Source: Vescimonas coprocola
Lineage (GTDB): Bacteria; Bacillota; Clostridia; Oscillospirales; Oscillospiraceae
Reading direction: 5' to 3'
Length of the DNA: 64,000 nucleotides
Assembly (NCBI RefSeq): GCF_018408575.1
Contig: NZ_AP023418.1
Location: forward strand, 1-64,000
Notes under the pieces: model-generated
What the model saw: only the letters and a program-made list of their open reading frames with translations
Told to the model about the DNA's origin: nothing
Databases searched by the model: none
Shown here: positions 1 through 64,000 of the stretch, piece after piece
How the letters are laid out: each line of letters begins with the position of its first letter
Position numbering within the stretch: position 1 is the first letter of the stretch
Made by a program: the position numbers and the translations under genes

Positions 1-1391
1 ATGATAATGTAGCCGATGCAGGTGATGACAGCCACAGTCAGAGCGTAGGGCAACTGAGTCTTAACGTGATCCACGTGGTCGGAGCCTGCACCCAGAGAGG
101 ACAGAATGGTGGTGTCGGACAGGGGGGAGCAGTGGTCACCGAAGCAGCCGCCGCCCATGACAGCAGCGATGGTGGCGTACACCAGATTGGTAGCCTCACC
201 GCCGGTCATATTGAAGGCCAGAGGCATCACGATGGGGATCATGATGGCGTACACGCCCCAGCTGGTGCCGGTGAAGAAGGCCATGAAAGCGCAGACGGCG
301 AAGGCCAGAGCCAGCAGGGTCACGGGGGTCATCCAGCTCTCGGTGACGCTGATGACGTAGCTGGAGGTACCCAGCGTCTTGGAGATGGCGTTGATGCAGT
401 AGGCCAGAGACAGGATCAGCATAGCGCTGACCACGGACTTGATGCCCTCGGTGGCCACCTGGATCATCTCACGGATGTTGAAGGCCTTCTGGATCAGCAG
501 CACGATGGCCTGATAGACGACGGCCAGCACGAAAGCCTCCAGCGTCTTGGCAGAGCCCATGATGACGTAGGTGCCGATGGTCACGGCGATAACGATCAGA
601 GCGGGGATCAGGAAGTGCAGAATGATGTTGGACTTGAAGCCCTCCTTGGGCTTGATGTTGTCCAGCTCACGGGACAGCATGGGGGTGGATCCGTCGGCCA
701 CCACCTTGCCGGTGGTGCGGGCACGCTCCTCGGCCTTCTTCATGGGGCCGTAGTCAGGCAGGAAGCCCAGAGCCACCAGGAAGATCATGACGATGGTCAG
801 GATGCCGTACAGCTGGAAGGGGATGGAGTGGATGACGGCGTCCTGGCCAGCCTCCGCCGTGGCGAAGGTGCCGAAGCCCACCACCAGACCGGCTACATAC
901 ACGCCCCAAGAGGTGAAGGGGAGGGTGATGCAGACGGGAGCGGAGGTGCAGTCGCACAGCCAGGCCAGCTTCTCACGGGAGACCTTGGCCTTATCGGTGA
1001 TGGGACGCATCACGTTACCCACGAACAGGGGGGAGAAGTAGTCGGAGAAGAACACCAGAACACCCAGCGCAGCGCCCATGATCTGAGCAATGCGGGGCGT
1101 GATGTGAAGCTTCTCATTGAGCTTGTTGGCCACGGCCTCAATGGCGCCGGACTTCTGGAAGAAGGCCACCATGATACCGATGAACACCTCGATACCGATG
1201 ACCCAGATGAAATCGGCATTGCCCAGAGCACTCTGAATGATGCCGGTGAAGCCGAACAGCAGGTCCTGACCGGTGATGAGCAGACCCACCAGAACGCCGC
1301 ACAGGATGGAGAACAGGGCTTCTCTCGTAATGAACGCCAGGATAACGGCGATCAGAGCAGGAGCCAGAGAAAGGATACCATAATTATCCAT
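1..1391 (-). CDS. nhaC: NhaC-family Na+/H+ antiporter, copy 1 (3' end cut by window edge)
   Basis: Multi-spanning membrane protein of the NhaC antiporter family, probably exchanging Na+ for H+ (possibly with an organic substrate) across the cytoplasmic membrane. The start codon is at 1389-1391. By comparison with the second copy at 4016-5422 only about five codons and the stop are missing off the left edge. It differs from copy 2 by about 13 substitutions, all between positions 53 and 624; from 625 to its start I see no difference. It lies downstream of the broken ald copy on the same strand, so it was presumably co-transcribed with it. The exact ion or substrate cannot be told from sequence. 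Confidence 0.85.
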   Translation of the reverse strand, partial: MDNYGILSLAPALIAVILAFITREALFSILCGVLVGLLITGQDLLFGFTGIIQSALGNADFIWVIGIEVFIGIMVAFFQKSGAIEAVANKLNEKLHITPRIAQIMGAALGVLVFFSDYFSPLFVGNVMRPITDKAKVSREKLAWLCDCTSAPVCITLPFTSWGVYVAGLVVGFGTFATAEAGQDAVIHSIPFQLYGILTIVMIFLVALGFLPDYGPMKKAEERARTTGKVVADGSTPMLSRELDNIKPKEGFKSNIILHFLIPALIVIAVTIGTYVIMGSAKTLEAFVLAVVYQAIVLLIQKAFNIREMIQVATEGIKSVVSAMLILSLAYCINAISKTLGTSSYVISVTESWMTPVTLLALAFAVCAFMAFFTGTSWGVYAIMIPIVMPLAFNMTGGEATNLVYATIAAVMGGGCFGDHCSPLSDTTILSSLGAGSDHVDHVKTQLPYALTVAVITCIGYII

Positions 1392-1565
1392 ATTTACCTC
1401 CTCAAGTTTTCAGGTTGTTTCTCTTTTTCGTGTTGTTGCTTGTGTTGCTTGCGTAGTACCACCGATGAACAAGGGCAGACACGCCTGACAGCGATGGTAT
1501 AGAAATATAACAGGTCTCCATTCGCCTCGGCCGGGGGGGGGACTTCCACTCTGCGGGGGTTCCCT

Positions 1566-1595
1566 GCTCCGGCGTCAGGAATCTGACACCGGAGC
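1566..1595 (-). other. Hairpin in the ald-nhaC intergenic spacer, unit 1
   Basis: Inverted repeat with 13-base arms and a 4-base loop in the 268-base gap between ald and nhaC. It is identical to the one at 5597-5626. On the transcribed strand it is followed by G/C-rich sequence and not by a T run, so it is not a classical terminator. It could be an mRNA-processing or stabilising element separating the two cistrons. Function is not established. Confidence 0.5.
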
Positions 1596-1659
1596 ACCCC
1601 GTGTGATGAGGAGTAATGGAAACTGGTTATCAAATAGAGGGTAGTCTAAGAGGAAAAGC

Positions 1660-2779
1660 TTACCAGACCTTGACCAGCTCGTCGGCGTCGGTCCACTCAC
1701 GGTTCTGCTTCAGAGCCGTCTCCTTCAGCGTCAGCTTGCCGTCGTAGCAGGTCATGCCAAGACGCAGCAGGCGGTTATCCTCCATGGCCTTCTTAAAGCC
1801 CTTATCCGCCATCTGCAGCAGGTAGGGCAGGGTGGCGTTGGCCAGCGTCACGGAAGCGGTCTGGGAGAAAGCGGAGGGGATGTTGTCCACGCAGTAGTGC
1901 ATCACGCCGTCCACATAGTAGATAGGATCGTCATGGGTGGTATCCCGGCAGGTCTCGATGGCGCCGTTCTCGTCGCAGGCCACGTCCACGATCATGGCAC
2001 CGGGCTTCATCAGCTTCAGGTCCTCACGATAGACAATGTGGTCCTTGCGGTCCTTGGCCCACAGGATGCCGTTGATGATGACGTCGGACTCCCGCAGGCA
2101 CTTCTCCAGATTGCTGCGGTTGGAGATCATGTAGGTGATGTTGGCGGGGGAGGTCTTCTTGGCGGCCAGCATGGTGTTCATGTTGACATCCAGAATACGC
2201 ACCTCGTTGCCGAAGGCGGCAGCCAGCTCAGCAGCGCCGGTACCTACCACGCCGCAGCCCAGCATGGTGATGATGGGGGTCTCCACGCCGGTGACGTTGG
2301 CCAGCAGCTTGCCGGGGCCGCCGTTGACGGACTGGGCAAAGTGCAGGGCTGCCAGGAAGCCGCCCTTACCGGCCAGCTCGCTCATGGGGCGCAGCAGGGG
2401 GAACTTGCCCTCCTCGTCCTGCACATCCTCATAGGCCACGGCGGAGACGTGGCTGCCCAGCAGGGGTGTCCGTCTCGTCGGGGTGAGCGTTGGAGTGGAT
2501 ATAGGTGAAGAGGATCTTGTCCTTGTTCATCCACTTGAACTCCTGGGGGAACAGCTCCTTGACCTTGTAGTACAGGTCGGCCTTCTCCCAGACGGTGTTG
2601 GTGTCGGCGACGATAGCGCCGGCAGCCTCATACTGCGCATCGCTGAAACCGCTGCCTACGCCGGCGCCGGTTTCCACGTACACGGTGTGACCGTGACGCA
2701 CGATCTCATGCACGGTGGCGGGTACGGCCGCCACACGGTATTCATTGCCCTTGATTTCCTTCAGTACTCCGATGACCAT
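1660..2779 (-). pseudogene. ald: Alanine dehydrogenase, copy 1, frameshifted
   Basis: Same gene as the intact copy at 5691-6809 (372 aa), but one extra G in a run of four (2463-2466; three in copy 2 at 6494-6496) splits the frame near codon 105. The N-terminal part (2429-2779) ends in about a dozen foreign residues. The C-terminal part (1660-2439), including the NAD-binding glycine motif GCGVVGTG, stays open as 259 codons. Promoter, operator and ribosome-binding site upstream look intact. The break could be a real loss or a sequencing/assembly error in a homopolymer; the otherwise undecayed frame means it is recent in either case. Confidence 0.85.
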
Positions 2780-2863
2780 TTTTTGTTACCTCACTTTCAA
2801 AAATAAAGCGACGAAATCGATAACAGCTAAGTAAGCGTAAACAATGCGATAGCTGTTGTTAAG

Positions 2864-2892
2864 ATTGTATACATCTTTGAACCCGAAGTCAA
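2864..2892 (-). promoter_or_regulatory. Promoter of ald copy 1 with overlapping TGTATACA palindrome
   Basis: On the minus strand TTGACT (2887-2892) and TACAAT (2864-2869) are separated by 17 bases. The -10 lies inside the near-palindrome ATTGTATACAT (2864-2874). The ald copy 2 promoter has the same layout although the surrounding sequence differs, which suggests the operator and core promoter are what selection preserved. Confidence 0.65.
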
Positions 2893-2956
2893 CATTAAAA
2901 ATGTGGATTTTGAACATTTTGTAAACTTGACTGAAATTCATCATTAAATTTAGACG

Positions 2957-2966
2957 TTGTATACAA
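2957..2966. promoter_or_regulatory. TTGTATACAA operator upstream of the racemase gene
   Basis: Perfect 10-base palindrome TTGTATACAA, in the divergent region between ald copy 1 (minus) and the racemase-like gene (plus). TACAAT (2962-2967) within it could be the -10 of the plus-strand gene, but I see no good -35 at the right distance. It fits the style of sites bound by GntR/FCD repressors. Confidence 0.6.
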
Positions 2967-3094
2967 TGGTAAGATTTAATATTGCCTTTTTCCCTGCTTT
3001 GCTGTACTATATGGATAAACCGTGGATCGTCTGCGGTGACATACTCGGATGGCCTGCCGGTGGGAGTCGGTCACAGGCTAACAGGAGGAATATT

Positions 3095-3808
3095 ATGGAA
3101 AAGATCGCAATTCTCCGCTGGGAATCCGGCCATGTGCCTCAGGGCCTCATGCAGCTGGAACAACTGCCCGGCAACAGCACCAATCCGGCATCCTACCCCT
3201 TCCCGGTGAAGCTGGTGGAGGTGAAGGGCGCCAACACCGACACCGTGATCCTGCACCCCAGCCAGAAGCTGCTGGAGGACATGATTCAGCTGGCCAAGGA
3301 GCTGGAGAAGGAGGGCGTTCGGGCTATCACCACCAGCTGCGGCTTCAACGCTATCTTCCAGGAGGCACTGGCCAACGCCGTGAAGATCCCGGTGTTCACC
3401 TCCTCTCTGCTGCAGGTGCCCTTTGCACAGGCTCTGGTGGGTCGTGACCGGGCCGTGGGCGTCATCACCGCCAGCGCCTCCAGTCTGTCCGAAAAGCATC
3501 TGCGGGCCTGCGGCATCACCGATGAGATGCACCCCATCGTCATGGGTCTGGAGAACGCCCCGGAGTGGAGCAAGATCTTCGACCATCCTGATGACAGCTT
3601 CGACATGGACCTTGTCACCGAAGAGATCCTGAATGTGGCCCGTCAGGGCGTCAAGGATCACCCGGAGATCGGTGCCATCGTACTGGAATGCACCGACCTG
3701 CCCCCCTTCGCCCGCCGCATCCGGGAGGAGCTGGACATCCCCGTGTTCGACTTCAACTCCATGATCGGCCATGTGGCTATGGCCCTGAGCCTTGTAAAGC
3801 TGTATTAA
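3095..3808 (+). CDS. Aspartate/glutamate racemase family protein
   Basis: 237-aa cytosolic enzyme of the Asp/Glu/hydantoin racemase superfamily, which uses two cysteines as acid/base pair to invert or eliminate at an alpha-carbon. The two expected cysteines are present, in TTSCGFN (Cys82) and VLECTD (Cys199). The ATG at 3095 is chosen because AGGAGGAA sits 5 bases upstream; the longer upstream frame has no such site. The gene is plus-strand between the two minus-strand nhaC-ald units and has its own TTGTATACAA palindrome and terminator. Context suggests it feeds amino acids into the alanine/glycine fermentation, but its substrate is unknown; arylmalonate-decarboxylase-like activity is an alternative. 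Confidence 0.8.
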   Translation: MEKIAILRWESGHVPQGLMQLEQLPGNSTNPASYPFPVKLVEVKGANTDTVILHPSQKLLEDMIQLAKELEKEGVRAITTSCGFNAIFQEALANAVKIPVFTSSLLQVPFAQALVGRDRAVGVITASASSLSEKHLRACGITDEMHPIVMGLENAPEWSKIFDHPDDSFDMDLVTEEILNVARQGVKDHPEIGAIVLECTDLPPFARRIREELDIPVFDFNSMIGHVAMALSLVKLY

Positions 3809-3817
3809 GTGATAAGC

Positions 3818-3856
3818 AAAAGCGCTCCCTCCACCGATGTGGAGGGAGCGCTTTTT
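3818..3856 (+). terminator. Terminator of the racemase gene
   Basis: Perfect hairpin with 17-base arms (3818-3834 and 3839-3855), a CGAT loop and a T run, beginning 9 bases after the stop codon. Confidence 0.9.
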
Positions 3857-3916
3857 GCGTGTCCCCGGCGTCCCGGCCCAATATGCCGCCGGGCAGCCAA
3901 ACCGGGCGATCCTCCG

Positions 3917-3956
3917 AAAAAACAGAGGCCCCTGTTTCCAGAGGACCCCTGTTTTT
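3917..3956 (-). terminator. Probable terminator of nhaC copy 2
   Basis: Imperfect inverted repeat read on the minus strand: AAAAACAG (rc of 3949-3956) and CTGTTTTTT (rc of 3917-3925) as outer arms, with GC-rich pairing inside and a T run at the end. It is placed 60 bases beyond the nhaC stop at 4016. Confidence 0.55.
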
Positions 3957-4015
3957 GGATATGGAATGGATGGATTTTCTCTTTCAAACAAACGCACAAG
4001 CAGCCAAGGTATGGT

Positions 4016-5422
4016 TTACAGGCAGATACCGATGATAATGTAGCCGATGCAGGTGATGACAGCCACAGTCAGAGCGTAGGGCATCTGAGTCTTAACGTGA
4101 TCCACGTGGTCGGAGCCTGCACCCAGAGAGGACAGGATGGTGGTGTCGGACAGGGGGGAGCAGTGGTCACCGAAGCAGCCGCCGCCCATGACAGCAGCGA
4201 TGGTGGCGTACACCAGATTGGTAGCCTCACCGCCGGCCATATTGAAGGCCAGCGGCATGGCAATGGGGATCATGATGGCGTACACGCCCCAGCTGGTGCC
4301 GGTGAAGAAGGACATGAAGGCGCAGACAGCGAAGGTCAGAGCCAGCAGGGTCACGGGGGTCATCCAGCTCTCGGTGACGCTGATGACGTAGTTGGAGGTA
4401 CCCAGCGTCTTGGAGATGGCGTTGATGCAGTAGGCCAGAGACAGGATCAGCATAGCGCTGACCACGGACTTGATGCCCTCGGTGGCCACCTGGATCATCT
4501 CACGGATGTTGAAGGCCTTCTGGATCAGCAGCACGATGGCCTGATAGACGACGGCCAGCACGAAAGCCTCCAGCGTCTTGGCAGAGCCCATGATGACGTA
4601 GGTGCCGATGGTCACGGCGATAACGATCAGAGCGGGGATCAGGAAGTGCAGAATAATGTTGGACTTGAAGCCCTCCTTGGGCTTGATGTTGTCCAGCTCA
4701 CGGGACAGCATGGGGGTGGATCCGTCGGCCACCACCTTGCCGGTGGTGCGGGCACGCTCCTCGGCCTTCTTCATGGGGCCGTAGTCAGGCAGGAAGCCCA
4801 GAGCCACCAGGAAGATCATGACGATGGTCAGGATGCCGTACAGCTGGAAGGGGATGGAGTGGATGACGGCGTCCTGGCCAGCCTCCGCCGTGGCGAAGGT
4901 GCCGAAGCCCACCACCAGACCGGCTACATACACGCCCCAAGAGGTGAAGGGGAGGGTGATGCAGACGGGAGCGGAGGTGCAGTCGCACAGCCAGGCCAGC
5001 TTCTCACGGGAGACCTTGGCCTTATCGGTGATGGGACGCATCACGTTACCCACGAACAGGGGGGAGAAGTAGTCGGAGAAGAACACCAGAACACCCAGCG
5101 CAGCGCCCATGATCTGAGCAATGCGGGGCGTGATGTGAAGCTTCTCATTGAGCTTGTTGGCCACGGCCTCAATGGCGCCGGACTTCTGGAAGAAGGCCAC
5201 CATGATACCGATGAACACCTCGATACCGATGACCCAGATGAAATCGGCATTGCCCAGAGCACTCTGAATGATGCCGGTGAAGCCGAACAGCAGGTCCTGA
5301 CCGGTGATGAGCAGACCCACCAGAACGCCGCACAGGATGGAGAACAGGGCTTCTCTCGTAATGAACGCCAGGATAACGGCGATCAGAGCAGGAGCCAGAG
5401 AAAGGATACCATAATTATCCAT
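4016..5422 (-). CDS. nhaC: NhaC-family Na+/H+ antiporter, copy 2
   Basis: Complete 468-aa polytopic membrane protein of the NhaC family, about 11-12 hydrophobic segments, with the family-typical acidic/histidine loop GGGCFGDHCSPLSDTT near residue 420. Likely a Na+/H+ antiporter in the cytoplasmic membrane. It lies 268 bases downstream of intact ald on the same strand and is probably co-transcribed from the operator-controlled ald promoter. Pairing with alanine dehydrogenase suggests it balances Na+ or pH during amino-acid fermentation, or handles an amino-acid-related substrate; that part is inference. Family assignment is firm, substrate is not. Confidence 0.88.
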   Translation of the reverse strand: MDNYGILSLAPALIAVILAFITREALFSILCGVLVGLLITGQDLLFGFTGIIQSALGNADFIWVIGIEVFIGIMVAFFQKSGAIEAVANKLNEKLHITPRIAQIMGAALGVLVFFSDYFSPLFVGNVMRPITDKAKVSREKLAWLCDCTSAPVCITLPFTSWGVYVAGLVVGFGTFATAEAGQDAVIHSIPFQLYGILTIVMIFLVALGFLPDYGPMKKAEERARTTGKVVADGSTPMLSRELDNIKPKEGFKSNIILHFLIPALIVIAVTIGTYVIMGSAKTLEAFVLAVVYQAIVLLIQKAFNIREMIQVATEGIKSVVSAMLILSLAYCINAISKTLGTSNYVISVTESWMTPVTLLALTFAVCAFMSFFTGTSWGVYAIMIPIAMPLAFNMAGGEATNLVYATIAAVMGGGCFGDHCSPLSDTTILSSLGAGSDHVDHVKTQMPYALTVAVITCIGYIIIGICL

Positions 5423-5596
5423 ATTTACCTCCTCAAGTTTTCAGGTTGTTTCTCTTTTTCGTGTTGTTGCTTGTGTTGCTTGCGTAGTACCACCGATGAA
5501 CAAGGGCAGACACGCCTGACAGCGATGGTATAGAAATATAACAGGTCTCCATTCGCCTCGGCCGGGGGGGGGACTTCCACTCTGCGGGGGTTCCCT

Positions 5597-5626
5597 GCTC
5601 CGGCGTCAGGAATCTGACACCGGAGC
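5597..5626 (-). other. Hairpin in the ald-nhaC intergenic spacer, unit 2
   Basis: 13-base arms (5597-5609, 5614-5626) with a 4-base loop and one G-T wobble on the RNA strand. No T run follows on the minus strand. A G-only run (5564-5572) lies further downstream in the same leader. Possible processing or attenuation structure; not demonstrated. Confidence 0.5.
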
Positions 5627-5690
5627 ACCCCGTGTGATGAGGAGTAATGGAAACTGGTTATCAAATAGAGGGTAGTCTAAGAGGAAAAGC

Positions 5691-6809
5691 TTACCAGACC
5701 TTGACCAGCTCGTCGGCGTCGGTCCACTCACGGTTCTGCTTCAGAGCCGTCTCCTTCAGCGTCAGCTTGCCGTCGTAGCAGGTCATGCCAAGACGCAGCA
5801 GGCGGTTATCCTCCATGGCCTTCTTAAAGCCCTTATCCGCCATCTGCAGCAGGTAGGGCAGGGTGGCGTTGGCCAGCGTCACGGAAGCGGTCTGGGAGAA
5901 AGCGGAGGGGATGTTGTCCACGCAGTAGTGCATCACGCCGTCCACATAGTAGATAGGATCGTCATGGGTGGTATCCCGGCAGGTCTCGATGGCGCCGTTC
6001 TCGTCGCAGGCCACGTCCACGATCATGGCACCGGGCTTCATCAGCTTCAGGTCCTCACGATAGACAATGTGGTCCTTGCGGTCCTTGGCCCACAGGATGC
6101 CGTTGATGATGACGTCGGACTCCCGCAGGCACTTCTCCAGATTGCTGCGGTTGGAGATCATGTAGGTGATGTTGGCGGGGGAGGTCTTCTTGGCGGCCAG
6201 CATGGTGTTCATGTTGACATCCAGAATACGCACCTCGTTGCCGAAGGCGGCAGCCAGCTCAGCAGCGCCGGTACCTACCACGCCGCAGCCCAGCATGGTG
6301 ATGATGGGGGTCTCCACGCCGGTGACGTTGGCCAGCAGCTTGCCGGGGCCGCCGTTGACGGACTGGGCAAAGTGCAGGGCTGCCAGGAAGCCGCCCTTAC
6401 CGGCCAGCTCGCTCATGGGGCGCAGCAGGGGGAACTTGCCCTCCTCGTCCTGCACATCCTCATAGGCCACGGCGGAGACGTGGCTGCCCAGCAGGGTGTC
6501 CGTCTCGTCGGGGTGAGCGTTGGAGTGGATATAGGTGAAGAGGATCTTGTCCTTGTTCATCCACTTGAACTCCTGGGGGAACAGCTCCTTGACCTTGTAG
6601 TACAGGTCGGCCTTCTCCCAGACGGTGTTGGTGTCGGCGACGATAGCGCCGGCAGCCTCATACTGCGCATCGCTGAAACCGCTGCCTACGCCGGCGCCGG
6701 TTTCCACGTACACGGTGTGACCGTGACGCACGATCTCATGCACGGTGGCAGGCACTGCCGCCACACGGTATTCATTGCCCTTGATTTCCTTCAGTACTCC
6801 GATGACCAT
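5691..6809 (-). CDS. ald: Alanine dehydrogenase (intact copy)
   Basis: 372-aa NAD-dependent L-alanine dehydrogenase, converting alanine to pyruvate, ammonia and NADH in the cytosol. The N-terminus MVIGVLKEIKGNEYRV, the HSNAHPDE substrate-site region near residue 95 and the Rossmann motif GCGVVGTG near residue 175 are typical, and the length matches the family. In Stickland metabolism alanine is the classic electron donor paired with glycine as acceptor, and the glycine reductase genes lie 9-17 kb away. The start at 6809 is preceded by GAGG at suitable spacing. Expression is predicted to be governed by the palindrome overlapping its -10 box. Confidence 0.95.
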   Translation of the reverse strand: MVIGVLKEIKGNEYRVAAVPATVHEIVRHGHTVYVETGAGVGSGFSDAQYEAAGAIVADTNTVWEKADLYYKVKELFPQEFKWMNKDKILFTYIHSNAHPDETDTLLGSHVSAVAYEDVQDEEGKFPLLRPMSELAGKGGFLAALHFAQSVNGGPGKLLANVTGVETPIITMLGCGVVGTGAAELAAAFGNEVRILDVNMNTMLAAKKTSPANITYMISNRSNLEKCLRESDVIINGILWAKDRKDHIVYREDLKLMKPGAMIVDVACDENGAIETCRDTTHDDPIYYVDGVMHYCVDNIPSAFSQTASVTLANATLPYLLQMADKGFKKAMEDNRLLRLGMTCYDGKLTLKETALKQNREWTDADELVKVW

Positions 6810-6895
6810 TTTTTGTTACCTCACTTTCGGGAAGCAAAGCTCTCGTCAGATTCACAATAGATGATTCAAAGATTGACACATCTTTTGTTGGGATT

Positions 6896-6924
6896 ATTGT
6901 ATACAATAGCGGGCGTAAGGTCAA
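6896..6924 (-). promoter_or_regulatory. Promoter and operator of ald copy 2
   Basis: Minus strand: TTGACC (6919-6924), 17-base spacer, TACAAT (6896-6901). The -10 is embedded in the perfect 12-base palindrome ATTGTATACAAT (6896-6907), so a bound protein would block RNA polymerase. About 300 bases (6810-7109) separate ald from the next gene; besides this promoter they contain only the hairpin at 7037. Confidence 0.7.
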
Positions 6925-7036
6925 GTTAAGGTATCGTTCACAACTGTGACACAAGAATAAATAAACCGTTAAGCGGTCGTGAGAATGCGACGGAAACCGC
7001 CCGACGGTACAGGACTTCGTCCGTCGGACAAAACAA

Positions 7037-7071
7037 ATTGCCCTGCACCACATTTTACGGTGCAGGGCAAT
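7037..7071 (-). terminator. Terminator of the first gntR gene
   Basis: 13-base perfect arms (7037-7049, 7059-7071) around a 9-base loop. On the minus strand it is followed by the T-rich TTTGTTTTG, about 40 bases past the gntR stop. Confidence 0.7.
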
Positions 7072-7109
7072 ATCTTTATGCTTGCTTTACGGCAAAGGGT
7101 GTGCTATCA

Positions 7110-7748
7110 TCACAGCTGTTGGGATTCCCGGACACATTCCTCCGCCAGCTGCAGGTCCTCCATCAGGGCCAGCACGCCCTTCTGCTCGTCCCGGTCCCGG
7201 AACGCCTCGAAGATGCGACGGTGGAGATCCAGCGACAGGCTGTTGGTGGTGGAGGTGTCCCAGAACAGCAGGTAGGTAGCGACCTTGTTCTGCAATTCGT
7301 TCAGGTACTTCTCGTAGTAGGCGTTCTGGGCTTCCATGGTGATGATCCAATGAAACTCCCGGTTCAGCTGGACATACTCCGTCATGTTAAAGAGGTTCTT
7401 CAAATCCTGCTGCTTTTGCAGGTTCTGCTCCATCTGGAGGACGCTCTCTTCACTGCGGCGATGGACGGCGGCCCGGAAGGCCCCCACCTCCAGCACAGCC
7501 CGTGCCTCATACACCTGCCGCAGATCCGTGGCGGAGGGCTTTGCCACCACGGCGCCCCGGTTGGGCTGCTGCTGGATGAGACCGTCATAGGCCAGCCGCA
7601 TCAACGCCGAGCGCACCGGAGTCCGGCTGACACCGGTTTCCCGTACCAGTTCCTCCTCCACGATGCGGGTGCCGGGATAGATGGCCTTGGTGACGATCTG
7701 ATTTTTGATGTAATCGTAGACGATATCCGCCGGATTCCCCTGTTTCAT
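7110..7748 (-). CDS. GntR-family regulator with FCD domain (1)
   Basis: 212-aa transcription factor: winged HTH (about residues 8-75, recognition segment SRTPVRSAL) followed by an all-helical FCD ligand-binding domain (about 85-210). FCD regulators usually sense carboxylic or amino acids and bind short palindromes centred on GT-n-AC. It is clearly paralogous to the regulator at 8812-9459, which shares the DIVY-Y-KNQI start, PNRGA-VAKPS wing and DLRQVY linker. It sits head-to-head with the DMT permease at 7835. It is a good candidate to bind the TTGTATACAA sites nearby; the ligand is unknown. Confidence 0.88.
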   Translation of the reverse strand: MKQGNPADIVYDYIKNQIVTKAIYPGTRIVEEELVRETGVSRTPVRSALMRLAYDGLIQQQPNRGAVVAKPSATDLRQVYEARAVLEVGAFRAAVHRRSEESVLQMEQNLQKQQDLKNLFNMTEYVQLNREFHWIITMEAQNAYYEKYLNELQNKVATYLLFWDTSTTNSLSLDLHRRIFEAFRDRDEQKGVLALMEDLQLAEECVRESQQL

Positions 7749-7834
7749 TCTCTGATCTCTCCCATTCCCTATTTTTGGCCCGTGGCCTATACCAAAAAAC
7801 TGTCATTCAATCAAAAAGAAAGAAGTGGACCGCT

Positions 7835-8767
7835 ATGAAAAACAAGACCTTTCTGGCAAACTGTGCGCTGGTGCTGTGCGCAGTTATCTGGGGCATGAAT
7901 TTCATCTTCCAGAAGCAGGCCTCCCAGCATCTGGGAGCCTTCACCTTCATCTCCCTGCGGTACTATCTGGGCGTTCTGTCCCTGCTGCCCTTGTTTTTCT
8001 ATATGCGCCGCCGCAAGGCTCTCGCCGCTCTGGAGGCCGGCGAGGAGGTGGAGCGATGGCACGGCAGTCGCTTCTGGCTGGCGGCCTTGGGAGCCAGCCT
8101 TGCCAACTGGGGCGGTGCGGTGCTGGTACAGATCGGTCTCCATGTGGCCGACGCCACCAAGGCCGGCTTCATCGAATCCGCCTACATCGCACTGGTGCCG
8201 GTGCTGGACCTGCTGCTGTTCCGGAAAAAGACCTCCCGCCGGGTATGGATCGGCATCGCCATGGCCATCGTGGGCCTGTATCTGTTGTGCATCTCCGACG
8301 GCTTCTCACTGGACGTGAACGATGCCGCCATCATGGCCAGCACCCTGTGCTTCGCCCTGCATATCCTGCTGTGGAGTCGGTTTTCACCCCACGTGGACGC
8401 CCTGCCCTTCATGGTGGTGGAGTTCCTCTGCACCGGTACCCTGTCGGGACTGGTGGCCCTCTTCACCGAGAGCCTGACGCTGGCCGACCTGACGGCGGCC
8501 GTGGCGCCGCTGCTGTTTGCCGGCGTGCTGGGGGTAGGCGTTACCTACACCATCCAGATCTACGCCCAGCGGTTCACCCCCGCCTCGGTGGCGGCCCTGC
8601 TCATGAGCATGGAAGCGGTGTTCAGCGCCGTGGGCGGCGTCATCATCCTCCGCGAGACGCTGTCCGTCCGGGAGTGGGTGGGCTGCGGCATCATGCTGCT
8701 GACCATCTTTTATGTCCAACTGCCCCATCGGGAGCCTGTCAGGCGGGAGCCTGTCAAGGCCGCCTGA
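7835..8767 (+). CDS. EamA/DMT-family permease
   Basis: 310-aa inner-membrane transporter of the drug/metabolite superfamily: ten predicted helices as two EamA repeats, beginning with the helix ALVLCAVIWGMNFIFQK. Such proteins export or import amino acids, nucleosides or other metabolites. The ATG at 7835 is taken because a purine-rich AAAGAAG precedes it and the hydrophobic part starts directly after; a longer upstream frame is uncharged linker. It is flanked by two paralogous FCD regulators, which suggests one or both control it. The substrate may be an amino acid of the alanine/glycine pathway (inference). Confidence 0.85.
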   Translation: MKNKTFLANCALVLCAVIWGMNFIFQKQASQHLGAFTFISLRYYLGVLSLLPLFFYMRRRKALAALEAGEEVERWHGSRFWLAALGASLANWGGAVLVQIGLHVADATKAGFIESAYIALVPVLDLLLFRKKTSRRVWIGIAMAIVGLYLLCISDGFSLDVNDAAIMASTLCFALHILLWSRFSPHVDALPFMVVEFLCTGTLSGLVALFTESLTLADLTAAVAPLLFAGVLGVGVTYTIQIYAQRFTPASVAALLMSMEAVFSAVGGVIILRETLSVREWVGCGIMLLTIFYVQLPHREPVRREPVKAA

Positions 8768-8780
8768 AACCGCATACCCC

Positions 8781-8813
8781 GCCGGGACGCCGCAGGTGTC
8801 CCGGCGCTTTTTT
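8781..8813 (+). terminator. Terminator of the DMT permease gene
   Basis: 8-base GC arms (8781-8788, 8798-8805) followed by six Ts (8808-8813). The T run overlaps the last codon of the convergent gntR gene. Confidence 0.8.
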
Positions 8814-9459
8814 ACAGAGGGACATTGATTTTCCGCATATCCTCCCAGGCGATCTGGATATCCTCCCGGAGGCCCAAAAGACCCTTCTCCAGATCCCGGT
8901 CCCGCAGGGCCTCATAGATCATGGTGTGGCTGACAATGGAGTTGTTGTCGCTGGACTGATCGTAGAAGATCATGTAGGTGTTGATCTTGTTGTACAGCTC
9001 GTTGAGATACTTCTCATAGTACTTGTTGGCGGAGGCCTCCACCACCAACCAGTGGAATGTGTGGTTCAAGGTCACATATTCCTGCCGGGAATAGTGTTGG
9101 GTCAGCACCTCCTGGGCCTTGAGATTCTCCTCCATGGCCCGCAGCTGGGCCTCGGTGCGGTGGCGGATGGCGTCCTCCAGCATCCCGTGCTCCAGCACCT
9201 CACGGACCCGATATACCTGCCGCAGATCCTCCTCGCTGGGCTTGGCCACAAAGGCCCCCCGGTTGGGGATCATCTCCACCAGTCCCTCGTATTTCAGCCG
9301 CAGCAGCGCCGGACGGATGGAGGTGCGGCTGGTGCCGGTCTCCCGGATGATGTCGTCCTCGATGATGCGGTTGCCGGGGAACATGGATTTGCCTATGATC
9401 TGATTCTTCACGTACTGGTATACGATATCCTGCGGCTTTGCCTTCTTCATAACTTCCAT
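8812..9459 (-). CDS. GntR-family regulator with FCD domain (2)
   Basis: 215-aa paralogue of the regulator at 7110: N-terminal winged HTH (recognition segment SRTSIRPAL) and C-terminal FCD domain. The two HTHs are similar enough that they may read the same DNA motif, and differ more in the ligand domain. Upstream lie a degenerate palindrome AACTATACAA (9520-9529) and an exact TGTATACA (9611-9618), consistent with autoregulation. It is convergent with the DMT permease. The effector is unknown. Confidence 0.88.
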   Translation of the reverse strand: MEVMKKAKPQDIVYQYVKNQIIGKSMFPGNRIIEDDIIRETGTSRTSIRPALLRLKYEGLVEMIPNRGAFVAKPSEEDLRQVYRVREVLEHGMLEDAIRHRTEAQLRAMEENLKAQEVLTQHYSRQEYVTLNHTFHWLVVEASANKYYEKYLNELYNKINTYMIFYDQSSDNNSIVSHTMIYEALRDRDLEKGLLGLREDIQIAWEDMRKINVPL

Positions 9460-9519
9460 CCCTCATCTCCCTGTCTGTGTGTATCCCGGAGGGACAAAAA
9501 CGCAGAACATAGGTATTTT

Positions 9520-9529
9520 AACTATACAA
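9520..9529. promoter_or_regulatory. Degenerate operator-like site near gntR (2)
   Basis: AACTATACAA matches the TTGTATACAA palindrome at 8 of 10 positions. It lies about 60 bases upstream of the gntR start, next to a minus-strand TATAAT (rc of 9530-9535). Confidence 0.4.
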
Positions 9530-9610
9530 TTATACCGCAACTTTCCGGGAGAATCTACTATTTTTATGAATCTTAATAAAATTTTTGAAGAAATCTTTCA
9601 AATAGCGTCC

Positions 9611-9618
9611 TGTATACA
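9611..9618. promoter_or_regulatory. TGTATACA site upstream of gntR (2)
   Basis: Exact 8-base palindrome in the gap between gntR (2) and the convergent end of the next gene. It is about 150 bases from the gntR start, so if functional it acts from a distance or belongs to an upstream promoter I cannot identify. Confidence 0.4.
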
Positions 9619-9643
9619 TCCGCGAAAGCGATCGGTTCGCAAG

Positions 9644-9682
9644 AAAAGCAGCGGAAAAGACGGGCCGTTCCGCTGCTTTTTT
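9644..9682 (-). terminator. Terminator of the hypothetical gene at 9705
   Basis: 13-base perfect arms (9644-9656, 9668-9680). It has a T run on the plus strand and TTTTCTT on the minus strand, so it could work both ways. The only gene running into it is the minus-strand gene ending at 9705. Confidence 0.75.
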
Positions 9683-9704
9683 CCATGATTTGCCACTGCC
9701 GGGC

Positions 9705-10490
9705 TCAGCCGTTCTCCTCCGGAGCCTCACTGCCCTCGGAGGTCGTCTCCGGCTCCTGAGGCGTGTTTTTTTCTTCATCCGGGGTTTGTGCAGGCGCTGC
9801 GGCGGCATCGCTCTGTTCGCCGCTGCCGGACACGGGAGCCTCCCCCAGACCGAACAGCCAGCGGCTGTACAGATCCTCGGTGTTCTGCTGCTGCAGACAT
9901 ACCCGGATGGCGTCGTAGCCGAAGCCGCCGTGGTCAAACAGCTGGCTCATGAACTTCCGCAGCCGCAGATACCGGCCCTCCACGGCGCCGGTCTGGCGCA
10001 CCTGAGCGGCGGCGGCAAGATAGCTGACGGCCACGTCCCCGGCCAACTGCTCCAGCTGACTGCTCTTGCCGGTGACGGTGACGCTGCCGGGCAGCTGCAT
10101 GGGGGTATACCACTCCACCGGCGTTTCCTGTACGGCGGTGCCGGACTGCTCCGCCATCCCACCCAAGGACGCAAAGCGTCCGGCGGCGGTCTTGTCCTTC
10201 ATCACGTCCAACACATGGACCTGCAGCATCCGGCGGCCAAACAGCGCCATGTACTGGATCACCAGCACCGGGATATCCTTCACGCAGGAGTTGATGACCA
10301 GCATATCCCGCCGCATCAGCCCCGCCATGCCACGGGATTCCAGCAGGGACAGGCTGCCCCAGTCCTCCACGGCATAGCTGTGGACGCTGATTTTCATCAT
10401 CTTCCCTTTGAAGTGGGAAAATTCCCCCACATCCTGCTCCGTCAGAGCCGCAGCGCCCTTCAGACGCTCCATCAATTTTCTGGGATCCAT
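9705..10490 (-). CDS. Hypothetical protein with acidic, disordered C-terminus
   Basis: 261 aa, not recognised. Residues 1 to about 215 look like a folded, mixed alpha/beta soluble domain with no signal peptide or membrane segment. The last 45 residues are rich in Glu, Ala, Pro and Thr and probably disordered. The start is set at 10490, preceded by a GAAAGGA-type site; the extra 25 upstream codons are Arg/Lys/Pro-rich leader-like sequence. It is alone on its strand between gntR (2) and the permease-selA operon, with its own terminator. Confidence 0.7.
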   Translation of the reverse strand: MDPRKLMERLKGAAALTEQDVGEFSHFKGKMMKISVHSYAVEDWGSLSLLESRGMAGLMRRDMLVINSCVKDIPVLVIQYMALFGRRMLQVHVLDVMKDKTAAGRFASLGGMAEQSGTAVQETPVEWYTPMQLPGSVTVTGKSSQLEQLAGDVAVSYLAAAAQVRQTGAVEGRYLRLRKFMSQLFDHGGFGYDAIRVCLQQQNTEDLYSRWLFGLGEAPVSGSGEQSDAAAAPAQTPDEEKNTPQEPETTSEGSEAPEENG

Positions 10491-10607
10491 AGCGTTTCGT
10501 CCTTTCTTTGGCCGGACTTTGGGTCGGCCCCGTGGTGATTTTCGGTATTTCCCTGTATTATACACAGCTTTTTCCCATTATGCAACGAGATTCTTTTCTG
10601 CAGGGGC

Positions 10608-10645
10608 TTGTTTTATCAAAAAGATATGTTAAAATCGTGTATACC
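10608..10645 (+). promoter_or_regulatory. Promoter of the permease-selA-selB operon with degenerate operator
   Basis: TTGTTT (10608-10613), 16-base spacer, TAAAAT (10630-10635), then GTGTATACCA (10637-10646), one mismatch from TGTATACA, at about +3 to +10. The tRNA-Sec promoter has the palindrome in the same place relative to its -10. Confidence 0.5.
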
Positions 10646-10696
10646 AAAGATAGAAGCCCTTCTCTGCAAAAAACGATATGGAAGAGGATGATCCCT

Positions 10697-11653
10697 GTGG
10701 GTAAAATGAGTTGGCGTGAGATCAGCGCCATGCTGGGCTCCTGCTGCAGCTCCATGCTGTTCGGCCTGAGCTTTATGTTCACCAAGCGCATCGTGGGTAC
10801 GGTGCCGGCATTTTCCCTTTTGAGCTGGCGCTTTCTCATGGGCGCTGTGGCCATGTCCCTGTGCGCCCTGCTGGGCGTTGTCCATATCGACTATAAGACC
10901 AAGAAGCCGTGGCCGCTGCTGCGGATGACCCTGTACCTTCCGGCGGCCTACTTCATCTTCGAGACGTATGGCATCGAGTTGACCTCCGCATCCGAGAGCG
11001 GCACCATCATCGCCTGCATCCCCATCTTCACGGTGCTGGCCTCGGCGCTGTTCCTCCACGAGATGCCCAGTAAATTTCAGGTGGGCGGCGTCCTGCTGTC
11101 CACTGTGGGCATCGTCATCATCACTTTGCTGAAGGGGACCAGCCCCACCTTCAACCCCTTGGGCTATGTGCTGCTGTTCGGGGCCGTGTTCAGCGACGTC
11201 ATTTATTTCATCCACAACCGCCAGCTGACGGCCTATACCCCCGTGGAGAAGACCTATTTCATGTGCCTGACGGGGGCGGTGTTCTTCACCGTCTGCGCCT
11301 TGGTGTATAACGGCGTCCACGGAACGGTGACGGAGTATCTGACCCTGCCCTTTACCAGCGGCAGCTTTCTGACCTCCTGCCTGTATCTGGGCATCGGCTG
11401 CACCACGCTGGCCTTTCTGCTGACCAACCGCTCCGTCACCATCATCGGCCCCACCCGCACCTCTGCCTTCTCCGGCCTGACCACCGTGATCTCTGTGGTC
11501 AGCGGCGTGGTGTTCCTCCATGAGCCCTTCTCCCTGCTGCAGGGGCTGGCCACGGCGCTGGTGCTGGCGGGCATCTACTGCGTCAATATCCTCCATTCCA
11601 TCTACACCGCCCGCCGACAGGCGGCTGCCGAACAAAAGGAGCAAACCGTATGA
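10697..11653 (+). CDS. EamA/DMT-family permease, overlapping selA
   Basis: 318-aa membrane protein with about ten helices arranged as two EamA repeats; no close relative of the permease at 7835 beyond the superfamily. GTG at 10697 is preferred (GAGG 9 bases upstream); ATG at 10688 or 10706 are alternatives. Its stop overlaps the selA start by four bases (ATGA at 11650-11653), so permease, selA and selB are translationally coupled. That linkage hints at a role in selenium or cysteine/serine handling, or in the amino-acid pathway that the selenoproteins serve. Substrate is not shown by sequence. Confidence 0.82.
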   Translation: MGKMSWREISAMLGSCCSSMLFGLSFMFTKRIVGTVPAFSLLSWRFLMGAVAMSLCALLGVVHIDYKTKKPWPLLRMTLYLPAAYFIFETYGIELTSASESGTIIACIPIFTVLASALFLHEMPSKFQVGGVLLSTVGIVIITLLKGTSPTFNPLGYVLLFGAVFSDVIYFIHNRQLTAYTPVEKTYFMCLTGAVFFTVCALVYNGVHGTVTEYLTLPFTSGSFLTSCLYLGIGCTTLAFLLTNRSVTIIGPTRTSAFSGLTTVISVVSGVVFLHEPFSLLQGLATALVLAGIYCVNILHSIYTARRQAAAEQKEQTV

Positions 11654-13029
11654 ATGAGCTGCTGCGAGCCATCCCCAAAGTGACCGAGCTATATGATCTG
11701 CCGGAGGTGTCCGACCTGCGGGAGCACTACGCTCCCTCCTCCGTGACGGAGTGGATCCGTACCGTGCTGGAGCAGCTGCGCTCCGCCATCCTCAGCGGTG
11801 AGGTGACGACCCTCCCCACGCTGGAGGAGTTGGGTGACCGGATCTGCCGGGTGGCGGCACGGGAGTCCCTGCCGTCTCTGCGGCCGGTCATCAACGCCAC
11901 CGGCGTCATTCTCCATACCAATCTGGGCCGTGGCTGCCTGTCCGACCGGGCGGCGGACGCCGTATACGACATCGCACGGGGCTATTCCACGCTGGAGTAT
12001 AACGTGGAGGCGGGCCATCGGGGAAGCCGCCACGACCATGTGGAAAAGCTGCTGTGCCGTCTCACCGGCGCCGAGAGTGCCATGGTGGTCAATAACAATG
12101 CCGCCGCCGTCATGCTGATCCTCAGCACCTTGGCCCAGGGGGGCGAGGTCATCACCTCCCGCGGGGAGCTGGTGGAGATCGGCGGTTCCTTCCGGGTGCC
12201 GGATATCATGGAGCTGTGCGGCTGCCATCTCCGGGAGGTAGGCACCACCAATAAGACGCACCTCTCTGACTATGAACGGGCCATCGGGGAGCAGACCCGT
12301 GCGCTGCTGAAGGTGCATACCAGCAACTACCGCATTGTGGGCTTTACCGAGTCCCTGCCTCTGAGCGACATCGTGGCCCTGGGCTGCCGCACCGGTCTGC
12401 CGGTGGTGGAGGATCTGGGCAGCGGCTCACTGGTGGATCTGGAGCACTACGGCATCCACGACGAGCCCACGGTGCAAAACAGCATCCGGGCCGGGGTGGA
12501 TGTGGTGAGCTTCAGCGGTGATAAGCTGCTGGGCGGGCCGCAGGCCGGTATTATTTTGGGAAAGAAGCCGTACATCGACCGGATGAAGCGCCACCCGCTG
12601 GCCCGTGCCATCCGGGTAGATAAAATGACCATCGCCGCCCTGTGGGCCACCCTCACCACCTATCAGGACCTGCACCGGGCGGAGCAGGAGATCCCCACGC
12701 TGGCCATGCTGGCCGTCTCCGGGGAGGATCTGCGGGCCTCTGCGGCCCAGCTGTGCGCCCTGCTGAAGGAGCGGGGCGTGGCGGCGGAGGTAGTGGCCCA
12801 GTCCGGGCCGGTGGGCGGCGGCTCCGTCCCCACCCAGCTGCTGCCCACCTTTGCCGTGGCCCTTCCGGCGGACAAGCTGTCCCCCAATCAGGCGGAGCAG
12901 GCTCTGCGCTGCCGGGAAAAGCCCATCATCGGCCGCATCACCGAGGGTCGGCTGCTGCTGGACGTGCGGACCATCTTCCCGGAGGACATGGAGTATATCG
13001 CTGACACGGCGGCGGAGGTGCTGGCATGA
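11650..13029 (+). CDS. selA: L-seryl-tRNA(Sec) selenium transferase
   Basis: 459-aa PLP enzyme that converts Ser-tRNA(Sec) to Sec-tRNA(Sec) using selenophosphate. The PLP lysine is Lys292 in SFSGDKLLGG, followed by the PQAGII segment; RPVINATGVILHTNLGR near residue 80 is also diagnostic. Length is normal for bacterial SelA. It overlaps the upstream permease and the downstream selB by four bases each, giving a tight three-gene operon. Its products serve grdA and grdB a few kilobases downstream. selD is not in the window. Confidence 0.97.
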   Translation: MNELLRAIPKVTELYDLPEVSDLREHYAPSSVTEWIRTVLEQLRSAILSGEVTTLPTLEELGDRICRVAARESLPSLRPVINATGVILHTNLGRGCLSDRAADAVYDIARGYSTLEYNVEAGHRGSRHDHVEKLLCRLTGAESAMVVNNNAAAVMLILSTLAQGGEVITSRGELVEIGGSFRVPDIMELCGCHLREVGTTNKTHLSDYERAIGEQTRALLKVHTSNYRIVGFTESLPLSDIVALGCRTGLPVVEDLGSGSLVDLEHYGIHDEPTVQNSIRAGVDVVSFSGDKLLGGPQAGIILGKKPYIDRMKRHPLARAIRVDKMTIAALWATLTTYQDLHRAEQEIPTLAMLAVSGEDLRASAAQLCALLKERGVAAEVVAQSGPVGGGSVPTQLLPTFAVALPADKLSPNQAEQALRCREKPIIGRITEGRLLLDVRTIFPEDMEYIADTAAEVLA

Positions 13030-14936
13030 AGCACGTCATCATCGGCACCGCCGGTCATGTGGATCACGGCAAGACCATGCTCATCAAGGCCCTGACCGGT
13101 ATCGACACCGACCGCCTCATCGAGGAGAAAAAACGGGGCATTACCATCGAGCTGGGCTTTGCCCATATCGAGTTTGACGACCATACGCAGGCCGGTATCA
13201 TCGACGTGCCGGGCCACGAGAAATTCATCAAGAATATGCTGGCCGGTGCCGGCGGCATCGACCTTGCCATGCTGGTGGTGGCGGCGGACGAGGGCTTCAT
13301 GCCCCAGACCGTGGAGCATCTGGATATTCTGACCCTGTTGGGCATCCGAGACGGTGTGGTGGTCATCACCAAGACCGATATGGTGGATGAGGAGTGGGTG
13401 GAAATTGTCCGGGAGGACATCGCCGCCCACGTCAAGGGGACATTTTTAGAGGGCAAACCTGTCCTGCCGGTGTCCGCTTATACCGGTCAGGGCATCCCGG
13501 AGCTGAAAAAGGAGCTTCAGCAGCGGGTGAGCCGGGTGGCCGTCCGCAACGAGCAGATCCCCTTCCGCCTGCCGGTGGACCGGGTGTTCTCCAAGGACGG
13601 CTTCGGCACCGTGGTCACCGGCACCATGATCGAGGGAAACCTCTCCGTAGGTGACCCGGTGGAGCTGATGCCCTCCGGCCAGCGGGCCAAGGTCCGCACT
13701 CTGCAGGTCCACAACCACTCGGTGGAGCAGGCCTACGCCGGGCAGCGGGTGGCGGTAAATCTGGCGGGCCTGCGGCGGGATGCCGTGGTGCGGGGCGATA
13801 CCCTCTGCAAGCCCGATACCCTGCGCCTGTCCCGGATGCTGGACGTGCGCCTGACCGATCTGAAGGATTCCCACCGCATCATCGAGAACGGCTCCCCGGT
13901 ACACTTCTACCACGGGGCTGCCGCCCATATCGCAAAGGTGGTGCTGCTGGAGCAGGATACGCTGGAGCCGGGCCAGTCCGGCTTTGCCCAACTGCGCTTT
14001 ACGGAGCCGGTGGCGGTGAAGCGGGGAGACCGCTTCGTCACCCGGTTCTACTCCCCCATGGAGACCATCGGCGGCGGCGTCATTCTGGATGACTGCCCGC
14101 CCCGCCATAAGCGGCATCAGCCGGAGGTGATCCGGGCCCTGACCATCCGGGAGGGCGGTTCCGCCGGCGCCCAGCTGCAGCAGCTGGTGGAGGAGTATGG
14201 CTACGCCCTGCCCACGGCCCAAACGCTGGCCCAGCGTCAGAGTATGCCGGAGGAGGAGATGGTGCAGTCACTGGAGGATCTGGTGAACAGCGGCGCTCTG
14301 CTGGAGATCCTGCCCCGACGCTATCTGGCAGCCCCTTTATACCGGAAGGCCTGCCGGTCGGTGGAGCAGGTGCTGGCGGAGTATCACAAGGCCAACCCCC
14401 TCCATGCAGGCATGAAGGTAGCGGCCCTGCGGCAGAAGGCCCTCCGGGGAGCAGAGCTGAAGGAGGCCGACGCCATCCTTACCGCCATGCTCCGGGGCGG
14501 CACCGTCACTGCCATTGCCGACCGCTGCGCCCTGCCGGACTTCCGGGTGGTGCTCACCAAGCGCCAAACGGCCCTGCGCCAAAAGCTGCTGGACAGCTAC
14601 CGTAAGTCCGGTCGGGAGGTCCCCTTTGTGGACGATCTCTACGCCTCTTTCCCAAACAACGAGCGGGACGACTGCAAAAAGGTGCTGGAGAACCTGGTGT
14701 CCTGCGGCGAGCTGGTGATGCTGACGCCCCAGCTGTTTTACCACAAGGATGTCTATGAGGAGGTCTGCGCCCTGACCCGTGATTTCTTTGAGGGCCACCC
14801 CGCCTTTACGCTGGCGGAGTACCGGGACCTGCTGGGGACCTCCCGGAAATATGCGCTGGCCATTCTGGAATTTTTCGACAAGACCAAGGTGACCAAAATG
14901 GTGGGCGACCACCGGGAGGTCATCGGCTCCCTGTGA
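13026..14936 (+). CDS. selB: Selenocysteine-specific elongation factor
   Basis: 636-aa translation factor that delivers Sec-tRNA(Sec) to in-frame UGA codons next to an mRNA SECIS hairpin. Domains: GTPase at residues 1-170 (P-loop GHVDHGKT, switch [14 protein letters not shown]), two beta-barrels to about 340, then the winged-helix repeats that bind SECIS RNA in the C-terminal half. Length is normal. It ends 123 bases before tRNA-Sec. That gap holds the tRNA promoter but I see no convincing selB terminator. Confidence 0.97.
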
Positions 14937-15009
14937 GCGGCGCCAGACGGAAAAATTCGTCTATAAAAAATCGGATTTTCCAATTTTGCAGAGAATTTAT
15001 CGAAAAAGC

Positions 15010-15050
15010 TTGATTTTACCCTGTGACCTGTGCTAAACTCCTGTATACAA
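15010..15050 (+). promoter_or_regulatory. Promoter of tRNA-Sec with TGTATACA palindrome
   Basis: TTGATT (15010-15015), 18-base spacer, TAAACT (15034-15039), then CTGTATACAA (15041-15050) at the expected transcription start, ten bases before the tRNA. A repressor here would switch the selenocysteine tRNA together with the glycine reductase genes. Confidence 0.55.
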
Positions 15051-15059
15051 CCGGGATAT

Positions 15060-15156
15060 GGGAGTAGATGGGTTCTGGTGTGCCCCCTGGTCTTCAAAAC
15101 CAGTGTAGGTGGTGAACAGCCGCCCTGGTGGGTTCGATTCCCACATACTTCCGCCA
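15060..15156 (+). tRNA. selC: tRNA-Sec (anticodon UCA), CCA encoded
   Basis: 97-base tRNA with UCA anticodon in loop CTTCAAA, 5-bp anticodon stem, 8-base acceptor strands (7 pairs including one G-U; the eighth position is G opposite A), a long extra arm, and the T-loop TTCGATT between GTGGG/CCCAC. The anticodon falls at the same distance from the 5' end as in E. coli selC. Discriminator G and CCA are genomic. It lies between selB and grdX. Confidence 0.93.
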
Positions 15157-15161
15157 GAAAC

Positions 15162-15184
15162 GCCCCAACGCGCAGCGTTGGGGC
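15162..15184 (+). terminator. Hairpin terminator after tRNA-Sec
   Basis: 10-base perfect arms (15162-15171, 15175-15184) with a GCA loop. The following T run is weak (CCCTTTACC). Confidence 0.65.
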
Positions 15185-15238
15185 ATCCCTTTACCCGACC
15201 GCCCGGAGGACGGCCTATGACGGAGCAGGAGGTGCGCC

Positions 15239-15607
15239 ATGTATCTGATCGTTACTAACAACCCCATGGCGGCGAAGGAGTTCGCCGGGCAGGGGGAGGT
15301 TCGCCTGTACCCGGAGGATACCTATCGGGAGATTCTGGTGCGGGCCAGAGACCTGGTGTATATAGGCCACCGGCTGTGCAACCATCCGCTGTACGGCAGT
15401 CTGCGGCCCCACGAGACGCCCTATCGCACGGTGGTACTGTCGGATCGGCCCCAGACTCCGGACGAGGAGGAGTGCCTCATCATGTCGGAGGCCATCACCC
15501 GCATCGATACCTTCACGCCGCCGGATCGGGCGAAGATGCCCCAGCGTATTCTGGAGGACTATCAGATGATCGACTGCTCTCTGGTGAGGAATACCTTCGC
15601 CTTCTGA
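15239..15607 (+). CDS. grdX: GrdX family protein
   Basis: 122-aa soluble protein that begins MYLIVTNNPMAA, the characteristic GrdX start, and regularly occurs at the head of glycine reductase gene clusters. Its biochemical role is unknown. The start at 15239 has AGGAGGTGCGCC upstream. It is followed by a strong terminator, so it is transcriptionally separate from grdE, which begins 443 bases later. Apart from the terminator and the grdE promoter, I see nothing definite in that gap: no ORF with a credible start and no recognisable glycine riboswitch. Confidence 0.88.
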   Translation: MYLIVTNNPMAAKEFAGQGEVRLYPEDTYREILVRARDLVYIGHRLCNHPLYGSLRPHETPYRTVVLSDRPQTPDEEECLIMSEAITRIDTFTPPDRAKMPQRILEDYQMIDCSLVRNTFAF

Positions 15608-15629
15608 GAGGGGCATATGAAAAACGCAG

Positions 15630-15663
15630 AACCGCCCCGGACACCTATGTGTCCGGGGCGGTT
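15630..15663 (+). terminator. Terminator of grdX
   Basis: 15-base perfect arms (15630-15644, 15649-15663) with a CTAT loop, followed by TATTTCT. Confidence 0.88.
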
Positions 15664-15914
15664 TATTTCTGCCGTGGATGGCATCCCGGCATATGCCGTC
15701 GGAACCGCAAGAGGTAATATCTAAAAAAACGATAATGAAAGAAACGGAGAAACCGGCGACAAGGAAGGTGATCCTGTGCGGTGGCAGCGGCGAAGGGAGG
15801 CGGTGAGCAGGGCGACCCGGCGGGGGTGGCAGGCGGATCCATGCGGAAAAACACACGATACAGTGAGAATAGGGCGATTTTTTGAACGAAAAGAGGACAA
15901 AATTCGCCGCTAAA

Positions 15915-15994
15915 TTGTATACAAAATTTTATTAAAAAATTTTTACATAATTTTGCTAAAAATGATTGATTTTTTGGTTTTGATGGGGTATATT
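15915..15994 (+). promoter_or_regulatory. Promoter region of the grdE operon with TTGTATACAA operator
   Basis: Perfect palindrome TTGTATACAA at 15915-15924. A conventional promoter follows: TTGATT (15966-15971), 17-base spacer, TATATT (15989-15994). Alternatively TATACA inside the palindrome is itself a -10, with a poor -35 AGGACA at 15894. In the first case the site sits near -80 and would suit an activator; in the second, a repressor. Confidence 0.6.
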
Positions 15995-16050
15995 ATAGGC
16001 AGATGCGATTGTGAAAAAGCAACGATCATAGATAGGAGGACACATCGATC

Positions 16051-17337
16051 ATGGATCTGGAACTGAGAAATGTTCAAGTAAAAGATGTCGTCCTGGGTGA
16101 CAAGAACGACCTGAAGGACGGCGTGCTGACGGTGGACGTGGAAGGGCTGAAGAAGCTCATTCTGGAGGACCCCCGTGTGACGGCCGTGAAGGTAGATCTT
16201 GCCAAGCCGGGCGAATCCTGCCGTATCCTTCCGGTGAAGGATGTGGTGGAGCCCCGTTACAAGCCGGAGGGAGAGATCTTCCCCGGTGTGTTCGGCTCCG
16301 ACGTGCCGGAGGCAGGCTCCGGCGTGACCTATGTACTCAAGGGCTGCGCCGTGGTGACCACGGGCCCCATCGTGGGCTTTCAGGAGGGCCTCATCGACAT
16401 GAGCGGCCCCGCCGCCCAGTACACGCTCTTCTCCAAGCTGAACAACGTGGTGCTGCACCTGACCAAGCGGGAGGATGTGGATCAGCACGAGCATGAGGAG
16501 GTCGTCCGCATGGCCGGGCTGAAGGCGGCCCGCTGGCTGGGTGAGGTGGCTGTGAAGGCGGAGAGCTATGATTCCGAGTTCTACCACTGGCCCACCGCCG
16601 CTGAGCGTGCCAACCAGTATCCTGACCTGCCCAAGGTGGTGTATGTGTGCAACTGCATGGCACAGGGCCTGCTGCACGATACTTACTTCTACGGCCGGGA
16701 CACCAAGCAGCTGGTACCCACCGTTGTCTCTCCCACGGAGTTCTTTGACGGTGCGATCATCAGCGGCAACTGCGTGTCCCCCGGCTCCAAGACCACGACC
16801 TATCACCACCTGAACAACGCCGTCATTAAGGCCCTGTGGGCCAAGCACGGCAAGGAGCTGAACTTCGTGGGTATCATTCTGAACCCCCTGATGGTCACCC
16901 TGAAGGAGAAGCAGCGGGACATCATGATGAGCGTCCGCATCGCCACCGAGGAGTTCGGCGCCGACGCCGCCATCATCTCTCAGGAGGGCTTCGGCAACCC
17001 CACCACCGACCTGATGCACGTTTGCCGGGGTCTGGAGAAGCGGGGCGTCAAGACCGTTATCATCACCAACGAGGACGCCGGTACCGACGGCATGTCCGAG
17101 TCTCTGCCGGATGTGGTCACCGAGGCCAACGCCATCGTGTCCACCGGCAACTCCAATGCCACCATCCTGCTGCCCAAGATGGACCGTGTTCTGGGCGAGC
17201 TGAAGGAGGTGGAGCGTGTCACCGGCGGCAATGTGGATTCCATCAAGCCCGACGGCACGCTGCTGCTGGAGATCCACGGTATCATGGGCGGACATAACCT
17301 GCAGGGTAACACCTATCTGTCCGCCACCACTGTTTGA
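16051..17337 (+). CDS. grdE: Glycine reductase protein B, GrdE proprotein
   Basis: 428-aa substrate-binding component of glycine reductase. The proprotein is known to cleave itself between Asn and Cys, leaving a pyruvoyl group that forms a Schiff base with glycine; the site here is SGN|CVSPGSK with Cys241. Length and the HEHEE and HGIMGGHN segments fit the family. AGGAGG lies 11 bases upstream of ATG. It is the first gene of grdE-grdB-trxB-trxA-grdA, followed by grdB with an 17-base gap. It works with GrdB to hand the carboxymethyl group to the selenocysteine of GrdA. Confidence 0.96.
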   Translation: MDLELRNVQVKDVVLGDKNDLKDGVLTVDVEGLKKLILEDPRVTAVKVDLAKPGESCRILPVKDVVEPRYKPEGEIFPGVFGSDVPEAGSGVTYVLKGCAVVTTGPIVGFQEGLIDMSGPAAQYTLFSKLNNVVLHLTKREDVDQHEHEEVVRMAGLKAARWLGEVAVKAESYDSEFYHWPTAAERANQYPDLPKVVYVCNCMAQGLLHDTYFYGRDTKQLVPTVVSPTEFFDGAIISGNCVSPGSKTTTYHHLNNAVIKALWAKHGKELNFVGIILNPLMVTLKEKQRDIMMSVRIATEEFGADAAIISQEGFGNPTTDLMHVCRGLEKRGVKTVIITNEDAGTDGMSESLPDVVTEANAIVSTGNSNATILLPKMDRVLGELKEVERVTGGNVDSIKPDGTLLLEIHGIMGGHNLQGNTYLSATTV

Positions 17338-17354
17338 CGAAGGAGAGGGAAAGA

Positions 17355-18671
17355 ATGAAGAAGATTTTGTTCTATACCAACCAGTTCTTCGGTCAGATCG
17401 GCGGCGAGGATATGGCGTATGCAGAGCCTCAGCTCTTTGAGGGGATGCATGGTTCCGCCAATACCTTCGGTGCCCCTCTGAAGGATATTGCCGAGATCGT
17501 GGCCACGATCGTCTGCGGCGATAACTTCTATGCCGAGAACATGGAGACCGGCCGGGCCTTCCTGCTGGAGCAGATCAAGAAGTATCAGCCCGACCTCATC
17601 ATTGCCGGTCCTGCCTTTAACGCCGGCCGCTTCGGCATCGCCTGCGGCGACGTGTGCAAGACCGCCAAGGAGCAGGCGGGGGTGGAGGCCATTACCGGCC
17701 TGTACGAGGAAAACCCCGCCGTGGATATGTTCAAGAAGGACGTGTACATCCTGCGGGTGGCTAAGTCCGCCGCCGGTATCCGCAAGGCCGTACCCCTGAT
17801 GGCCGGCTTTGCCAGAAAGCTGCTGACGGGTGAGCCCATCGGCACGCCGGAGGACGAGCAGTACTATGCCAAGGGCAAGCGTGTGAACATCTTCCGGGAG
17901 AAGAACGGTGCCGAGCGTGCCGTGGATATGCTGCTGGCCAAGGTCAAGGGCGAGCCCTACAAGACCGAGCTGGAGATCTCCACCTATGAGAAGGTGGAGC
18001 CCTCTGCCCCCATTGCCGACCTCAGCAAGGCCAAGATCGCCCTCTGCACCACCGGCGGCATGGTCCCCATGGGCAACCCCGACCACATGGTGGCGGCTAC
18101 CGCCAAGTTCTGGAAGGAGTACCCCGTGGAGGGCGACACGCTGGAGAGCGGCAAGTGGGAGTCCGTCCACGCCGGCTTCGACCCCGTGTACGCCAACAAC
18201 GACCCCAACCGGGTCGCCCCCTATGATATGCTGAAAATGCTGGAGAAGGAAGGCATCATCGGCAGTGTGTATCCGGCGCTGATCTCTACCACCGGTAACT
18301 CCACTTCCGTTGCTGACTCCACCAGAATGGGCCAGGAGATCGCTGAGCGGCTTGTGTCCGCCGGGGTCAATGGCGTCATTCTGACCAGTACCTGAGGTAC
18401 CTGTACACGTTGCGGTGCAACGATCGTGAAGCAGCTGGAGAAGGCTGGTATCCCCGCCACTCATATCTGCACAGTTACCCCCATTTCCAAGACCGTCGGT
18501 GCGGCCCGTATTTTCGGCGCTCAGGCTATCCCCTATCCCACCGGCGATCCCAACCTGCCTCCTGAGAAGGAGATGAACCGCCGTCGTGAGATCGTCATGG
18601 GCGCTTTGAACCTGCTGACCGAGGGCGGTGGATCCGTGTCCGGCGAGAGCAACGCCGTATTTACTGATTGA
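17355..18671 (+). CDS. grdB: Glycine reductase protein B, selenoprotein GrdB (UGA = Sec)
   Basis: 438-aa subunit of protein B. The frame is interrupted by TGA at 18393-18395, codon 347, and then continues in the same frame with GTCTRCGATIV and 85 further conserved residues to a stop at 18669. The codon is therefore selenocysteine, in the redox motif U-G-T-C typical of GrdB. A hairpin right after the UGA can serve as SECIS. The ATG at 17355 has AAGGAGAGG upstream; an in-frame TTG at 17334 is less likely. Gene-finders will truncate it at residue 346 and may call a second small gene at 18426. Confidence 0.96.
18396..18422 (+). promoter_or_regulatory. Candidate SECIS element of grdB
   Basis: Directly downstream of the UGA, CGTTGC (18408-18413) pairs with GCAACG (18417-18422) around a GGT loop placed 19-21 bases after the UGA, the distance and G-rich loop seen in bacterial SECIS hairpins. 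Confidence 0.6.
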
Positions 18672-18685
18672 CAGGAGCCATTACT

Positions 18686-19630
18686 ATGGACAATAAGATT
18701 TATGATGTAGTCATCTTGGGTGGAGGCCCTGCGGGTCTGGCTGCCGGTCTGTATGCAGGCCGCAGCCGCCTGAGCGTGCTGATCCTGGAAAAGGGCATCG
18801 ACGGCGGCCAGATCGCCGTGACCCATGACATCGAAAACTATCCCGGCCAGTCCAAGGTGGACGGCATGACCGGTCAGGAGCTGGTGGCTCCCATGACCGA
18901 GCAGTGCAAAAAGTTCGGCTGCGAGCGTGTCAGCGATACCATCACCGCCTGCGATTTCAGCGGCCCCGTGAAGAAGTTCGTGGGCAGCAAGGGCGAGTAT
19001 CTGGGCAAGACCGTTATCGTCTGCACCGGTGCCATGACCCGCTCCATCGGCTGCAAGAACGAGGCCAAGTATGTGGGCAAGGGCATCAGCTACTGCGCCG
19101 TGTGCGACGCCAACTTCTTCGAGGACTTCGAGATCTACGTGGTGGGCGGCAACGGCATCGCCGCCGAGGAGTCCCTGTATCTGGCAGGCTATGCCAGAAA
19201 GGTCACCATGATCCACAAAGGTCCGGCTCTGACGGTGTCCCCCATGCTGAAGGAGCGTCTGGACGCCGAGCCTAAGATCCACGTTCTGTGCAATGAAGAG
19301 GTGGAGGACGTGGGCGGCGATGAGCTGCTCAGCGAGATCGTCCTGAAGAACACCAAGACCGGCGAGGAGACGGTGCTCCATGCCGATGAGGAGGACGGCT
19401 TCTTCGGCCTGTTCGGCTTCACCGGCAAAAAGACCACCGGGATGTTCGACGGCGTTCTGGACATGGAGGGCGGCTACATCAAGACCGACGAGTGTATGCG
19501 TACCAACATCCCCGGTGTATTTGCCGCCGGCGACGTGCGGGTGACCCCCCTGCGTCAGGTGGTGACAGCCTGCGCCGACGGCGCCATCGCCGCCATGCAG
19601 TGCTACAAGTATATCAGCGCTCAGAAGTGA
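18686..19630 (+). CDS. trxB: Thioredoxin reductase of the glycine reductase system
   Basis: 314-aa FAD/NAD(P)H flavoprotein. N-terminal FAD-binding GGGPAGLAAG at residues 12-21, redox pair CAVC at Cys137/Cys140, a second nucleotide-binding fold starting near VVGGNGIAAEE, and a C-terminal FAD segment with FAAGDVR. It passes electrons to TrxA, which regenerates GrdA. ATG at 18686 has ACAGGAG upstream; it starts 14 bases after grdB. It carries a short acidic insertion near residues 225-250 (EEDGFFGLFGF) seen in glycine-reductase-linked reductases. Confidence 0.95.
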   Translation: MDNKIYDVVILGGGPAGLAAGLYAGRSRLSVLILEKGIDGGQIAVTHDIENYPGQSKVDGMTGQELVAPMTEQCKKFGCERVSDTITACDFSGPVKKFVGSKGEYLGKTVIVCTGAMTRSIGCKNEAKYVGKGISYCAVCDANFFEDFEIYVVGGNGIAAEESLYLAGYARKVTMIHKGPALTVSPMLKERLDAEPKIHVLCNEEVEDVGGDELLSEIVLKNTKTGEETVLHADEEDGFFGLFGFTGKKTTGMFDGVLDMEGGYIKTDECMRTNIPGVFAAGDVRVTPLRQVVTACADGAIAAMQCYKYISAQK

Positions 19631-19652
19631 TTTTTGAAAGGAGTTCATTACT

Positions 19653-19970
19653 ATGCTGGATCTGACCAAGGAAAATTTCGAGGCGGAAGTCCTCAAGGCA
19701 GAGGGCAAGGTTTTCGTGGACTTTTACGGTGACGGCTGCGTACCCTGCGCTGCGCTGATGCCCTATGTACACGAGTATTCCGAGAAGTACGGTGACAAGA
19801 TGAAGTTCTGCTCCCTGAACACCACCAAGGCCCGCCGTCTGGCCATCAGCCAGAAGGTGCTGGGTCTGCCGGTCATGGCCATCTATGAGAACGGCCAGAT
19901 GATCGACTCCGTGGTGAAGGATGACGCCACCGCTGAGAGCATCGAGGCAATGATCCTCAAGCATTGCTGA
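19653..19970 (+). CDS. trxA: Thioredoxin of the glycine reductase system (GCVPC type)
   Basis: 105-aa thioredoxin with the atypical active site GCVPC (Cys29, Cys32) in place of WCGPC, the form described for thioredoxins of glycine-reducing clostridia. It reduces oxidised GrdA/GrdB. AAAGGAG lies 8 bases upstream. It is placed between trxB and grdA in the operon. Confidence 0.95.
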
Positions 19971-20040
19971 AAACTCATTCCTTTGTTTTCCCGCCCCATG
20001 GGCATGGAATAAAAATCTGAAAGGAAGGAGGAAAATAGAA

Positions 20041-20517
20041 ATGAGTATTCTCAAGGGCAGAAAGGCCATCGTCATCGGTGACCGTGACGGTGTCCCCGGT
20101 ATGGCCATTGCGGCCTGTGCCGAGAGCGCCGGCGCCGAAGTCGTGTTCTCCTCTACCGAGTGCTTCGTCTGAACGGCCGCAGGTGCTATGGATCTGGAGA
20201 ATCAGAAGAGAGTCAAGGAGTTCGTGGAGCAGTACGGAGCAGAAAACATTGTGGTTCTGCTGGGTGCTGCCGAGGGCGAGGGTGCCGGTTTGGCAGCCGA
20301 GACCGTGACGAACGGTGACCCCACTTTTGCAGGTCCTTTGGCAGGAGTCTCGTTGGGACTCAGGGTTTATCATGTATGTGAGCCGGAAGTCAAGGCAGAG
20401 TTTGATGAAGCTGTCTATGATGAGCAGGTCGGTATGATGGAGATGGTGCTGGACGTTGACGATATCGTCAGCGAAATGACCAGTATCCGTGAACAGTATT
20501 GTGCCTTCAAAGACTAA
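20041..20517 (+). CDS. grdA: Glycine reductase protein A, selenoprotein GrdA (UGA = Sec)
   Basis: 158-aa small acidic selenoprotein that carries the carboxymethyl group as Se-carboxymethyl-selenocysteine from protein B to protein C. TGA at 20170-20172 is codon 44 in the conserved motif C-F-V-U (Cys41, Sec44), followed in frame by [11 protein letters not shown], exactly the family context. Stop at 20515. AAAGGAAGGAGG lies upstream of ATG. A downstream hairpin is less obvious than in grdB; GCA-GG-TGC just after the UGA is the best apical stem I see. Automated calling starts it at 20188 and misses the active site. Confidence 0.96.
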
Positions 20518-20528
20518 TGGTCTCACCC

Positions 20529-20559
20529 AGAGAGGGATGGCACACCGCCATCCCTCTCT
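20529..20559 (+). terminator. Terminator of the grdE-grdA operon
   Basis: 13-base perfect arms (20529-20541, 20547-20559) with an ACACC loop, then ATTCTATATAT. It separates grdA from grdC, which has its own promoter region. Confidence 0.75.
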
Positions 20560-20574
20560 ATTCTATATATAAAA

Positions 20575-20584
20575 TTGTATACAA
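20575..20584. promoter_or_regulatory. TTGTATACAA operator of the grdC-grdD operon
   Basis: Perfect palindrome 46 bases upstream of the grdC start and directly after the grdA terminator. AT-rich TATATATAAAA precedes it and may provide the -10. No convincing -35 is seen. Confidence 0.6.
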
Positions 20585-20629
20585 CTCAGGGATTTTACAC
20601 GCCCATACATACGAAAGGTGATCTGACCT

Positions 20630-22174
20630 ATGAAAAGTGTCATCCGTGGAGCCGGCTATGTTCTGGCTCATACCCCCGATATGGTGCTGCACAACGGCAC
20701 TACCCAGACAACAGAGCGTATCGTCAACCCCGACAGCGAGTATCTCAAGGAGCTGCCCAGCCACATCCGCAGCTTCGAGCAGGCGGTGGCCTATTGGCCC
20801 AATCAAGTCTACATTGGCAACAAGACCCCGGATGAACTGGCGGCAGTGGCCCAGCCCTGGTGCGACAAGGAGTGCGACTGCCACGAGCGGTACGGCAAGT
20901 TCGGCCAGATGATGCCCCAGAACGAGTTCCTGCTGCTGATGCAGGCCTGCGACGTGTTCGATCTGGTGGAACTGGAGGCCGAATTCGTGGCTGCCAACCG
21001 GGAGGCGCTGGCCGCCAACCCCGTCATGGAGCAGAGCGTGCTGGACCGCTTGAAAAACGGCAATTCGCTGGAGGAGATCCAGCGGCTGGTAGAGGAAGAG
21101 GGCGCCGAGGGACTGTATCATCTGGGCCAGCTGGTGGGCTGCGTGAAGCGGGCCCACGATATTGACGCCAATCTTTCCGCCCACGTCATGCACGAGAATC
21201 TGGTGTCCAAGGCATCCTCCGTGCTGGCCCTGCTGAACGTGATCCACGTCACCGGCATCGACCGCAATCAGGTGGAGTACGTCATCGACTGTGCCGAGGA
21301 GGCCTGCGGCGATATCAACCAGCGTGGCGGCGGCAACTTCGCCAAGTCCGCTGCGGAGATCGCCGGGCTGAACAACGCCTCCGGCTCCGACTGCCGTGCC
21401 TTCTGCGCTGCCCCCGCCCACGCCATGATCGAGGCGGCGGCGCTGGTGGCCAGCGGCGCTTACCACACCGTGGTGGTCACCGCCGGCGGCTGCACCGCCA
21501 AGCTGGGCATGAACGGCAAGGACCATGTGAAGAAGGGCCTGCCCGCTCTGGAGGATATGATCGGCGGCTTTGCCGTGGTCATCACGCAGGACGACGGCGT
21601 GAACCCCTTTATCAATCTGAATATGCTGGGCCGCCACAGTGTTGGCACCGGCTCTGCTCCGCAGGCCGTCATCACCTCTCTGGTCACCGATCCGCTGGAT
21701 CGCAACGGCCTGAAGATCACCGATATCGACAAGTATTCCCCGGAGATGCAGAACCCCGACATCACCAAGCCCGCCGGCGCCGGCGATGTGCCGCTGGCCA
21801 ACTACAAGATGATCGGTGCTCTGGCCGTGAAGCGGGGCGAGCTGCAGCGGGCTGAGCTGGCCAACTTCACTGTGGAGCACGGCCTCACCGGCTTCGCTCC
21901 CACCCAGGGTCATATTCCCTCCGGTGTTCCCTATGTGGGCTTTGCACGGGAGGCATTGCTGGCCGGCGATATCAAGCGTGTCATGGTCATTGGTAAGGGT
22001 TCTCTGTTCCTGGGCCGCCTCACCAACCTCTTTGACGGCGTTTCCTTCGTCATCGAGGCCAACCCCGGCAAGGAGGAAGCCGCTCCCGCCGTGGACGATA
22101 CCCAGATCCGTCACATGATCGCAGACGCCATGCGTGGCTTTGCCGAGACGCTGGCAGCGCAGATGGGGGAGTAA
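20630..22174 (+). CDS. grdC: Glycine reductase protein C, beta subunit GrdC
   Basis: 514-aa component that, with GrdD, forms acetyl phosphate from the acetyl-thioester released from GrdA, conserving energy for ATP synthesis. It has a thiolase/ketoacyl-synthase-like core, with cysteines in GSDCRAFCAAP near residues 262-266. Length is that of the family. The AAAGGTGATC site lies upstream of ATG. It is followed by grdD after two bases. Confidence 0.95.
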   Translation: MKSVIRGAGYVLAHTPDMVLHNGTTQTTERIVNPDSEYLKELPSHIRSFEQAVAYWPNQVYIGNKTPDELAAVAQPWCDKECDCHERYGKFGQMMPQNEFLLLMQACDVFDLVELEAEFVAANREALAANPVMEQSVLDRLKNGNSLEEIQRLVEEEGAEGLYHLGQLVGCVKRAHDIDANLSAHVMHENLVSKASSVLALLNVIHVTGIDRNQVEYVIDCAEEACGDINQRGGGNFAKSAAEIAGLNNASGSDCRAFCAAPAHAMIEAAALVASGAYHTVVVTAGGCTAKLGMNGKDHVKKGLPALEDMIGGFAVVITQDDGVNPFINLNMLGRHSVGTGSAPQAVITSLVTDPLDRNGLKITDIDKYSPEMQNPDITKPAGAGDVPLANYKMIGALAVKRGELQRAELANFTVEHGLTGFAPTQGHIPSGVPYVGFAREALLAGDIKRVMVIGKGSLFLGRLTNLFDGVSFVIEANPGKEEAAPAVDDTQIRHMIADAMRGFAETLAAQMGE

Positions 22175-22176
22175 GC

Positions 22177-23328
22177 ATGAAGAACGTAAATCAGACCATC
22201 GTGGAGACCTTCCGTGAGGTGGCGGAGTATCTGGAGACCGGCCGCTCCGGCCGCCGTCCCCGCCTGCTGCTGACCGGCATGGGCAGCGAGCACGGGGAGG
22301 AGAACTCCATGCAGGCGGCGGTGATGGCCGCCCGTGTGGGGCTGGATGTGTCCTACATCGGCACGCTGGAGGGGGAGGGTGTGACCACCGTCCCCGTGGC
22401 GGACGAGGAGGCGGGCCACCGCAAGATGGTGGAGCTGCTGGAGAGCGGTGCGGCGGACGCTGCCGTCACCATGCATTTCCCCTTCCCCATCGGCGTGTCC
22501 ACTGTGGGACGGGTGGTAACGCCCGCCCGTGGTAAGTCCATGTTTCTGGCCACCACCACCGGTACCTCCAGCGCCAATCGCCTGGAGGGCATGATCCTCA
22601 ACACCATTTACGGCATCATCACCGCTAAGGCCTGCGGGATTCAGGAGCCCACCGTGGGCATCCTCAACGTGGACGGCGCACGGGCCTGCGAGACGGCGCT
22701 GCGCCAGCTGCAGCAGGCGGGTTATCCCATCCGCTTTGCCGAGTCCGTCCGGGCCGACGGCGGCGCCGTGATGCGGGGCAACGATGTGCTTCAGGGGACC
22801 CCCGACGTGATGGTGTGCGACTCCCTGACGGGCAACGTGCTCATCAAGATGCTCAGCTCCTTCACCACCGGCGGCAGCTTCGAGTCCACCGGCTACGGCT
22901 ATGGCCCCGGCATCGGCCGGGACTATGACAAGCTGGTGCTCATCATCTCCCGTGCTTCCGGCGCCCCCCTCATCGCCAACGCTCTGTCCTTTGCTGACGA
23001 GCTGGTGCGGGGCGGTGTACAGAAGATTGCCAAGGCGGAGTTTGCGCTGGCCGACAAGGCCGGGCTGGAGGAGCTCCTGCGCCAGAAGCGGGAGGCCTCC
23101 GCTCCGGCGGCAGCCAAGGCCGAGGTGAAGGCTCCCGCCAAGGAGCCCTGCACCGCAGGCATCCCCGGCATCGAGGTCATGGACATCGAGGCCGCCGTGC
23201 AGGTGCTGTGGGCCAAGGATATCTATGCCGAGTCCGCTATGGGCTGCACCGGCCCGCTGGTGCTGGTCAGCGATGCCAACGAGGAGCGGGCCAAGACCCT
23301 GCTGCGGGAGGCCGGCTACATCGGCTGA
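22177..23328 (+). CDS. grdD: Glycine reductase protein C, alpha subunit GrdD
   Basis: 383-aa partner of GrdC, related to the PlsX phosphate-acyltransferase fold, with a C-terminal extension carrying the conserved cysteine in SAMGCTGP that carries the acetyl thioester in the known enzyme. An Ala/Lys-rich linker (about residues 308-325) separates the two parts. It ends the grd cluster; a strong promoter for the next small gene begins five bases later. Confidence 0.95.
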   Translation: MKNVNQTIVETFREVAEYLETGRSGRRPRLLLTGMGSEHGEENSMQAAVMAARVGLDVSYIGTLEGEGVTTVPVADEEAGHRKMVELLESGAADAAVTMHFPFPIGVSTVGRVVTPARGKSMFLATTTGTSSANRLEGMILNTIYGIITAKACGIQEPTVGILNVDGARACETALRQLQQAGYPIRFAESVRADGGAVMRGNDVLQGTPDVMVCDSLTGNVLIKMLSSFTTGGSFESTGYGYGPGIGRDYDKLVLIISRASGAPLIANALSFADELVRGGVQKIAKAEFALADKAGLEELLRQKREASAPAAAKAEVKAPAKEPCTAGIPGIEVMDIEAAVQVLWAKDIYAESAMGCTGPLVLVSDANEERAKTLLREAGYIG

Positions 23329-23332
23329 GGCT

Positions 23333-23361
23333 TTGACAGAAGCGGCGGTATCTGCTACAAT
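23333..23361 (+). promoter_or_regulatory. Consensus promoter of the 40-aa peptide gene
   Basis: TTGACA (23333-23338), 17-base spacer, TACAAT (23356-23361): near-perfect housekeeping promoter. Confidence 0.8.
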
Positions 23362-23394
23362 GGAAGTACCTCATAAAACACAGGAGGTGGGACC

Positions 23395-23517
23395 ATGCGG
23401 CATCAGATCGCTCTGGCGGTGGCTCTGCTGGGCATCAGCTCCATGCTGTGTCTGGAACTGATGAAGAAGGTAGGCCGCCGGCTGGAGGAGCAGCAGAAGA
23501 AAAAGAACGAAGAGTAA
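23395..23517 (+). CDS. Small single-pass membrane protein, 40 aa
   Basis: 40 codons with AGGAGGTGG 5 bases before the ATG. The N-terminus MRHQIALAVALLGISSML is one hydrophobic helix, followed by LELMKKVGRRLEEQQKK and an acidic end, a basic amphipathic tail. It has its own consensus promoter and terminator, so it is probably a real, separately expressed gene. Not recognised. Similar in shape to small membrane-associated regulators or a type I toxin-like peptide, but nothing specific supports either. Confidence 0.65.
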   Translation: MRHQIALAVALLGISSMLCLELMKKVGRRLEEQQKKKNEE

Positions 23518-23521
23518 CCGC

Positions 23522-23550
23522 ACACCCCGGAGGCCCAGCCTCCGGGGTGT
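23522..23550 (+). terminator. Terminator of the 40-aa peptide gene
   Basis: 12-base perfect arms (23522-23533, 23539-23550) with a CCCAG loop. The T-rich tail is late (CTGTCTGCCCTTTTC) and overlaps the next -35 TTGACA at 23566. Confidence 0.7.
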
Positions 23551-23628
23551 CTGTCTGCCCTTTTCTTGACAGGGGAGACGGTAGATGATACCATATATAA
23601 TAAGTGAGTTATTTCCGACGGCGAAGGG

Positions 23629-25215
23629 GTGGAGCATTTGGACAAGAAAAAGCGGGAGCAGGAGAATGTGCTGCGGCTGGTGAAAAAGAGTCGCAAGGGC
23701 CTCCTGCGGGTGGTGTTCAGCCGGTTTGGCCTCATGGCGCTGCTGCTGATTCTGGAGCTGGTGCTTCTGTGGATGATGTGGCGCTGGTTCAACAACGATT
23801 TCGAGTGGTTTGCGGCGGTGCAGGGCGTGTTCACCGTGCTGATGTTTTTCCATCTCTTTAACAGCGACATGGACGCCACGGGGAAGCTGACGTGGATGTT
23901 CCTGCTGGCGGTGATCCCCATTCCTGCCAGCATCTTCCTCTGGTTCACGGAGAAGGACGTGGGCCACCGCACCCTGAAGCGGCTGGTGCAGCAGCGGATC
24001 GACGAGAGCCGGGATCTGCTGCATCAGGATCCGGAGGTGCTGCGGGACCCGGAGATCGAGTCCTCCGGCACCGACGATCTGTGCCGCTATCTCAACCGCA
24101 GCGGCTCTTTTCCCCTGTATGCCAACACGGAGACGAAGTTCTTCCCACAGGGAGAGGACAAGTTTGCGGCGCTGCTGGAGGAGCTGCAAAAGGCGGAGAA
24201 GTTCATTTTTCTGGAGTACTTCATCATCGATGAGGGGTATATGTGGGGCAGCATTTTGAAAATTCTGGCGGACAAGGCGGCGCAGGGCGTGGACGTGCGG
24301 GTGCTGTACGACGGGATGCTGGAGATCTCCACCCTGCCGTGGGACTATCCCCGGCGGCTGGAAAAGCTGGGCATCCGCTGCAAGGCCTTTGCCCCCATCC
24401 AGCCCTTCCTCTCCACCCACTATAACTACCGGGATCACCGGAAAATCCTGGTCATCGACGGCAAGGTGGCCTTCACCGGCGGCGTAAATCTGGCGGATGA
24501 GTACATCAACCGCAAGGAGCGCTTCGGCCACTGGAAGGATACCGCCATCCTCCTGCGGGGAGAGGCGGTGCAGAGCTTTACCCTGATGTTCTTACAAATG
24601 TGGAATCTGACGGAAAAGGAGCCTCGCTGGGATGAGGCCCTGCTGCCCTCGCCGCCGGTGGAGGCGGAGGGCTATGTGATGCCCTACTGCGACTGTCCAC
24701 TGGACGATTACAAGGTGGGAGAGAGTGTCTATATGGACATTCTCAACCGGGCCAAGGACTATGTACATATCATGACACCCTACCTCATTCTGGATAATGA
24801 GATGGAGACGGCCCTGAAATTCGCTGCCCAGCGTGGAGTGGATGTGAAGCTGATCCTGCCGGGTATTCCGGACAAGAAGGCCGCCTATGCGCTGGCAAAA
24901 TCTCACTATCAGTACCTGACGGCGGCGGGAGTGAAGCTGTACGAGTATACACCGGGCTTTGTCCACGCCAAGATCTTTGCCAGCGACGACGTGAAGGCGG
25001 TGGTTGGTACCATCAATCTGGATTACCGGAGCCTGTACCATCACTTTGAGTGTGCGGCGTATCTCTACGGCGGCCCTACCGTGGGCGACGTGGAGCGGGA
25101 TTTCCAGCGGACGCTGGAGCAGTGCCGCCGGGTGACGCCGGAAACCATCCGCCATGAGAAGCTGGGCTATAAGCTGGGCGGCAGCCTTATGAAGCTGGTG
25201 GCCCCGCTGTTGTGA
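23629..25215 (+). CDS. cls: Cardiolipin synthase
   Basis: 528-aa membrane enzyme that joins two phosphatidylglycerols into cardiolipin. Two N-terminal membrane helices (about residues 30-90) precede two phospholipase-D catalytic blocks: HRKILVIDGKVAFTGG near residue 270 and FVHAKIFASDD with VVGTINLDYRS near 450. Start GTG 23629 or TTG 23638; GGTGGAG favours the latter slightly. A promoter TTGACA (23566-23571) lies upstream. Length matches bacterial Cls. Confidence 0.93.
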   Translation: MEHLDKKKREQENVLRLVKKSRKGLLRVVFSRFGLMALLLILELVLLWMMWRWFNNDFEWFAAVQGVFTVLMFFHLFNSDMDATGKLTWMFLLAVIPIPASIFLWFTEKDVGHRTLKRLVQQRIDESRDLLHQDPEVLRDPEIESSGTDDLCRYLNRSGSFPLYANTETKFFPQGEDKFAALLEELQKAEKFIFLEYFIIDEGYMWGSILKILADKAAQGVDVRVLYDGMLEISTLPWDYPRRLEKLGIRCKAFAPIQPFLSTHYNYRDHRKILVIDGKVAFTGGVNLADEYINRKERFGHWKDTAILLRGEAVQSFTLMFLQMWNLTEKEPRWDEALLPSPPVEAEGYVMPYCDCPLDDYKVGESVYMDILNRAKDYVHIMTPYLILDNEMETALKFAAQRGVDVKLILPGIPDKKAAYALAKSHYQYLTAAGVKLYEYTPGFVHAKIFASDDVKAVVGTINLDYRSLYHHFECAAYLYGGPTVGDVERDFQRTLEQCRRVTPETIRHEKLGYKLGGSLMKLVAPLL

Positions 25216-25225
25216 TGCTATCGTT

Positions 25226-25270
25226 TATAACGGAACGGAGACAGGCCTTGCCTGTCTCCGTTCCGTTATA
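25226..25270 (+). terminator. Long perfect hairpin after cls
   Basis: 20-base perfect arms (25226-25245, 25251-25270) with a 5-base loop, starting 11 bases after the cls stop. Its tail ATATTTTGG is only moderately T-rich. Confidence 0.7.
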
Positions 25271-25273
25271 ATA

Positions 25274-25426
25274 TTTTGGTATTGATTATGACAAGCTCTC
25301 CAAAGAGCAGTTCGTCTCGCTGATTGAAATACTCAAGCTGTCCAAGTACTTGAAAAGCCCATCAACCAGCGCGGGAAAGCACGACCGCAGTTGTCGCACG
25401 GCAAGGGAAAACGGAAACGCAAATAA
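25274..25426 (+). pseudogene. Possible decayed ORF fragment between cls and groEL
   Basis: The plus-strand frame reads a helical segment (DYDKLSKEQFVSLIEILK and LSKYLK) with no start codon or ribosome-binding site, and its composition is less GC-rich than the neighbours. It could be the remnant of a transferred gene or mobile element. The rest of the 351-base gap holds only the two hairpins. Confidence 0.3.
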
Positions 25427-25430
25427 GAAA

Positions 25431-25465
25431 AAATCGGCACCTGCTTTTGAGGCAGGTGCCGATTT
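25431..25465 (-). terminator. Terminator of groES-groEL
   Basis: 14-base perfect arms (25431-25444, 25452-25465). On the minus strand the stem is followed by a T run ending in TTTCTTATTT, about 100 bases past the groEL stop. Confidence 0.85.
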
Positions 25466-25566
25466 CTGTTACCCGATCATGCGCTTGAATTTTTGGCATA
25501 AGTTTAGCGTAAATCCGCTTTTGCCCACTCAAAAAATCAAGCAATTTCAAGGTTTTGCGGCGAGTC

Positions 25567-27213
<1,647 letters not shown>

Positions 27214-27242
27214 CTATATTGCAGATAATGATTTTACAAAAA

Positions 27243-27350
27243 TGTCATTCCGAGGGAGCAAAGCGACCGTGGGGATCCGTAATACCCTTTCTATAAGGCC
27301 GGGGAGAACGGATCGCCACGACCAGTCTGCGGACCGGTCTCACAATGACA
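27243..27350. repeat. Palindromic intergenic repeat between groES and groEL
   Basis: 108-base element with imperfect terminal inverted repeats TGTCATTCCGAG (27243-27254) and CTCACAATGACA (27339-27350), plus a nested inverted pair CGTGGGGATCCGT (27268-27280) and ACGGATCGCCACG (27308-27320) with one mismatch. It resembles short non-coding interspersed repeats of gut Clostridia that begin TGTCATT-GAG. It would be transcribed inside the operon and form a long hairpin. Confidence 0.7.
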
Positions 27351-27361
27351 GCGCAGAAGTC

Positions 27362-27716
<355 letters not shown>

Positions 27717-27724
27717 CGCTGATT

Positions 27725-27752
27725 ATCATACCACACTTTTCCGGTTTTGCAA
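27725..27752 (-). promoter_or_regulatory. Promoter of groESL
   Basis: Minus strand TTGCAA (27747-27752), 16-base spacer, TATGAT (27725-27730), immediately upstream of CIRCE, so that bound HrcA would cover the transcription start. Confidence 0.75.
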
Positions 27753-27789
27753 GGGGGAAAACGGAAAATTTTGAAAAGTTCACAAAATA

Positions 27790-28731
27790 TTAAATTAGGG
27801 GCTTCCGAGCGGTTCGGTTGCAGCTGCATCCGGCAGGGCCGAAGAAGTTCAGCCGCTTGTCGGAGATCTGGATGGTCACATCGTCGGAGGTGATGCACTC
27901 GCCGTCGAGACAGGTAACGATGTCCGGCTTTTCCGAGCGGATGCGGATGACCTTGGGGGTGGAACATCGGGCCAGATGGGGAAACTTATAGTATTGCCCC
28001 TTGGAGTAGGGATTGACGAACTTTATAAAGGTCAGGCGGCTGACCTTCTTCACCACCAGCGTGTTCAGAACGCCGTCATCCATCCGGGCCTCCGCCACCG
28101 GCATGAAGCCGCCGCCGTAGTAGCGGCCGTTGCACACCGCTACCAAGGCATAGTCATCCTCCACGGCCTCGCCGTCCAGCTCCACCGTCCAGTGGGAGCC
28201 GATGCCCTTGAAGAGGAAATTCACCATCAGGGACACGATATAGCTGCTCTTGCCGTCCAGAATGGGACTCTCGCTGAAGTTATGTACGTCCTTGGCCACC
28301 CGTGCGTCCAGTCCGGAGCAGGCGATGGTCAAGGCGATGCGGCCGTTGACGTCGATGGCGTCTATAGGGAATTGGGGAGCGTCCCACAGATTTTCGGCAT
28401 CCCGGAATTTCTCCATATCCTCCGGGCCAAAGTTTTTCAGGAAGTCGTTGCCGGTTCCCACGGGGATGACGGTCATGGCGGCATTGTCGTAGCCGATGAT
28501 GCCGTTGGCCACCTCGTTGACGGTGCCGTCGCCGCCGCAGGCGTAGAATCGCAGTTCCTCACCGCTCTGGCACAGGCGGCGGGCGATCTCCGTGGCGTGG
28601 CCCTGCTTCTTGGTCAGCAGGCACTGCACCTCCAGTCCGTGCTCCTGCCTCAGCTTCTCCGCCATATCATAGATTTTTTGGCGGCTGTCGGACTTGCCCG
28701 CCGTGGGATTGATGATGAAAACGTGCTTCAT
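27790..28731 (-). CDS. Diacylglycerol kinase family lipid kinase
   Basis: 313-aa soluble enzyme of the DagK/YegS family, which phosphorylates diacylglycerol or related lipids. N-terminal phosphate-binding strand FIINPTAGKSDSRQK, the catalytic GGDGTVNEVANG near residue 66, and PVGTGNDFLKNF near 91 are all present. It lies downstream of the RNA methyltransferase on the same strand, with a GGGAGGCG site and a promoter-like AT-rich stretch between. Probably recycles diacylglycerol for phospholipid and lipoteichoic acid turnover. Confidence 0.92.
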   Translation of the reverse strand: MKHVFIINPTAGKSDSRQKIYDMAEKLRQEHGLEVQCLLTKKQGHATEIARRLCQSGEELRFYACGGDGTVNEVANGIIGYDNAAMTVIPVGTGNDFLKNFGPEDMEKFRDAENLWDAPQFPIDAIDVNGRIALTIACSGLDARVAKDVHNFSESPILDGKSSYIVSLMVNFLFKGIGSHWTVELDGEAVEDDYALVAVCNGRYYGGGFMPVAEARMDDGVLNTLVVKKVSRLTFIKFVNPYSKGQYYKFPHLARCSTPKVIRIRSEKPDIVTCLDGECITSDDVTIQISDKRLNFFGPAGCSCNRTARKPLI

Positions 28732-28850
28732 AGCAAACGCCTCCCGGGTCTTTAAGAAAAAGTTACAAAGGCTATTGTAGCATCAGGGTAGAAAATTGAA
28801 TGAACAAATTGAAAACTTGTGGGGAAGACCGTGGAATTTTGACGGAGCCC

Positions 28851-29966
28851 TTACACATTGCCGTACATGAACAGATCGCACTTGATCATGCCGTTGTAGA
28901 GCTTGCGCTTCTTGGCGGCGGGCCGTCCGAAGGAGCGTTCGAACTCCGTATGGCTGCTGAGCACCAGCGTCCGCCAGCCCTCCGGCAGCCGACGCCAAAC
29001 CTGTCCCAGCTCCCGGTACAGGTCCTCGGCCTCCCGCTTCTCCATCAGCCGCTCGCCGTAGGGGGGATTGGTCACCAACTGGCCGTAGGTGCTGTCCCGG
29101 CGGAAGTCTCTCATGTCCGCCACCTCGAAGCGGATCATATCCTCCACCCCCGCCTTGCGGGCATTGTCCCTGGCAATGGCCACGGCACGGGGGTCGATGT
29201 CGCCGCCCCAGATGTCGTAGTGGCCGTGGAATTCCTTGTCCATGGCCTCGTCCGCCGCATCCATCCACACCTTGGCCGGAAGGAACGCCCACCTCTGGGC
29301 GTCGAAGCTGCGGTCCAGTCCCGGCGCACGGTTTTTGGCAATGAGCGCCGCCTCGATGGGAATGGTGCCGGAGCCGCAGAAGGGGTCGCAGAAGGGGTCC
29401 TTCCCCCGATAGCGGGACAGCAACACCATGGCCGCCGCCAGCGTCTCCCGCAGGGGAGCCTCCACGCCCACGGCCCGGTAGCCCCGCTTGTAAAGCCCCT
29501 CACCGGAGGTATCCAGACACAGGGCTGCCTCGTCCTTGAACAGGGAGAAGCGCACCTGATACTTCACACCGTCCTCCGGGAACTGCTCCCGGTGATAATG
29601 GGCCTTCATCCGCTCCACCATGGCCTTCTTGATGATGGACTGGCAGGCCGGCACGGAGTGCAGCTGGGAGGAAATGGAGTAGCCCTTCACCGGGAAGGCG
29701 GCGTTCTCCGGCAGATAGTCCTCCCACGCAATGGCACGGGTCCCCTGAAACAGCTCCTCGAAGCTGCGGGCCGGGAAGCGGCCCAGCACCAGCAGCACCC
29801 GTGCGCCGCACCGCAGGTTCAGGTTCAGCCGTGCCGCATCCGCCAGCGTTCCCCGGCAGAGGATGCGGCCGTTCTCCGCCTGCACCTCCTGCAGGCCCAG
29901 TCTTTTCACTTCGTCGCTTACCAGCTTTTCAAGCCCCAGCAGGCAGGGGATCAGATACGTTTCCAT
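28851..29966 (-). CDS. THUMP-domain class I SAM RNA methyltransferase (RlmL/YpsC-like)
   Basis: 371 aa. N-terminal ferredoxin-like/THUMP region (about 1-155) for RNA binding, then a SAM-dependent methyltransferase domain with DPFCGSGTIPIEAA near residue 195, GGDIDPRAV near 255 and the catalytic NPPYGERL near 305, which marks N-methylation of a base (guanine N2 in RlmL). Likely modifies 23S rRNA. The closest functional analogue is the 'putative RNA methylase' YpsC; the exact nucleotide is unknown. Confidence 0.9.
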   Translation of the reverse strand: METYLIPCLLGLEKLVSDEVKRLGLQEVQAENGRILCRGTLADAARLNLNLRCGARVLLVLGRFPARSFEELFQGTRAIAWEDYLPENAAFPVKGYSISSQLHSVPACQSIIKKAMVERMKAHYHREQFPEDGVKYQVRFSLFKDEAALCLDTSGEGLYKRGYRAVGVEAPLRETLAAAMVLLSRYRGKDPFCDPFCGSGTIPIEAALIAKNRAPGLDRSFDAQRWAFLPAKVWMDAADEAMDKEFHGHYDIWGGDIDPRAVAIARDNARKAGVEDMIRFEVADMRDFRRDSTYGQLVTNPPYGERLMEKREAEDLYRELGQVWRRLPEGWRTLVLSSHTEFERSFGRPAAKKRKLYNGMIKCDLFMYGNV

Positions 29967-30077
29967 AGACGATGGTCCTCTCAGTATGATTCACGGACAG
30001 GGGCTGCGCCCTGTTTCTCCCAGTATATCGGATATTCCCCCAAAGCGCAAGAGCGGCAAAAAATTTCACCGGAGGGC

Positions 30078-30133
30078 TTGACAGCAAACCGTACTACTCG
30101 TATAATACGGTTAGAAAGCGTACTATACGAGTA
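30078..30133 (+). promoter_or_regulatory. Promoter and operator of the GntR-ABC operon
   Basis: TTGACA (30078-30083), 17-base spacer, TATAAT (30101-30106). A 10-base inverted pair TACTCGTATA (30095-30104) and TATACGAGTA (30124-30133) overlaps the -10 and the transcription start, and AACCGTA/TACGGTT (30087-30093, 30106-30112) brackets the -10. This strongly suggests autorepression by the first gene. Confidence 0.8.
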
Positions 30134-30156
30134 ATACGGTTGAAGGAGGCGATGCC

Positions 30157-30543
30157 ATGATACAGTTTGATTCCTTTATGCAGGCGGAGGGCGTACCCAT
30201 CTACCAGCAGATCATCCGCTATGTCAAGCAGGGGATCGCAGCCGGGACCATCCGGGACGGGGAGGAGCTGCCCTCCCGGCGGGTGCTGTCGGCGCTGCTG
30301 GCGGTGAACCCCAACACGGTACAGAAGGCCTATCGCATGATGGAGGAGGAGGGACTGGTGGAATCCCATACCGGAGCCAAGAGCTGCGTCCACGCCGACG
30401 CCGGACGGGTGGCGGCGCTGCGGCAGGAGCTGACCGAGACGGAGCTGCGTGCCATGGTCCGCAGTATGAAGCGCATGGGGCTGGACAGGCAGAGTGCCTG
30501 GAGCCTGTTTGAGAGACTGTATGCAGAGGAGGAGACGGAATGA
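30157..30543 (+). CDS. GntR-family regulator, YtrA/YhcF type
   Basis: 128-aa repressor with an N-terminal winged HTH (about 8-78, DGEELPSRRVLSALLAVNPNTVQKAY) and only a short helical tail for dimerisation, the layout of the YtrA subfamily that controls ABC exporter operons in response to cell-envelope stress. It is first in the operon and overlaps the next gene by four bases. Palindromes at its own promoter suggest autorepression. Confidence 0.9.
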   Translation: MIQFDSFMQAEGVPIYQQIIRYVKQGIAAGTIRDGEELPSRRVLSALLAVNPNTVQKAYRMMEEEGLVESHTGAKSCVHADAGRVAALRQELTETELRAMVRSMKRMGLDRQSAWSLFERLYAEEETE

Positions 30544-31247
30544 ACAAGCAGCTTTCGGTGATGGGACTGGCGGCACGGGCCAGCATGGTCCCGGTACTCA
30601 TTGCCTCCGGACTGACGGCACTGGCGGTGGGTGTGCTGACGTATCTGGAAAATCCCGAAAACACAGGCGGTGCCGCCGGTGTGGGAGCGGCGCCGCTGGC
30701 TGCCGCCGTGGGCTATCTGATGGTGATGGTCATGCTGTGCCTGGGGGGCTGCGGCTTCGGCAGCCAGACGGCCTACACGGTTCGCCGCCTGCGCCTGCGG
30801 GAGGAGCTGGTGGATCTGTGGTGGGCGGCGTACCACGCCGCCATGCTGCTGGTGCTGTGGGCGCTGGTGGCGACGGCAGCGCTGCTGGGGATGCAGCTGA
30901 AGCTTCAGGGGCTGGAGCCCAACTGGGGTGTCGGCCCCCAATCCCTGATGCTGCTGGTGTACAGCGACTCCTTCCTGCACCACCTGCTGCCGCTGGCAGA
31001 TGCGGCGGTGTGGGTGACGGATCTGGCGCTGCTGATGGCCAATGCACTGGCGGCGGCCCTGTTCATCCGGAGCCAGCGGCGGGGACGGCTGTGTCTGTGG
31101 CCACTGCTGACGGTGGGTGTCACGATGTTTACCTTCACGGTGGATGTCGCCGACAATGCGTGGATGGCGATGCTGCTGGCGGCGCTGGCCATGGCCGGCT
31201 GCACGCTGACCCTGCTTCTGACAGGAGGTGAGCGCCGTGAAGTGTAG
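30540..31247 (+). CDS. Membrane protein of the GntR-ABC operon, 235 aa
   Basis: About six hydrophobic helices (from residue 15 to the C-terminus) with no extracellular domain. Not recognised by family, but position between a YtrA-like regulator and an ABC ATPase suggests it is one half of the transporter's membrane part. Starts inside the gntR stop (ATGA overlap) and its stop overlaps the next start. Confidence 0.75.
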   Translation: MNKQLSVMGLAARASMVPVLIASGLTALAVGVLTYLENPENTGGAAGVGAAPLAAAVGYLMVMVMLCLGGCGFGSQTAYTVRRLRLREELVDLWWAAYHAAMLLVLWALVATAALLGMQLKLQGLEPNWGVGPQSLMLLVYSDSFLHHLLPLADAAVWVTDLALLMANALAAALFIRSQRRGRLCLWPLLTVGVTMFTFTVDVADNAWMAMLLAALAMAGCTLTLLLTGGERREV

Positions 31248-31749
31248 TTGGTTTTCGCGGGAGGGCCTGACGGCGGCCCTACCCCCCAACGTGGAGGCCG
31301 GGCGTATGGCCGGCATCATCCGTGGTACCCTGCTGGGGGCCGTTTTTGGGGGCGGCATCCTTTTTGCCTGCCGCTATGGCAGCGCCTATCAGAGCTTGAT
31401 GGAGTGGGACCCGGTGCGAAACCGCTCCGTGGTGCGGGCGGGGGCAAGAATGCTGCCCTTCTGGCAGACCATGGAGCCTGCGCTGGTGCTGATGGCCCTG
31501 TTCGCCTTGGGGGCGCTGCTGTCGGCCACGGTGCTGTACGCCTCCTACTATCAGGGCGGGCGCAGCATCTATCTCATGCGGCGCCTGCCGGATGGCGGCC
31601 GCACCCTGCGCCGTCAGGTGTGGACGGTGCCGCTGCGGTGGATGGCGGCCTGCATAGCGGCTGCGGCGGCGCTGTCGGTGCTGTGCTGGGCGGCTTGGCG
31701 TCTCATTACCCCGGCGCAGACCTTGGGCCACGGATTATTCGGAATATGA
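31237..31749 (+). CDS. Membrane protein of the GntR-ABC operon, 170 aa
   Basis: Three clear hydrophobic helices (about residues 25-47, 82-105 and 133-155). GTG at 31237 is preferred to GTG at 31228 because AGGAGG ends 8 bases before it. It overlaps the 3' end of the preceding gene by 11 bases. It may form the permease together with the 235-aa protein; neither is a standard-sized ABC permease, so the transporter architecture is uncertain. Confidence 0.72.
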   Translation: MKCSWFSREGLTAALPPNVEAGRMAGIIRGTLLGAVFGGGILFACRYGSAYQSLMEWDPVRNRSVVRAGARMLPFWQTMEPALVLMALFALGALLSATVLYASYYQGGRSIYLMRRLPDGGRTLRRQVWTVPLRWMAACIAAAAALSVLCWAAWRLITPAQTLGHGLFGI

Positions 31750-31769
31750 AGCTGAAGGAGGGAACCGTT

Positions 31770-32498
31770 ATGCTGGAAATTTCTCATGTAACAAAGAAAT
31801 ATCGGGACAAGGAGGCCCTGTCGGATGTGTCGCTGACCATCCCGCAGGGGCAGATCGTGGGGCTGTTGGGGGAGAACGGTGCCGGAAAGACCACGTTGAT
31901 GAAGTGTATTTTGGGCTATCTGCGCCACGAGGGCGTTGTGACGCTGGACGGCGAGGCCATCGGGCCGGGGAATATCCACCGGTTGTCCTTTGCCACCTGC
32001 GAGCACTCCTTCTTTCCGGCCCTGTCCCCGGCGGATCACCGGGACTTCTATCAGGCCCATTTCCCTGCCTTCAACGATCGGCGGTTCCGCCTGCTGACGG
32101 AGTTCTTTCAGCTGCCGCTGCACAAGCCCCTGCGGAGTTTTTCCACCGGCATGAAGAACCAGCTGGAGGTGACGCTGGCCCTGTCACAGGGGGCGGACTA
32201 CATCCTCATGGACGAGCCCTTCTCCGGCAGCGATCTCTTCAACCGGGAGGACTTCTACCGGGTGATGCTGGGCCTGCTGTCGGATCACGAGACGGTGATC
32301 CTCTCCACCCATCTGCTGGAGGAGGTCAAGACTTTCCTGTCCCGTGCTGTCCTGCTGCGGCAGGGGCGGCTCATCGGAGACATCTCCCAGCAGGAGATGG
32401 AGGACGAGGATCTGGTGACCCGTGTGAAGCAGACGTATCACTATCAGGCGGATCGGGTCCGCAAGGCCCTGAGCCAGCTGCCGGACGAGGAGGGGTGA
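31770..32498 (+). CDS. ABC transporter ATP-binding protein
   Basis: 242-aa ATPase: Walker A GENGAGKTT near residue 38, signature-like LRSFSTGMKNQL near 125, Walker B ILMDEP near 148, and H-loop STHLLEE near 182. It is of the exporter type found with YtrA regulators (YtrB/BcrA-like). ATG at 31770 has AAGGAGGG 8 bases upstream; a second in-frame ATG at 31746 overlaps the previous stop. It powers transport with the two small membrane proteins. Confidence 0.92.
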   Translation: MLEISHVTKKYRDKEALSDVSLTIPQGQIVGLLGENGAGKTTLMKCILGYLRHEGVVTLDGEAIGPGNIHRLSFATCEHSFFPALSPADHRDFYQAHFPAFNDRRFRLLTEFFQLPLHKPLRSFSTGMKNQLEVTLALSQGADYILMDEPFSGSDLFNREDFYRVMLGLLSDHETVILSTHLLEEVKTFLSRAVLLRQGRLIGDISQQEMEDEDLVTRVKQTYHYQADRVRKALSQLPDEEG

Positions 32499-32499
32499 C

Positions 32500-33960
32500 A
32501 TGAAACGCACATGGAGAGCCATTTTGGCCCTGACGCTGGTGTGTGCCGTGGCCCTGACGGCTGCCGCTATGGCCTTGGGCTCCAAGGCCCTGCCGCTGAC
32601 GATGACGGACGCCTGTACCATTGGCAATCCCGCCGCCGCAGAGGGCCTGCATATGGCCGCCCGCATCGGCATGGAGCAAAACCGCCTGCAATGGCGCATG
32701 GACTACGACCCTGCCGCCGACGCCACCGACGCATCCTTCCGGCTGGCGTACAGCGATCGGAGCGGGCAGTGGATCTTTGACGGCTATGGCTACAACATCC
32801 AGTGCCTGCTGGTCAATCAGGAGGACGACAGCGACCCCATCTGCCGGGAGGTCCTGCGGCAGGCCCGTGCCTCCGGCGAGGAGCTGGTGGACGTGACGGT
32901 GCATCTGGCGGACTACTGGCAGGACCTGCCCCTGTCCCTCAGCGGCGCCTCCTGGCCCGGCGGCGGAGACTTTTGCGATGCCTACGGCCCGTGGGACATT
33001 GGCGATACCGTACCCTTCCCGGCCCTGAGCATCCCGGTGAGAGCGTCCGACGACCTCACCGTGGCGCTGGCCCGCAACGCAGACGGCAGCTATGAGATCA
33101 ACGGCTACGACTTCACCGGGATCTCCTCCGCCATGTACTTCACTCCCTTCAGCCTGCCGCTGGAGGGCGGCACCCTCACCACTCTGGGCATCGACCCGGC
33201 GGCGCAGCCCCAGCCCGACTGGGCGCCGGAGGGCTATGGCCTGTGGTACGTCCCGGTGCAGACGAATGATGACGGGAGCAGCACCCCCGTGCCGTCCCGC
33301 CGCCAGCTGGTGTACTCCCTGGATATCACCCGCCAGCAGGTGGTGACCCTGAAGCAGGAGGAGCTCGGCGGCACGGTGTATCTCATGACGCAGGAGGACG
33401 GCCAGCTGGTGCTGCGCCTGCTGGAGGGCGGCACCTACCGCCTGCTGCAGGAGCTGTCCCTCGGCCCGGTGCCGGAGTCGGATCCCGGCACGGGCGGGTA
33501 TCATACTCTGACCATCCGGGACGGCTTCATCGTGGTGCTCTGGGATAATCAGCTGACGGTGCTGTCCCGGACGGAGGAGGGCTATCATCTGGACTACACC
33601 TGCCCCACACAGACCGCCTACGTCACCGGCTATACCGTCAGCTTCACCGATCCGGAGCCGGAGAAGCAGGGCGATGAGGATGCCATGCCGTATACCGTGG
33701 CGACCAACTTCGCCATGGCCTATCAGGACGGAAAGCTGGCGGTGGCCGCCTACGTCGGCAACAGCAGCATGGTGTGTGTCCTGCTGCTGGAGGTCTACGG
33801 TCCGGAGGGACTGCTGTACGCCACCGCCAGAGTCCCCAGCGTGGAGCGGCAGTTTGCCGCCGACAATGTCCGCCCCATGTGGGTGCGGGAGGACAAGAAG
33901 GCCCCCTTCCCGGAGGCGGATATCTCCATCCCCATCCCGGAGCTTACTTGGGAGAAATGA
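32500..33960 (+). CDS. Secreted or membrane-anchored protein of unknown function, 486 aa
   Basis: N-terminal signal-anchor (residues 4-30, RAILALTLVCAVALTAAAMA) followed by about 450 residues that look like an all-beta extracytoplasmic domain; the second half has repeated strand-turn units that may form a propeller (inference). No lipobox is evident. It starts one base after the ATPase stop, with GAGGAGGGG upstream, so it is part of the transporter operon, perhaps an external sensor or accessory subunit. Not recognised. Confidence 0.7.
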   Translation: MKRTWRAILALTLVCAVALTAAAMALGSKALPLTMTDACTIGNPAAAEGLHMAARIGMEQNRLQWRMDYDPAADATDASFRLAYSDRSGQWIFDGYGYNIQCLLVNQEDDSDPICREVLRQARASGEELVDVTVHLADYWQDLPLSLSGASWPGGGDFCDAYGPWDIGDTVPFPALSIPVRASDDLTVALARNADGSYEINGYDFTGISSAMYFTPFSLPLEGGTLTTLGIDPAAQPQPDWAPEGYGLWYVPVQTNDDGSSTPVPSRRQLVYSLDITRQQVVTLKQEELGGTVYLMTQEDGQLVLRLLEGGTYRLLQELSLGPVPESDPGTGGYHTLTIRDGFIVVLWDNQLTVLSRTEEGYHLDYTCPTQTAYVTGYTVSFTDPEPEKQGDEDAMPYTVATNFAMAYQDGKLAVAAYVGNSSMVCVLLLEVYGPEGLLYATARVPSVERQFAADNVRPMWVREDKKAPFPEADISIPIPELTWEK

Positions 33961-34060
33961 CGAAGCATCCCCCGATCCTCTGTGTAAAAATCTGAAAATT
34001 GCCATACTGCGTGCGAAATGCTGGACGCACTGCCTCCGCCGTGATACAATGCAGAAAAAC

Positions 34061-34081
34061 ACCCTCAAATGTGAGGGTTTT
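34061..34081 (+). terminator. Possible terminator of the GntR-ABC operon
   Basis: 7-base arms (34061-34067, 34072-34078), AATG loop, TTTT tail. Short but well placed, 100 bases after the 486-aa gene. Confidence 0.45.
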
Positions 34082-34211
34082 CCCGCAGGAACGGTTTACT
34101 ACCCTGTGAAAGAGAGATTTTTGTGACAAGAGAGGGATGGGTGATACCAATGGGTCGCTGAAAAATACGGGTTCATCAAATGACAAGTGAATAAGAAGGA
34201 GTCTGACGAAT

Positions 34212-34466
34212 ATGCGTAAAACGAGTGTACCTGCACCCTTCGGGGGGCTTATGATCGCCGGGGTCGTTGTGGCTGTGGCGGCGCCCTTTTTGGGTTGGAT
34301 CCTCCAGGCACTGGCACTGCTCATCAATTCCTATTGGTCTATCCCCTGCATCGACTACATTCTGGTGGAAGTGATCCCCTGTGTCCGGCTGGGCGGCGTT
34401 CTGCTGTTCCTGTGGGGCGCTTTGGGCTGGCTATTCAACCGACGAGAAAAGGAGGACGGACAATGA
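34212..34466 (+). CDS. Small membrane protein, 84 aa
   Basis: Two hydrophobic helices (about 14-40 and 56-76) with a short charged C-terminus. GAAGGAG precedes the ATG. Overlaps the next gene by four bases (ATGA), so the two are coupled. Not recognised. The roughly 250 bases upstream contain the weak terminator and a TACAAT-type -10. Confidence 0.62.
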   Translation: MRKTSVPAPFGGLMIAGVVVAVAAPFLGWILQALALLINSYWSIPCIDYILVEVIPCVRLGGVLLFLWGALGWLFNRREKEDGQ

Positions 34467-35113
34467 AAAAGTATCTCTACCTGTTGGCAGGTCTGGCGGC
34501 GGGGTTTGTACTGGTTTTCATGGGGACGGCTATCTGCCAGTATCTGCACCTGACACAGTCCGGCTATGTCCGCTACGACGACTCTGTGGAGGTCGTGTAT
34601 CAGCAGGTGGCGGAGTACGCCGGGGTGGACCCGGCTACCCTCTCCATCCACGCCAAGCGGCAGGTGGGAGATGACATTTTCGTGCTCTGGAAAACGCCGG
34701 ACCGCACCGAGGTCAGCATGACGCAGCTGCGGCAGGCCAGCTTCGGCGGACACACCTACCTCTGCCCGGAGGCCGGTCTGCTGGCCCGGACGGATGACGA
34801 TCCCACCCGCCGGTACGGAAGATCGCCTGCCATTGACAAGATGCTCACCACCACCGGTGACCCGGCCCGGACGCTGCTGGTGCTCAGCGGCGATGTCAGT
34901 GACCTCCAAGGGGGGCGTCTGACGCTGGATTATAGACTCAGCTCCGCTATTTCCCAGACCTCCGGTATCCCGGAGCAGGACCACTGCCCGGAGAGCTTTT
35001 CCGTAGAGCTCAGTGGCCCCTATGTGCTGATCCCCCTGTGGCTCTCCGGCGTGCCGGAGGGGCTCTATGGCACCCTGTACGATGCCGACGGTCAGGTCGT
35101 GGACACCTTCTGA
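34463..35113 (+). CDS. Membrane-anchored protein of unknown function, 216 aa
   Basis: N-terminal anchor (residues 4-28) and an extracytoplasmic domain of about 185 residues, with no recognisable motif. The ATG at 34463 lies inside the stop of the preceding gene and has AAAGGAGG upstream. In style it resembles the 486-aa protein at 32500 (anchor plus beta-rich domain), so this pair may belong functionally to the transporter operon; that is inference from position only. Confidence 0.62.
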   Translation: MKKYLYLLAGLAAGFVLVFMGTAICQYLHLTQSGYVRYDDSVEVVYQQVAEYAGVDPATLSIHAKRQVGDDIFVLWKTPDRTEVSMTQLRQASFGGHTYLCPEAGLLARTDDDPTRRYGRSPAIDKMLTTTGDPARTLLVLSGDVSDLQGGRLTLDYRLSSAISQTSGIPEQDHCPESFSVELSGPYVLIPLWLSGVPEGLYGTLYDADGQVVDTF

Positions 35114-35136
35114 TGCTTTGAAGCGATATATTACGA

Positions 35137-35164
35137 GGGACGCCGGTTGGGCGTCCCTTCCTTT
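35137..35164 (+). terminator. Terminator after the 216-aa gene
   Basis: 8-base arms (35137-35144, 35150-35157) followed by TTCCTTTA. Confidence 0.6.
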
Positions 35165-35317
35165 ATCCCCACTCTTTTCCACATCCCCGGCAAAGCCGCC
35201 GCCCGTCTCTTGGCGATTTTGACAAAAATTTAACAGGATGGAAATAACAGTGGCATCCCGCCGCCGGATATGATATAATCAAGCCAGAAACCAAGGGGAA
35301 ACCCGAAAGGAGGAGCT

Positions 35318-35761
35318 ATGATCGTCATTTGGATCGCAGCCATCGTGGTCTTTGGCATCGTGGAAGCGGTGACGGTGGGACTGGTCTCCATCTGGTTCGT
35401 GCTGGGCGCCGTGGCCGGTCTGCTGGCGGCGGTGCTGGGGGCGGCCCTGTGGGTGCAGATCGTCCTGTTCTTCGTGGTGAGCATTGCGGCGCTGGCGGCG
35501 ACCCGTCCGCTGGTGCAGAAGATGCTCCACAGGGACGAGACGCCCACCAACGCCGACCGGGTGCTGGGCCAGACGGCCCGTGTCACCGAGACCATCGACA
35601 ATACCGTCCCCACCGGAGCAGTGTACGCCGACGGCAAGACGTGGACGGCCCGCAGTGCCAGCGGCCGGGTCATTCCGAAGGATACGCTGGTGAAGGTACA
35701 GCGCATGGAGGGCGTGCGGCTCTTCGTGGAGGAAGAAGCGGGTCAGCCCGTCCATTCATAA
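35318..35761 (+). CDS. NfeD-family membrane protein
   Basis: 147 aa: two or three hydrophobic helices in residues 1-65, then a soluble OB-fold-like domain (about 80-140) typical of NfeD proteins. NfeD proteins pair with SPFH/stomatin proteins in membrane microdomains, and the SPFH gene follows after 21 bases. AAAGGAGGAG precedes the ATG. Confidence 0.85.
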   Translation: MIVIWIAAIVVFGIVEAVTVGLVSIWFVLGAVAGLLAAVLGAALWVQIVLFFVVSIAALAATRPLVQKMLHRDETPTNADRVLGQTARVTETIDNTVPTGAVYADGKTWTARSASGRVIPKDTLVKVQRMEGVRLFVEEEAGQPVHS

Positions 35762-35782
35762 AACAAACAGGAGGAAGAACAA

Positions 35783-36715
35783 ATGCCTACCAACAATCTG
35801 TCTGTCCCCGGTATCGTAGGGATCGCCATTCTGGTGATTCTGGTGCTCGTGATCATCGTCCGCAACATCTATGTGGTGCAGCAGTCCCGTGCCTATGTGG
35901 TGGAGCGGCTGGGTGCCTTCCACTCCGTGTGGGGCGTGGGCCTGCATCTGAAGGTCCCCTTCATTGAGCGTGTGGTGAAGAAGGTAAGCCTGAAGGAGCA
36001 GGTGGCGGATTTCGATCCCCAGCCCGTCATCACCAAGGATAACGTCACCATGCAGATCGACACCGTGATCTACTTCCAGATCACCGATCCCAAGCTGTAT
36101 ACCTACGGCGTGGAGTATCCCATGAATGCCATCGAGAACCTCACCGCCACCACCCTGCGCAACATCATCGGCGAGCTGGAACTGGACCAGAGCCTTACCT
36201 CCCGTGATACCATCAACGCCAAGATGCGTGCCATTCTGGACGAGGCCACGGACCCCTGGGGCATCAAGGTCAACCGTGTGGAGCTGAAGAACATCCTGCC
36301 GCCCCGTGAGATCCAGAACGCCATGGAGAAGCAGATGAAGGCCGAGCGTGAGCGCCGTGAGTCCATCCTGCAGGCCGAGGGCGAGAAGGCCAGTAAGATC
36401 CTGGTGGCCGAGGGCGAGAAGCAATCCGCCATCCTGAAGGCCGACGCCGCCAAGCAGGCCAAGATCATGGCCGCTGAGGCCGAGGCCGCCTCCATCATGA
36501 AGGTGCAGCAGGCGCTGGCCGACGCCATGCGGATGCTCAACGAGAACGCCCCCAACGATCAGGTCATCAAGCTGAAGGCGCTGGAAGCCTTCCAGAAGGC
36601 CGCTGACGGAAAGGCCACCAAGATCATCATCCCCAGCGAGATCCAGGGGCTGGCCGGTTTGGCCGCCTCCGCCAAGACCCTGCTGGAGGACGACAAGCCG
36701 GAGCAGAACCAGTAA
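35783..36715 (+). CDS. SPFH/band 7 (stomatin-like) protein
   Basis: 310-aa membrane-anchored scaffold: one N-terminal helix (residues 10-27), the band-7 domain (about 28-190, with PFIERV and the QIDTVIYFQITDP strand), and a long Ala/Glu/Lys coiled coil (190-260) that drives oligomerisation. Similar to QmcA/stomatins, which organise membrane domains and protease activity. Operon partner of the NfeD gene; terminator 30 bases after the stop. Confidence 0.92.
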   Translation: MPTNNLSVPGIVGIAILVILVLVIIVRNIYVVQQSRAYVVERLGAFHSVWGVGLHLKVPFIERVVKKVSLKEQVADFDPQPVITKDNVTMQIDTVIYFQITDPKLYTYGVEYPMNAIENLTATTLRNIIGELELDQSLTSRDTINAKMRAILDEATDPWGIKVNRVELKNILPPREIQNAMEKQMKAERERRESILQAEGEKASKILVAEGEKQSAILKADAAKQAKIMAAEAEAASIMKVQQALADAMRMLNENAPNDQVIKLKALEAFQKAADGKATKIIIPSEIQGLAGLAASAKTLLEDDKPEQNQ

Positions 36716-36745
36716 TTTCCCCATAACGATCGCAAAACCATAGAA

Positions 36746-36772
36746 GGGACGCCCGCTGGGGCGTCCCTTTTT
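36746..36772 (+). terminator. Terminator of nfeD-SPFH
   Basis: 9-base perfect arms (36746-36754, 36759-36767), GCTG loop, five Ts. Confidence 0.9.
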
Positions 36773-36820
36773 CCATCCCTGCCGGCAGAAACCCTTTCCG
36801 CTGCCTGCCGGCGGCGCAGC

Positions 36821-36852
36821 AAAAAAGGGTCCCGGACATTTGTCCGGGACCC
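36821..36852 (-). terminator. Terminator of hpf
   Basis: 12-base perfect arms (36827-36838, 36841-36852); on the minus strand it ends in TTTTTT (rc of 36821-36826). Confidence 0.9.
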
Positions 36853-36893
36853 CATATGCTCTATGCCATGACAAAGCGCTTACTTTCAGCGCC

Positions 36894-37430
36894 TTACTCC
36901 GTCTCGATGAGACCGTAGCCGCCGTTGTTGCGGTGATACACCACGCAGATATTGCCGGTCTCCACGCTGCGGAATACATAGAAGGAGTGATCCAGCAGGT
37001 TCATCTGCAAAATAGCCTCCTCGGTGCTCATAGGCTTCACGGCGAAGCGCTTGGTACGCACCAGATGGTACTCCGGCTCCTCCACCACATCGAACTCGGC
37101 AGGGATATTGGAGGTCAGAGCGTCGGGGCGCAGATTCCGGGCCAGCCGGGTCTTGTTCTTGCGGATACGGCGGTCGATGAAGGCCACCGCCTCGTCAATG
37201 GCGCCCCGCATATCCCCGTCGGGGTCCTCCTCCTGCGCCCGAAACAGCGTGCCGTTGGCGGCCCGGATGGTCAGCTCCACCACGCAGCGGTTCTTTTTTT
37301 CTACGGCGAAGGTCACAAAGGCGTCTGCCTCCTCCGGGAAGTACCGATCCAGCTTGCTGATCTTCTTCTCGGCATATTCCTTGATGGAGTCGTTCAGCGC
37401 AATTTTCTTACAGGCAAATGTGAACTTCAT
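36894..37430 (-). CDS. hpf: Long-form ribosome hibernation promoting factor
   Basis: 178 aa: N-terminal YfiA/HPF domain (1-100, MKFTFACKKIALNDSIKEY and DRYFPEEADAFVTFA) that sits in the decoding site, and the C-terminal dimerisation domain (about 115-178, VVRTKRFAVKPMSTEEAILQM-type) that produces 100S ribosome dimers. Full length for Firmicutes. Single gene with its own terminator. Contributes to stationary-phase survival. Confidence 0.95.
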   Translation of the reverse strand: MKFTFACKKIALNDSIKEYAEKKISKLDRYFPEEADAFVTFAVEKKNRCVVELTIRAANGTLFRAQEEDPDGDMRGAIDEAVAFIDRRIRKNKTRLARNLRPDALTSNIPAEFDVVEEPEYHLVRTKRFAVKPMSTEEAILQMNLLDHSFYVFRSVETGNICVVYHRNNGGYGLIETE

Positions 37431-37638
37431 GTGGCTTGCTCCTTTCCAAGTGTCCTTTGCAAAAAGGGGGGAAGGGTCGGGGAGAGGTTTCCCCTTATCC
37501 TTGTGGGCATTATACCATGTTGCATACTGTTTGAAAAGGTGCTTTGCCTATTTTTGTGGATAATTCACAAAAAATTAAAATCCACGACAAATTCGACAGG
37601 AAGCGGAAAAAGTTCCTGTTTTCCGCCAAAAGCTCCTA

Positions 37639-37733
37639 TTTACAAAACTGTCGGACGGGTATATCATAAGCATCGGAAGCTTTCCAATATCCCACCCGCT
37701 TGGGCCGCTCTGCTTGCAGGGCGGCTCCTTTTT
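37639..37733 (+). ncRNA. Candidate short transcript upstream of the radical SAM gene
   Basis: In the 453-base gap between hpf (minus) and the radical SAM gene (plus) there is a plus-strand promoter TTTACA (37639-37644), 17-base spacer, TATCAT (37662-37667), and then a terminator: 12-base arms with two G-U pairs (37702-37713, 37716-37727) plus CTTTTT. No gene lies between them, so a transcript of about 60 bases is predicted, either a small RNA or an attenuated leader. Confidence 0.45.
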
Positions 37734-37816
37734 ATGGAAAGCCACAAAATCATCCCATCAGCACCTGCGCTGCGGCATCATAGCCGAGAGAAGAACCTCC
37801 TCCCCCATAGATGTTC

Positions 37817-37844
37817 TTGCACATTTCAGCAGATATGGTATACT
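37817..37844 (+). promoter_or_regulatory. Promoter of the radical SAM operon
   Basis: TTGCAC (37817-37822), 16-base spacer, TATACT (37839-37844), 40 bases upstream of the start codon. Confidence 0.65.
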
Positions 37845-37883
37845 GTAAATCAGAGAATAACAGGATAGGGAGGGCTGATTCGG

Positions 37884-39284
37884 ATGCGTATCACCCGTCG
37901 TGAGAAAAAATTCTGGGAGCAGCACCTGAGCTGCGTTCGCCATATCACACTGGATCCCAAGGGTCCGGGCGTGGTGCGGCTGCACATGATCCCGCCACGG
38001 GCGGAGGGGAAGGACGAACCCTTCCTTCTACTGCTGAACGGGGCCAAGCTGATCCCGCTGAATCTCAGCTGGGCCATTCTGCTGGCCAACTTCATGGCGG
38101 CCTTGGAGAGCTTCTTCACAGAGAGCGACAACGCCCCGGACCGTGAGGTGGAGCAGGTGGATTGGGAGCGTCTGGCGGAGGAGGCCGTGACGGCCACCCG
38201 CAGCGTTTACCCCCGGACCAAGCCGGAGCAGCTGCGGGAGGACCTTGCTCTGCTGATGGAGAGCCTCATCGCCATCGCACGGGGGCAGGAGCCGCCGGTG
38301 GAGGTAGGAACCCTAAGTCTGGGGGACTATGCCCCCTATATGTCGGCGCCCCACCGCATGGACCTGATGGTCAGCGCCATGACGCAGGACGGCGCATGGC
38401 ACTGCAATCAGAAGTGTCTCCACTGCTACGCCGCCGGACAGCCCATGGGCGAGAGCCGGGAGCTGACCACCGCTCAGTGGAAGGAGGCGCTGGAGCGCCT
38501 GCGCCACGCCAATATCCCGCAGGTGACCTTCACCGGCGGAGAACCCACCCTCCGGGCGGATCTGGTGGAGCTGGTGGAGGCCGCCCAGTGGTTCGTGACC
38601 CGCCTCAACACCAACGGCCGTTTGCTGACGCCGGAGCTGTGCCGCCGGCTGTATGAGGCAAGCCTTGACAGCGTGCAGGTGACGCTGTACAGCGCCGATG
38701 CCGCTGTCCACAATACGCTGGTGGGCGCACCGGGCTTCGACGACACGGTGCAGGGCGTCCGCAACGCTGTGGCGGCGGGCCTGATGACGTCGGTGAACAC
38801 GCCGCTGTGCAGCCTGAATCGGGATTATGCCGCTACCCTCCGCTTTGTGCATGAGCTGGGAGTGCGATACGTCACCTGTTCCGGGCTCATTCCCTCCGGC
38901 GGCGCTGAGACGGAGGCCAGCCAGGCCACCCGCCTGACGCAGGAGGAGCTGACTGCCGTGCTGCGTCAGGCCGTGGAGACGGCGGAGGAGCTGGGCATGG
39001 AGATCGACTTCACCAGCCCCGGCTGGCTGCCGGAGGAGACGCTCCGGAGCCTTGGCCTGCACCTGATCCCCAGCTGCGGAGCCTGCCTGAGCAACATGGC
39101 CGTCACCCCCGACGGGCAGGTAGTTCCCTGCCAGAGCTGGCTGGGCGGCACCACGCTGGGGAACCTCCTCACCGACGACTGGTCCGCCATCTGGGACGGC
39201 GAGACCTGCCGGGCCATCCGGGCCAAGAGTGCCAAGCTGGAGCATATCTGCCAGCTGGGCGAGGGAAACAGAGAGGGGTGCTGA
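37884..39284 (+). CDS. Radical SAM/SPASM peptide- or protein-modifying enzyme
   Basis: 466 aa. An N-terminal region of about 150 residues, perhaps a PqqD-like substrate-recognition module, is followed by the radical SAM core with the 4Fe-4S motif CNQKCLHC near residue 173, GGEPTL near 215, and a TIM-barrel. A C-terminal SPASM-type region with cysteines in PSCGACLSNM, VPCQSW and HICQLGEGNREGC may hold auxiliary clusters. Enzymes of this design make thioether or C-C crosslinks in peptides or proteins. AGGGAGGGC precedes ATG 37884. It is followed after two bases by the Cys-tail protein, the obvious substrate candidate. Confidence 0.88.
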   Translation: MRITRREKKFWEQHLSCVRHITLDPKGPGVVRLHMIPPRAEGKDEPFLLLLNGAKLIPLNLSWAILLANFMAALESFFTESDNAPDREVEQVDWERLAEEAVTATRSVYPRTKPEQLREDLALLMESLIAIARGQEPPVEVGTLSLGDYAPYMSAPHRMDLMVSAMTQDGAWHCNQKCLHCYAAGQPMGESRELTTAQWKEALERLRHANIPQVTFTGGEPTLRADLVELVEAAQWFVTRLNTNGRLLTPELCRRLYEASLDSVQVTLYSADAAVHNTLVGAPGFDDTVQGVRNAVAAGLMTSVNTPLCSLNRDYAATLRFVHELGVRYVTCSGLIPSGGAETEASQATRLTQEELTAVLRQAVETAEELGMEIDFTSPGWLPEETLRSLGLHLIPSCGACLSNMAVTPDGQVVPCQSWLGGTTLGNLLTDDWSAIWDGETCRAIRAKSAKLEHICQLGEGNREGC

Positions 39285-39286
39285 CC

Positions 39287-40375
39287 ATGAAAAAGACCAT
39301 TTGCCGGGCGCTGCTGTGTCTGCTGCTGGCGGCCTGTCTGCTGCCCCTGACGGCCCGCACCGCCCACGCCGACAAGATCTACGACGAGATCGTCAACTAT
39401 CAGGTGGACGTCACTCCCAACACCGAGGACGGCAGTCTGACGATTCAGGTGACGCTGGACTGGAAGCCTCTGGAGGATCTGCCTGCCACCAACTCCCAGA
39501 AGGGCGGGGCCAAGATCGGCATCCCCAACGGTTCCATCCGGGAGATGACGGCCCTCACCGACAACATCCAGAGCATCGATCACGACAACAGCTACGCCTA
39601 CATCGACTTCACCCAGTCCTACGATGCCAACGAGACCTTCCACTTCGCTTTCCGCTGGGTGCAGGAGTATATGTATGCCCTCAGCGACAGCGGGGCTGTA
39701 TCCTATGACTATACCCCCGGCTGGTTCGACAGCGCCCCGGTGGACGTCATGACCCTGACGTGGCACGACCCAGCCTCCGTGGCGGGCGTTGGCTCCGACG
39801 GCCAGACCGGCGGAGACCATGTGCTCACCGCCAGCAATATGAAACCGGGGGACCGGTTGAGTTTCACCGTGGAATATGCCAGCTGGCCCTCCACCCTGTA
39901 TTGGGAGAACAGCCGGGATAATCTGCCGGATAACAGCCGGGGCGACGACTCCTATGACGATTCCGACGATTCCGATAACTGGGTATTCACCGTATTCGTG
40001 ATATTCGTTCTGGTGATCTTCTTCGTGGCCCGGGCCGCCGCCTACGACGGCTATGCCGGCGGCTTCGGCACCCGCTACGTATTCGTCCACGGCCTGTGGT
40101 ATCCCGCCGGCCCGGATGGCCGCCATCCCCGTCCCGGCTCCGTGGGCACCAAGCATAAGCCCGCCCCGCCCCGCAGCAGCGGCTTCGGCGGCGGAAAGCG
40201 TGGCGGCGGTTTTGGAGGCGGTGGCTTCGGCGGAGGCGGCAGCCATTGCGCCTGCGCCTCCAGCTGTGCCTGTGCCTGTGCTTGCGCCTGCGCCGGCGGC
40301 GGCCGGGCGGGCTGCAGCGCCAAGAATCTGTATGGCGCCGTGAAGCTCAGCGAGGAGCTGACTGAAAACCTGTAA
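39287..40375 (+). CDS. Membrane protein with Gly-rich, alternating Cys-Ala C-terminal tail
   Basis: 362 aa. Signal peptide (1-29, ending AHA), an extracytoplasmic beta-rich domain (about 30-220, loosely DUF2207-like), an acidic Asp/Ser stretch, one membrane helix (about 228-250, WVFTVFVIFVLVIFF), then a cytoplasmic tail. The tail is Gly-rich (FGGGKRGGGFGGGGFGGGG) and ends in eight cysteines, 321-343: C-A-C-A-S-S, then five Cys-Ala pairs, GGGRAGC. A short SAKNLYG-type end follows. ATG 39287 is favoured by GAGAGGGG and the signal peptide. Such a tail is on the same side of the membrane as the adjacent radical SAM enzyme and looks like its target. Function unknown. Confidence 0.78.
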   Translation: MKKTICRALLCLLLAACLLPLTARTAHADKIYDEIVNYQVDVTPNTEDGSLTIQVTLDWKPLEDLPATNSQKGGAKIGIPNGSIREMTALTDNIQSIDHDNSYAYIDFTQSYDANETFHFAFRWVQEYMYALSDSGAVSYDYTPGWFDSAPVDVMTLTWHDPASVAGVGSDGQTGGDHVLTASNMKPGDRLSFTVEYASWPSTLYWENSRDNLPDNSRGDDSYDDSDDSDNWVFTVFVIFVLVIFFVARAAAYDGYAGGFGTRYVFVHGLWYPAGPDGRHPRPGSVGTKHKPAPPRSSGFGGGKRGGGFGGGGFGGGGSHCACASSCACACACACAGGGRAGCSAKNLYGAVKLSEELTENL

Positions 40376-40384
40376 TTTATCTCG

Positions 40385-40421
40385 ATTACGCAGCGTGACT
40401 GTCCCGGTTGCGCTGCGTAAT
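40385..40421 (+). terminator. Hairpin after the Cys-tail gene
   Basis: 11-base perfect arms (40385-40395, 40411-40421), 15-base loop, weak GATTTGC tail. Confidence 0.55.
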
Positions 40422-40525
40422 GATTTGCGCTGTGGGTTTACCATGGATGACAATGTTGCCCGATCATAGAGCGCCGTTTTCGCACGGAGAATGTGGCACC
40501 GGCAAAACTCACCCCCAAAAAACAA

Positions 40526-40554
40526 GCAGGCAGAAGCTTTACGCTTCTGCCTGC
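40526..40554 (-). terminator. Terminator of the yab cluster
   Basis: 12-base perfect arms (40526-40537, 40543-40554). On the minus strand it is followed by TTGTTTTTTGGG, ten bases after the yabR stop. Confidence 0.88.
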
Positions 40555-40564
40555 CTATTTTCAA

Positions 40565-41032
40565 TTATCTTCTCCTGCGCCCGCTGCCCCGCTTCCCCGC
40601 CATATAGCGGTTCAGCTCCGACTGTTTGCTGTCGGACTGGGTCATGAACTGCTTCAGCTTGTCCTCGAAGGACGGCTCCGCCGGGGGCTGCATGGCCACT
40701 GTAGCCTGTGCCGGACGGGGAGACCGACCGCCGCTGCGGGGGCCGGGACGACTGCCCTGGGGCCGGGCCGATCGGGCCGGCTGCGGGCGTTCCTGCTGGG
40801 GTTGGGCCTGCTTGATGGACAGATTGATTTTCCCCTCCGGGGAGAGGGAGAGGATCTTCACGGTGACCTCCTGCCCCTCGGTGAGGTAGTCGTGGACGTC
40901 GCTGACAAAGGCAGCGGCCACCTCTGATATGTGGACCAAACCGGACTTCCCGCCGGGTAGGCTCACAAATGCGCCGAATTTGGTGATTGCGGTGACTTTC
41001 CCGCTGATGATCGTCCCAACCGCCAGTTCCAT
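40565..41032 (-). CDS. yabR: S1-domain RNA-binding protein (YabR-like)
   Basis: 155 aa. One S1 RNA-binding fold (residues 1-75, GTIISGKVTAITKFGAFVSL) followed by a long Pro/Arg/Gln-rich, probably disordered segment and a basic C-terminus. Last gene of the spoVB-mazG-rqcP-yabP-yabQ-divIC-yabR cluster, the same place as yabR in Bacillus. Role in RNA binding is inferred from the fold. Confidence 0.85.
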   Translation of the reverse strand: MELAVGTIISGKVTAITKFGAFVSLPGGKSGLVHISEVAAAFVSDVHDYLTEGQEVTVKILSLSPEGKINLSIKQAQPQQERPQPARSARPQGSRPGPRSGGRSPRPAQATVAMQPPAEPSFEDKLKQFMTQSDSKQSELNRYMAGKRGSGRRRR

Positions 41033-41074
41033 ATACTTCTCTATTGACTCCCTTCGGTGTTGAAATGGGGATGC

Positions 41075-41371
41075 TCAGTTGTTCACGTCCGGAAAGATGC
41101 GCTCGCCGTCCTCCGCCAGCCCCAGCCGGTCACGGGCCAGCCCCAGAATGTAGTCCGGGTCGTCGGCGTGGGACAGCGCATCCTTCAGGGAGTTGTTCTC
41201 CTCCTCCTTCTGCTCCACCTGAGTGCGGAGCCGTGCCTCCTGCTCCTTGGCGGCGGAGAGGTCACCATAGACTTCCACCAGCTTATAGGCCATCACGCCC
41301 AGCAGGATCAGCAGCACCAGTGCGCCCAGCAGACCGCTCCGGCGTTTTTTTGTGTTTTTCTTCCGTGCCAT
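41075..41371 (-). CDS. divIC: Septum formation initiator (FtsB/DivIC)
   Basis: 98-aa bitopic division protein: basic cytoplasmic start MARKKNTKKRRS, one helix (about 14-33), then an extracytoplasmic coiled coil (35-65) and a short tail. Part of the FtsL-DivIC-FtsQ complex at the septum. AAAGGAGACC lies upstream of the ATG. The apparent yabQ frame runs 89 bases into it. Confidence 0.85.
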   Translation of the reverse strand: MARKKNTKKRRSGLLGALVLLILLGVMAYKLVEVYGDLSAAKEQEARLRTQVEQKEEENNSLKDALSHADDPDYILGLARDRLGLAEDGERIFPDVNN

Positions 41372-41838
41372 AGCGGTCTCCTTTCCTGCGCCTTGCAGAT
41401 GGGGGATACTCCCACCGATACTGTTTCATTGTAGCGTATTTTTTCCAAAAAAGAAAGTGTTTTTTCAGGGAATTCCCGATTTTTTTCGCCAACTTTACAC
41501 CAAAGTGCAGCGGAAGTGCCAGCAGCCGTCCAAAGGCGGCGGCAGCGGCGACCCAAAAGTCCCACAGCGGCCGCAGCAGCGGTGCCAGCAGCAGAAAATA
41601 CAGCCCCGCTCCGCCGCAGGCTCCCAGCAGCAAAAAGAGCCGTGCCTCGCCCTGGCTCACCGCCGTCAGGAACCACACCATCAGCACCAGCCCGCCCCCC
41701 GGTGAACAGGGCATCCGTCAGGTGGATCAGCCGACCCCGCCGCAGGGGCCGCAGCAGATCATAGACCACCCCACCCAGCATCCCCAGCAGCGCCGCCTGC
41801 CCCAACAGCAGCAGCTGGGCGGAGACATAGTTCTCCAT
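41283..41838 (-). pseudogene. yabQ: Spore cortex protein YabQ, frameshifted in a G tract
   Basis: The start MENYVSAQLLLLGQAALLGM at 41838 and the Val-Tyr-Asp-Leu-Leu-Arg block are YabQ-like, but after about 45 codons the reading moves to another frame, where the hydrophobic helices (GGGLVLMVWFLTAVSQ, LLGACGGAGLYFLLLAPLLRPL) continue. The break is at six Gs on the coding strand (41695-41700); with five, the two halves join cleanly. YabQ is a membrane protein needed for spore cortex. The joined product would be about 185 aa and its end overlaps divIC. Real mutation, phase-variable tract or sequencing error cannot be separated here. Confidence 0.75.
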
Positions 41839-41842
41839 CCCC

Positions 41843-42124
41843 TCAGCCGAACAGTCGGGACAGCAGGGAGGTGCGCCCTGCGGCAGGCTCCTCATAGCTG
41901 ATGGAGTCGATGTGGCCGTCCACATGGAGCTCTCCGCCGTCCAGCGTGAGCTTCCCGATGTGCAGCCCCTCGCCAGTGACCACCAGCTCCCCCACGCAGG
42001 TGGACATGACGATGCATGTCTCGTCGAATCGGGCCACGTCCTCCACTCCGGATACCGTCAGACGCTCCCGGCCATCCAGCTCCAGCCGGTGGTGCAGGGG
42101 AGCGCCGGTGATCTCATATGCCAT
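41843..42124 (-). CDS. yabP: Sporulation protein YabP
   Basis: 93-aa soluble protein of the YabP/YqfC family needed for spore coat/cortex assembly. Family features: H-RLELDGRERLTVSGVEDV near the start and the beta-rich middle. The ATG at 42124 has AAAGGAGC upstream; earlier codons are not supported. Ends four bases before yabQ begins, so both are coupled. Confidence 0.9.
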   Translation of the reverse strand: MAYEITGAPLHHRLELDGRERLTVSGVEDVARFDETCIVMSTCVGELVVTGEGLHIGKLTLDGGELHVDGHIDSISYEEPAAGRTSLLSRLFG

Positions 42125-42183
42125 AAAAAAGCTCCTTTCATACACATACATACTACGATATGTGTATGAAAGGGGCTCTTCGG

Positions 42184-42438
42184 TTATGACGGGCTGTCCA
42201 TGATCTCCCGGTACATGGCGGCGGCCTCGGCCTTACCCACATTGTCCGCTACGGTGAGTACCTCCACCTCCAGCGTCCGCTGGCCGAAGCGGATGGCGAT
42301 GCGGTCGCCGGGCTTCACGTCGTAGGAGGCCCGCTGCACCCGGCCATTGACCATGACACGCTCATTGTCGCAGGCCTCATTGGCCACGGTACGGCGCTTG
42401 ATGAGCCGGGAAACCTTCAGATATTTGTCCAGACGCAT
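42184..42438 (-). CDS. rqcP: S4-domain RNA-binding protein RqcP (YabO)
   Basis: 84-aa S4 fold: MRLDKYLKVSRLIKRRTVA is the RNA-binding helix pair. Orthologous position to B. subtilis yabO (rqcP), a factor of ribosome-associated quality control that supports alanine-tail synthesis by RqcH on stalled 50S subunits. Between hup and yabP, AAAGGAGCG upstream. Confidence 0.9.
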   Translation of the reverse strand: MRLDKYLKVSRLIKRRTVANEACDNERVMVNGRVQRASYDVKPGDRIAIRFGQRTLEVEVLTVADNVGKAEAAAMYREIMDSPS

Positions 42439-42504
42439 GAAACGTCGCTCCTTTCATGAAAAGGTCGGTGTGCCGCAGCACACCGACCGAAACCATATAA
42501 AACC

Positions 42505-42780
42505 TTACTTCGCAACGGCGTCCTTCAGAGCCTTGCCGGCCTTGAAGGTGGGAACAGCGGAAGCGGGGATCTCGATGGTCTCCTTGGTCCGGGGATTCAG
42601 GCCGGTGCGGGCGGCACGCTTCTTCACCTCGAAGGAGCCAAAGCCCACCAGCTGGACCTTGTCGTCGTTCTGCAGGGCCTCGGTGATGGAAGCCAGAGTA
42701 GCGGTGATGACAGCCTCGGTGTCCTTCTTGGACAGGCCGGCCTTCTCGGCGGCAGCGGCGATCAGTTCGGTTTTATTCAT
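42505..42780 (-). CDS. hup: DNA-binding protein HU
   Basis: 91-aa nucleoid protein: MNKTELIAAAAEKAGLSKKD start, the GFGSFEVKKRAARTGLNPRT beta-arm that inserts into the minor groove, and VPTFKAGKALKDAV end. It sits inside the yab cluster between mazG and rqcP; in Bacillus the two are neighbours. Confidence 0.96.
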   Translation of the reverse strand: MNKTELIAAAAEKAGLSKKDTEAVITATLASITEALQNDDKVQLVGFGSFEVKKRAARTGLNPRTKETIEIPASAVPTFKAGKALKDAVAK

Positions 42781-42842
42781 GGTGATTCCTCCTAAAAAAT
42801 GTTTCTTTGGTACGTCTATATCCTAAAACGATATCCATCGCA

Positions 42843-43634
42843 TTAAGATCGCTTGGCCTCGACCCACAGGGTCTCCAGCGTTTCCAGCGGCAGTTGATCC
42901 ACGGATTTCCCCATGGCGGCTGCCCCCTCCTCCACCGCCCGGTAGCGGCGGATGAATTTCTCACAGGTGCCGTGGATGGCGACCTCCGGGTCCACCCCGA
43001 CAAAGCGCCCCACCTTCACGGCGGCAAAGAGCACATCTCCCAGCTCCTCCGTCACGTCGCCGTCTCCGGCGGCGGCCCGGTGCAGCTCGGAAACCTCCTC
43101 GTCCAGCTTGGCCAGCGCTCCGGAGATGTCCGGCCAGTCGAACCCGTCACGGGCGGCCTTGCTCTGGAGCTTCTCCGCCCGCCACAGTCCCGGCAGGCTC
43201 CGGGCCACGGCATCCAGCGCCTGAGCGGTGGTCTGCTGGCCCTTCTCCCGGCGCTTGATGGCCTCCCAGCCCTCCAGCACCGTATCGGCGTCCTGCACCG
43301 TCTCCTGTCCCCCGAACACATGGGGATGCCGGAAGAGCATCTTGCGAACCTCACCGTCGGCCACATCGTCCATGGTGAAATCGCCGGCCTGCCGCTCGAT
43401 GTCGGCATGGAATACCACCTGCAGCAGCAGATCCCCCAGCTCCTCCTTCAGCAGGGCCGGATCCTCCCGGTCGATGGCCTCGGCGGCCTCATAGGCCTCC
43501 TCCAGCAGACTGCGCCGCAGGGAGGCGTGAGTCTGCACTCGATCCCAAGGACAGCCGCCCTCTGACCGCAGCAACGCCACGATGCGCAGCAGATCCGAAA
43601 GACCGTAATGCTCCTTCCTCTCAAAATCTATCAT
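42843..43634 (-). CDS. mazG: Nucleoside triphosphate pyrophosphohydrolase MazG
   Basis: 263 aa with tandem MazG domains. The first has CPWDRVQTHASLRR and EEAYEAAEAI near residues 28-55 (Mg-binding EExxE type), plus EELGDLLLQVVFHA near 65. Hydrolyses non-canonical NTPs to monophosphates in the cytosol. Bacillus yabN carries an extra N-terminal methylase domain; this one does not. Between spoVB and hup. Confidence 0.93.
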   Translation of the reverse strand: MIDFERKEHYGLSDLLRIVALLRSEGGCPWDRVQTHASLRRSLLEEAYEAAEAIDREDPALLKEELGDLLLQVVFHADIERQAGDFTMDDVADGEVRKMLFRHPHVFGGQETVQDADTVLEGWEAIKRREKGQQTTAQALDAVARSLPGLWRAEKLQSKAARDGFDWPDISGALAKLDEEVSELHRAAAGDGDVTEELGDVLFAAVKVGRFVGVDPEVAIHGTCEKFIRRYRAVEEGAAAMGKSVDQLPLETLETLWVEAKRS

Positions 43635-43679
43635 ATTTACGCTCCTATTGCAAGACTTTTCGTCATTTGTGAGAGATCC

Positions 43680-45236
43680 TTAAAAAAATCCAGATGGTTT
43701 TCGCCGCTTTTTGGCGGCAAAAACGGCACACAGCTCCTCTCGGCGCACTGCCCCCAGCAGCAGGACGAGACCGCCGTACACCGCAGCGGCTGCCGCTACG
43801 GCTCCCAGCACGGCCAGCGGCAGGGAAGCCCGGTGTACCAGCATCCGGTAAAAGCCGGAGGCCGTCACCGCCATGGCCCCCACTGCCACCAGCGTCCGGA
43901 GAGGAACGCCCCAGCGAAAGACTATCCCGGTGGTGCGTCCCACCGCCAGTAGGTTCATCCCCGCAATAAGCGCATAGCAGAGCAGTGTTCCCACGGCGGC
44001 GCCCCGGATGCCCCAAGCGGGGTCCGACACCAGCCGGTAGCTGACAGCGATTTTCACCGCCCCGCCGGTGAGCAGCGTTACCACCGGGATGTGCTCGTGG
44101 CCCCATGCCTGCAAAATACCGCCGGAGACCACCATCAGGCACACGCACACGGCAGCCAGCCCCAGCACCCGCAGGTGATGGGCGGCGGCAGCGGCGGTCT
44201 GCACCTGAGCGGGGTACAGCAGCCGCAGGACAGGCCCCGCCAGAACGGACAGCCCTATCCCCGACGGCAGCGCCAGCAGCAGTGCCATCCGCAGGGCGGT
44301 GCGGGTGTGGCGGCGGGCCGTCCGCCGGTCGCCCTGTCCCAGCGCTCCGCTGATGGCCGGCACCAGACTGACGCTGATGGGATAGAGAAAGGAGGGCGGC
44401 AGGGAGAACAGCGTCAGGGCGAAGGCGTACTCCCCGTATTGCCGGTTGGCCTCCTCCAGCCCCAGACCCAACCGGCTCTGGAGGGCATCCATGGCCACGG
44501 ACTGATCCAGCAGGGTGATGAAGCTCATGCCTCCGGCTCCCAGCGTAATGGGAACGCCGATCTTCAGCAGCTGACCCAGCACCTCCCGCCGGGAAGGTGG
44601 AGTGTCGCTGCCCATGCAGGAGGGCAGCCACCGCAGGGTCAGAACCAGCAGTGCCAGCAGTGAGCCTACGGTCACACCTGCCATGGCCCCGGCGGCCCCG
44701 ATCTCCGGGGAGACGCCCCGGACAGTCAGGAGATACCACGTAAGGCCCAGCCCCACCACCAGCTTCCCGGCGGATTCCACCACCTGACTGACGGCGGTGG
44801 GCAGCATCTGCCCCTGCCCTTGGGTGTAGCCCCGGATGGCGGACAGCAGACACACCGCCAGCAGCGCCGGGGCCAGTACCCGGATGGAGGGGGCCGCCAG
44901 CTCATTGTGCAGCAGGCCCGACAGCTGCCGGGGAAAGGTCAGCATCACACCGCTGCCCACCAGCCCCAGCGCCAGAAATAACGCCAGCGCCACATGGAAA
45001 ATGCGCCGCTGCCGCCGGGGTCTGCCCCTGCTCTGGGCGATGAGACGGCTCATGGCCAGCGGCAGACCGGCGGTGGAGAGGGTCAACAGCACGCCATAGA
45101 CGTTGTAGGCCGCCTGAAAGCAGCCCATGCCCCGGCTCCCCAGCAGGTTGCCCAGAGGGATCTTATACAAGGCCCCCAGCAGCTTGCTGACCGCTACCGC
45201 CGCCGTCAGCAGGGCGGCACCCCCCAGAAAGCCCAT
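43680..45236 (-). CDS. spoVB: Stage V sporulation protein B / MurJ-like flippase
   Basis: 518-aa polytopic protein (about 14 helices) of the MATE-related polysaccharide/lipid II flippase group. Start MGFLGGAALLTAAVAVSKLLGALYK is typical of SpoVB. Probably flips peptidoglycan precursors during spore cortex synthesis. GGGAGGG precedes the ATG. Head of the yab-type cluster, 22 bases after hemZ. Confidence 0.9.
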   Translation of the reverse strand: MGFLGGAALLTAAVAVSKLLGALYKIPLGNLLGSRGMGCFQAAYNVYGVLLTLSTAGLPLAMSRLIAQSRGRPRRQRRIFHVALALFLALGLVGSGVMLTFPRQLSGLLHNELAAPSIRVLAPALLAVCLLSAIRGYTQGQGQMLPTAVSQVVESAGKLVVGLGLTWYLLTVRGVSPEIGAAGAMAGVTVGSLLALLVLTLRWLPSCMGSDTPPSRREVLGQLLKIGVPITLGAGGMSFITLLDQSVAMDALQSRLGLGLEEANRQYGEYAFALTLFSLPPSFLYPISVSLVPAISGALGQGDRRTARRHTRTALRMALLLALPSGIGLSVLAGPVLRLLYPAQVQTAAAAAHHLRVLGLAAVCVCLMVVSGGILQAWGHEHIPVVTLLTGGAVKIAVSYRLVSDPAWGIRGAAVGTLLCYALIAGMNLLAVGRTTGIVFRWGVPLRTLVAVGAMAVTASGFYRMLVHRASLPLAVLGAVAAAAAVYGGLVLLLGAVRREELCAVFAAKKRRKPSGFF

Positions 45237-45258
45237 GTACCCTCCCGTCCGGGGATGC

Positions 45259-46737
45259 TCATCCCCTCATGTTCTCATGGAATTGACGGAAGGCGGAGAG
45301 ATTTTCCTCCAGCTTTTCGCTTCTCTGGATGTATTCTGTGGGGTACTTGGTGTGAAATACCCGCTCGATGCGCTGATGCACCGGATCCACCATCTTGGTG
45401 GACCCACCGGCCCCCAGCGAGAGGATGCTGTGCAGCTCCTCCATGATGTAGATATTATACAGCCCCTCGGCTCCGGATATGCACCATCCGGTGTTTTCAA
45501 AGCTGCCGGACATATATTTTTGCCGGTACAGGTAGTAGGGGTGGAAGTCCGCCTGCCGGAGGGCGGCGTTGGCGTAGTCCAGCATTTCCCCCACCGCCTC
45601 CGCCGAGGGGATGGTGAAGTTCTCCAGCAAAATGCGGCTTCCCTTTTTTAGGCTCAGGGTATGGACGGTGATGTTGTCGGCCCCGTAGGACAGGCACTTG
45701 TCCAGCGTCCGCCGGAAGCCCTCCGGCGTGTCCTCCGGCAGTCCGGCGATCAGATCCATGTTCACATGGGGAAAGCCCATGCCGGTGGCCAGTGCCATGG
45801 CCTCCTCCACGTCACGGGCCGTATGGCGGCGGCCGATGGCGGTGAGGACGTGATCCTCCAGCGACTGGGGATTGACGCTGATGCGGTCTACGCCGTGATC
45901 CAGCAGCACCTGCAGCTTCTCCCGGTCGATGGTGTCCGGTCGTCCGGCCTCAATGCAGTATTCCACGCAGCCCGACAGATCGAAGCTGCGATTCAGGTGG
46001 GTCAGCAGCCGGTCCATCTGATCGGCGGAGAGGGTAGTGGGAGTACCGCCCCCCATGTAGAAGGATTTGATGTGCAGCCCCGTCTCCTCCACCATTCGGG
46101 CGGCGTCGGTGATCTCCCGGTGCAGCACCTCCAGATACGGCTCCACCAGTCCCAGCGTCCGCTCCACGGACTGGGACACAAAGCTGCAATAGGCGCAGCG
46201 GGTGGGGCAGAAGGGGATGCCAACATACAGGGAGATATCCTCCGGGCGCAGGTCCGCCTTGGCTCTGCGGGAGGCCTCCGCCGTCTCGATACACAGGCGC
46301 CGGCGCTCCGGCGAGACGAAGTAGGTGTCCCGCAGGACCCGGTCCACCTGCCGCTCCGTCATGCCCTCCTCCAGCATCCGGGAGGCCAGCTTGCCGGGGC
46401 GGATGCCCGTCAGCGCCCCCCAGCTGGGGGTGATGCCGGTGATCTCCCGTGCCGCCTTGAAGAAGCTTAGCTTCACCGCCTTCTGGCGAAGGCGCTCCGC
46501 CTCATACTCCGTCAGCTGCGGGTCCACGGCGGTCCGGGAGATGCCACGGGCCGTCCGGCCGTGGTAGGTGATGGTGGTGACGGCGGTGTTATAGCGGGGG
46601 GAGCGGCTCAGCGTCACCAGCGCATGATCCTCCCCATCCTCCGCCGGCTCATAGACCGGCCGTTCCTCCGGGAAAAAAGCCAGCAGACTCTGCTCCACGG
46701 CGTACCGGTCGTCGTGACCACGAAAGATCAGCTTCAT
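45259..46737 (-). CDS. hemZ: Coproporphyrinogen dehydrogenase-like radical SAM protein HemZ
   Basis: 492 aa. An N-terminal domain of about 150 residues specific to HemZ precedes the radical SAM core with PFCPTRCAYCSF (Cys motif CxxxCxxC) near residue 175, MGGGTPTTLS near 228 and the HemN-type C-terminal part. HemZ proteins are annotated as oxygen-independent coproporphyrinogen III dehydrogenases; true activity in non-haem anaerobes is doubtful. Twelve bases after the metallo-hydrolase gene. Confidence 0.9.
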   Translation of the reverse strand: MKLIFRGHDDRYAVEQSLLAFFPEERPVYEPAEDGEDHALVTLSRSPRYNTAVTTITYHGRTARGISRTAVDPQLTEYEAERLRQKAVKLSFFKAAREITGITPSWGALTGIRPGKLASRMLEEGMTERQVDRVLRDTYFVSPERRRLCIETAEASRRAKADLRPEDISLYVGIPFCPTRCAYCSFVSQSVERTLGLVEPYLEVLHREITDAARMVEETGLHIKSFYMGGGTPTTLSADQMDRLLTHLNRSFDLSGCVEYCIEAGRPDTIDREKLQVLLDHGVDRISVNPQSLEDHVLTAIGRRHTARDVEEAMALATGMGFPHVNMDLIAGLPEDTPEGFRRTLDKCLSYGADNITVHTLSLKKGSRILLENFTIPSAEAVGEMLDYANAALRQADFHPYYLYRQKYMSGSFENTGWCISGAEGLYNIYIMEELHSILSLGAGGSTKMVDPVHQRIERVFHTKYPTEYIQRSEKLEENLSAFRQFHENMRG

Positions 46738-46749
46738 GGCACCCCTCCG

Positions 46750-47373
46750 TCACAGGGAGAGCCGCCGGGTCATAAAGGGGTTCACCCGGCGCTCATAGTC
46801 CAGCTCCGTGGCCCCCTCATGGCCGGGATAGACCTTGTAGTTGCCGGGCAGCGCCGCCAGCCGGTCCAGCGAGGCCAGCATGGCCTTGGGGTCGCCGCCG
46901 GCGAAGTCTGTGCGGCCGCAGGAGCCACGGAACAGGGTGTCGCCGGAGAACATCACGTCCCCTACCAGCAGACATACGGAGCCCTGGGTGTGGCCCGGCG
47001 TCTCCATGACACGGATGGTGAGGCTGCCCAGCGTCAGGGTGTCCCCCTCCTTGTAGTAGCGCTGGTTGTGCTCCGGCAGGCGGGAGAACATCATATCCAT
47101 GTGCTTGGGCGGCTGGTCGGTGACGTCCTTCTCGTGGATGTACACCGGCACGTCGGGGTATTTCTCCAGCAGAGGCCGGACGGCGGTGGTGTGGTCAAAG
47201 TGACCGTGGGTCAGCAGGATGTACTCCAGACGGCAGCCGGAGCGGCTGACCATGTCGGCCACCTGCTCCGGCTTGTCACCGGGATCGATGAGGGCGCAGA
47301 CCCCGGTCTCCTCGTCGCACAGCAGATAGCAGTTGGTGGAAATAAAGCCCACCCGGATGGAATCGATTTTCAT
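46750..47373 (-). CDS. Metallo-beta-lactamase fold hydrolase (glyoxalase II-like)
   Basis: 207-aa metal hydrolase with the HxHxDH motif (THGHFDHT near residue 60), a further His in ETPGHTQGS and DTLFRGSCGRTD. This is the small MBL group often called hydroxyacylglutathione-hydrolase-like; the thioester substrate is unknown. ATG at 47373 with AAAGGAG upstream. Upstream frame to 47493 has no support. Confidence 0.9.
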   Translation of the reverse strand: MKIDSIRVGFISTNCYLLCDEETGVCALIDPGDKPEQVADMVSRSGCRLEYILLTHGHFDHTTAVRPLLEKYPDVPVYIHEKDVTDQPPKHMDMMFSRLPEHNQRYYKEGDTLTLGSLTIRVMETPGHTQGSVCLLVGDVMFSGDTLFRGSCGRTDFAGGDPKAMLASLDRLAALPGNYKVYPGHEGATELDYERRVNPFMTRRLSL

Positions 47374-47498
47374 GGGATATTCTCCTTTATCAAGCATCGC
47401 TGGGATGTGAATGGTCGTGTAGAAGATAGCGTGGGGATCGCATAGAGAAAAAACAGCCAAGCAGAGCCGGGATATACTCCGCCGATGGAGCATATTGG

Positions 47499-47951
47499 TC
47501 AGCTGGAGAGCTGGTCGGTGTCTACGATCAGGGTCAGGGGGCCGTCGTTGACGGACTGGACCAGCATATCGGCACCGAATTCGCCGGTCTCAGTGTGGAA
47601 GCCCTTTTCCCGGCACAAGGCCACGAATTTTTCATACAGGGGGATGGCCACCTCCGGCCGGGCGGCGGCCAGAAAGTCCGGACGGCGGCCCTTGCGGCAG
47701 TTGCCGTAAAGAGTGAACTGGGATACCACCAGAATTTCGCCGCCCACCGTCTCCAGACCACGGTTCATCTTGCCGTCCTCATCCTCAAAAATACGCAGGC
47801 CCACCAGTTTGTCCGCCAGCTTCACGGCTTGGGCCTCGGTGTCCTCATGGGTGATGCCCAGCAGGATCAGAAAGCCCTGTCCGATCTGGCCGATGGTCTT
47901 GCCGTCCACGGCAACGGAGGCACTTTTTACCCGTGTCAGTACAGCTCTCAT
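47499..47951 (-). CDS. dtd: D-aminoacyl-tRNA deacylase
   Basis: 150-aa dimeric enzyme that clears D-amino acids from tRNA. Active-site segments SQFTLYG near residue 80 and VNDGPLT near 136 are conserved, and length is normal. Lies between relA and the metallo-hydrolase, the common Firmicute order relA-dtd-mbl-hemZ. The organism also has a racemase-like gene in the window, which would make such editing useful. Confidence 0.96.
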
Positions 47952-48129
47952 GGAATATAGTCTCCTTTTTCGACAATATATACGATGATTTTGATGAGTT
48001 GGAGCGATTTCGAGGGAGTGTCAACCGATTTTCACGTCGCAATGCGGCTGGAGATCGGTAGACACGACCATATGCGCTTTTGCACACTTTGCCAGCTATC
48101 GGAAAAGTGTGGCGCCGGAGGCGCATTTA

Positions 48130-50400
48130 TCACCCGGCGGGGCGGGTAACACGCATGACCCCGGAGATCTGCTCCAGCCGGCGCATGACAGCCTGCAGCT
48201 GCTGGCTGTCGGATACATCCACGGCCAGAGAGATCAGGGCGAAGCCGTCGGCGGTGGAGCGGGCGTTGAGAGAGGATACGTGGACCTTGGCAGCGGAGAG
48301 GATGGTGGAGATATCCACCAGCAGATTGGGCCGATCCTTGGACACTACCTGCAAATTGGTGCGGTAGGATTCCCGTGTTTTGCCGCCCCAGGAGACCTTG
48401 ATCCAGCGGCCCGCCTCCTCCGGCGGACGGCGGGCGGGGTCGGCGTTGGGGCAGTCCTTACGGTGGACAGAGACGCCATAGCCACGGGTGATAAAGCCCA
48501 CGATCTCGTCGCCGGGGACAGGGGAGCAGCACTTGGAGAACTTCACCAGACAGTTGCTGAGACCCTGCACCACGATGCCCTGCTCGCTGTGTTCCCGGAC
48601 GGGGACGGCGGGACGGGTCACCTCCGGCTGGCCCTCCACCGGCACCTCCGCCTGACGCTCTGCCTGATGCTGGTGCAGGATGCGCTGGATGTCCTCCCGC
48701 AGACGGCCGATGAGCTTCAGGCTGGTGACGCCGCCGTAGCCAATGGCGGCATACATATCGTCCAGACTCTTGAAGGAGAGCCTTTTCAGAATGACGGGGA
48801 GGTTTTCCTCCGCCGTCAGCTCCTTCAGGGTGACGCCGCAGCGCTTCAGCTCCGACTCGAAGGAGGAGCGGCCGTTGACGATGTTCTCGTCCCGGCGCTC
48901 CCGCTTGAACCACTGGCGTATCTTGGAGCGGGCGTTGCTGGAGCGGGCGATCTTCACCCAGTCCCGGCTTGGGCCGTGGGCGGACTGGGAGGTGACCACC
49001 TCTACGATGTCGCCGTTTTTCAGGCGGGTATCAAAGGGGACCAGACGGCCGTTGACCTTGGCCCCCACCATATGGTTGCCCACGGCGGAATGGATGTTGT
49101 AGGCAAAATCGATGGGCGTGGCTCCGGCGGGGAGGTTGATGACGTCGCCACGGGGGGTAAACACGAACACCTCGTCGGCAAACATATCCACCTTCAGGGA
49201 GTGGATGAAGTCCTCGGCGTCGGCGCCCTCCTGATTCTCCAGCAGACGGCGGACCCACTCATAGCGGCCCTCGTCCCCGGCCCCCTGACCGTTCTGCTTA
49301 TACTTCCAGTGGGCGGCGATGCCGTATTCGGCCACCTCGTGCATCTCACGGGTACGGATCTGCACCTCGAAGGGGATGCCGTTCTGGCCCACCACGGTGG
49401 TGTGGAGGCTCTGGTACATATTGGGCTTGGGGGTGCCGATATAGTCCTTGAAGCGGCCCAGAATGGGCTTATACAGGTCGTGGATGATGCCCAGCACATT
49501 GTAGCAGTCGGACACCGTGTCCACAATGACCCGGAAGGCGAAGAGGTCGTATACATCGTCCAGAGACTTGTTCTGGGTATACATCTTGCGGTAGATGGAG
49601 TAGGGGTGCTTCATGCGGCCATAGACGTAGCCGTCGATGTGGGCCTCCCGCAGGCGGCGGGTGATCTGGTCGTGGATAGAGGACATGAAGCCGTCATACT
49701 GAGCGGCCTTTTCATTCAGAGCCTCCACGATCTCCCGGTAGCTGATGGGGTCCAGATATTTCAGGCTCAGGTCCTCCAGCTCCCACTTCATCTTCTGCAT
49801 TCCCAGCCGGTGGGCAATGGGGGCATAGATCTCCATGGTCTCGAAGGACTTCTGCTTCTGCTTCTCCGGGGTCTGGTACTCCATGGTACGCATATTGTGG
49901 AGCCGGTCGGAGATTTTGATGAGAATGACCCGGATGTCCTTGCTCATGGCCATGAGCATCTTCCGGAGGTTCTCCATCTGCTCCTCCTCCTTGGAGGTAT
50001 AGTGGACACGGGTCAGCTTGCTGACGCCCTCCACCAGATCCGCCACTGTGGGAGAGAAGAGCCGGGAGATGTCCTCGTGGGTGGCGGAGGTATCCTCGAT
50101 GGTGTCGTGGAGCAGAGCCGCCTCGATGGACTCGGAGTCCAGATGCAGCTCCTCCGCCACGATCTGGGCCACCGCCAGCGGGTGGGTGATGAAGGGAGAG
50201 CCGTCCTTCCGCATCTGCGCTCCGTGGGCCTTGGCGGCGAACTCGAAGGCGGCCCGGATCTGCTGGAAGTTGGCGCTGGGGTTATAGCGGCGGACGGTGT
50301 CCTCCAGCTTGCGGTAGCGCTGCTCCAGATCAGCCCAGACCTCCGGGCGGATCTCCGGCACCAGAGACGCCGGTGCGGTGGTATTCTGGGTATCAGTCAT
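48130..50400 (-). CDS. relA: Bifunctional (p)ppGpp synthetase/hydrolase
   Basis: 756-aa RelA/SpoT homologue: HD hydrolase domain (about 50-200, HDTIEDT intact), synthetase domain (about 240-370, with RVIVDTVSDCYNVLG), TGS (about 405-465) and C-terminal ACT (about 680-755). Both halves look active. The start at 50400 follows GGGGAGGCG; eight bases overlap recJ. Controls the stringent response. Confidence 0.96.
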   Translation of the reverse strand: MTDTQNTTAPASLVPEIRPEVWADLEQRYRKLEDTVRRYNPSANFQQIRAAFEFAAKAHGAQMRKDGSPFITHPLAVAQIVAEELHLDSESIEAALLHDTIEDTSATHEDISRLFSPTVADLVEGVSKLTRVHYTSKEEEQMENLRKMLMAMSKDIRVILIKISDRLHNMRTMEYQTPEKQKQKSFETMEIYAPIAHRLGMQKMKWELEDLSLKYLDPISYREIVEALNEKAAQYDGFMSSIHDQITRRLREAHIDGYVYGRMKHPYSIYRKMYTQNKSLDDVYDLFAFRVIVDTVSDCYNVLGIIHDLYKPILGRFKDYIGTPKPNMYQSLHTTVVGQNGIPFEVQIRTREMHEVAEYGIAAHWKYKQNGQGAGDEGRYEWVRRLLENQEGADAEDFIHSLKVDMFADEVFVFTPRGDVINLPAGATPIDFAYNIHSAVGNHMVGAKVNGRLVPFDTRLKNGDIVEVVTSQSAHGPSRDWVKIARSSNARSKIRQWFKRERRDENIVNGRSSFESELKRCGVTLKELTAEENLPVILKRLSFKSLDDMYAAIGYGGVTSLKLIGRLREDIQRILHQHQAERQAEVPVEGQPEVTRPAVPVREHSEQGIVVQGLSNCLVKFSKCCSPVPGDEIVGFITRGYGVSVHRKDCPNADPARRPPEEAGRWIKVSWGGKTRESYRTNLQVVSKDRPNLLVDISTILSAAKVHVSSLNARSTADGFALISLAVDVSDSQQLQAVMRRLEQISGVMRVTRPAG

Positions 50401-52495
50401 GGTGATCGCCTCCCCGTTTGGGCTGCATGACCTCATGCAGGCCCTGTAAGTAACCGGATTCCTCCAAGCGGACGTGTTTCCCCTGGCCGGTGAGTGTGAT
50501 GGAAATGGTGTCGCCCTCTTGCCGGAGGGTCAGCAGCTGCCGTTCCCGGAACACCTCCAGACAGAAGGCAGTCCGAAGGAAGGGGTCGGCCCCCTCCAGC
50601 CGGGCGGACAGCTCCCGCAGCAGCGGCAGGTAGCAGGCGGTGAGCCCCTCCGGGGGGACGGTGTGCTCCAGCGCCCGCCACAGCTGCACGCACTGGCTGC
50701 GGGATGGCAGCAGGTGGACCGCCTCCTTGGGCAGGAGCCGATCGCCCCGCAGACAGCGCTCCAACAGGTGCAGGCACTCATCCTCCCGTGTACTGACAGT
50801 GAGGGACGGGCGGATGTCCACCATTTGCAGCTGTACCGTGCGGTTGCCCCGAAATTCGTTGATCTGCAGATAAAAGGCCGCATCCACCCGGCTGCCCGCC
50901 GCAACGGGACAGGTGTCGGGGGAGACGGAGAAGAAAATACCGTCGAACTGGCTGCTGCCCTTGCTGAGCCGCAGCTTCAGGTGGCGATTCTGGCCCACGC
51001 TCTGCAGCCGCTCCAGCGTGGCGCCCATCAGGCAGAAGAGAGGGCGGGCATTACCGGCGCCGTAGGGCTCCAGCATCCCCAGAGCCTCCACCTCCGTCAG
51101 GGTGACACGGCTGGGACAGGTGAGGGCGGCATCGATCTCCAGACATACCTCCGGCGCTCCGCCACCCTGATATTCCCGCACCAGCTGGTTCATCCGCTGG
51201 CGGAAGGAGGGGATATTGGCGACATCGATGGTGAAGCCCGCTGCCAGCTCGTGACCGCCGAAATCCAGCAGGAGGTCGGAGCAGCGCTCCAGAGCGGCGA
51301 AAAGGTTGAAGCCGCCCCAACTGCGGCAGGAGCCCTTGCCCACGGTGCCGCTTAAGTGGATCATAAAGCTGGGACAGGCGTATTTTTCCGACAGGCGGGA
51401 GGCCACGATGCCCACCACCCCTTGGTGCCACGTGTCGGAGGCCAGCACCAGAGCGCTGCGCTCCTGCGGCGGCAGATGGTCGATCTGTTCCACTGCCTGG
51501 GCATAGATGGTCTGCTCCACCGCCTGACGCTCCCGGTTCAGGGCGCACAGCTCACGGGCCAACCGGGCGGCCTCCGCCGGGTCCTGACACAGCAGGAGGT
51601 CGGCGGCCTTGTCCGCTGCCCCCATGCGGCCGGCGGCGTTGATGCGGGGGGCCAGCACGAAGCCCACCTGCACGGAGGTGATGGCCTTATCCATGAGGCC
51701 TGCCTCCTGCAGCAGGGCGTGGAGGCCGATGAAGTCCGACTGGGTGATGCACTCCAAGCCACGGGAGACGATGATGCGGTTCTCCCCGGACATGGGCATC
51801 ACGTCGGCAATGGTGCCGATGGCGGCCAAGGTGCAGTAGCGGGAGAAAAGGGCCTCCTCCCGGCTCTCGCCGCCCAGCGCCAGCACCAGCTTCAGCGCCA
51901 CGCCGCAGCCCGCCAGATAGGGGAAGGGATAGGTGCAGTCCGGCCGGTGGGGGTCCACCACCGCCACGGCCCGTGGCAGGGTGTCCTTGCACTCGTGGTG
52001 ATCGGTGATGACCACATCCATGCCCAGAGAGGCGGCGAAGTCCACCTCCTCCACCCCGGTGATGCCGCAGTCCACGGTGATGAGCAGCTCTACCCCCTGC
52101 TCATGGAGGGAGCGGATGGCGTCCTGCCCCAGCCCGTAGCCGTCCTCGATGCGGCGAGGAATATAGTGCAGCACATCGACGCCCCGGCTTTTCAGGTAAT
52201 CCACCAGGATCACCGTGGCGGTGATGCCGTCCACGTCGTAATCCCCGAACACCGCCATGCGGAGGCCCTGCCCGATGGCCCGGCTGATGCACTCCACCGC
52301 CCGGTCCATGTCCTTCATCAGGAAGGGGGAGCAGGTCAGATCCCGGCCCCGCTCCAGAAAGGCGGCGGCCTCCTCCGCCGTGGAGATGCTCCGTGCCGCC
52401 AGTACCTGCGACACCAGCTGGGGATAGCCAGCCTCGCCGAGACGGCGGATATCCGCTTCCTCCGCTGGGGCGATATGCCATTTGGAAAACTTCAT
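50393..52495 (-). CDS. recJ: Single-stranded-DNA-specific exonuclease RecJ
   Basis: 700-aa 5'-3' exonuclease. DHH domain with FGDYDVDGITAT near residue 80 and ITDHHECKD near 160, DHHA1 domain with RINAAGRMG near 310 and GGHELAAGFT near 410, OB-fold after that and a long C-terminal extension. The start at 52495 is supported by GGGAG upstream; overlaps relA by eight bases. Acts in recombination and mismatch repair. Confidence 0.95.
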   Translation of the reverse strand: MKFSKWHIAPAEEADIRRLGEAGYPQLVSQVLAARSISTAEEAAAFLERGRDLTCSPFLMKDMDRAVECISRAIGQGLRMAVFGDYDVDGITATVILVDYLKSRGVDVLHYIPRRIEDGYGLGQDAIRSLHEQGVELLITVDCGITGVEEVDFAASLGMDVVITDHHECKDTLPRAVAVVDPHRPDCTYPFPYLAGCGVALKLVLALGGESREEALFSRYCTLAAIGTIADVMPMSGENRIIVSRGLECITQSDFIGLHALLQEAGLMDKAITSVQVGFVLAPRINAAGRMGAADKAADLLLCQDPAEAARLARELCALNRERQAVEQTIYAQAVEQIDHLPPQERSALVLASDTWHQGVVGIVASRLSEKYACPSFMIHLSGTVGKGSCRSWGGFNLFAALERCSDLLLDFGGHELAAGFTIDVANIPSFRQRMNQLVREYQGGGAPEVCLEIDAALTCPSRVTLTEVEALGMLEPYGAGNARPLFCLMGATLERLQSVGQNRHLKLRLSKGSSQFDGIFFSVSPDTCPVAAGSRVDAAFYLQINEFRGNRTVQLQMVDIRPSLTVSTREDECLHLLERCLRGDRLLPKEAVHLLPSRSQCVQLWRALEHTVPPEGLTACYLPLLRELSARLEGADPFLRTAFCLEVFRERQLLTLRQEGDTISITLTGQGKHVRLEESGYLQGLHEVMQPKRGGDHHD

Positions 52496-52679
52496 CTGCC
52501 AGCGCTCCCTTCCGCATACTACTATAATCAACTATTATAACAAATCCGCCGGAAAAGGACAAGCGGAAAGTGCGGCCGCAGCGGGCTTTTTGCGGGGCAA
52601 AGGAATGGGAAAACGGTTGCAATGGATGGCGGGAGGGCGTATAATGGCTGCATCTGCATAGGAATGAGGAAAAAGCATC

Positions 52680-53543
52680 ATGAGACCTGACGGAACCAGA
52701 GTGAAAGACCTGCCGCCGCTGGTGGCGGCCATTCCCTACATCATGCCCAAGCGCTACGATGCGTGGAACTCCATCACCGAGAACATCGACGAGGAGGCTG
52801 TAAAGGCCTACATCCGCCATTGGCGGCGGGAGGGCGTACGCTTGAACCACATGAGTGTCATCATCGCCGCCTACTACCGGGCGGTGCTGGACAATCCAAA
52901 GCTGAACTACTTCGTGATGAACGGAAAAATTTATCGGCGCAACCACTTCTGCGTCTCCTTCGTCATTCTCAAGAAGCAATCCGACGGGGTGGTCAACGAG
53001 ACAGCACTGAAAGTGTATTTGGAGCCGTCGGACGATATTTTCTCCATTGACAGGAAAATTCGGGAGGTTATTGCCGCCAACCAGCATGAGCACCAGTCCA
53101 ACAGCACCGACAAGTTCGCACGGTTCATGTTCTCCGTGCCGGGGCTGCCAAAGTTCGTGGTGTGGCTGGCGTATCATCTGGACAAGCACGGGCTGCTGCC
53201 CCGGAAGATCATCGACCTGTCGCCCTTCCACACCAGTATGTTCATCACCAATCTGGCCTCCATCAAGACCAGCTATATCCATCACCACTGCTATGAGTTC
53301 GGCACCACCAGCGTGTTCGTGTGCATGGGCAAGCCCGTGCCGGATTACATGGGCGGTGACCTGACCCGGAAGGTGATGCCCATCGGCGTGGTGATGGACG
53401 AGCGCATCTGCACCGGATATGAGTATGCGGCGTTTTACAGCGATTTCAAGGGCTACCTCCGGGACCTGAGCCAGCTGGAGACCCCCTTTGACGGCAGCCG
53501 CCTCCAAAAGGAGGAGGAAAAGACCCCGGCCGGTGTATCCTGA
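52680..53543 (+). CDS. E2/CAT-like acyltransferase fold without catalytic His-Asp motif
   Basis: 287 aa related to the catalytic domain of 2-oxoacid dehydrogenase E2 and chloramphenicol acetyltransferase (CAT): MRPDGTRVKDLPP start, trimer-forming strands, and FGTTSVFVCMGK in the core. The usual HHxxxDG catalytic motif near the end is replaced by VVMDERICTGYEY, so the normal active-site His and Asp are absent. There is no lipoyl domain. Probably inactive as an acyltransferase or of changed function. Followed 60 bases later by the CysE-like gene on the same strand. Confidence 0.7.
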   Translation: MRPDGTRVKDLPPLVAAIPYIMPKRYDAWNSITENIDEEAVKAYIRHWRREGVRLNHMSVIIAAYYRAVLDNPKLNYFVMNGKIYRRNHFCVSFVILKKQSDGVVNETALKVYLEPSDDIFSIDRKIREVIAANQHEHQSNSTDKFARFMFSVPGLPKFVVWLAYHLDKHGLLPRKIIDLSPFHTSMFITNLASIKTSYIHHHCYEFGTTSVFVCMGKPVPDYMGGDLTRKVMPIGVVMDERICTGYEYAAFYSDFKGYLRDLSQLETPFDGSRLQKEEEKTPAGVS

Positions 53544-53603
53544 CACCGGGAGGGAGCATAGGATAGACGGCCCCTGCGGGGGCGGGACAGGAGGAGACAC
53601 CCC

Positions 53604-54479
53604 ATGTATGAAGAGCACATCCGGGCGGCAGCCCGGTCCATGGCGGAGAATATGCAGCGCAGCCCCGTTCCCATGTACGGCAAGGGCCTGCGGCTGCCGG
53701 ACAAGGGGGCAGTGATCGGACTGCTGAAGGAGATCCGGCGGCTGGTCTTTCCGGCCTACTACGGCGACCCGGAGCTGATGACCCTTCCGGTGGAGGACTA
53801 CACGGCGCTGCTGCTGGAGCGCATCGAGGGCCAGCTGGCCCGGCAGATCGCTTTGGCCCTGCCGGAGGAGCAGGAGCAGCGGGCGTCGGTGTTGGCCCGT
53901 GAGGTGGTGGAGGCCCTGCCCGGCGTGCAGCGGCTGCTGCTGACGGATCTGGACGCCACCTTTGAATCCGACCCGGCGGCGGCCTCCAAGGAGGAGATCC
54001 TGTTCGCCTATCCGGGGCTGTTTGCCATTTTCGTATACCGGGTGGCCCATGAGCTGTATCTGCGCCAGATTCCCATGATCCCCCGGATCATGAGTGAGTA
54101 CGCCCACAGCCGCACGGGCATCGATATTCACCCCGGCGCACAGATCGGCGCCCACTTCTTCATCGATCACGGCACCGGCATCGTGGTGGGCGAGACCACG
54201 GTCATCGGGGAGAATGTGAAGCTGTATCAGGGCGTGACGCTGGGAGCGCTGTCCCCTCGGAAGGGCCACGCCAGTCTGCCGGGAAAGCGGCATCCCACCG
54301 TGGGCAGCGACGTGACCATCTACTCCGGGGCCTCCATTCTGGGCGGTGAGACCACCATCGGGGATCATGCCGTGGTGGGCGGCAACGCCTTCCTGACGGA
54401 CTCGGTGGCGGAGGATACTCAGGTGGTGATCCGCACGCCGGAGCCGATCTACCGGGAGCGCAGGCACCGGGAGAAATGA
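53604..54479 (+). CDS. Serine O-acetyltransferase-like hexapeptide transferase
   Basis: 291-aa acetyltransferase of the CysE/EpsC (SrpH) type: helical N-terminal domain (1-165), then the left-handed beta-helix with HPGAQIGAHFFIDHGTGIVVGET near residue 172-194 carrying the catalytic His pair, and the long loop GALSPRKGHASLPGKRHPT typical of serine acetyltransferases. Likely makes O-acetylserine for cysteine synthesis. GGAGGAGAC lies upstream. Confidence 0.88.
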   Translation: MYEEHIRAAARSMAENMQRSPVPMYGKGLRLPDKGAVIGLLKEIRRLVFPAYYGDPELMTLPVEDYTALLLERIEGQLARQIALALPEEQEQRASVLAREVVEALPGVQRLLLTDLDATFESDPAAASKEEILFAYPGLFAIFVYRVAHELYLRQIPMIPRIMSEYAHSRTGIDIHPGAQIGAHFFIDHGTGIVVGETTVIGENVKLYQGVTLGALSPRKGHASLPGKRHPTVGSDVTIYSGASILGGETTIGDHAVVGGNAFLTDSVAEDTQVVIRTPEPIYRERRHREK

Positions 54480-54565
54480 GATGCCCCCAGCCGGATGGTG
54501 TGCAGCACCGCCCGGCTGGGATTTTATTTCGCCTTGTTTGGCTGCCTCCGATGAGTCACTGTTTT

Positions 54566-54717
54566 GCCTCCGGCGGGTGCCTTTCTGATAGCAGCCCTTT
54601 TTTCTGTCTCCGACAGCCTACTTTTTGCCTCCGGTGGGTAACTTTCTTTCGCTGCTGAAAGAAAGTTACCCGCCGGAGGCATAAAAGAAAAACTGATGGC
54701 AAAAAATATGCCGCCGG
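54566..54717. repeat. GCCTCCGGCGGGT-type palindromic repeat cluster
   Basis: Within a 325-base gap without genes, the word GCCTCCGG(C/T)GGGT occurs forward near 54566 and 54627 and inverted near 54671 and 54705. The two middle copies form a hairpin with 24-base arms (54627-54650, 54657-54680; one G-U) and a GCTGCT loop. No coding potential is seen. Looks like a multi-copy REP-like element. Confidence 0.7.
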
Positions 54718-54744
54718 AGGCAGCAAACAGCCCCCTCTGCAGAC

Positions 54745-54784
54745 AAAAAGGAAGAGACGATGTTTCCATCGTCTCTTCCTTTTT
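54745..54784 (-). terminator. Bidirectional terminator between CysE-like gene and feoA
   Basis: 18-base perfect arms (54745-54762, 54767-54784), TTTC loop, with A/T runs on both sides; serves feoA (minus), possibly the plus-strand genes too. Confidence 0.9.
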
Positions 54785-54804
54785 AACATGTGCAGCATGA
54801 GCAC

Positions 54805-55029
54805 TTACAGTGCCGTGATATGGATGCACCGGGCGTCACAGCGGCGCAGGGCAATGACGGCATCCAGCACCTCATAGGCCACCGGATCACCCAAGGGACT
54901 GATCTGCACCGCCCGGACGATCGTGCCGGGGATGAAGCCCAGCTCCAGCAGCCGCTGACGCTGGGAGTGCGTCACAGCCCGGATGGCGGCCCATCGGCCC
55001 GCCGGCAGGGTATCCAGCGTATCTGCCAC
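54805..55029 (-). CDS. FeoA-domain protein
   Basis: 74-aa SH3-like protein: LPAGRWAAIRAV, QRLLELGFIPGTIVRAV and DPVAYEVLDAVIALRRCDA are FeoA features. FeoA normally assists the FeoB Fe2+ transporter, but no feoB is nearby; stand-alone FeoA proteins also occur as regulators' domains. AAAAGGAGG upstream. Confidence 0.85.
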   Translation of the reverse strand: MADTLDTLPAGRWAAIRAVTHSQRQRLLELGFIPGTIVRAVQISPLGDPVAYEVLDAVIALRRCDARCIHITAL

Positions 55030-55085
55030 GGAAAAGACCTCCTTTTAGGGGAGTGGTCTATCCTATGCCGTCTGTAGGGCGGCGG

Positions 55086-55475
55086 TCACAGCCACGTCTC
55101 GTCGAAGCCATAGGGCAGCAGCTCCTTCAGGGCGAAGTGCTTGGCCTCCCCCTTGCCGTTGAGGCAGATGACCTCCATCTGGGGGGCGAACTCCTGCATC
55201 ACCTGCCGGCAGGAGCCGCAGGGGACGCAGTAGTCCTCGCTCTTCCCGGCAATGACGATGCGTTTGAAATCCCGATGGCCCTCGCTGATGGCCTTGAAGA
55301 TGGCGGTGCGTTCGGCACAGATGGTGAGGCCGTAGGCGGCGTTTTCAATGTTGCAGCCGGTGAACACCGTGCCATCGCTGCACTCCAGCGCCGCACCCAC
55401 GGGAAAATGGGAATAGGGGCTGTAAGAACGGTCCAGCATGGCAATGGCGGCCCGGCACAGTTCCTGTTCTGTCAT
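55086..55475 (-). CDS. cdd: Cytidine deaminase
   Basis: 129-aa zinc enzyme converting cytidine to uridine. Zinc/catalytic motif CAERTAIFKA near residue 52 and PCGSCRQVMQEF near 86 present; length is that of the tetrameric form. ATG at 55475 with AAAGGAGG upstream. Pyrimidine salvage. Confidence 0.95.
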   Translation of the reverse strand: MTEQELCRAAIAMLDRSYSPYSHFPVGAALECSDGTVFTGCNIENAAYGLTICAERTAIFKAISEGHRDFKRIVIAGKSEDYCVPCGSCRQVMQEFAPQMEVICLNGKGEAKHFALKELLPYGFDETWL

Positions 55476-55558
55476 GGGATGACCTCCTTTTGCACTTAGG
55501 TGGGAAAGCCCTTTTGGGGCCATTGTAGCGCATTTTGCCCGGCCCGTCAAGGCAGGCC

Positions 55559-56227
55559 TCAGTCCTCCAGCAGCAGGCGCAGTGCATCATCCGTGGGAAG
55601 CTCCAGCTCCGGCACGGCGGCGTTCAGATCCTGTACCTGCTGGGCAGTGAGGGAATAGACACCGTCCTCGTCCGGCTCCAGTCCCTGCTGGGACAGCCAC
55701 TGGCGGGCCTGCTGGGCCAGCTCCGGGTGGCCCGTGAGCACATAGTCCGCCGGGCCGGAGGATTCCTGCCTCTCTGTGCCGCCGGAGGCGAAGGTCAGAC
55801 CGCCGTCAGAGGGGGTGACCTCATCGGTGAAAGTATCCTCGTTGGCGCCCACAGAGTTGTTGGCGGAGGAATCCGGCAAAATACCGCTGAAGGGAGAGTC
55901 GCTGCCCTTCTCCACCTGATAGCGTACCAGATAGACGCCCAGCACCACCACAAGACACGCCGCCATGCCCATGACGGCCCGCAGCCACGGCGACCGCCGT
56001 CGATGCTGGGGCGTGGCGTGGACACGGTTCATGATATCCGGAAGCAGGTCATCCAGGACGGGATCGGTATCGGCCCGCAGGGCCTGCTCCATGGCCAGCA
56101 GCTGCCGGTAGTAGCTGCGGCAGCCGGGACAATCCCGCAGATGGGCGAGTACGGCGTCTTGTTCCGGGCCGACCAGCTCCCCGTCCAGCAGGGCCTCGAT
56201 CTGTTCCTGATTGCAGTGCATACTCAC
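55559..56227 (-). CDS. Anti-sigma factor with zinc-finger (zf-HC2) domain
   Basis: 222 aa. N-terminal zinc-binding HLRDCPGC motif near residue 30, one membrane helix (about 85-107, AVMGMAACLVVVLGVYLV), and an extracytoplasmic domain of about 110 residues. It overlaps the sigma gene by four bases, the normal pairing. Expected to hold the sigma factor inactive at the membrane until a signal reaches its outer domain. Confidence 0.85.
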   Translation of the reverse strand: MSMHCNQEQIEALLDGELVGPEQDAVLAHLRDCPGCRSYYRQLLAMEQALRADTDPVLDDLLPDIMNRVHATPQHRRRSPWLRAVMGMAACLVVVLGVYLVRYQVEKGSDSPFSGILPDSSANNSVGANEDTFTDEVTPSDGGLTFASGGTERQESSGPADYVLTGHPELAQQARQWLSQQGLEPDEDGVYSLTAQQVQDLNAAVPELELPTDDALRLLLED

Positions 56228-56805
56228 CCCTCCTTTCCATTTGGTAAGACGGCAGAGTCGGGAAAGAAGTTCCCCTGCCGCAGGAGAATTTCACGCAGCT
56301 GGCGGCGGGCACGGCTGATGCGGGATTTCACCGTGCCGCTCTCCAGTGACAGGGCCTGTGCGATCTCGTCGTAGCTCAGCTGCTGTACCACCCGCAGCAG
56401 CAGCACCTGCCGGTGTTCCGGTGACAGCTGATCCAGCGCCCTTTGCAGGGCCTCCTGCTGCTCTCTCTGCTCCGCCAGAAGCTCCGGCTGCTGGGGAGCC
56501 GACCGCTCCGGGGCCTCCTCCAGCGGGAGGTTCCCCAGATGGTGCTTTTCCCGGCGCAGGAAGTCGATGGCGGCATTGGTGGTAAGCCGGTACAGCCATG
56601 AGGAGAAGCGGCTGTCGCCCCGGAAAGCTGGCAGGCCACGCCATGCCGCCAGAAAGGCGTCCTGCGTCACCTCACGGGCATCCTCGGCGCTGCCGCACAT
56701 CCGCAGTGCCAGCCGGTACACCGGCCCTTCGTAGGCCACCACCAGCTGCTCGAAGGCGTCTGCGTCACCGTGTCTGGCACGGGCGATCCACTGCTGCTCG
56801 GTCAT
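56224..56805 (-). CDS. ECF-type RNA polymerase sigma factor
   Basis: 193 aa: sigma-2 (about 10-80, [13 protein letters not shown] and [14 protein letters not shown]-type) and sigma-4 (about 125-180, [26 protein letters not shown]). Overlaps dusB upstream and the anti-sigma gene downstream by four bases each. Target promoters unknown. Confidence 0.92.
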
Positions 56806-57770
56806 TTCAGGTCCCTCTTGATGCCGGCGGTGATGCGCTCCATATCCTCCAGCGTGTTCATCCGCACGATCTGTTCCTTATAATAGTTGGCGTGGGGAAC
56901 GCCCTTGAGATACCATGCGTACTGCTTCCGGGCCTCCAGCATGGCGATGTGCTCCCCCTTGTCCTCGGCGGCCAGACGGATCTGCCGCACGGCCACATCG
57001 CAGCGCTCCGCCAGCGGCGGCAGCGGCGGGACGGGACGGCCCTCCAGCGCCGCCTGGGCCTGCTGAAAGATCCACGGGTTGCCGAAGCTGCCCCGGCCGA
57101 TCATGGCGGCGTCGGCGCCGGTAAAGTGGAGGATAGCCACGGCATCCTCCGCCGAGAACACGTCGCCGTTGGCGATAACGGGGATGGACACCGCCTGCTT
57201 CACCTGACGGATGGTGACCCAGTCCGCCTGTCCGGCGTACATTTGGGTGCGGGTGCGGCCGTGAACGGCCACCGCCGACACCCCTGCCTGCTCCAGCATC
57301 CGGGCCAGCTCCACGGCATTGATGCTGCCCTTGTCCCAGCCCCGGCGCATTTTCACCGTCACCGGCACCGGGCAGGCCTTCACCACCGCCTCGGCAATGC
57401 GTGCGGCCTTCTCCGGGTCCTTCATCAGGGCGGAGCCGTCACCGTTGGAGACCACCTTGCCCACGGGACAGCCCATGTTGATGTCGATGAAATCGGCGCC
57501 GGACAGCTCGGCGGCCATGCAGGCGGCTTCCGCCATGCAGGCGGCGTCGCTGCCGAAGATCTGCACCCCGGCAGGATGCTCCCCCGGCCCCAGACGCAGC
57601 AGACTGCGGGTCTTGCGGTCCTGATAGCACAGGGCCTTGGCGCTGACCATCTCGGTGACGGTAAGCCCTGCCCCCAGCTCCCGGCAGATCTGGCGGAAGG
57701 CCAGATCGGTGACCCCGGCCATAGGGGCCAGGACCAGCCGGGAATCCACATGGATGCGGCCGATGTTCAT
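56802..57770 (-). CDS. dusB: tRNA-dihydrouridine synthase
   Basis: 322-aa FMN enzyme reducing uridines in tRNA D-loops. [11 protein letters not shown] start, catalytic Cys in NMGCPVGKV near residue 100, KMRRGWD near 140, [10 protein letters not shown] near 170. Start ATG at 57770 with AGGAGAC upstream. First of a dusB-sigma-anti-sigma run with overlapping ends. Confidence 0.94.
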
Positions 57771-57849
57771 GGTGTCTCCTCGCTTTCGGGTGATATTGCT
57801 CCCCAGTATAGCACATGGCGGGAAAAAAGAAAAGACGGGGAAAAAGAAA

Positions 57850-57876
57850 CCGGAGGGGAGCACCGCTCCCCTCCGG
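57850..57876 (-). terminator. Terminator of the dCMP deaminase gene
   Basis: 12-base perfect arms (57850-57861, 57865-57876) followed on the minus strand by TTTCTTTTT. The hairpin overlaps nothing coding; the deaminase stop is at 57883. Confidence 0.85.
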
Positions 57877-57882
57877 CAGGTG

Positions 57883-58368
57883 TCATATTTTTTCCGGCAG
57901 AGCCAGATCGTCGGTGCGGACCCATTCTTCCACGTCCACCACGGTGAACTCCTCCGGCGTCCGGCGGATCACCACACGGGCCAGCCCCGCATTGATGACC
58001 ATGCGGCGGCACATAGGGCAGGAGGTGGCGTCCGTCAGCAGCTCTCCGGTCTGGGCATTGCGGCCCACCAGATACAGCGTACCGCCCACCATGTCCCGGC
58101 GGCTGGCGGAGATGATGGCGTTGGCCTCGGCGTGGACGCTGCGGCACAGCTCATAGCGCTCGCCCCTCGGCACCTGCATGGCCTCCCGTGTGCAAAAGCC
58201 CATGTCCACGCAGTTTTTCCGCCCACGGGGGGAGCCGTTGTAGCCGGTGGAAATGATCTCGTCGTTCTTGACGATGATGGCGCCGTAGACCCGGCGCAGA
58301 CAGGTGGCACGCTCCAGAACGGTCTGGGCGATGTTCAGGTAGTAGTTCTCCTTGCTGATGCGGTTCAT
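57883..58368 (-). CDS. dCMP deaminase family protein (ComEB-like)
   Basis: 161-aa zinc deaminase converting dCMP to d[11 protein letters not shown] near residue 75 and [14 protein letters not shown] near 117 give the zinc ligands. N-terminus [23 protein letters not shown] is family-like. Monocistronic. Supplies dUMP for dTTP synthesis. Confidence 0.92.
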
Positions 58369-58540
58369 AACTTCCCCTCCTGACGGAATTTTTCCTCATT
58401 ATATCGGATTCCCACCGGCGACGCAAGCATAAAAAATTTACATTTTTTGCCCGCTGCCGCCCCTCGACCGCCATTGACAAACAAAAGTGTGCGGGGGTAT
58501 AATACAAGCACACCCGTGTATATGAAAGGAGATCATGAAC

Positions 58541-58975
58541 ATGGCATTTTTTGAAGAACTGGGCAAGAAGGCACAGGCCGTCGCCGGCGTAGCGGCGGAA
58601 AAGGCCAAGGATCTGGCGGGCGTCGCCTCCGAGAAGGCGAAGAGTGTTTCGGATTCCGCCAAGGCCAGCATGGAGATCATCTCCGAGCAGCGTGAAATGG
58701 AAAAGAATTACCGTGCCATCGGTGAGTGGTTCGTGTCCGAGTATGAGGGCGAGGTCCCCGATGCCGTGAAGGATGTGGTGGCCGCCGTCATCGCCTCTAA
58801 GGAGCGCATCGGTGAGCTGGAGGCCGCCAAGGCTGCCAAGAAGGAAGAGGAGTCCTGCCCCTGCAGCTGCCAGGAGCAGCCCGCCGAGGAGACCCAGCAG
58901 AAGGTCTGCCCCGTGTGCGGCGAGTCCTCCAACGGCAAGTTCTGCCCCAAGTGCGGCGCCCCCATGGGCGAGTAA
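58541..58975 (+). CDS. Small helical protein with C-terminal zinc ribbon
   Basis: 144 aa. Residues 1-60 are repeats of Ala/Lys/Glu/Ser helices (AEKAKDLAGVASEKAKSV), the middle is helical, and the end has CPVCGESSNGKFCPKCGAP, a zinc ribbon. No membrane segment. ATG 58541 is chosen over 58535 because AAGGAG then has 9-base spacing. Not recognised beyond the ribbon; LEA-like repeats suggest a stress or scaffold role (inference). Confidence 0.75.
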   Translation: MAFFEELGKKAQAVAGVAAEKAKDLAGVASEKAKSVSDSAKASMEIISEQREMEKNYRAIGEWFVSEYEGEVPDAVKDVVAAVIASKERIGELEAAKAAKKEEESCPCSCQEQPAEETQQKVCPVCGESSNGKFCPKCGAPMGE

Positions 58976-58988
58976 GCTCTGTACCTGA

Positions 58989-59030
58989 AACCGCCCCCGC
59001 AGGTCGTGACCTGCGGGGGCGGTTATTTTT
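58989..59030 (+). terminator. Terminator of the zinc-ribbon gene
   Basis: 17-base perfect arms (58989-59005, 59008-59024), followed by ATTTTT. Confidence 0.92.
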
Positions 59031-59045
59031 CTGGAAGACTATCCC

Positions 59046-60170
59046 TTACTTCTTGATCTCACCGTTGGCGGCGGCGGTCAGATAGGCATTGATGAAGCCG
59101 TCGATATCGCCGTCCATGACGGCTTGAATGTTGCCCATTTCATAGCCGGTGCGGGTGTCCTTGGCCAGCGTGTAGGGCATGAACACATAGGAGCGGATCT
59201 GGCTGCCCCACTCGATCTTCATCTGTACGCCCTTGAGGTCGCTGATCTTCTCGGCGTGCTGCTGCAGCTTCAGCTCCGCCAGCTTGGCCCGCAGCATCTT
59301 CATGGCGTTGTCCCGGTTCTGGAACTGGCTGCGCTCCGTCTGGCAGAACACCACGATGCCCGTGGGCAGGTGGGTCAGGCGGACGGCGGAGGAGGTCTTG
59401 TTGATGTGCTGACCGCCTGCACCGCTGGAGCGGCAGGCCTGCATCTCGATGTCCTCCGGGCGGATCTCGATCTCGCTGTCGTCGTCCAGCTCCGGCATGA
59501 CCTCCAGCGCAGCGAAGCTGGTCTGGCGTCGGGCGTTGGCATCGAAGGGAGAAACACGCACCAGACGGTGAACGCCGTTCTCACTCTTCAGATAGCCGTA
59601 GGCATTCTCCCCCTCGATGAGGATGGTGGCGGATTTGATGCCCGCCTCATCGCCGGCCTCGTAGTCCATGAGCTGATAGGTGTAGCCGTGGCGCTCCGCC
59701 CAGCGGGTATACATCCGATAGAGCATCTCCGTCCAGTCCTGGGCCTCGGTGCCGCCTGCTCCGGCGTGGAAGGTGAGGATGGCGTTGTTGGCGTCGTACT
59801 CGCCGGACAGCAGCGCCGCCAGACGGCGCTCGTTGATCTCCTTTTCCAGCGTCTCATAGCCGGAGGTCACCTCCGGCAGCTGGGAGGCGTCGTCCTCCTC
59901 CTGTGCCATTTCGCACAGGGTCAGGGTGTCCTCCCAGTCGGACACCAGTCGGTCGTGCTTCTTGACCTTGCTCTCCAGCCGCTTGATCTGCTGGGAGACC
60001 TTCTGGCTGCGCTCCACGTCGCTCCAAAAGCCCTCCTGCTCCGTCTCCTTCTGAAGCTGCGCCAGCTCCTCACGGGCCTTAGGAATGGCCAGAGCCTTCT
60101 CCAGCTCCTGAAGGGTCGGTTCCAGCGCCTGAAGCTTCTGCTTATATTCGTCGTATTCAATGACTGCCAT
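59046..60170 (-). CDS. prfB: Peptide chain release factor 2
   Basis: 374-aa factor releasing proteins at UGA and UAA. The stop-reading SPF motif (VSPFDANA, near residue 208) and catalytic GGQ (SSGAGGQHINKT, near 250) are intact. The gene is one uninterrupted frame, without the programmed +1 frameshift found in many bacteria. It competes with SelB at the UGA codons of grdA and grdB. Confidence 0.96.
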   Translation of the reverse strand: MAVIEYDEYKQKLQALEPTLQELEKALAIPKAREELAQLQKETEQEGFWSDVERSQKVSQQIKRLESKVKKHDRLVSDWEDTLTLCEMAQEEDDASQLPEVTSGYETLEKEINERRLAALLSGEYDANNAILTFHAGAGGTEAQDWTEMLYRMYTRWAERHGYTYQLMDYEAGDEAGIKSATILIEGENAYGYLKSENGVHRLVRVSPFDANARRQTSFAALEVMPELDDDSEIEIRPEDIEMQACRSSGAGGQHINKTSSAVRLTHLPTGIVVFCQTERSQFQNRDNAMKMLRAKLAELKLQQHAEKISDLKGVQMKIEWGSQIRSYVFMPYTLAKDTRTGYEMGNIQAVMDGDIDGFINAYLTAAANGEIKK

Positions 60171-60268
60171 AGGGTCGTCTCCTTCTTGTGTCAGATTTCC
60201 TTAGCCTTACTATTATATCCGAAAGAGGACAGGCTGTAAAGGGGAGGCGCGGGGAAAGTTTGCAAAAA

Positions 60269-60298
60269 CCAGCCGCAGAGGGAAGGCTCTGCGGCTGG
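60269..60298 (-). terminator. Terminator of the GntR/UTRA gene
   Basis: 12-base perfect arms (60269-60280, 60287-60298), minus-strand tail GTTTTTGC. Confidence 0.8.
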
Positions 60299-60314
60299 GG
60301 GCGTTTTCAGGGCT

Positions 60315-61091
60315 TCAGTCGATGATGCGGGAGAAGGTCATGCCGCTCTTCTGCATATGCACATCCAGCCGCACCCGGTCGCCCCGGATATAGCTGCGGG
60401 TGTACTCATAGACCCGGCCGTCCTCGGTCTTGGTGCGGCGCTGATGATAGAAGGCACAGCTGCCCGGCTCCACGCTGAGGAGATTGGCACGGGGCGCATC
60501 CAGCATCACCGCCTCATAGGTATCCTCAGCGGAGAAGGGGGTGATGCCCACATGGTACAGCAGGCTGTAAAAGCTGTGGGTCTGCACCATCTCACGGGTG
60601 AGGTTGGGGTAGATAAACTGGGGATAGTAGGACGTCTCCAGAATCAGGGGCTCACCGTCCACATTGCGGACACGGGTGAAGCAGTAGACCGACGTCCCCT
60701 CCCGCAGCTCCATCTTCTCGCAGATGGCCCGTGTAGGGACGATAACGCCGAAGTCCACCAGTGTGGAGGAGGGGGTCTTGCCCAGGGAGGAGACCTCAGT
60801 GGTGAAGGAATAGCGCACGCCCCGGCGGTTGGTGTTGGGGTCGGCCACAAAAGTACCCTTGCCCCGCTTGCGGACCACGAGGCCCTCATCCTCCAGCTCA
60901 CCGATGGCCTGACGGACGGTGTTGCGGCTGACATTCAGCGCCCGGCAAAGCTCCGCCTCGGAGGGCAGCAGATCGCCGATGGCCAGTGCGCCGGAGGAGA
61001 TGCTGCGCTTGATGATGCCCACCAGCTGGGCATAGAGAGGGATATCACTGCTCAGAGACAGGGATTCACTGAGAATAGTATTGGGTTCCAT
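60315..61091 (-). CDS. GntR-family regulator with UTRA domain (HutC type)
   Basis: 258 aa: winged HTH (about 15-85, LPSEAELCRALNVSRNTVRQAI) and a UTRA effector domain (about 105-250, ending GDRVRLDVHMQK). Members sense sugars, phosphosugars or amino-acid derivatives. ATG at 61091 with AAAGGAACC upstream. No obvious target operon lies next to it, so what it controls is unknown; the 189 bases upstream hold its promoter and nothing else I can name. Confidence 0.9.
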   Translation of the reverse strand: MEPNTILSESLSLSSDIPLYAQLVGIIKRSISSGALAIGDLLPSEAELCRALNVSRNTVRQAIGELEDEGLVVRKRGKGTFVADPNTNRRGVRYSFTTEVSSLGKTPSSTLVDFGVIVPTRAICEKMELREGTSVYCFTRVRNVDGEPLILETSYYPQFIYPNLTREMVQTHSFYSLLYHVGITPFSAEDTYEAVMLDAPRANLLSVEPGSCAFYHQRRTKTEDGRVYEYTRSYIRGDRVRLDVHMQKSGMTFSRIID

Positions 61092-61280
61092 GAAAAAACG
61101 GTTCCTTTCATATGGGTTCTCCCGTTTGTATTGCATATGTTCGGGATGTTCTGATTGTACCATATACATTTTGGAAAAGATACCATCTAAAGAGACAAAA
61201 AAGGCGACGTTTAGCGAGAAGATTCAGCAAAGCGACGAAAACAAGCGAAACAACAACCAAGTAGAATGTGGGAAATTCAT

Positions 61281-61721
61281 TTATCGGAGATTTCGGAAGA
61301 AATCCGTCAGCACCCGGCGGCAGTCCTCCGCCAGCACCCCGCCTACCAACGCCGGTGGGTGGGGGAAGTCCTCCATGAACAGGTTCAGCACCCCGCCGCA
61401 GGCACCCATCTCCCGATCCCGTGCGCCGTAATAGACCCGTGGAATGCGGGCGTTGAGGATGGCCCCGGCGCACATGGGACAGGGCTCCAGCGTCACATAG
61501 AGGGTGCAGTCGTCCAGCCGCCAGGTGCCAAGGACCTCGTTGGCCTGCCGGATGGCCTCCATTTCAGCGTGGGAGGAGGTGTGCTGCTTCTCCTCCCGGC
61601 GGTTGCGGCCCCGGCCCACGATCTGCCCCTCCCGGACGATGACGCAGCCCACCGGTACCTCGCCGTGGGCGGCGGCCTCCTGAGCCAGCGCCAGCGCCTG
61701 ACGCATATATTCCTCGTGCAT
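61281..61721 (-). CDS. tadA: tRNA-specific adenosine deaminase
   Basis: 146-aa zinc enzyme making inosine at position 34 of tRNA-Arg(ACG). HAEMEAI near residue 57 and PCPMCAGAIL near 86 supply catalytic Glu and zinc ligands. ATG at 61721 with AGGAGGTG upstream. Length and sequence are typical. Confidence 0.95.
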   Translation of the reverse strand: MHEEYMRQALALAQEAAAHGEVPVGCVIVREGQIVGRGRNRREEKQHTSSHAEMEAIRQANEVLGTWRLDDCTLYVTLEPCPMCAGAILNARIPRVYYGARDREMGACGGVLNLFMEDFPHPPALVGGVLAEDCRRVLTDFFRNLR

Positions 61722-61819
61722 GGCACACCTCCTGAAAATTTCGGCTTGTCCCACGGCTAAAGTCCGGCATATCCGGATAAAATATCCGTACAATGAAAGG
61801 GAACGGGGAGGACTTGGAC

Positions 61820-62098
61820 ATGGGAAAAAAGGTGGAGCATCCGCTGGATATCCTGCGGGAGGAATTGCAGCAGACCAATGTGGCGCTGAAGTGCGCCTAC
61901 GATAAGTTCAACTATGTCACGGAGCCGGAGCTGATAGAGGCCAGCATCTACGAGATCAGCGCACTGAAGGCCCGATACAGCTACCTGCTGCGGTGCATCA
62001 AGGAACAGGAACCGGCGGCCCGCTCCGGGGGCCGGACGGTATCACCCGCCGCCGTGGCGGCCTCCGCCGGGAAGGGAGGGCCTGTATGTCCGGTATAG
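61820..62098 (+). CDS. DUF2508-like (YaaL) protein
   Basis: 92-aa soluble protein: HPLDILREELQQTNVALKCAYDKF and EASIYEISALKARYSYLLR are two helices typical of the DUF2508/YaaL family, found before bofA in spore-formers. Function unknown. ATG at 61820 with GGGGAGGAC upstream. The last 13 bases overlap bofA. Confidence 0.82.
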   Translation: MGKKVEHPLDILREELQQTNVALKCAYDKFNYVTEPELIEASIYEISALKARYSYLLRCIKEQEPAARSGGRTVSPAAVAASAGKGGPVCPV

Positions 62099-62352
62099 AG
62101 ATCGGCGCACTGTGCGTGGTGGGGGCGTTTTTACTGTTCGCCGCCGTGCGTCTGTTCCGGGGGCCGGTGAAGCTGGCCCTGCGGGTGCTGGTGAACTCGG
62201 CGCTGGGCTTCGGGGCGGTGTGGCTGCTGAACCTCACCGCCGCCGTCACCGGCATCCGGCTGGGACTTAACGTGTTCAACGCCCTCTTCATCGGGGTGCT
62301 GGGTGTTCCCGGCTTCGGCCTGCTGTTGCTGCTGCAATGGGTGCTGGCGTGA
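62086..62352 (+). CDS. bofA: Pro-sigma-K processing inhibitor BofA
   Basis: 88-aa membrane protein with three hydrophobic helices; the RVLVNSALGFGAVWLLN and GLNVFNALFIGVLGVPGFGLLLLLQ blocks are BofA signatures. In Bacillus it holds the SpoIVFB protease inactive until late sporulation. GAAGGGAGG upstream of ATG 62086. Confidence 0.9.
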   Translation: MSGIEIGALCVVGAFLLFAAVRLFRGPVKLALRVLVNSALGFGAVWLLNLTAAVTGIRLGLNVFNALFIGVLGVPGFGLLLLLQWVLA

Positions 62353-62405
62353 CAAAACGACAGGATATTACATATTATCTGCAAGATAGAAATGGAAATC
62401 GCCGG

Positions 62406-63131
62406 TCAGCGCTCCTGCTGCTCCAGATTCCAGCCATAGAGAGGGTAGCGCTGGAGACTGCCGAAAAGCTTCTGCTTGATGTCGGGATAGCGCCCCTCCA
62501 GCTGATGGATCAGATCCTTCACCTCCTGTCGGCGGGTGGAGCCGTTGGCAGGACAGGGGTTGTGGACCACCGGCAGGCGGAGCCGCTCCACCGTGCGGCG
62601 GATGTCATCCTCCCGGCAGTACAGCAGTGGGCGGATCTGGGTGATGCCCGTGCGGTCCAGATACGTCACCGGCTGGAAGCAGCCGATGCGCCCCTCAAAC
62701 AGCAGATTCATCAGCAGCGTTTCGATGGCATCGTCGTAGTGATGACCCAGTGCGATCTTGTGGATCCCCCGCTCCGTCAGCGCTGTGTTCAGGCTGCCCC
62801 GCCGCAGCTTGGCGCAGAGGGAGCAGGGGTTCTTTTCTTTGCGCTCTTCAAACACGATCTGGTATACCGGCACATGGATGCGGGTGTAAGGGACCTCCAG
62901 CTCCCGGCACAGCTCCGCCACGGCGTCAAAGCTCATGCCCGGCGTGCCGGTCTCCAGCGTGATGGCCTCCACCTGAAAGGGGAGGGGGTAGAAGTCCCGC
63001 AGCCGGGCCAGAGCCGTCAGGGTCAGCAGGCTGTCCTTGCCGCCGGAGACGCCCACGGCCACCTTGTCCCCGGCCTCGATCATGTGATAGTCCTCCACGC
63101 AGCGGCGGACCTGTCCTAAAATATGCTGCAT
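62406..63131 (-). CDS. TtcA-like PP-loop tRNA-thiolation ATPase
   Basis: 241 aa: SGGKDS PP-loop near residue 30, CSLC near 102 and a third cysteine in NPCPANG near 195, as in TtcA proteins that bind an iron-sulfur cluster and thiolate C32 of tRNA. Convergent with bofA. Substrate position is inferred from the family. Confidence 0.88.
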   Translation of the reverse strand: MQHILGQVRRCVEDYHMIEAGDKVAVGVSGGKDSLLTLTALARLRDFYPLPFQVEAITLETGTPGMSFDAVAELCRELEVPYTRIHVPVYQIVFEERKEKNPCSLCAKLRRGSLNTALTERGIHKIALGHHYDDAIETLLMNLLFEGRIGCFQPVTYLDRTGITQIRPLLYCREDDIRRTVERLRLPVVHNPCPANGSTRRQEVKDLIHQLEGRYPDIKQKLFGSLQRYPLYGWNLEQQER

Positions 63132-63232
63132 ATGCTGCCTCCGGGAAATGAAATTGCGTTTTTAGAAAACGGGAGATAAACAGAGAAAACAAGAGATAAT
63201 CGCAGATGTTCTAATGGTAAATTAAAACGCTG

Positions 63233-63261
63233 TTGACATTTTTGCGGGGGTGTGCTATAAA
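63233..63261 (+). promoter_or_regulatory. Promoter of rplM-rpsI
   Basis: TTGACA (63233-63238), 17-base spacer, TATAAA (63256-63261). Confidence 0.85.
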
Positions 63262-63278
63262 TATCCTTGCGCTGTTTG

Positions 63279-63313
63279 CGTGTTTTCTCTCCCCATGATA
63301 GCAAGGGAGCACG
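63279..63313 (+). promoter_or_regulatory. L13 leader-like hairpin upstream of rplM
   Basis: CGTG (63279-63282)/CACG (63310-63313) and CTCCC (63289-63293)/GGGAG (63305-63309) enclose CATGATAGCAA. Resembles the Firmicute L13 mRNA leader, through which L13 represses its own operon. Confidence 0.5.
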
Positions 63314-63355
63314 GAAAAGTAAAGCAATACATTATATAAATTGGAGGAAATCACC

Positions 63356-63781
63356 ATGTCCACTTATATGGAAAAAAAGGGCAATGTTGTCCGCAAGTGG
63401 TACGTCGTGGATGCCGCCGGTAAGCCCCTGGGCAAGACCGCCGTCATCGTCGCTGACCTGCTGCGTGGTAAGGGCAAGCCCACCTACACTCCCCATGCCG
63501 ACTGCGGTGACAACGTCATCGTCATCAACGCCGGCAAGGCCGTCCTCACCGGCAACAAGATGGAGCAGAAGTACTACCGCACCCACTCCGGCTGGGTGGG
63601 CGGCCTGAAGGAGACCAAGTATCGCCTGCTGATGCAGGAGAAGCCTGAGGTCGCCGTGCGTGTGGCCGTGCGTGGCATGATGCCCCGCAACATCGTCACC
63701 AAGGACTCCCTGAAGCGTCTGCACATCTACGCCGGCGAGCAGCATGAGCATCAGGCTCAGAAGCCCGAGCTGGTCAAGTAA
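63356..63781 (+). CDS. rplM: 50S ribosomal protein L13
   Basis: 141 aa; [15 protein letters not shown] near the start and VRGMMPRN near residue 108 are L13 signatures. TTGGAGGAA upstream of ATG 63356. Operon with rpsI. Confidence 0.97.
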
Positions 63782-63795
63782 GGAGGAAAAAGAGA

Positions 63796-64000
63796 ATGTA
63801 TCAGTCTAAGAATCCCTATATGTACGGCACCGGCCGTCGTAAGTCCTCCGTGGCCCGTGTGCATCTGTTCCCCAACGGCACCGGCTCCATCACCATCAAC
63901 GGCCGTGATATCGACGATTACTTCGGTCTGGAGACCCTGAAGATGGTGGTTCGCCAGCCCCTGAACACCACCGGCACTCTGGGCAAGGTGGATATCGTGG
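63796..64000 (+). CDS. rpsI: 30S ribosomal protein S9, cut by window edge
   Basis: First 68 codons of S9: [19 protein letters not shown] is diagnostic. Starts 14 bases after rplM, with AGGAGG upstream. The remainder lies beyond the right end. Confidence 0.96.

Follow-up and report, generated by a model that had tools for sequence, protein, structure and literature searches.

A palindrome upstream of alanine dehydrogenase, glycine reductase and selenocysteine genes is a probable operator of VanR-group FCD regulators in Vescimonas coprocola

Transcription factors of the FadR subfamily bind operators with the consensus TKGT/ACMA, in which GT and AC stand 2 or 3 nt apart (PMC4494728). The table in that survey counts one regulator from the Clostridia, and the part of the article available to us contains no glycine-reductase regulon (PMC4494728). 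Within the VanR group, the FCD/GntR repressor Atu1419 of Agrobacterium fabrum has been crystallized with its operator, ATGTATACAT; according to the available portion of that report, this palindrome overlaps the -10 element, second copies lie 109 bp (degenerate) or 190 bp away, and DNA looping has been proposed (PMC7797058). The first 64,000 nucleotides of contig NZ_AP023418.1 of Vescimonas coprocola (hereafter, the window) carry a palindrome with the same core, TGTATACA, close to genes for alanine dehydrogenase, the selenocysteine machinery and glycine reductase. Several copies are embedded in TTGTATACAA, which is the 2-nt form of the FadR-subfamily consensus (PMC4494728). The palindrome is likely to be the operator of VanR-group FCD regulators, with two paralogs encoded in the same cluster, GntR1 and GntR2, as the best candidates, and it would then define a new VanR-type FCD regulon.

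An initial annotation had reported seven exact copies of the palindrome, every one of them intergenic and within the first 21 kb, and none elsewhere in the window. Our recount returned the same seven starts (2866, 2958, 6898, 9611, 15042, 15916 and 20576). The expectation of well under one chance copy was also borne out, as 100 dinucleotide shuffles of the window gave a mean of 0.07 and a maximum of 1. With gene limits that we set ourselves, the intergenic DNA of the first 23.3 kb comes to 2,722 bases and holds all seven copies; first-order shuffles of these AT-richer pieces alone (n=2000) gave a mean of 0.03 and a maximum of 2. Across the 2.55-Mb main contig there are 20 exact copies, compared to 6 of a reversed control pattern, and 7 of the 20 fall inside 18 kb, so the motif is clustered here rather than evenly distributed. 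A 4,032-bp contig that repeats an nhaC-ald-racemase unit has two more. The stricter TTGTATACAA occurs eight times (seven on the main contig and one on the repeat contig), versus none for its control. Allowing one mismatch yields 43 copies in the genome against 28 in the reversed control, an excess small enough that degenerate copies elsewhere are mostly background, and we rejected the idea of a large degenerate regulon on this basis. Six of these copies were placed relative to called ORFs; they fall in four stretches (at 77-78 kb, 0.72 Mb and 1.22 Mb and toward the contig end), and one of them, at 77,023, lies between ORFs.

The 13 exact copies on the main contig outside the window are a mixed set. 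Five are coding by codon-position GC (L010, L012, L014, L015 and L019) and three are promoter-like, preceding an activase/double-cubane reductase operon (1,802,609), another Tet(35)-like antiporter (1,983,615) and a short ORF (1,909,957); the remaining five (L008, L009, L011, L013 and L016) were assigned to neither class. In the related genomes G109, G107 and G105, a simple ORF caller placed 22 of 30 further exact copies (29 loci) within ORFs and 8 between them. Among the between-ORF copies, two in G109 precede genes for carbamate kinase and a DctA-like symporter, and one in G105 precedes a gene for an amino-acid ABC binding protein. We also asked whether the double-cubane reductase is a conserved target and discarded the idea: relatives were present in three of the six genomes searched, with a site in front of the G109 gene (37% identity) and none in the stretches examined for G107 and G078.

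At alanine dehydrogenase (ald), as elsewhere in this analysis, promoters are predictions by consensus match and site positions are given relative to them. The first ald copy (1660..2779, minus strand) is split here into two frames (1660-2439 and 2429-2779) and reads as one uninterrupted frame in C2, the extra contig. Its proximal candidate operator (2866..2873) is centered at -12 of a predicted TTGACT-17-TACAAT promoter on the minus strand. A second copy (2958..2965, inside TTGTATACAA) lies 92 bp away, at about -104 for this gene. On the other side, the same copy is at -25 of the top-scored predicted promoter, or -55 of the second, for an amino-acid racemase-like gene of the PRK07475 family (3095..3808, plus strand; named 'hypothetical protein'). 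The second ald copy (5691..6809, minus strand) matches the alaDH family best, at 357.9 bits, which is under the curated cut-off of 391.85, and its palindrome (6898..6905, inside TTGTATACAA) covers the -10 of a predicted TTGACC-17-TACAAT promoter. The nhaC-ald part is repeated over 2.8 kb with 99.4% identity, which raises the question of whether the sites cluster simply because a promoter fragment was recently duplicated. The repeat ends at 2798 and 6828, before reaching either ald palindrome, and the flanks of the two are otherwise unrelated, as the initial annotation had noted; sites also recur in other species within strongly diverged flanks. These flanks already contradict a duplication origin, which we regard as scarcely credible.

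Related species keep the palindrome at ald within promoter DNA that has otherwise diverged. It is centered on the predicted -10 (at -12) in five promoters from four species, namely two in G000 and one each in G107, G118 and G105, the last with 2 mismatches, and a second site lies 92-97 bp upstream in three species. In G118 the double arrangement recurs with the sites 93 bp apart; this genome has no grdE match, and its single TGTATACA in 1.6 Mb lies between ald and the racemase gene.

The remaining sites lie farther along the window. One (9611..9618) precedes gntR2, at about -92 of the predicted promoter or -48 of an equally scored alternative. The degenerate copy that had been described ahead of the permease-selA-selB operon is real (TGTATACC at 10638..10645, confirmed as GTGTATACCA) and covers the predicted transcript start of eamA2, an EamA permease gene (10697..11653), selA (11650..13029) and selB (13026..14936), all on the plus strand. 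The next exact copy (15042..15049) is between the -10 and the gene for tRNA-Sec (selC; 15060..15156, plus strand, by Rfam). In agreement with the initial annotation, the predicted promoters put the ald sites over the -10 and the selA and tRNA-Sec sites just after it, although at the latter two a second promoter scores equally, and at tRNA-Sec this alternative puts the site on the -10. Upstream of grdE (16051..17337, plus strand), the copy at 15916..15923, inside TTGTATACAA, is centered at about -81 of a predicted TTGATT-17-TATATT promoter. It is followed on the plus strand by grdB (17334..18644), which has an in-frame TGA and a SECIS_4 element at 18396-18433, and by grdA (20050..20517; the scanned part, 20188-20517, matches GRDA). 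The last copy (20576..20583, inside TTGTATACAA) lies between grdA and the genes at 20630..23328 (plus strand), which carry the Pfam names DUF5940 and FA_synthesis and which we take to be grdC and grdD. We considered whether the common element could be a riboswitch or another known RNA and dropped the idea, since Rfam at gathering scores found only tRNA-Sec and SECIS_4 in the window.

These positions bear on the possibility that the palindrome is no operator and instead forms part of the promoters of highly expressed genes, as an extended -10 element (TGTATACAAT). The -10 hexamer TACAAT is indeed contained in the palindrome at three promoters, those of the two ald copies and of the permease operon of G078, each time separated by 17 bp from a TTGAC-type -35. 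A -10 element, however, does not require two-sided symmetry. The selA site lies past the -10, as the initial annotation had argued, and the grdE and yedE sites precede the predicted start by 69-81 bp. Moreover, of the eight-base palindromes containing six A/T (64 in all), TGTATACA is alone in having more than three copies in the first 21 kb. We consider a purely promoter-based explanation improbable.

Beyond ald, conservation of the site varies between candidate targets. All three genus relatives with a close grdE have an upstream site at no more than 1 mismatch (exact in G109 and G107, 1 mismatch in G105). Sites also stand in front of the selenium transporter gene yedE in two relatives, G105 and G109, and in front of prdC in one. 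At the selA operon, G109 has a 2-mismatch version, ATGTACACAA, placed after the -10 just as in the window, and G107 has no counterpart of the 10638 site. At tRNA-Sec, one of three relatives (G107) has a 1-mismatch counterpart, whereas G109 and G105 lack one. For the gntR2 site, relatives offer no clear counterpart; the G109 gntR2 gene points away from the selA operon, and the 2-mismatch site is common to both. The grdC site has no counterpart in G109, G105 or G107 and is present in the source genome only. In G105 there is no exact copy at any ortholog of the window's target genes.

We compared 19 orthologous promoters of the window's targets in genus relatives with shuffles, using raw single-test p values and a matrix built from the window's own eight sites; 8 reached p < 0.01 and a further 3 reached p < 0.05. 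The 8 below significance were grdC (3 of 3), tRNA-Sec (2 of 3), selA and gntR2 in G107, and ald in G123. We also considered a family-wide glycine-reductase operator, which was rejected: 17 further grdE-homolog loci of the family (L123-L139; 48-72% identity, several being paralogs within one genome) had no copy at up to 1 mismatch within 300 bp upstream. This includes the G078 grdE (72%), although that genome has a GntR homolog. On this evidence the palindrome is tied to grd in this genus alone. A second grd operon in G107 (49%), excluded from the count, has TTGTATACCC, with 2 mismatches, about 290 bp upstream (shuffle p=0.004). Both refuting conditions examined came out in favor of the initial annotation, the motif being clustered and also conserved at orthologous grdE and ald promoters of other species, and overall its interpretation is partly supported. 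Coordination of Stickland donor, acceptor and selenium supply is supported by the sites at ald, grdE and yedE and more weakly by that at selA, and it gains no support from the grdC site; tRNA-Sec keeps some support as a target from its single counterpart, and gntR2 lacks it.

The two candidate regulators, GntR1 (7110..7748) and its paralog GntR2 (8812..9459; 52% identical), are both encoded on the minus strand. Each scores above cut-off for PF00392 and PF07729, an N-terminal GntR winged helix-turn-helix and a C-terminal FCD domain. The C-terminal domain of the GntR1 model has six helices (73-97, 100-118, 122-139, 143-163, 170-185 and 188-211), as in the VanR group (FadR has seven). In the available account of the Atu1419-operator complex, the DNA contacts include Arg31, Glu34 (main-chain contact), Ser44, Arg45, Thr46 and Arg49; these align with identical residues in GntR1 (R28, E31, S41, R42, T43 and R46) and with the same letters in GntR2. 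Together with the shared operator core, these contacts give strong sequence-level support to the earlier assignment of the palindrome to FCD proteins. At the putative metal site, N129, H133 and H176 are invariant across 12 aligned homologs, and the third ligand histidine of Atu1419 is apparently replaced by Asp198 in all 12, as placed by an alignment with PmiR.

Another transcription factor could read the site, with the neighboring gntR genes a coincidence. The source genome has four FCD genes, two of them outside the cluster at 203 kb and 2.42 Mb, and a non-GntR protein is another candidate. Binding by GntR1 or GntR2 is our inference, and the TGTATACA core also precedes four distant FCD regulators of the family: in a table of 49 FCD-locus rows, in which at least two genes appear twice, 8 rows had an exact copy in the 300 bp upstream, namely gntR2 of the source genome (two rows), G107, G078 and those four. 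The core alone thus does not single out GntR1 or GntR2. On the other hand, neither FCD gene outside the cluster has an exact site nearby, GntR homologs (at least 45% identity) occur in all four genus genomes with a grdE above 80%, and the site lies in the ald/gntR divergent promoter of G107 and in the gntR promoter of G078. Given also the matching Atu1419 contact residues, a different reader seems unlikely. Counts of TTGTATACAA per genome do not track the presence of the regulators: there are 3 in G105, 2 in G107 and 1 in G109, and also 1 or 2 in genomes without a close GntR (G101, G106, G113, G114, G119, G126 and G130). A search of genome contigs for the regulator gave one locus, L070, a 3,124-base contig that matches G105:C123 in both length and gene order and that we treated as G105. 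An order-wide search with alignment found the regulator in 2 of 394 sampled genomes at E 1e-35, one being the source genome and the other having no site at its locus; this is an undercount, because the carriers G078, G105, G107, G109 and G118 were evidently outside the draw.

If GntR1 and GntR2 are the readers, a dimer would contact TTGTATACAA through its winged helix-turn-helix; one regulator or two paralogs of the same specificity may do so, and the data fit both. Because the proximal ald site sits on the -10 box, a bound dimer should block RNA polymerase there and repress transcription. With the second site, a loop might be closed by two dimers or by a tetramer like that of Atu1419; the spacing of 92-97 bp is compatible with a looping tetramer, not proof of one. 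At selA, and at tRNA-Sec here, the site covers the predicted transcription start, which would repress selA and selC. The grdE and yedE sites are upstream ones, at roughly -69 to -81, and so probably serve activation, or repression by looping. We infer that a small carboxylate effector in the FCD domain would release the regulator when fermentable amino acids are present, so that alanine oxidation and glycine reduction would rise along with the selenocysteine machinery that GrdA and GrdB require.

More tentatively, the positions may form two modes under one small-molecule signal, the regulator repressing where its site covers the -10 or start (ald, selA and selC) and activating from upstream at grdE and yedE. 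The predicted upstream sites at grdE (four species), yedE (two), gntR2 and the activase/double-cubane operon fall on one helix face (n=8, R=0.92, p=0.0001), in a subset picked after the data were seen; adding the four distal ald sites gives p=0.01, and adding the two racemase sites as well gives p=0.14. If this reading is true, a single signal would jointly govern Stickland donor, acceptor, selenium import and the insertion of selenocysteine. A cell benefits from glycine reductase only when it can both make and insert selenocysteine, and Stickland metabolism needs a balance of donor and acceptor. One operator common to the ald, grd and sel genes is a testable account of how such metabolism is switched on.

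In Clostridioides difficile, glycine or proline reductase genes of Stickland metabolism are regulated by PrdR, CcpA, Rex and CodY, which belong to other protein families and use other sites than the FCD regulators considered here. Judged by titles, a literature search combining glycine reductase with GntR gave nothing on such a regulon, and a search for the 10-mer TTGTATACAA gave no bacterial-operator paper among the matches listed. By sequence profile and fold, the closest solved chains include PmiR of Pseudomonas aeruginosa (7xp0/7xp1) and McbR/YncC (4p9f), with 29% and 20% identity over the fold, respectively; Atu1419 has about 20%. The resemblance to Atu1419 extends, in the available text of that report, from the operator core (PMC7797058) and the six-helix C-terminal domain, predicted in GntR1 too, to the pairing of a -10-overlapping site with a distant second one (109 or 190 bp there, 92-97 bp at ald here). 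The metal-ligand positions appear to differ, with Asn-His-His-His in Atu1419 and apparently Asn-His-His-Asp in the GntR1/2 family. To a subfamily for which the survey counted one Clostridia member, the regulon would bring another from Clostridiales relatives, and where Atu1419 controls hydroxycinnamate degradation, the candidate regulon here is one of amino-acid fermentation.

The initial annotation described a repeated intergenic palindrome, and this was confirmed: TGTATACA occurs seven times in the window against 0.07 expected, each copy where it had been placed and all intergenic by the gene limits set in our analysis. The genome, two contigs totalling 2,557,760 bases, has 20 copies on the main contig and 2 on the 4,032-bp contig C2; for the reversed control pattern the count is 6. 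The distribution is clustered rather than even, with 7 of the 20 main-contig copies packed into 18 kb. The 10-mer TTGTATACAA is found eight times (7 on the main contig), and its control is absent.

The surrounding cluster encodes two Tet(35)/NhaC-like antiporters, two alanine dehydrogenases (ald), a racemase-like protein, GntR1, GntR2, two EamA permeases, an unnamed protein, the selenocysteine genes selA, selB and tRNA-Sec, and the glycine reductase genes grdE, grdB (with SECIS_4), grdA, grdC and grdD. A pyridine-nucleotide-disulphide oxidoreductase, listed between grdB and grdA, is presumably thioredoxin reductase. Within positions 1-6828, a 2.8-kb nhaC-ald segment is present twice at 99.4% identity. 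C2 (locus L021) repeats positions 1-4029 at 99.9% and adds another instance of the nhaC-ald-racemase unit. It may reflect further copies in a tandem array or may be a duplicate created in assembly. The first ald copy is split into two frames in the window, whereas C2 carries it as a single open frame.

The palindrome is conserved at orthologous grdE and ald promoters within the genus, as far as 32 genomes, many of them incomplete assemblies, allow comparison. grdE above 80% identity is found in V. coprocola (G000) and its relatives G105, G107 and G109; the best match in G113 reaches 31%. GntR homologues of at least 45% identity occur in the same four genomes and in G118, with G123 at 42%. In front of grdE, G109 and G107 have the 10-mer without mismatch (about -141 and -128 from the gene start) and G105 has it with one (about -118), compared with -136 in V. 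coprocola, and the palindrome is the longest fully conserved block in the 200-bp upstream alignment. At ald, a site is centered at -12 from the predicted transcription start in both V. coprocola copies, G107, G118 and G105 (two mismatches in the last). A second, distal site lies at about -104 to -109, exact in V. coprocola copy 1 and with one mismatch each in G107 and G118; at G109 ald the sole copy is at -104. G118 contains exactly one TGTATACA in 1.6 Mb, located at ald/racemase, where the double site is found again.

We took 31 genes from other genomes and scored the 300 bp ahead of each by a shuffle test, using a matrix built from the window's own eight sites. Nineteen of these genes are genus orthologues of the window's targets, and eight reached an uncorrected p < 0.01: grdE in G109, G105 and G107, ald in G109, G107 and G118, the G118 racemase and the G107 tRNA-Sec. 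Three more fell between 0.01 and 0.05, again uncorrected: G105 ald, and in G109 both the selA operon and gntR2, whose upstream region is common to the two. In G118, ald and the racemase likewise have a single upstream region, and the counts are therefore not all independent. The remaining eight had no significant site within 300 bp: grdC in G109, G105 and G107, tRNA-Sec in G109 and G105, selA and gntR2 in G107, and ald in G123. The other 12 rows, excluded from these counts, comprise three grdE homologues (the second operon of G107, G078, which is outside the genus, and G317), G107 gntR1, the gntR gene and permease operon of G078, five yedE genes and prdC of G113; the G317 grdE homologue and G078 yedE showed no upstream site. 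Between grdA and grdC, a GC-rich, terminator-like hairpin seen by eye (20520-20575) lies directly 5' of the grdC palindrome; relatives seem to retain the hairpin but not the palindrome.

Further copies precede genes beyond those of the window. The putative selenium transporter gene yedE (TIGR04112) is preceded by the 10-mer, exact in G105 and with one mismatch in G109; no copy with up to one mismatch stands before it in G118, G107 or G078; G113 yedE begins at a contig end and was set aside, and the yedE search gave no match in G000 or G123. In G105 (L081 9934-11374) and G109 (L078 6748-10010) the palindrome stands ahead of yedE and a small gene that we take to be TusA-like, and the G109 locus neighbors selD and yqeB. 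In G113, a 66% complete assembly with no close GntR found and only that 31% GrdE match, TTGTATACAA precedes the proline reductase gene prdC by 283 bp (L122 2551-4186). G078 has one copy at its own GntR gene and another at an operon for a peptide/nickel-type ABC permease, where it sits on the predicted -10. A V. coprocola copy precedes an acyl-CoA-dehydratase-type activase and double-cubane reductase, and a G109 copy lies ahead of a double-cubane reductase-family gene (37% identity); relatives of this reductase in G107 and G078 have no site in front.

The number of TTGTATACAA copies per genome does not track the presence of the regulators, which counts against the regulon reading: G105, G107 and G109 have 3, 2 and 1, and 1 or 2 copies are also present in each of seven genomes that lack a close GntR. 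GntR1 and GntR2, both GntR+FCD proteins, are 52% identical and belong to four FCD genes in the genome. Of 49 FCD rows from the family, 8 carry an exact copy in the 300 bp before the gene, and four of these 8 are distant FCD genes; our estimate from the site density of the genomes counted, with no correction for promoter AT-richness, would give about 0.1. Two distant FCD regulators of the family have two TGTATACA each before their own gene (L112 9913 and 10062; L029 1427 and 1439); at these loci, then, the core probably serves as an operator for FCD proteins more generally.

Because the sites are positioned on predicted promoters, ald, selA and selC would be repressed. At predicted grdE promoters of four species, the sites are centered at -81, -80, -81 and -70, the last from the third-ranked promoter of G105, chosen for the agreement of its hexamers with the other grdE promoters; yedE sites are centered at -71 and -69. 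On these predicted promoters the grdE and yedE sites fall on one face of the helix, the arrangement that a regulator touching RNA polymerase from upstream would need. Against random positions between -110 and -50, the phase statistic gave p=0.0001 for eight chosen sites, weakened to p=0.01 with four distal ald sites and was lost (p=0.14) when two racemase sites at -55 were also added. The top-scored promoter of the V. coprocola racemase instead gives -25, and an equally scored alternative at gntR2 puts its site at -48. Sites at -161 before the third antiporter, -169 at prdC, -44 and -141 at gntR1 of G107, and two in G123 lay outside the test. Since the signal fades with added sites, promoters are ambiguous and other distances were left out, activation from upstream at grdE and yedE is a possibility and not a result.

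Solved FCD regulators are the best matches of GntR1 and its homologues, and the PDB matches of its AlphaFold model (mean pLDDT 88.8) include PmiR, McbR and Atu1419/VanR. Atu1419 is described as a VanR-group FCD repressor crystallized with ATGTATACAT; in its targets a palindrome overlaps the -10, with additional copies at a distance of 190 bp or, in degenerate form, 109 bp, and DNA looping is proposed there (PMC7797058). Its DNA contacts in that text, Ser44, Arg45, Thr46, Arg49, Arg31 and Glu34 (main chain) (PMC7797058), align by profile to S41, R42, T43, R46, R28 and E31 of GntR1, and GntR2 has the same letters at all six. Of the zinc ligands, Asn137 is matched by invariant N129 and His141 by invariant H133; His192 appears to correspond to invariant H176 and His214 to invariant Asp198, an assignment based on the PmiR alignment, outside that with Atu1419. 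The proposal of one regulon joining ald, the selenocysteine machinery and glycine reductase is mostly right, with conserved sites at grdE and ald and no counterpart at grdC in G109, G105 and G107. We conclude that this is probably a new regulon whose regulator belongs to a type already known, with Atu1419/VanR as the closest precedent in both site and protein.
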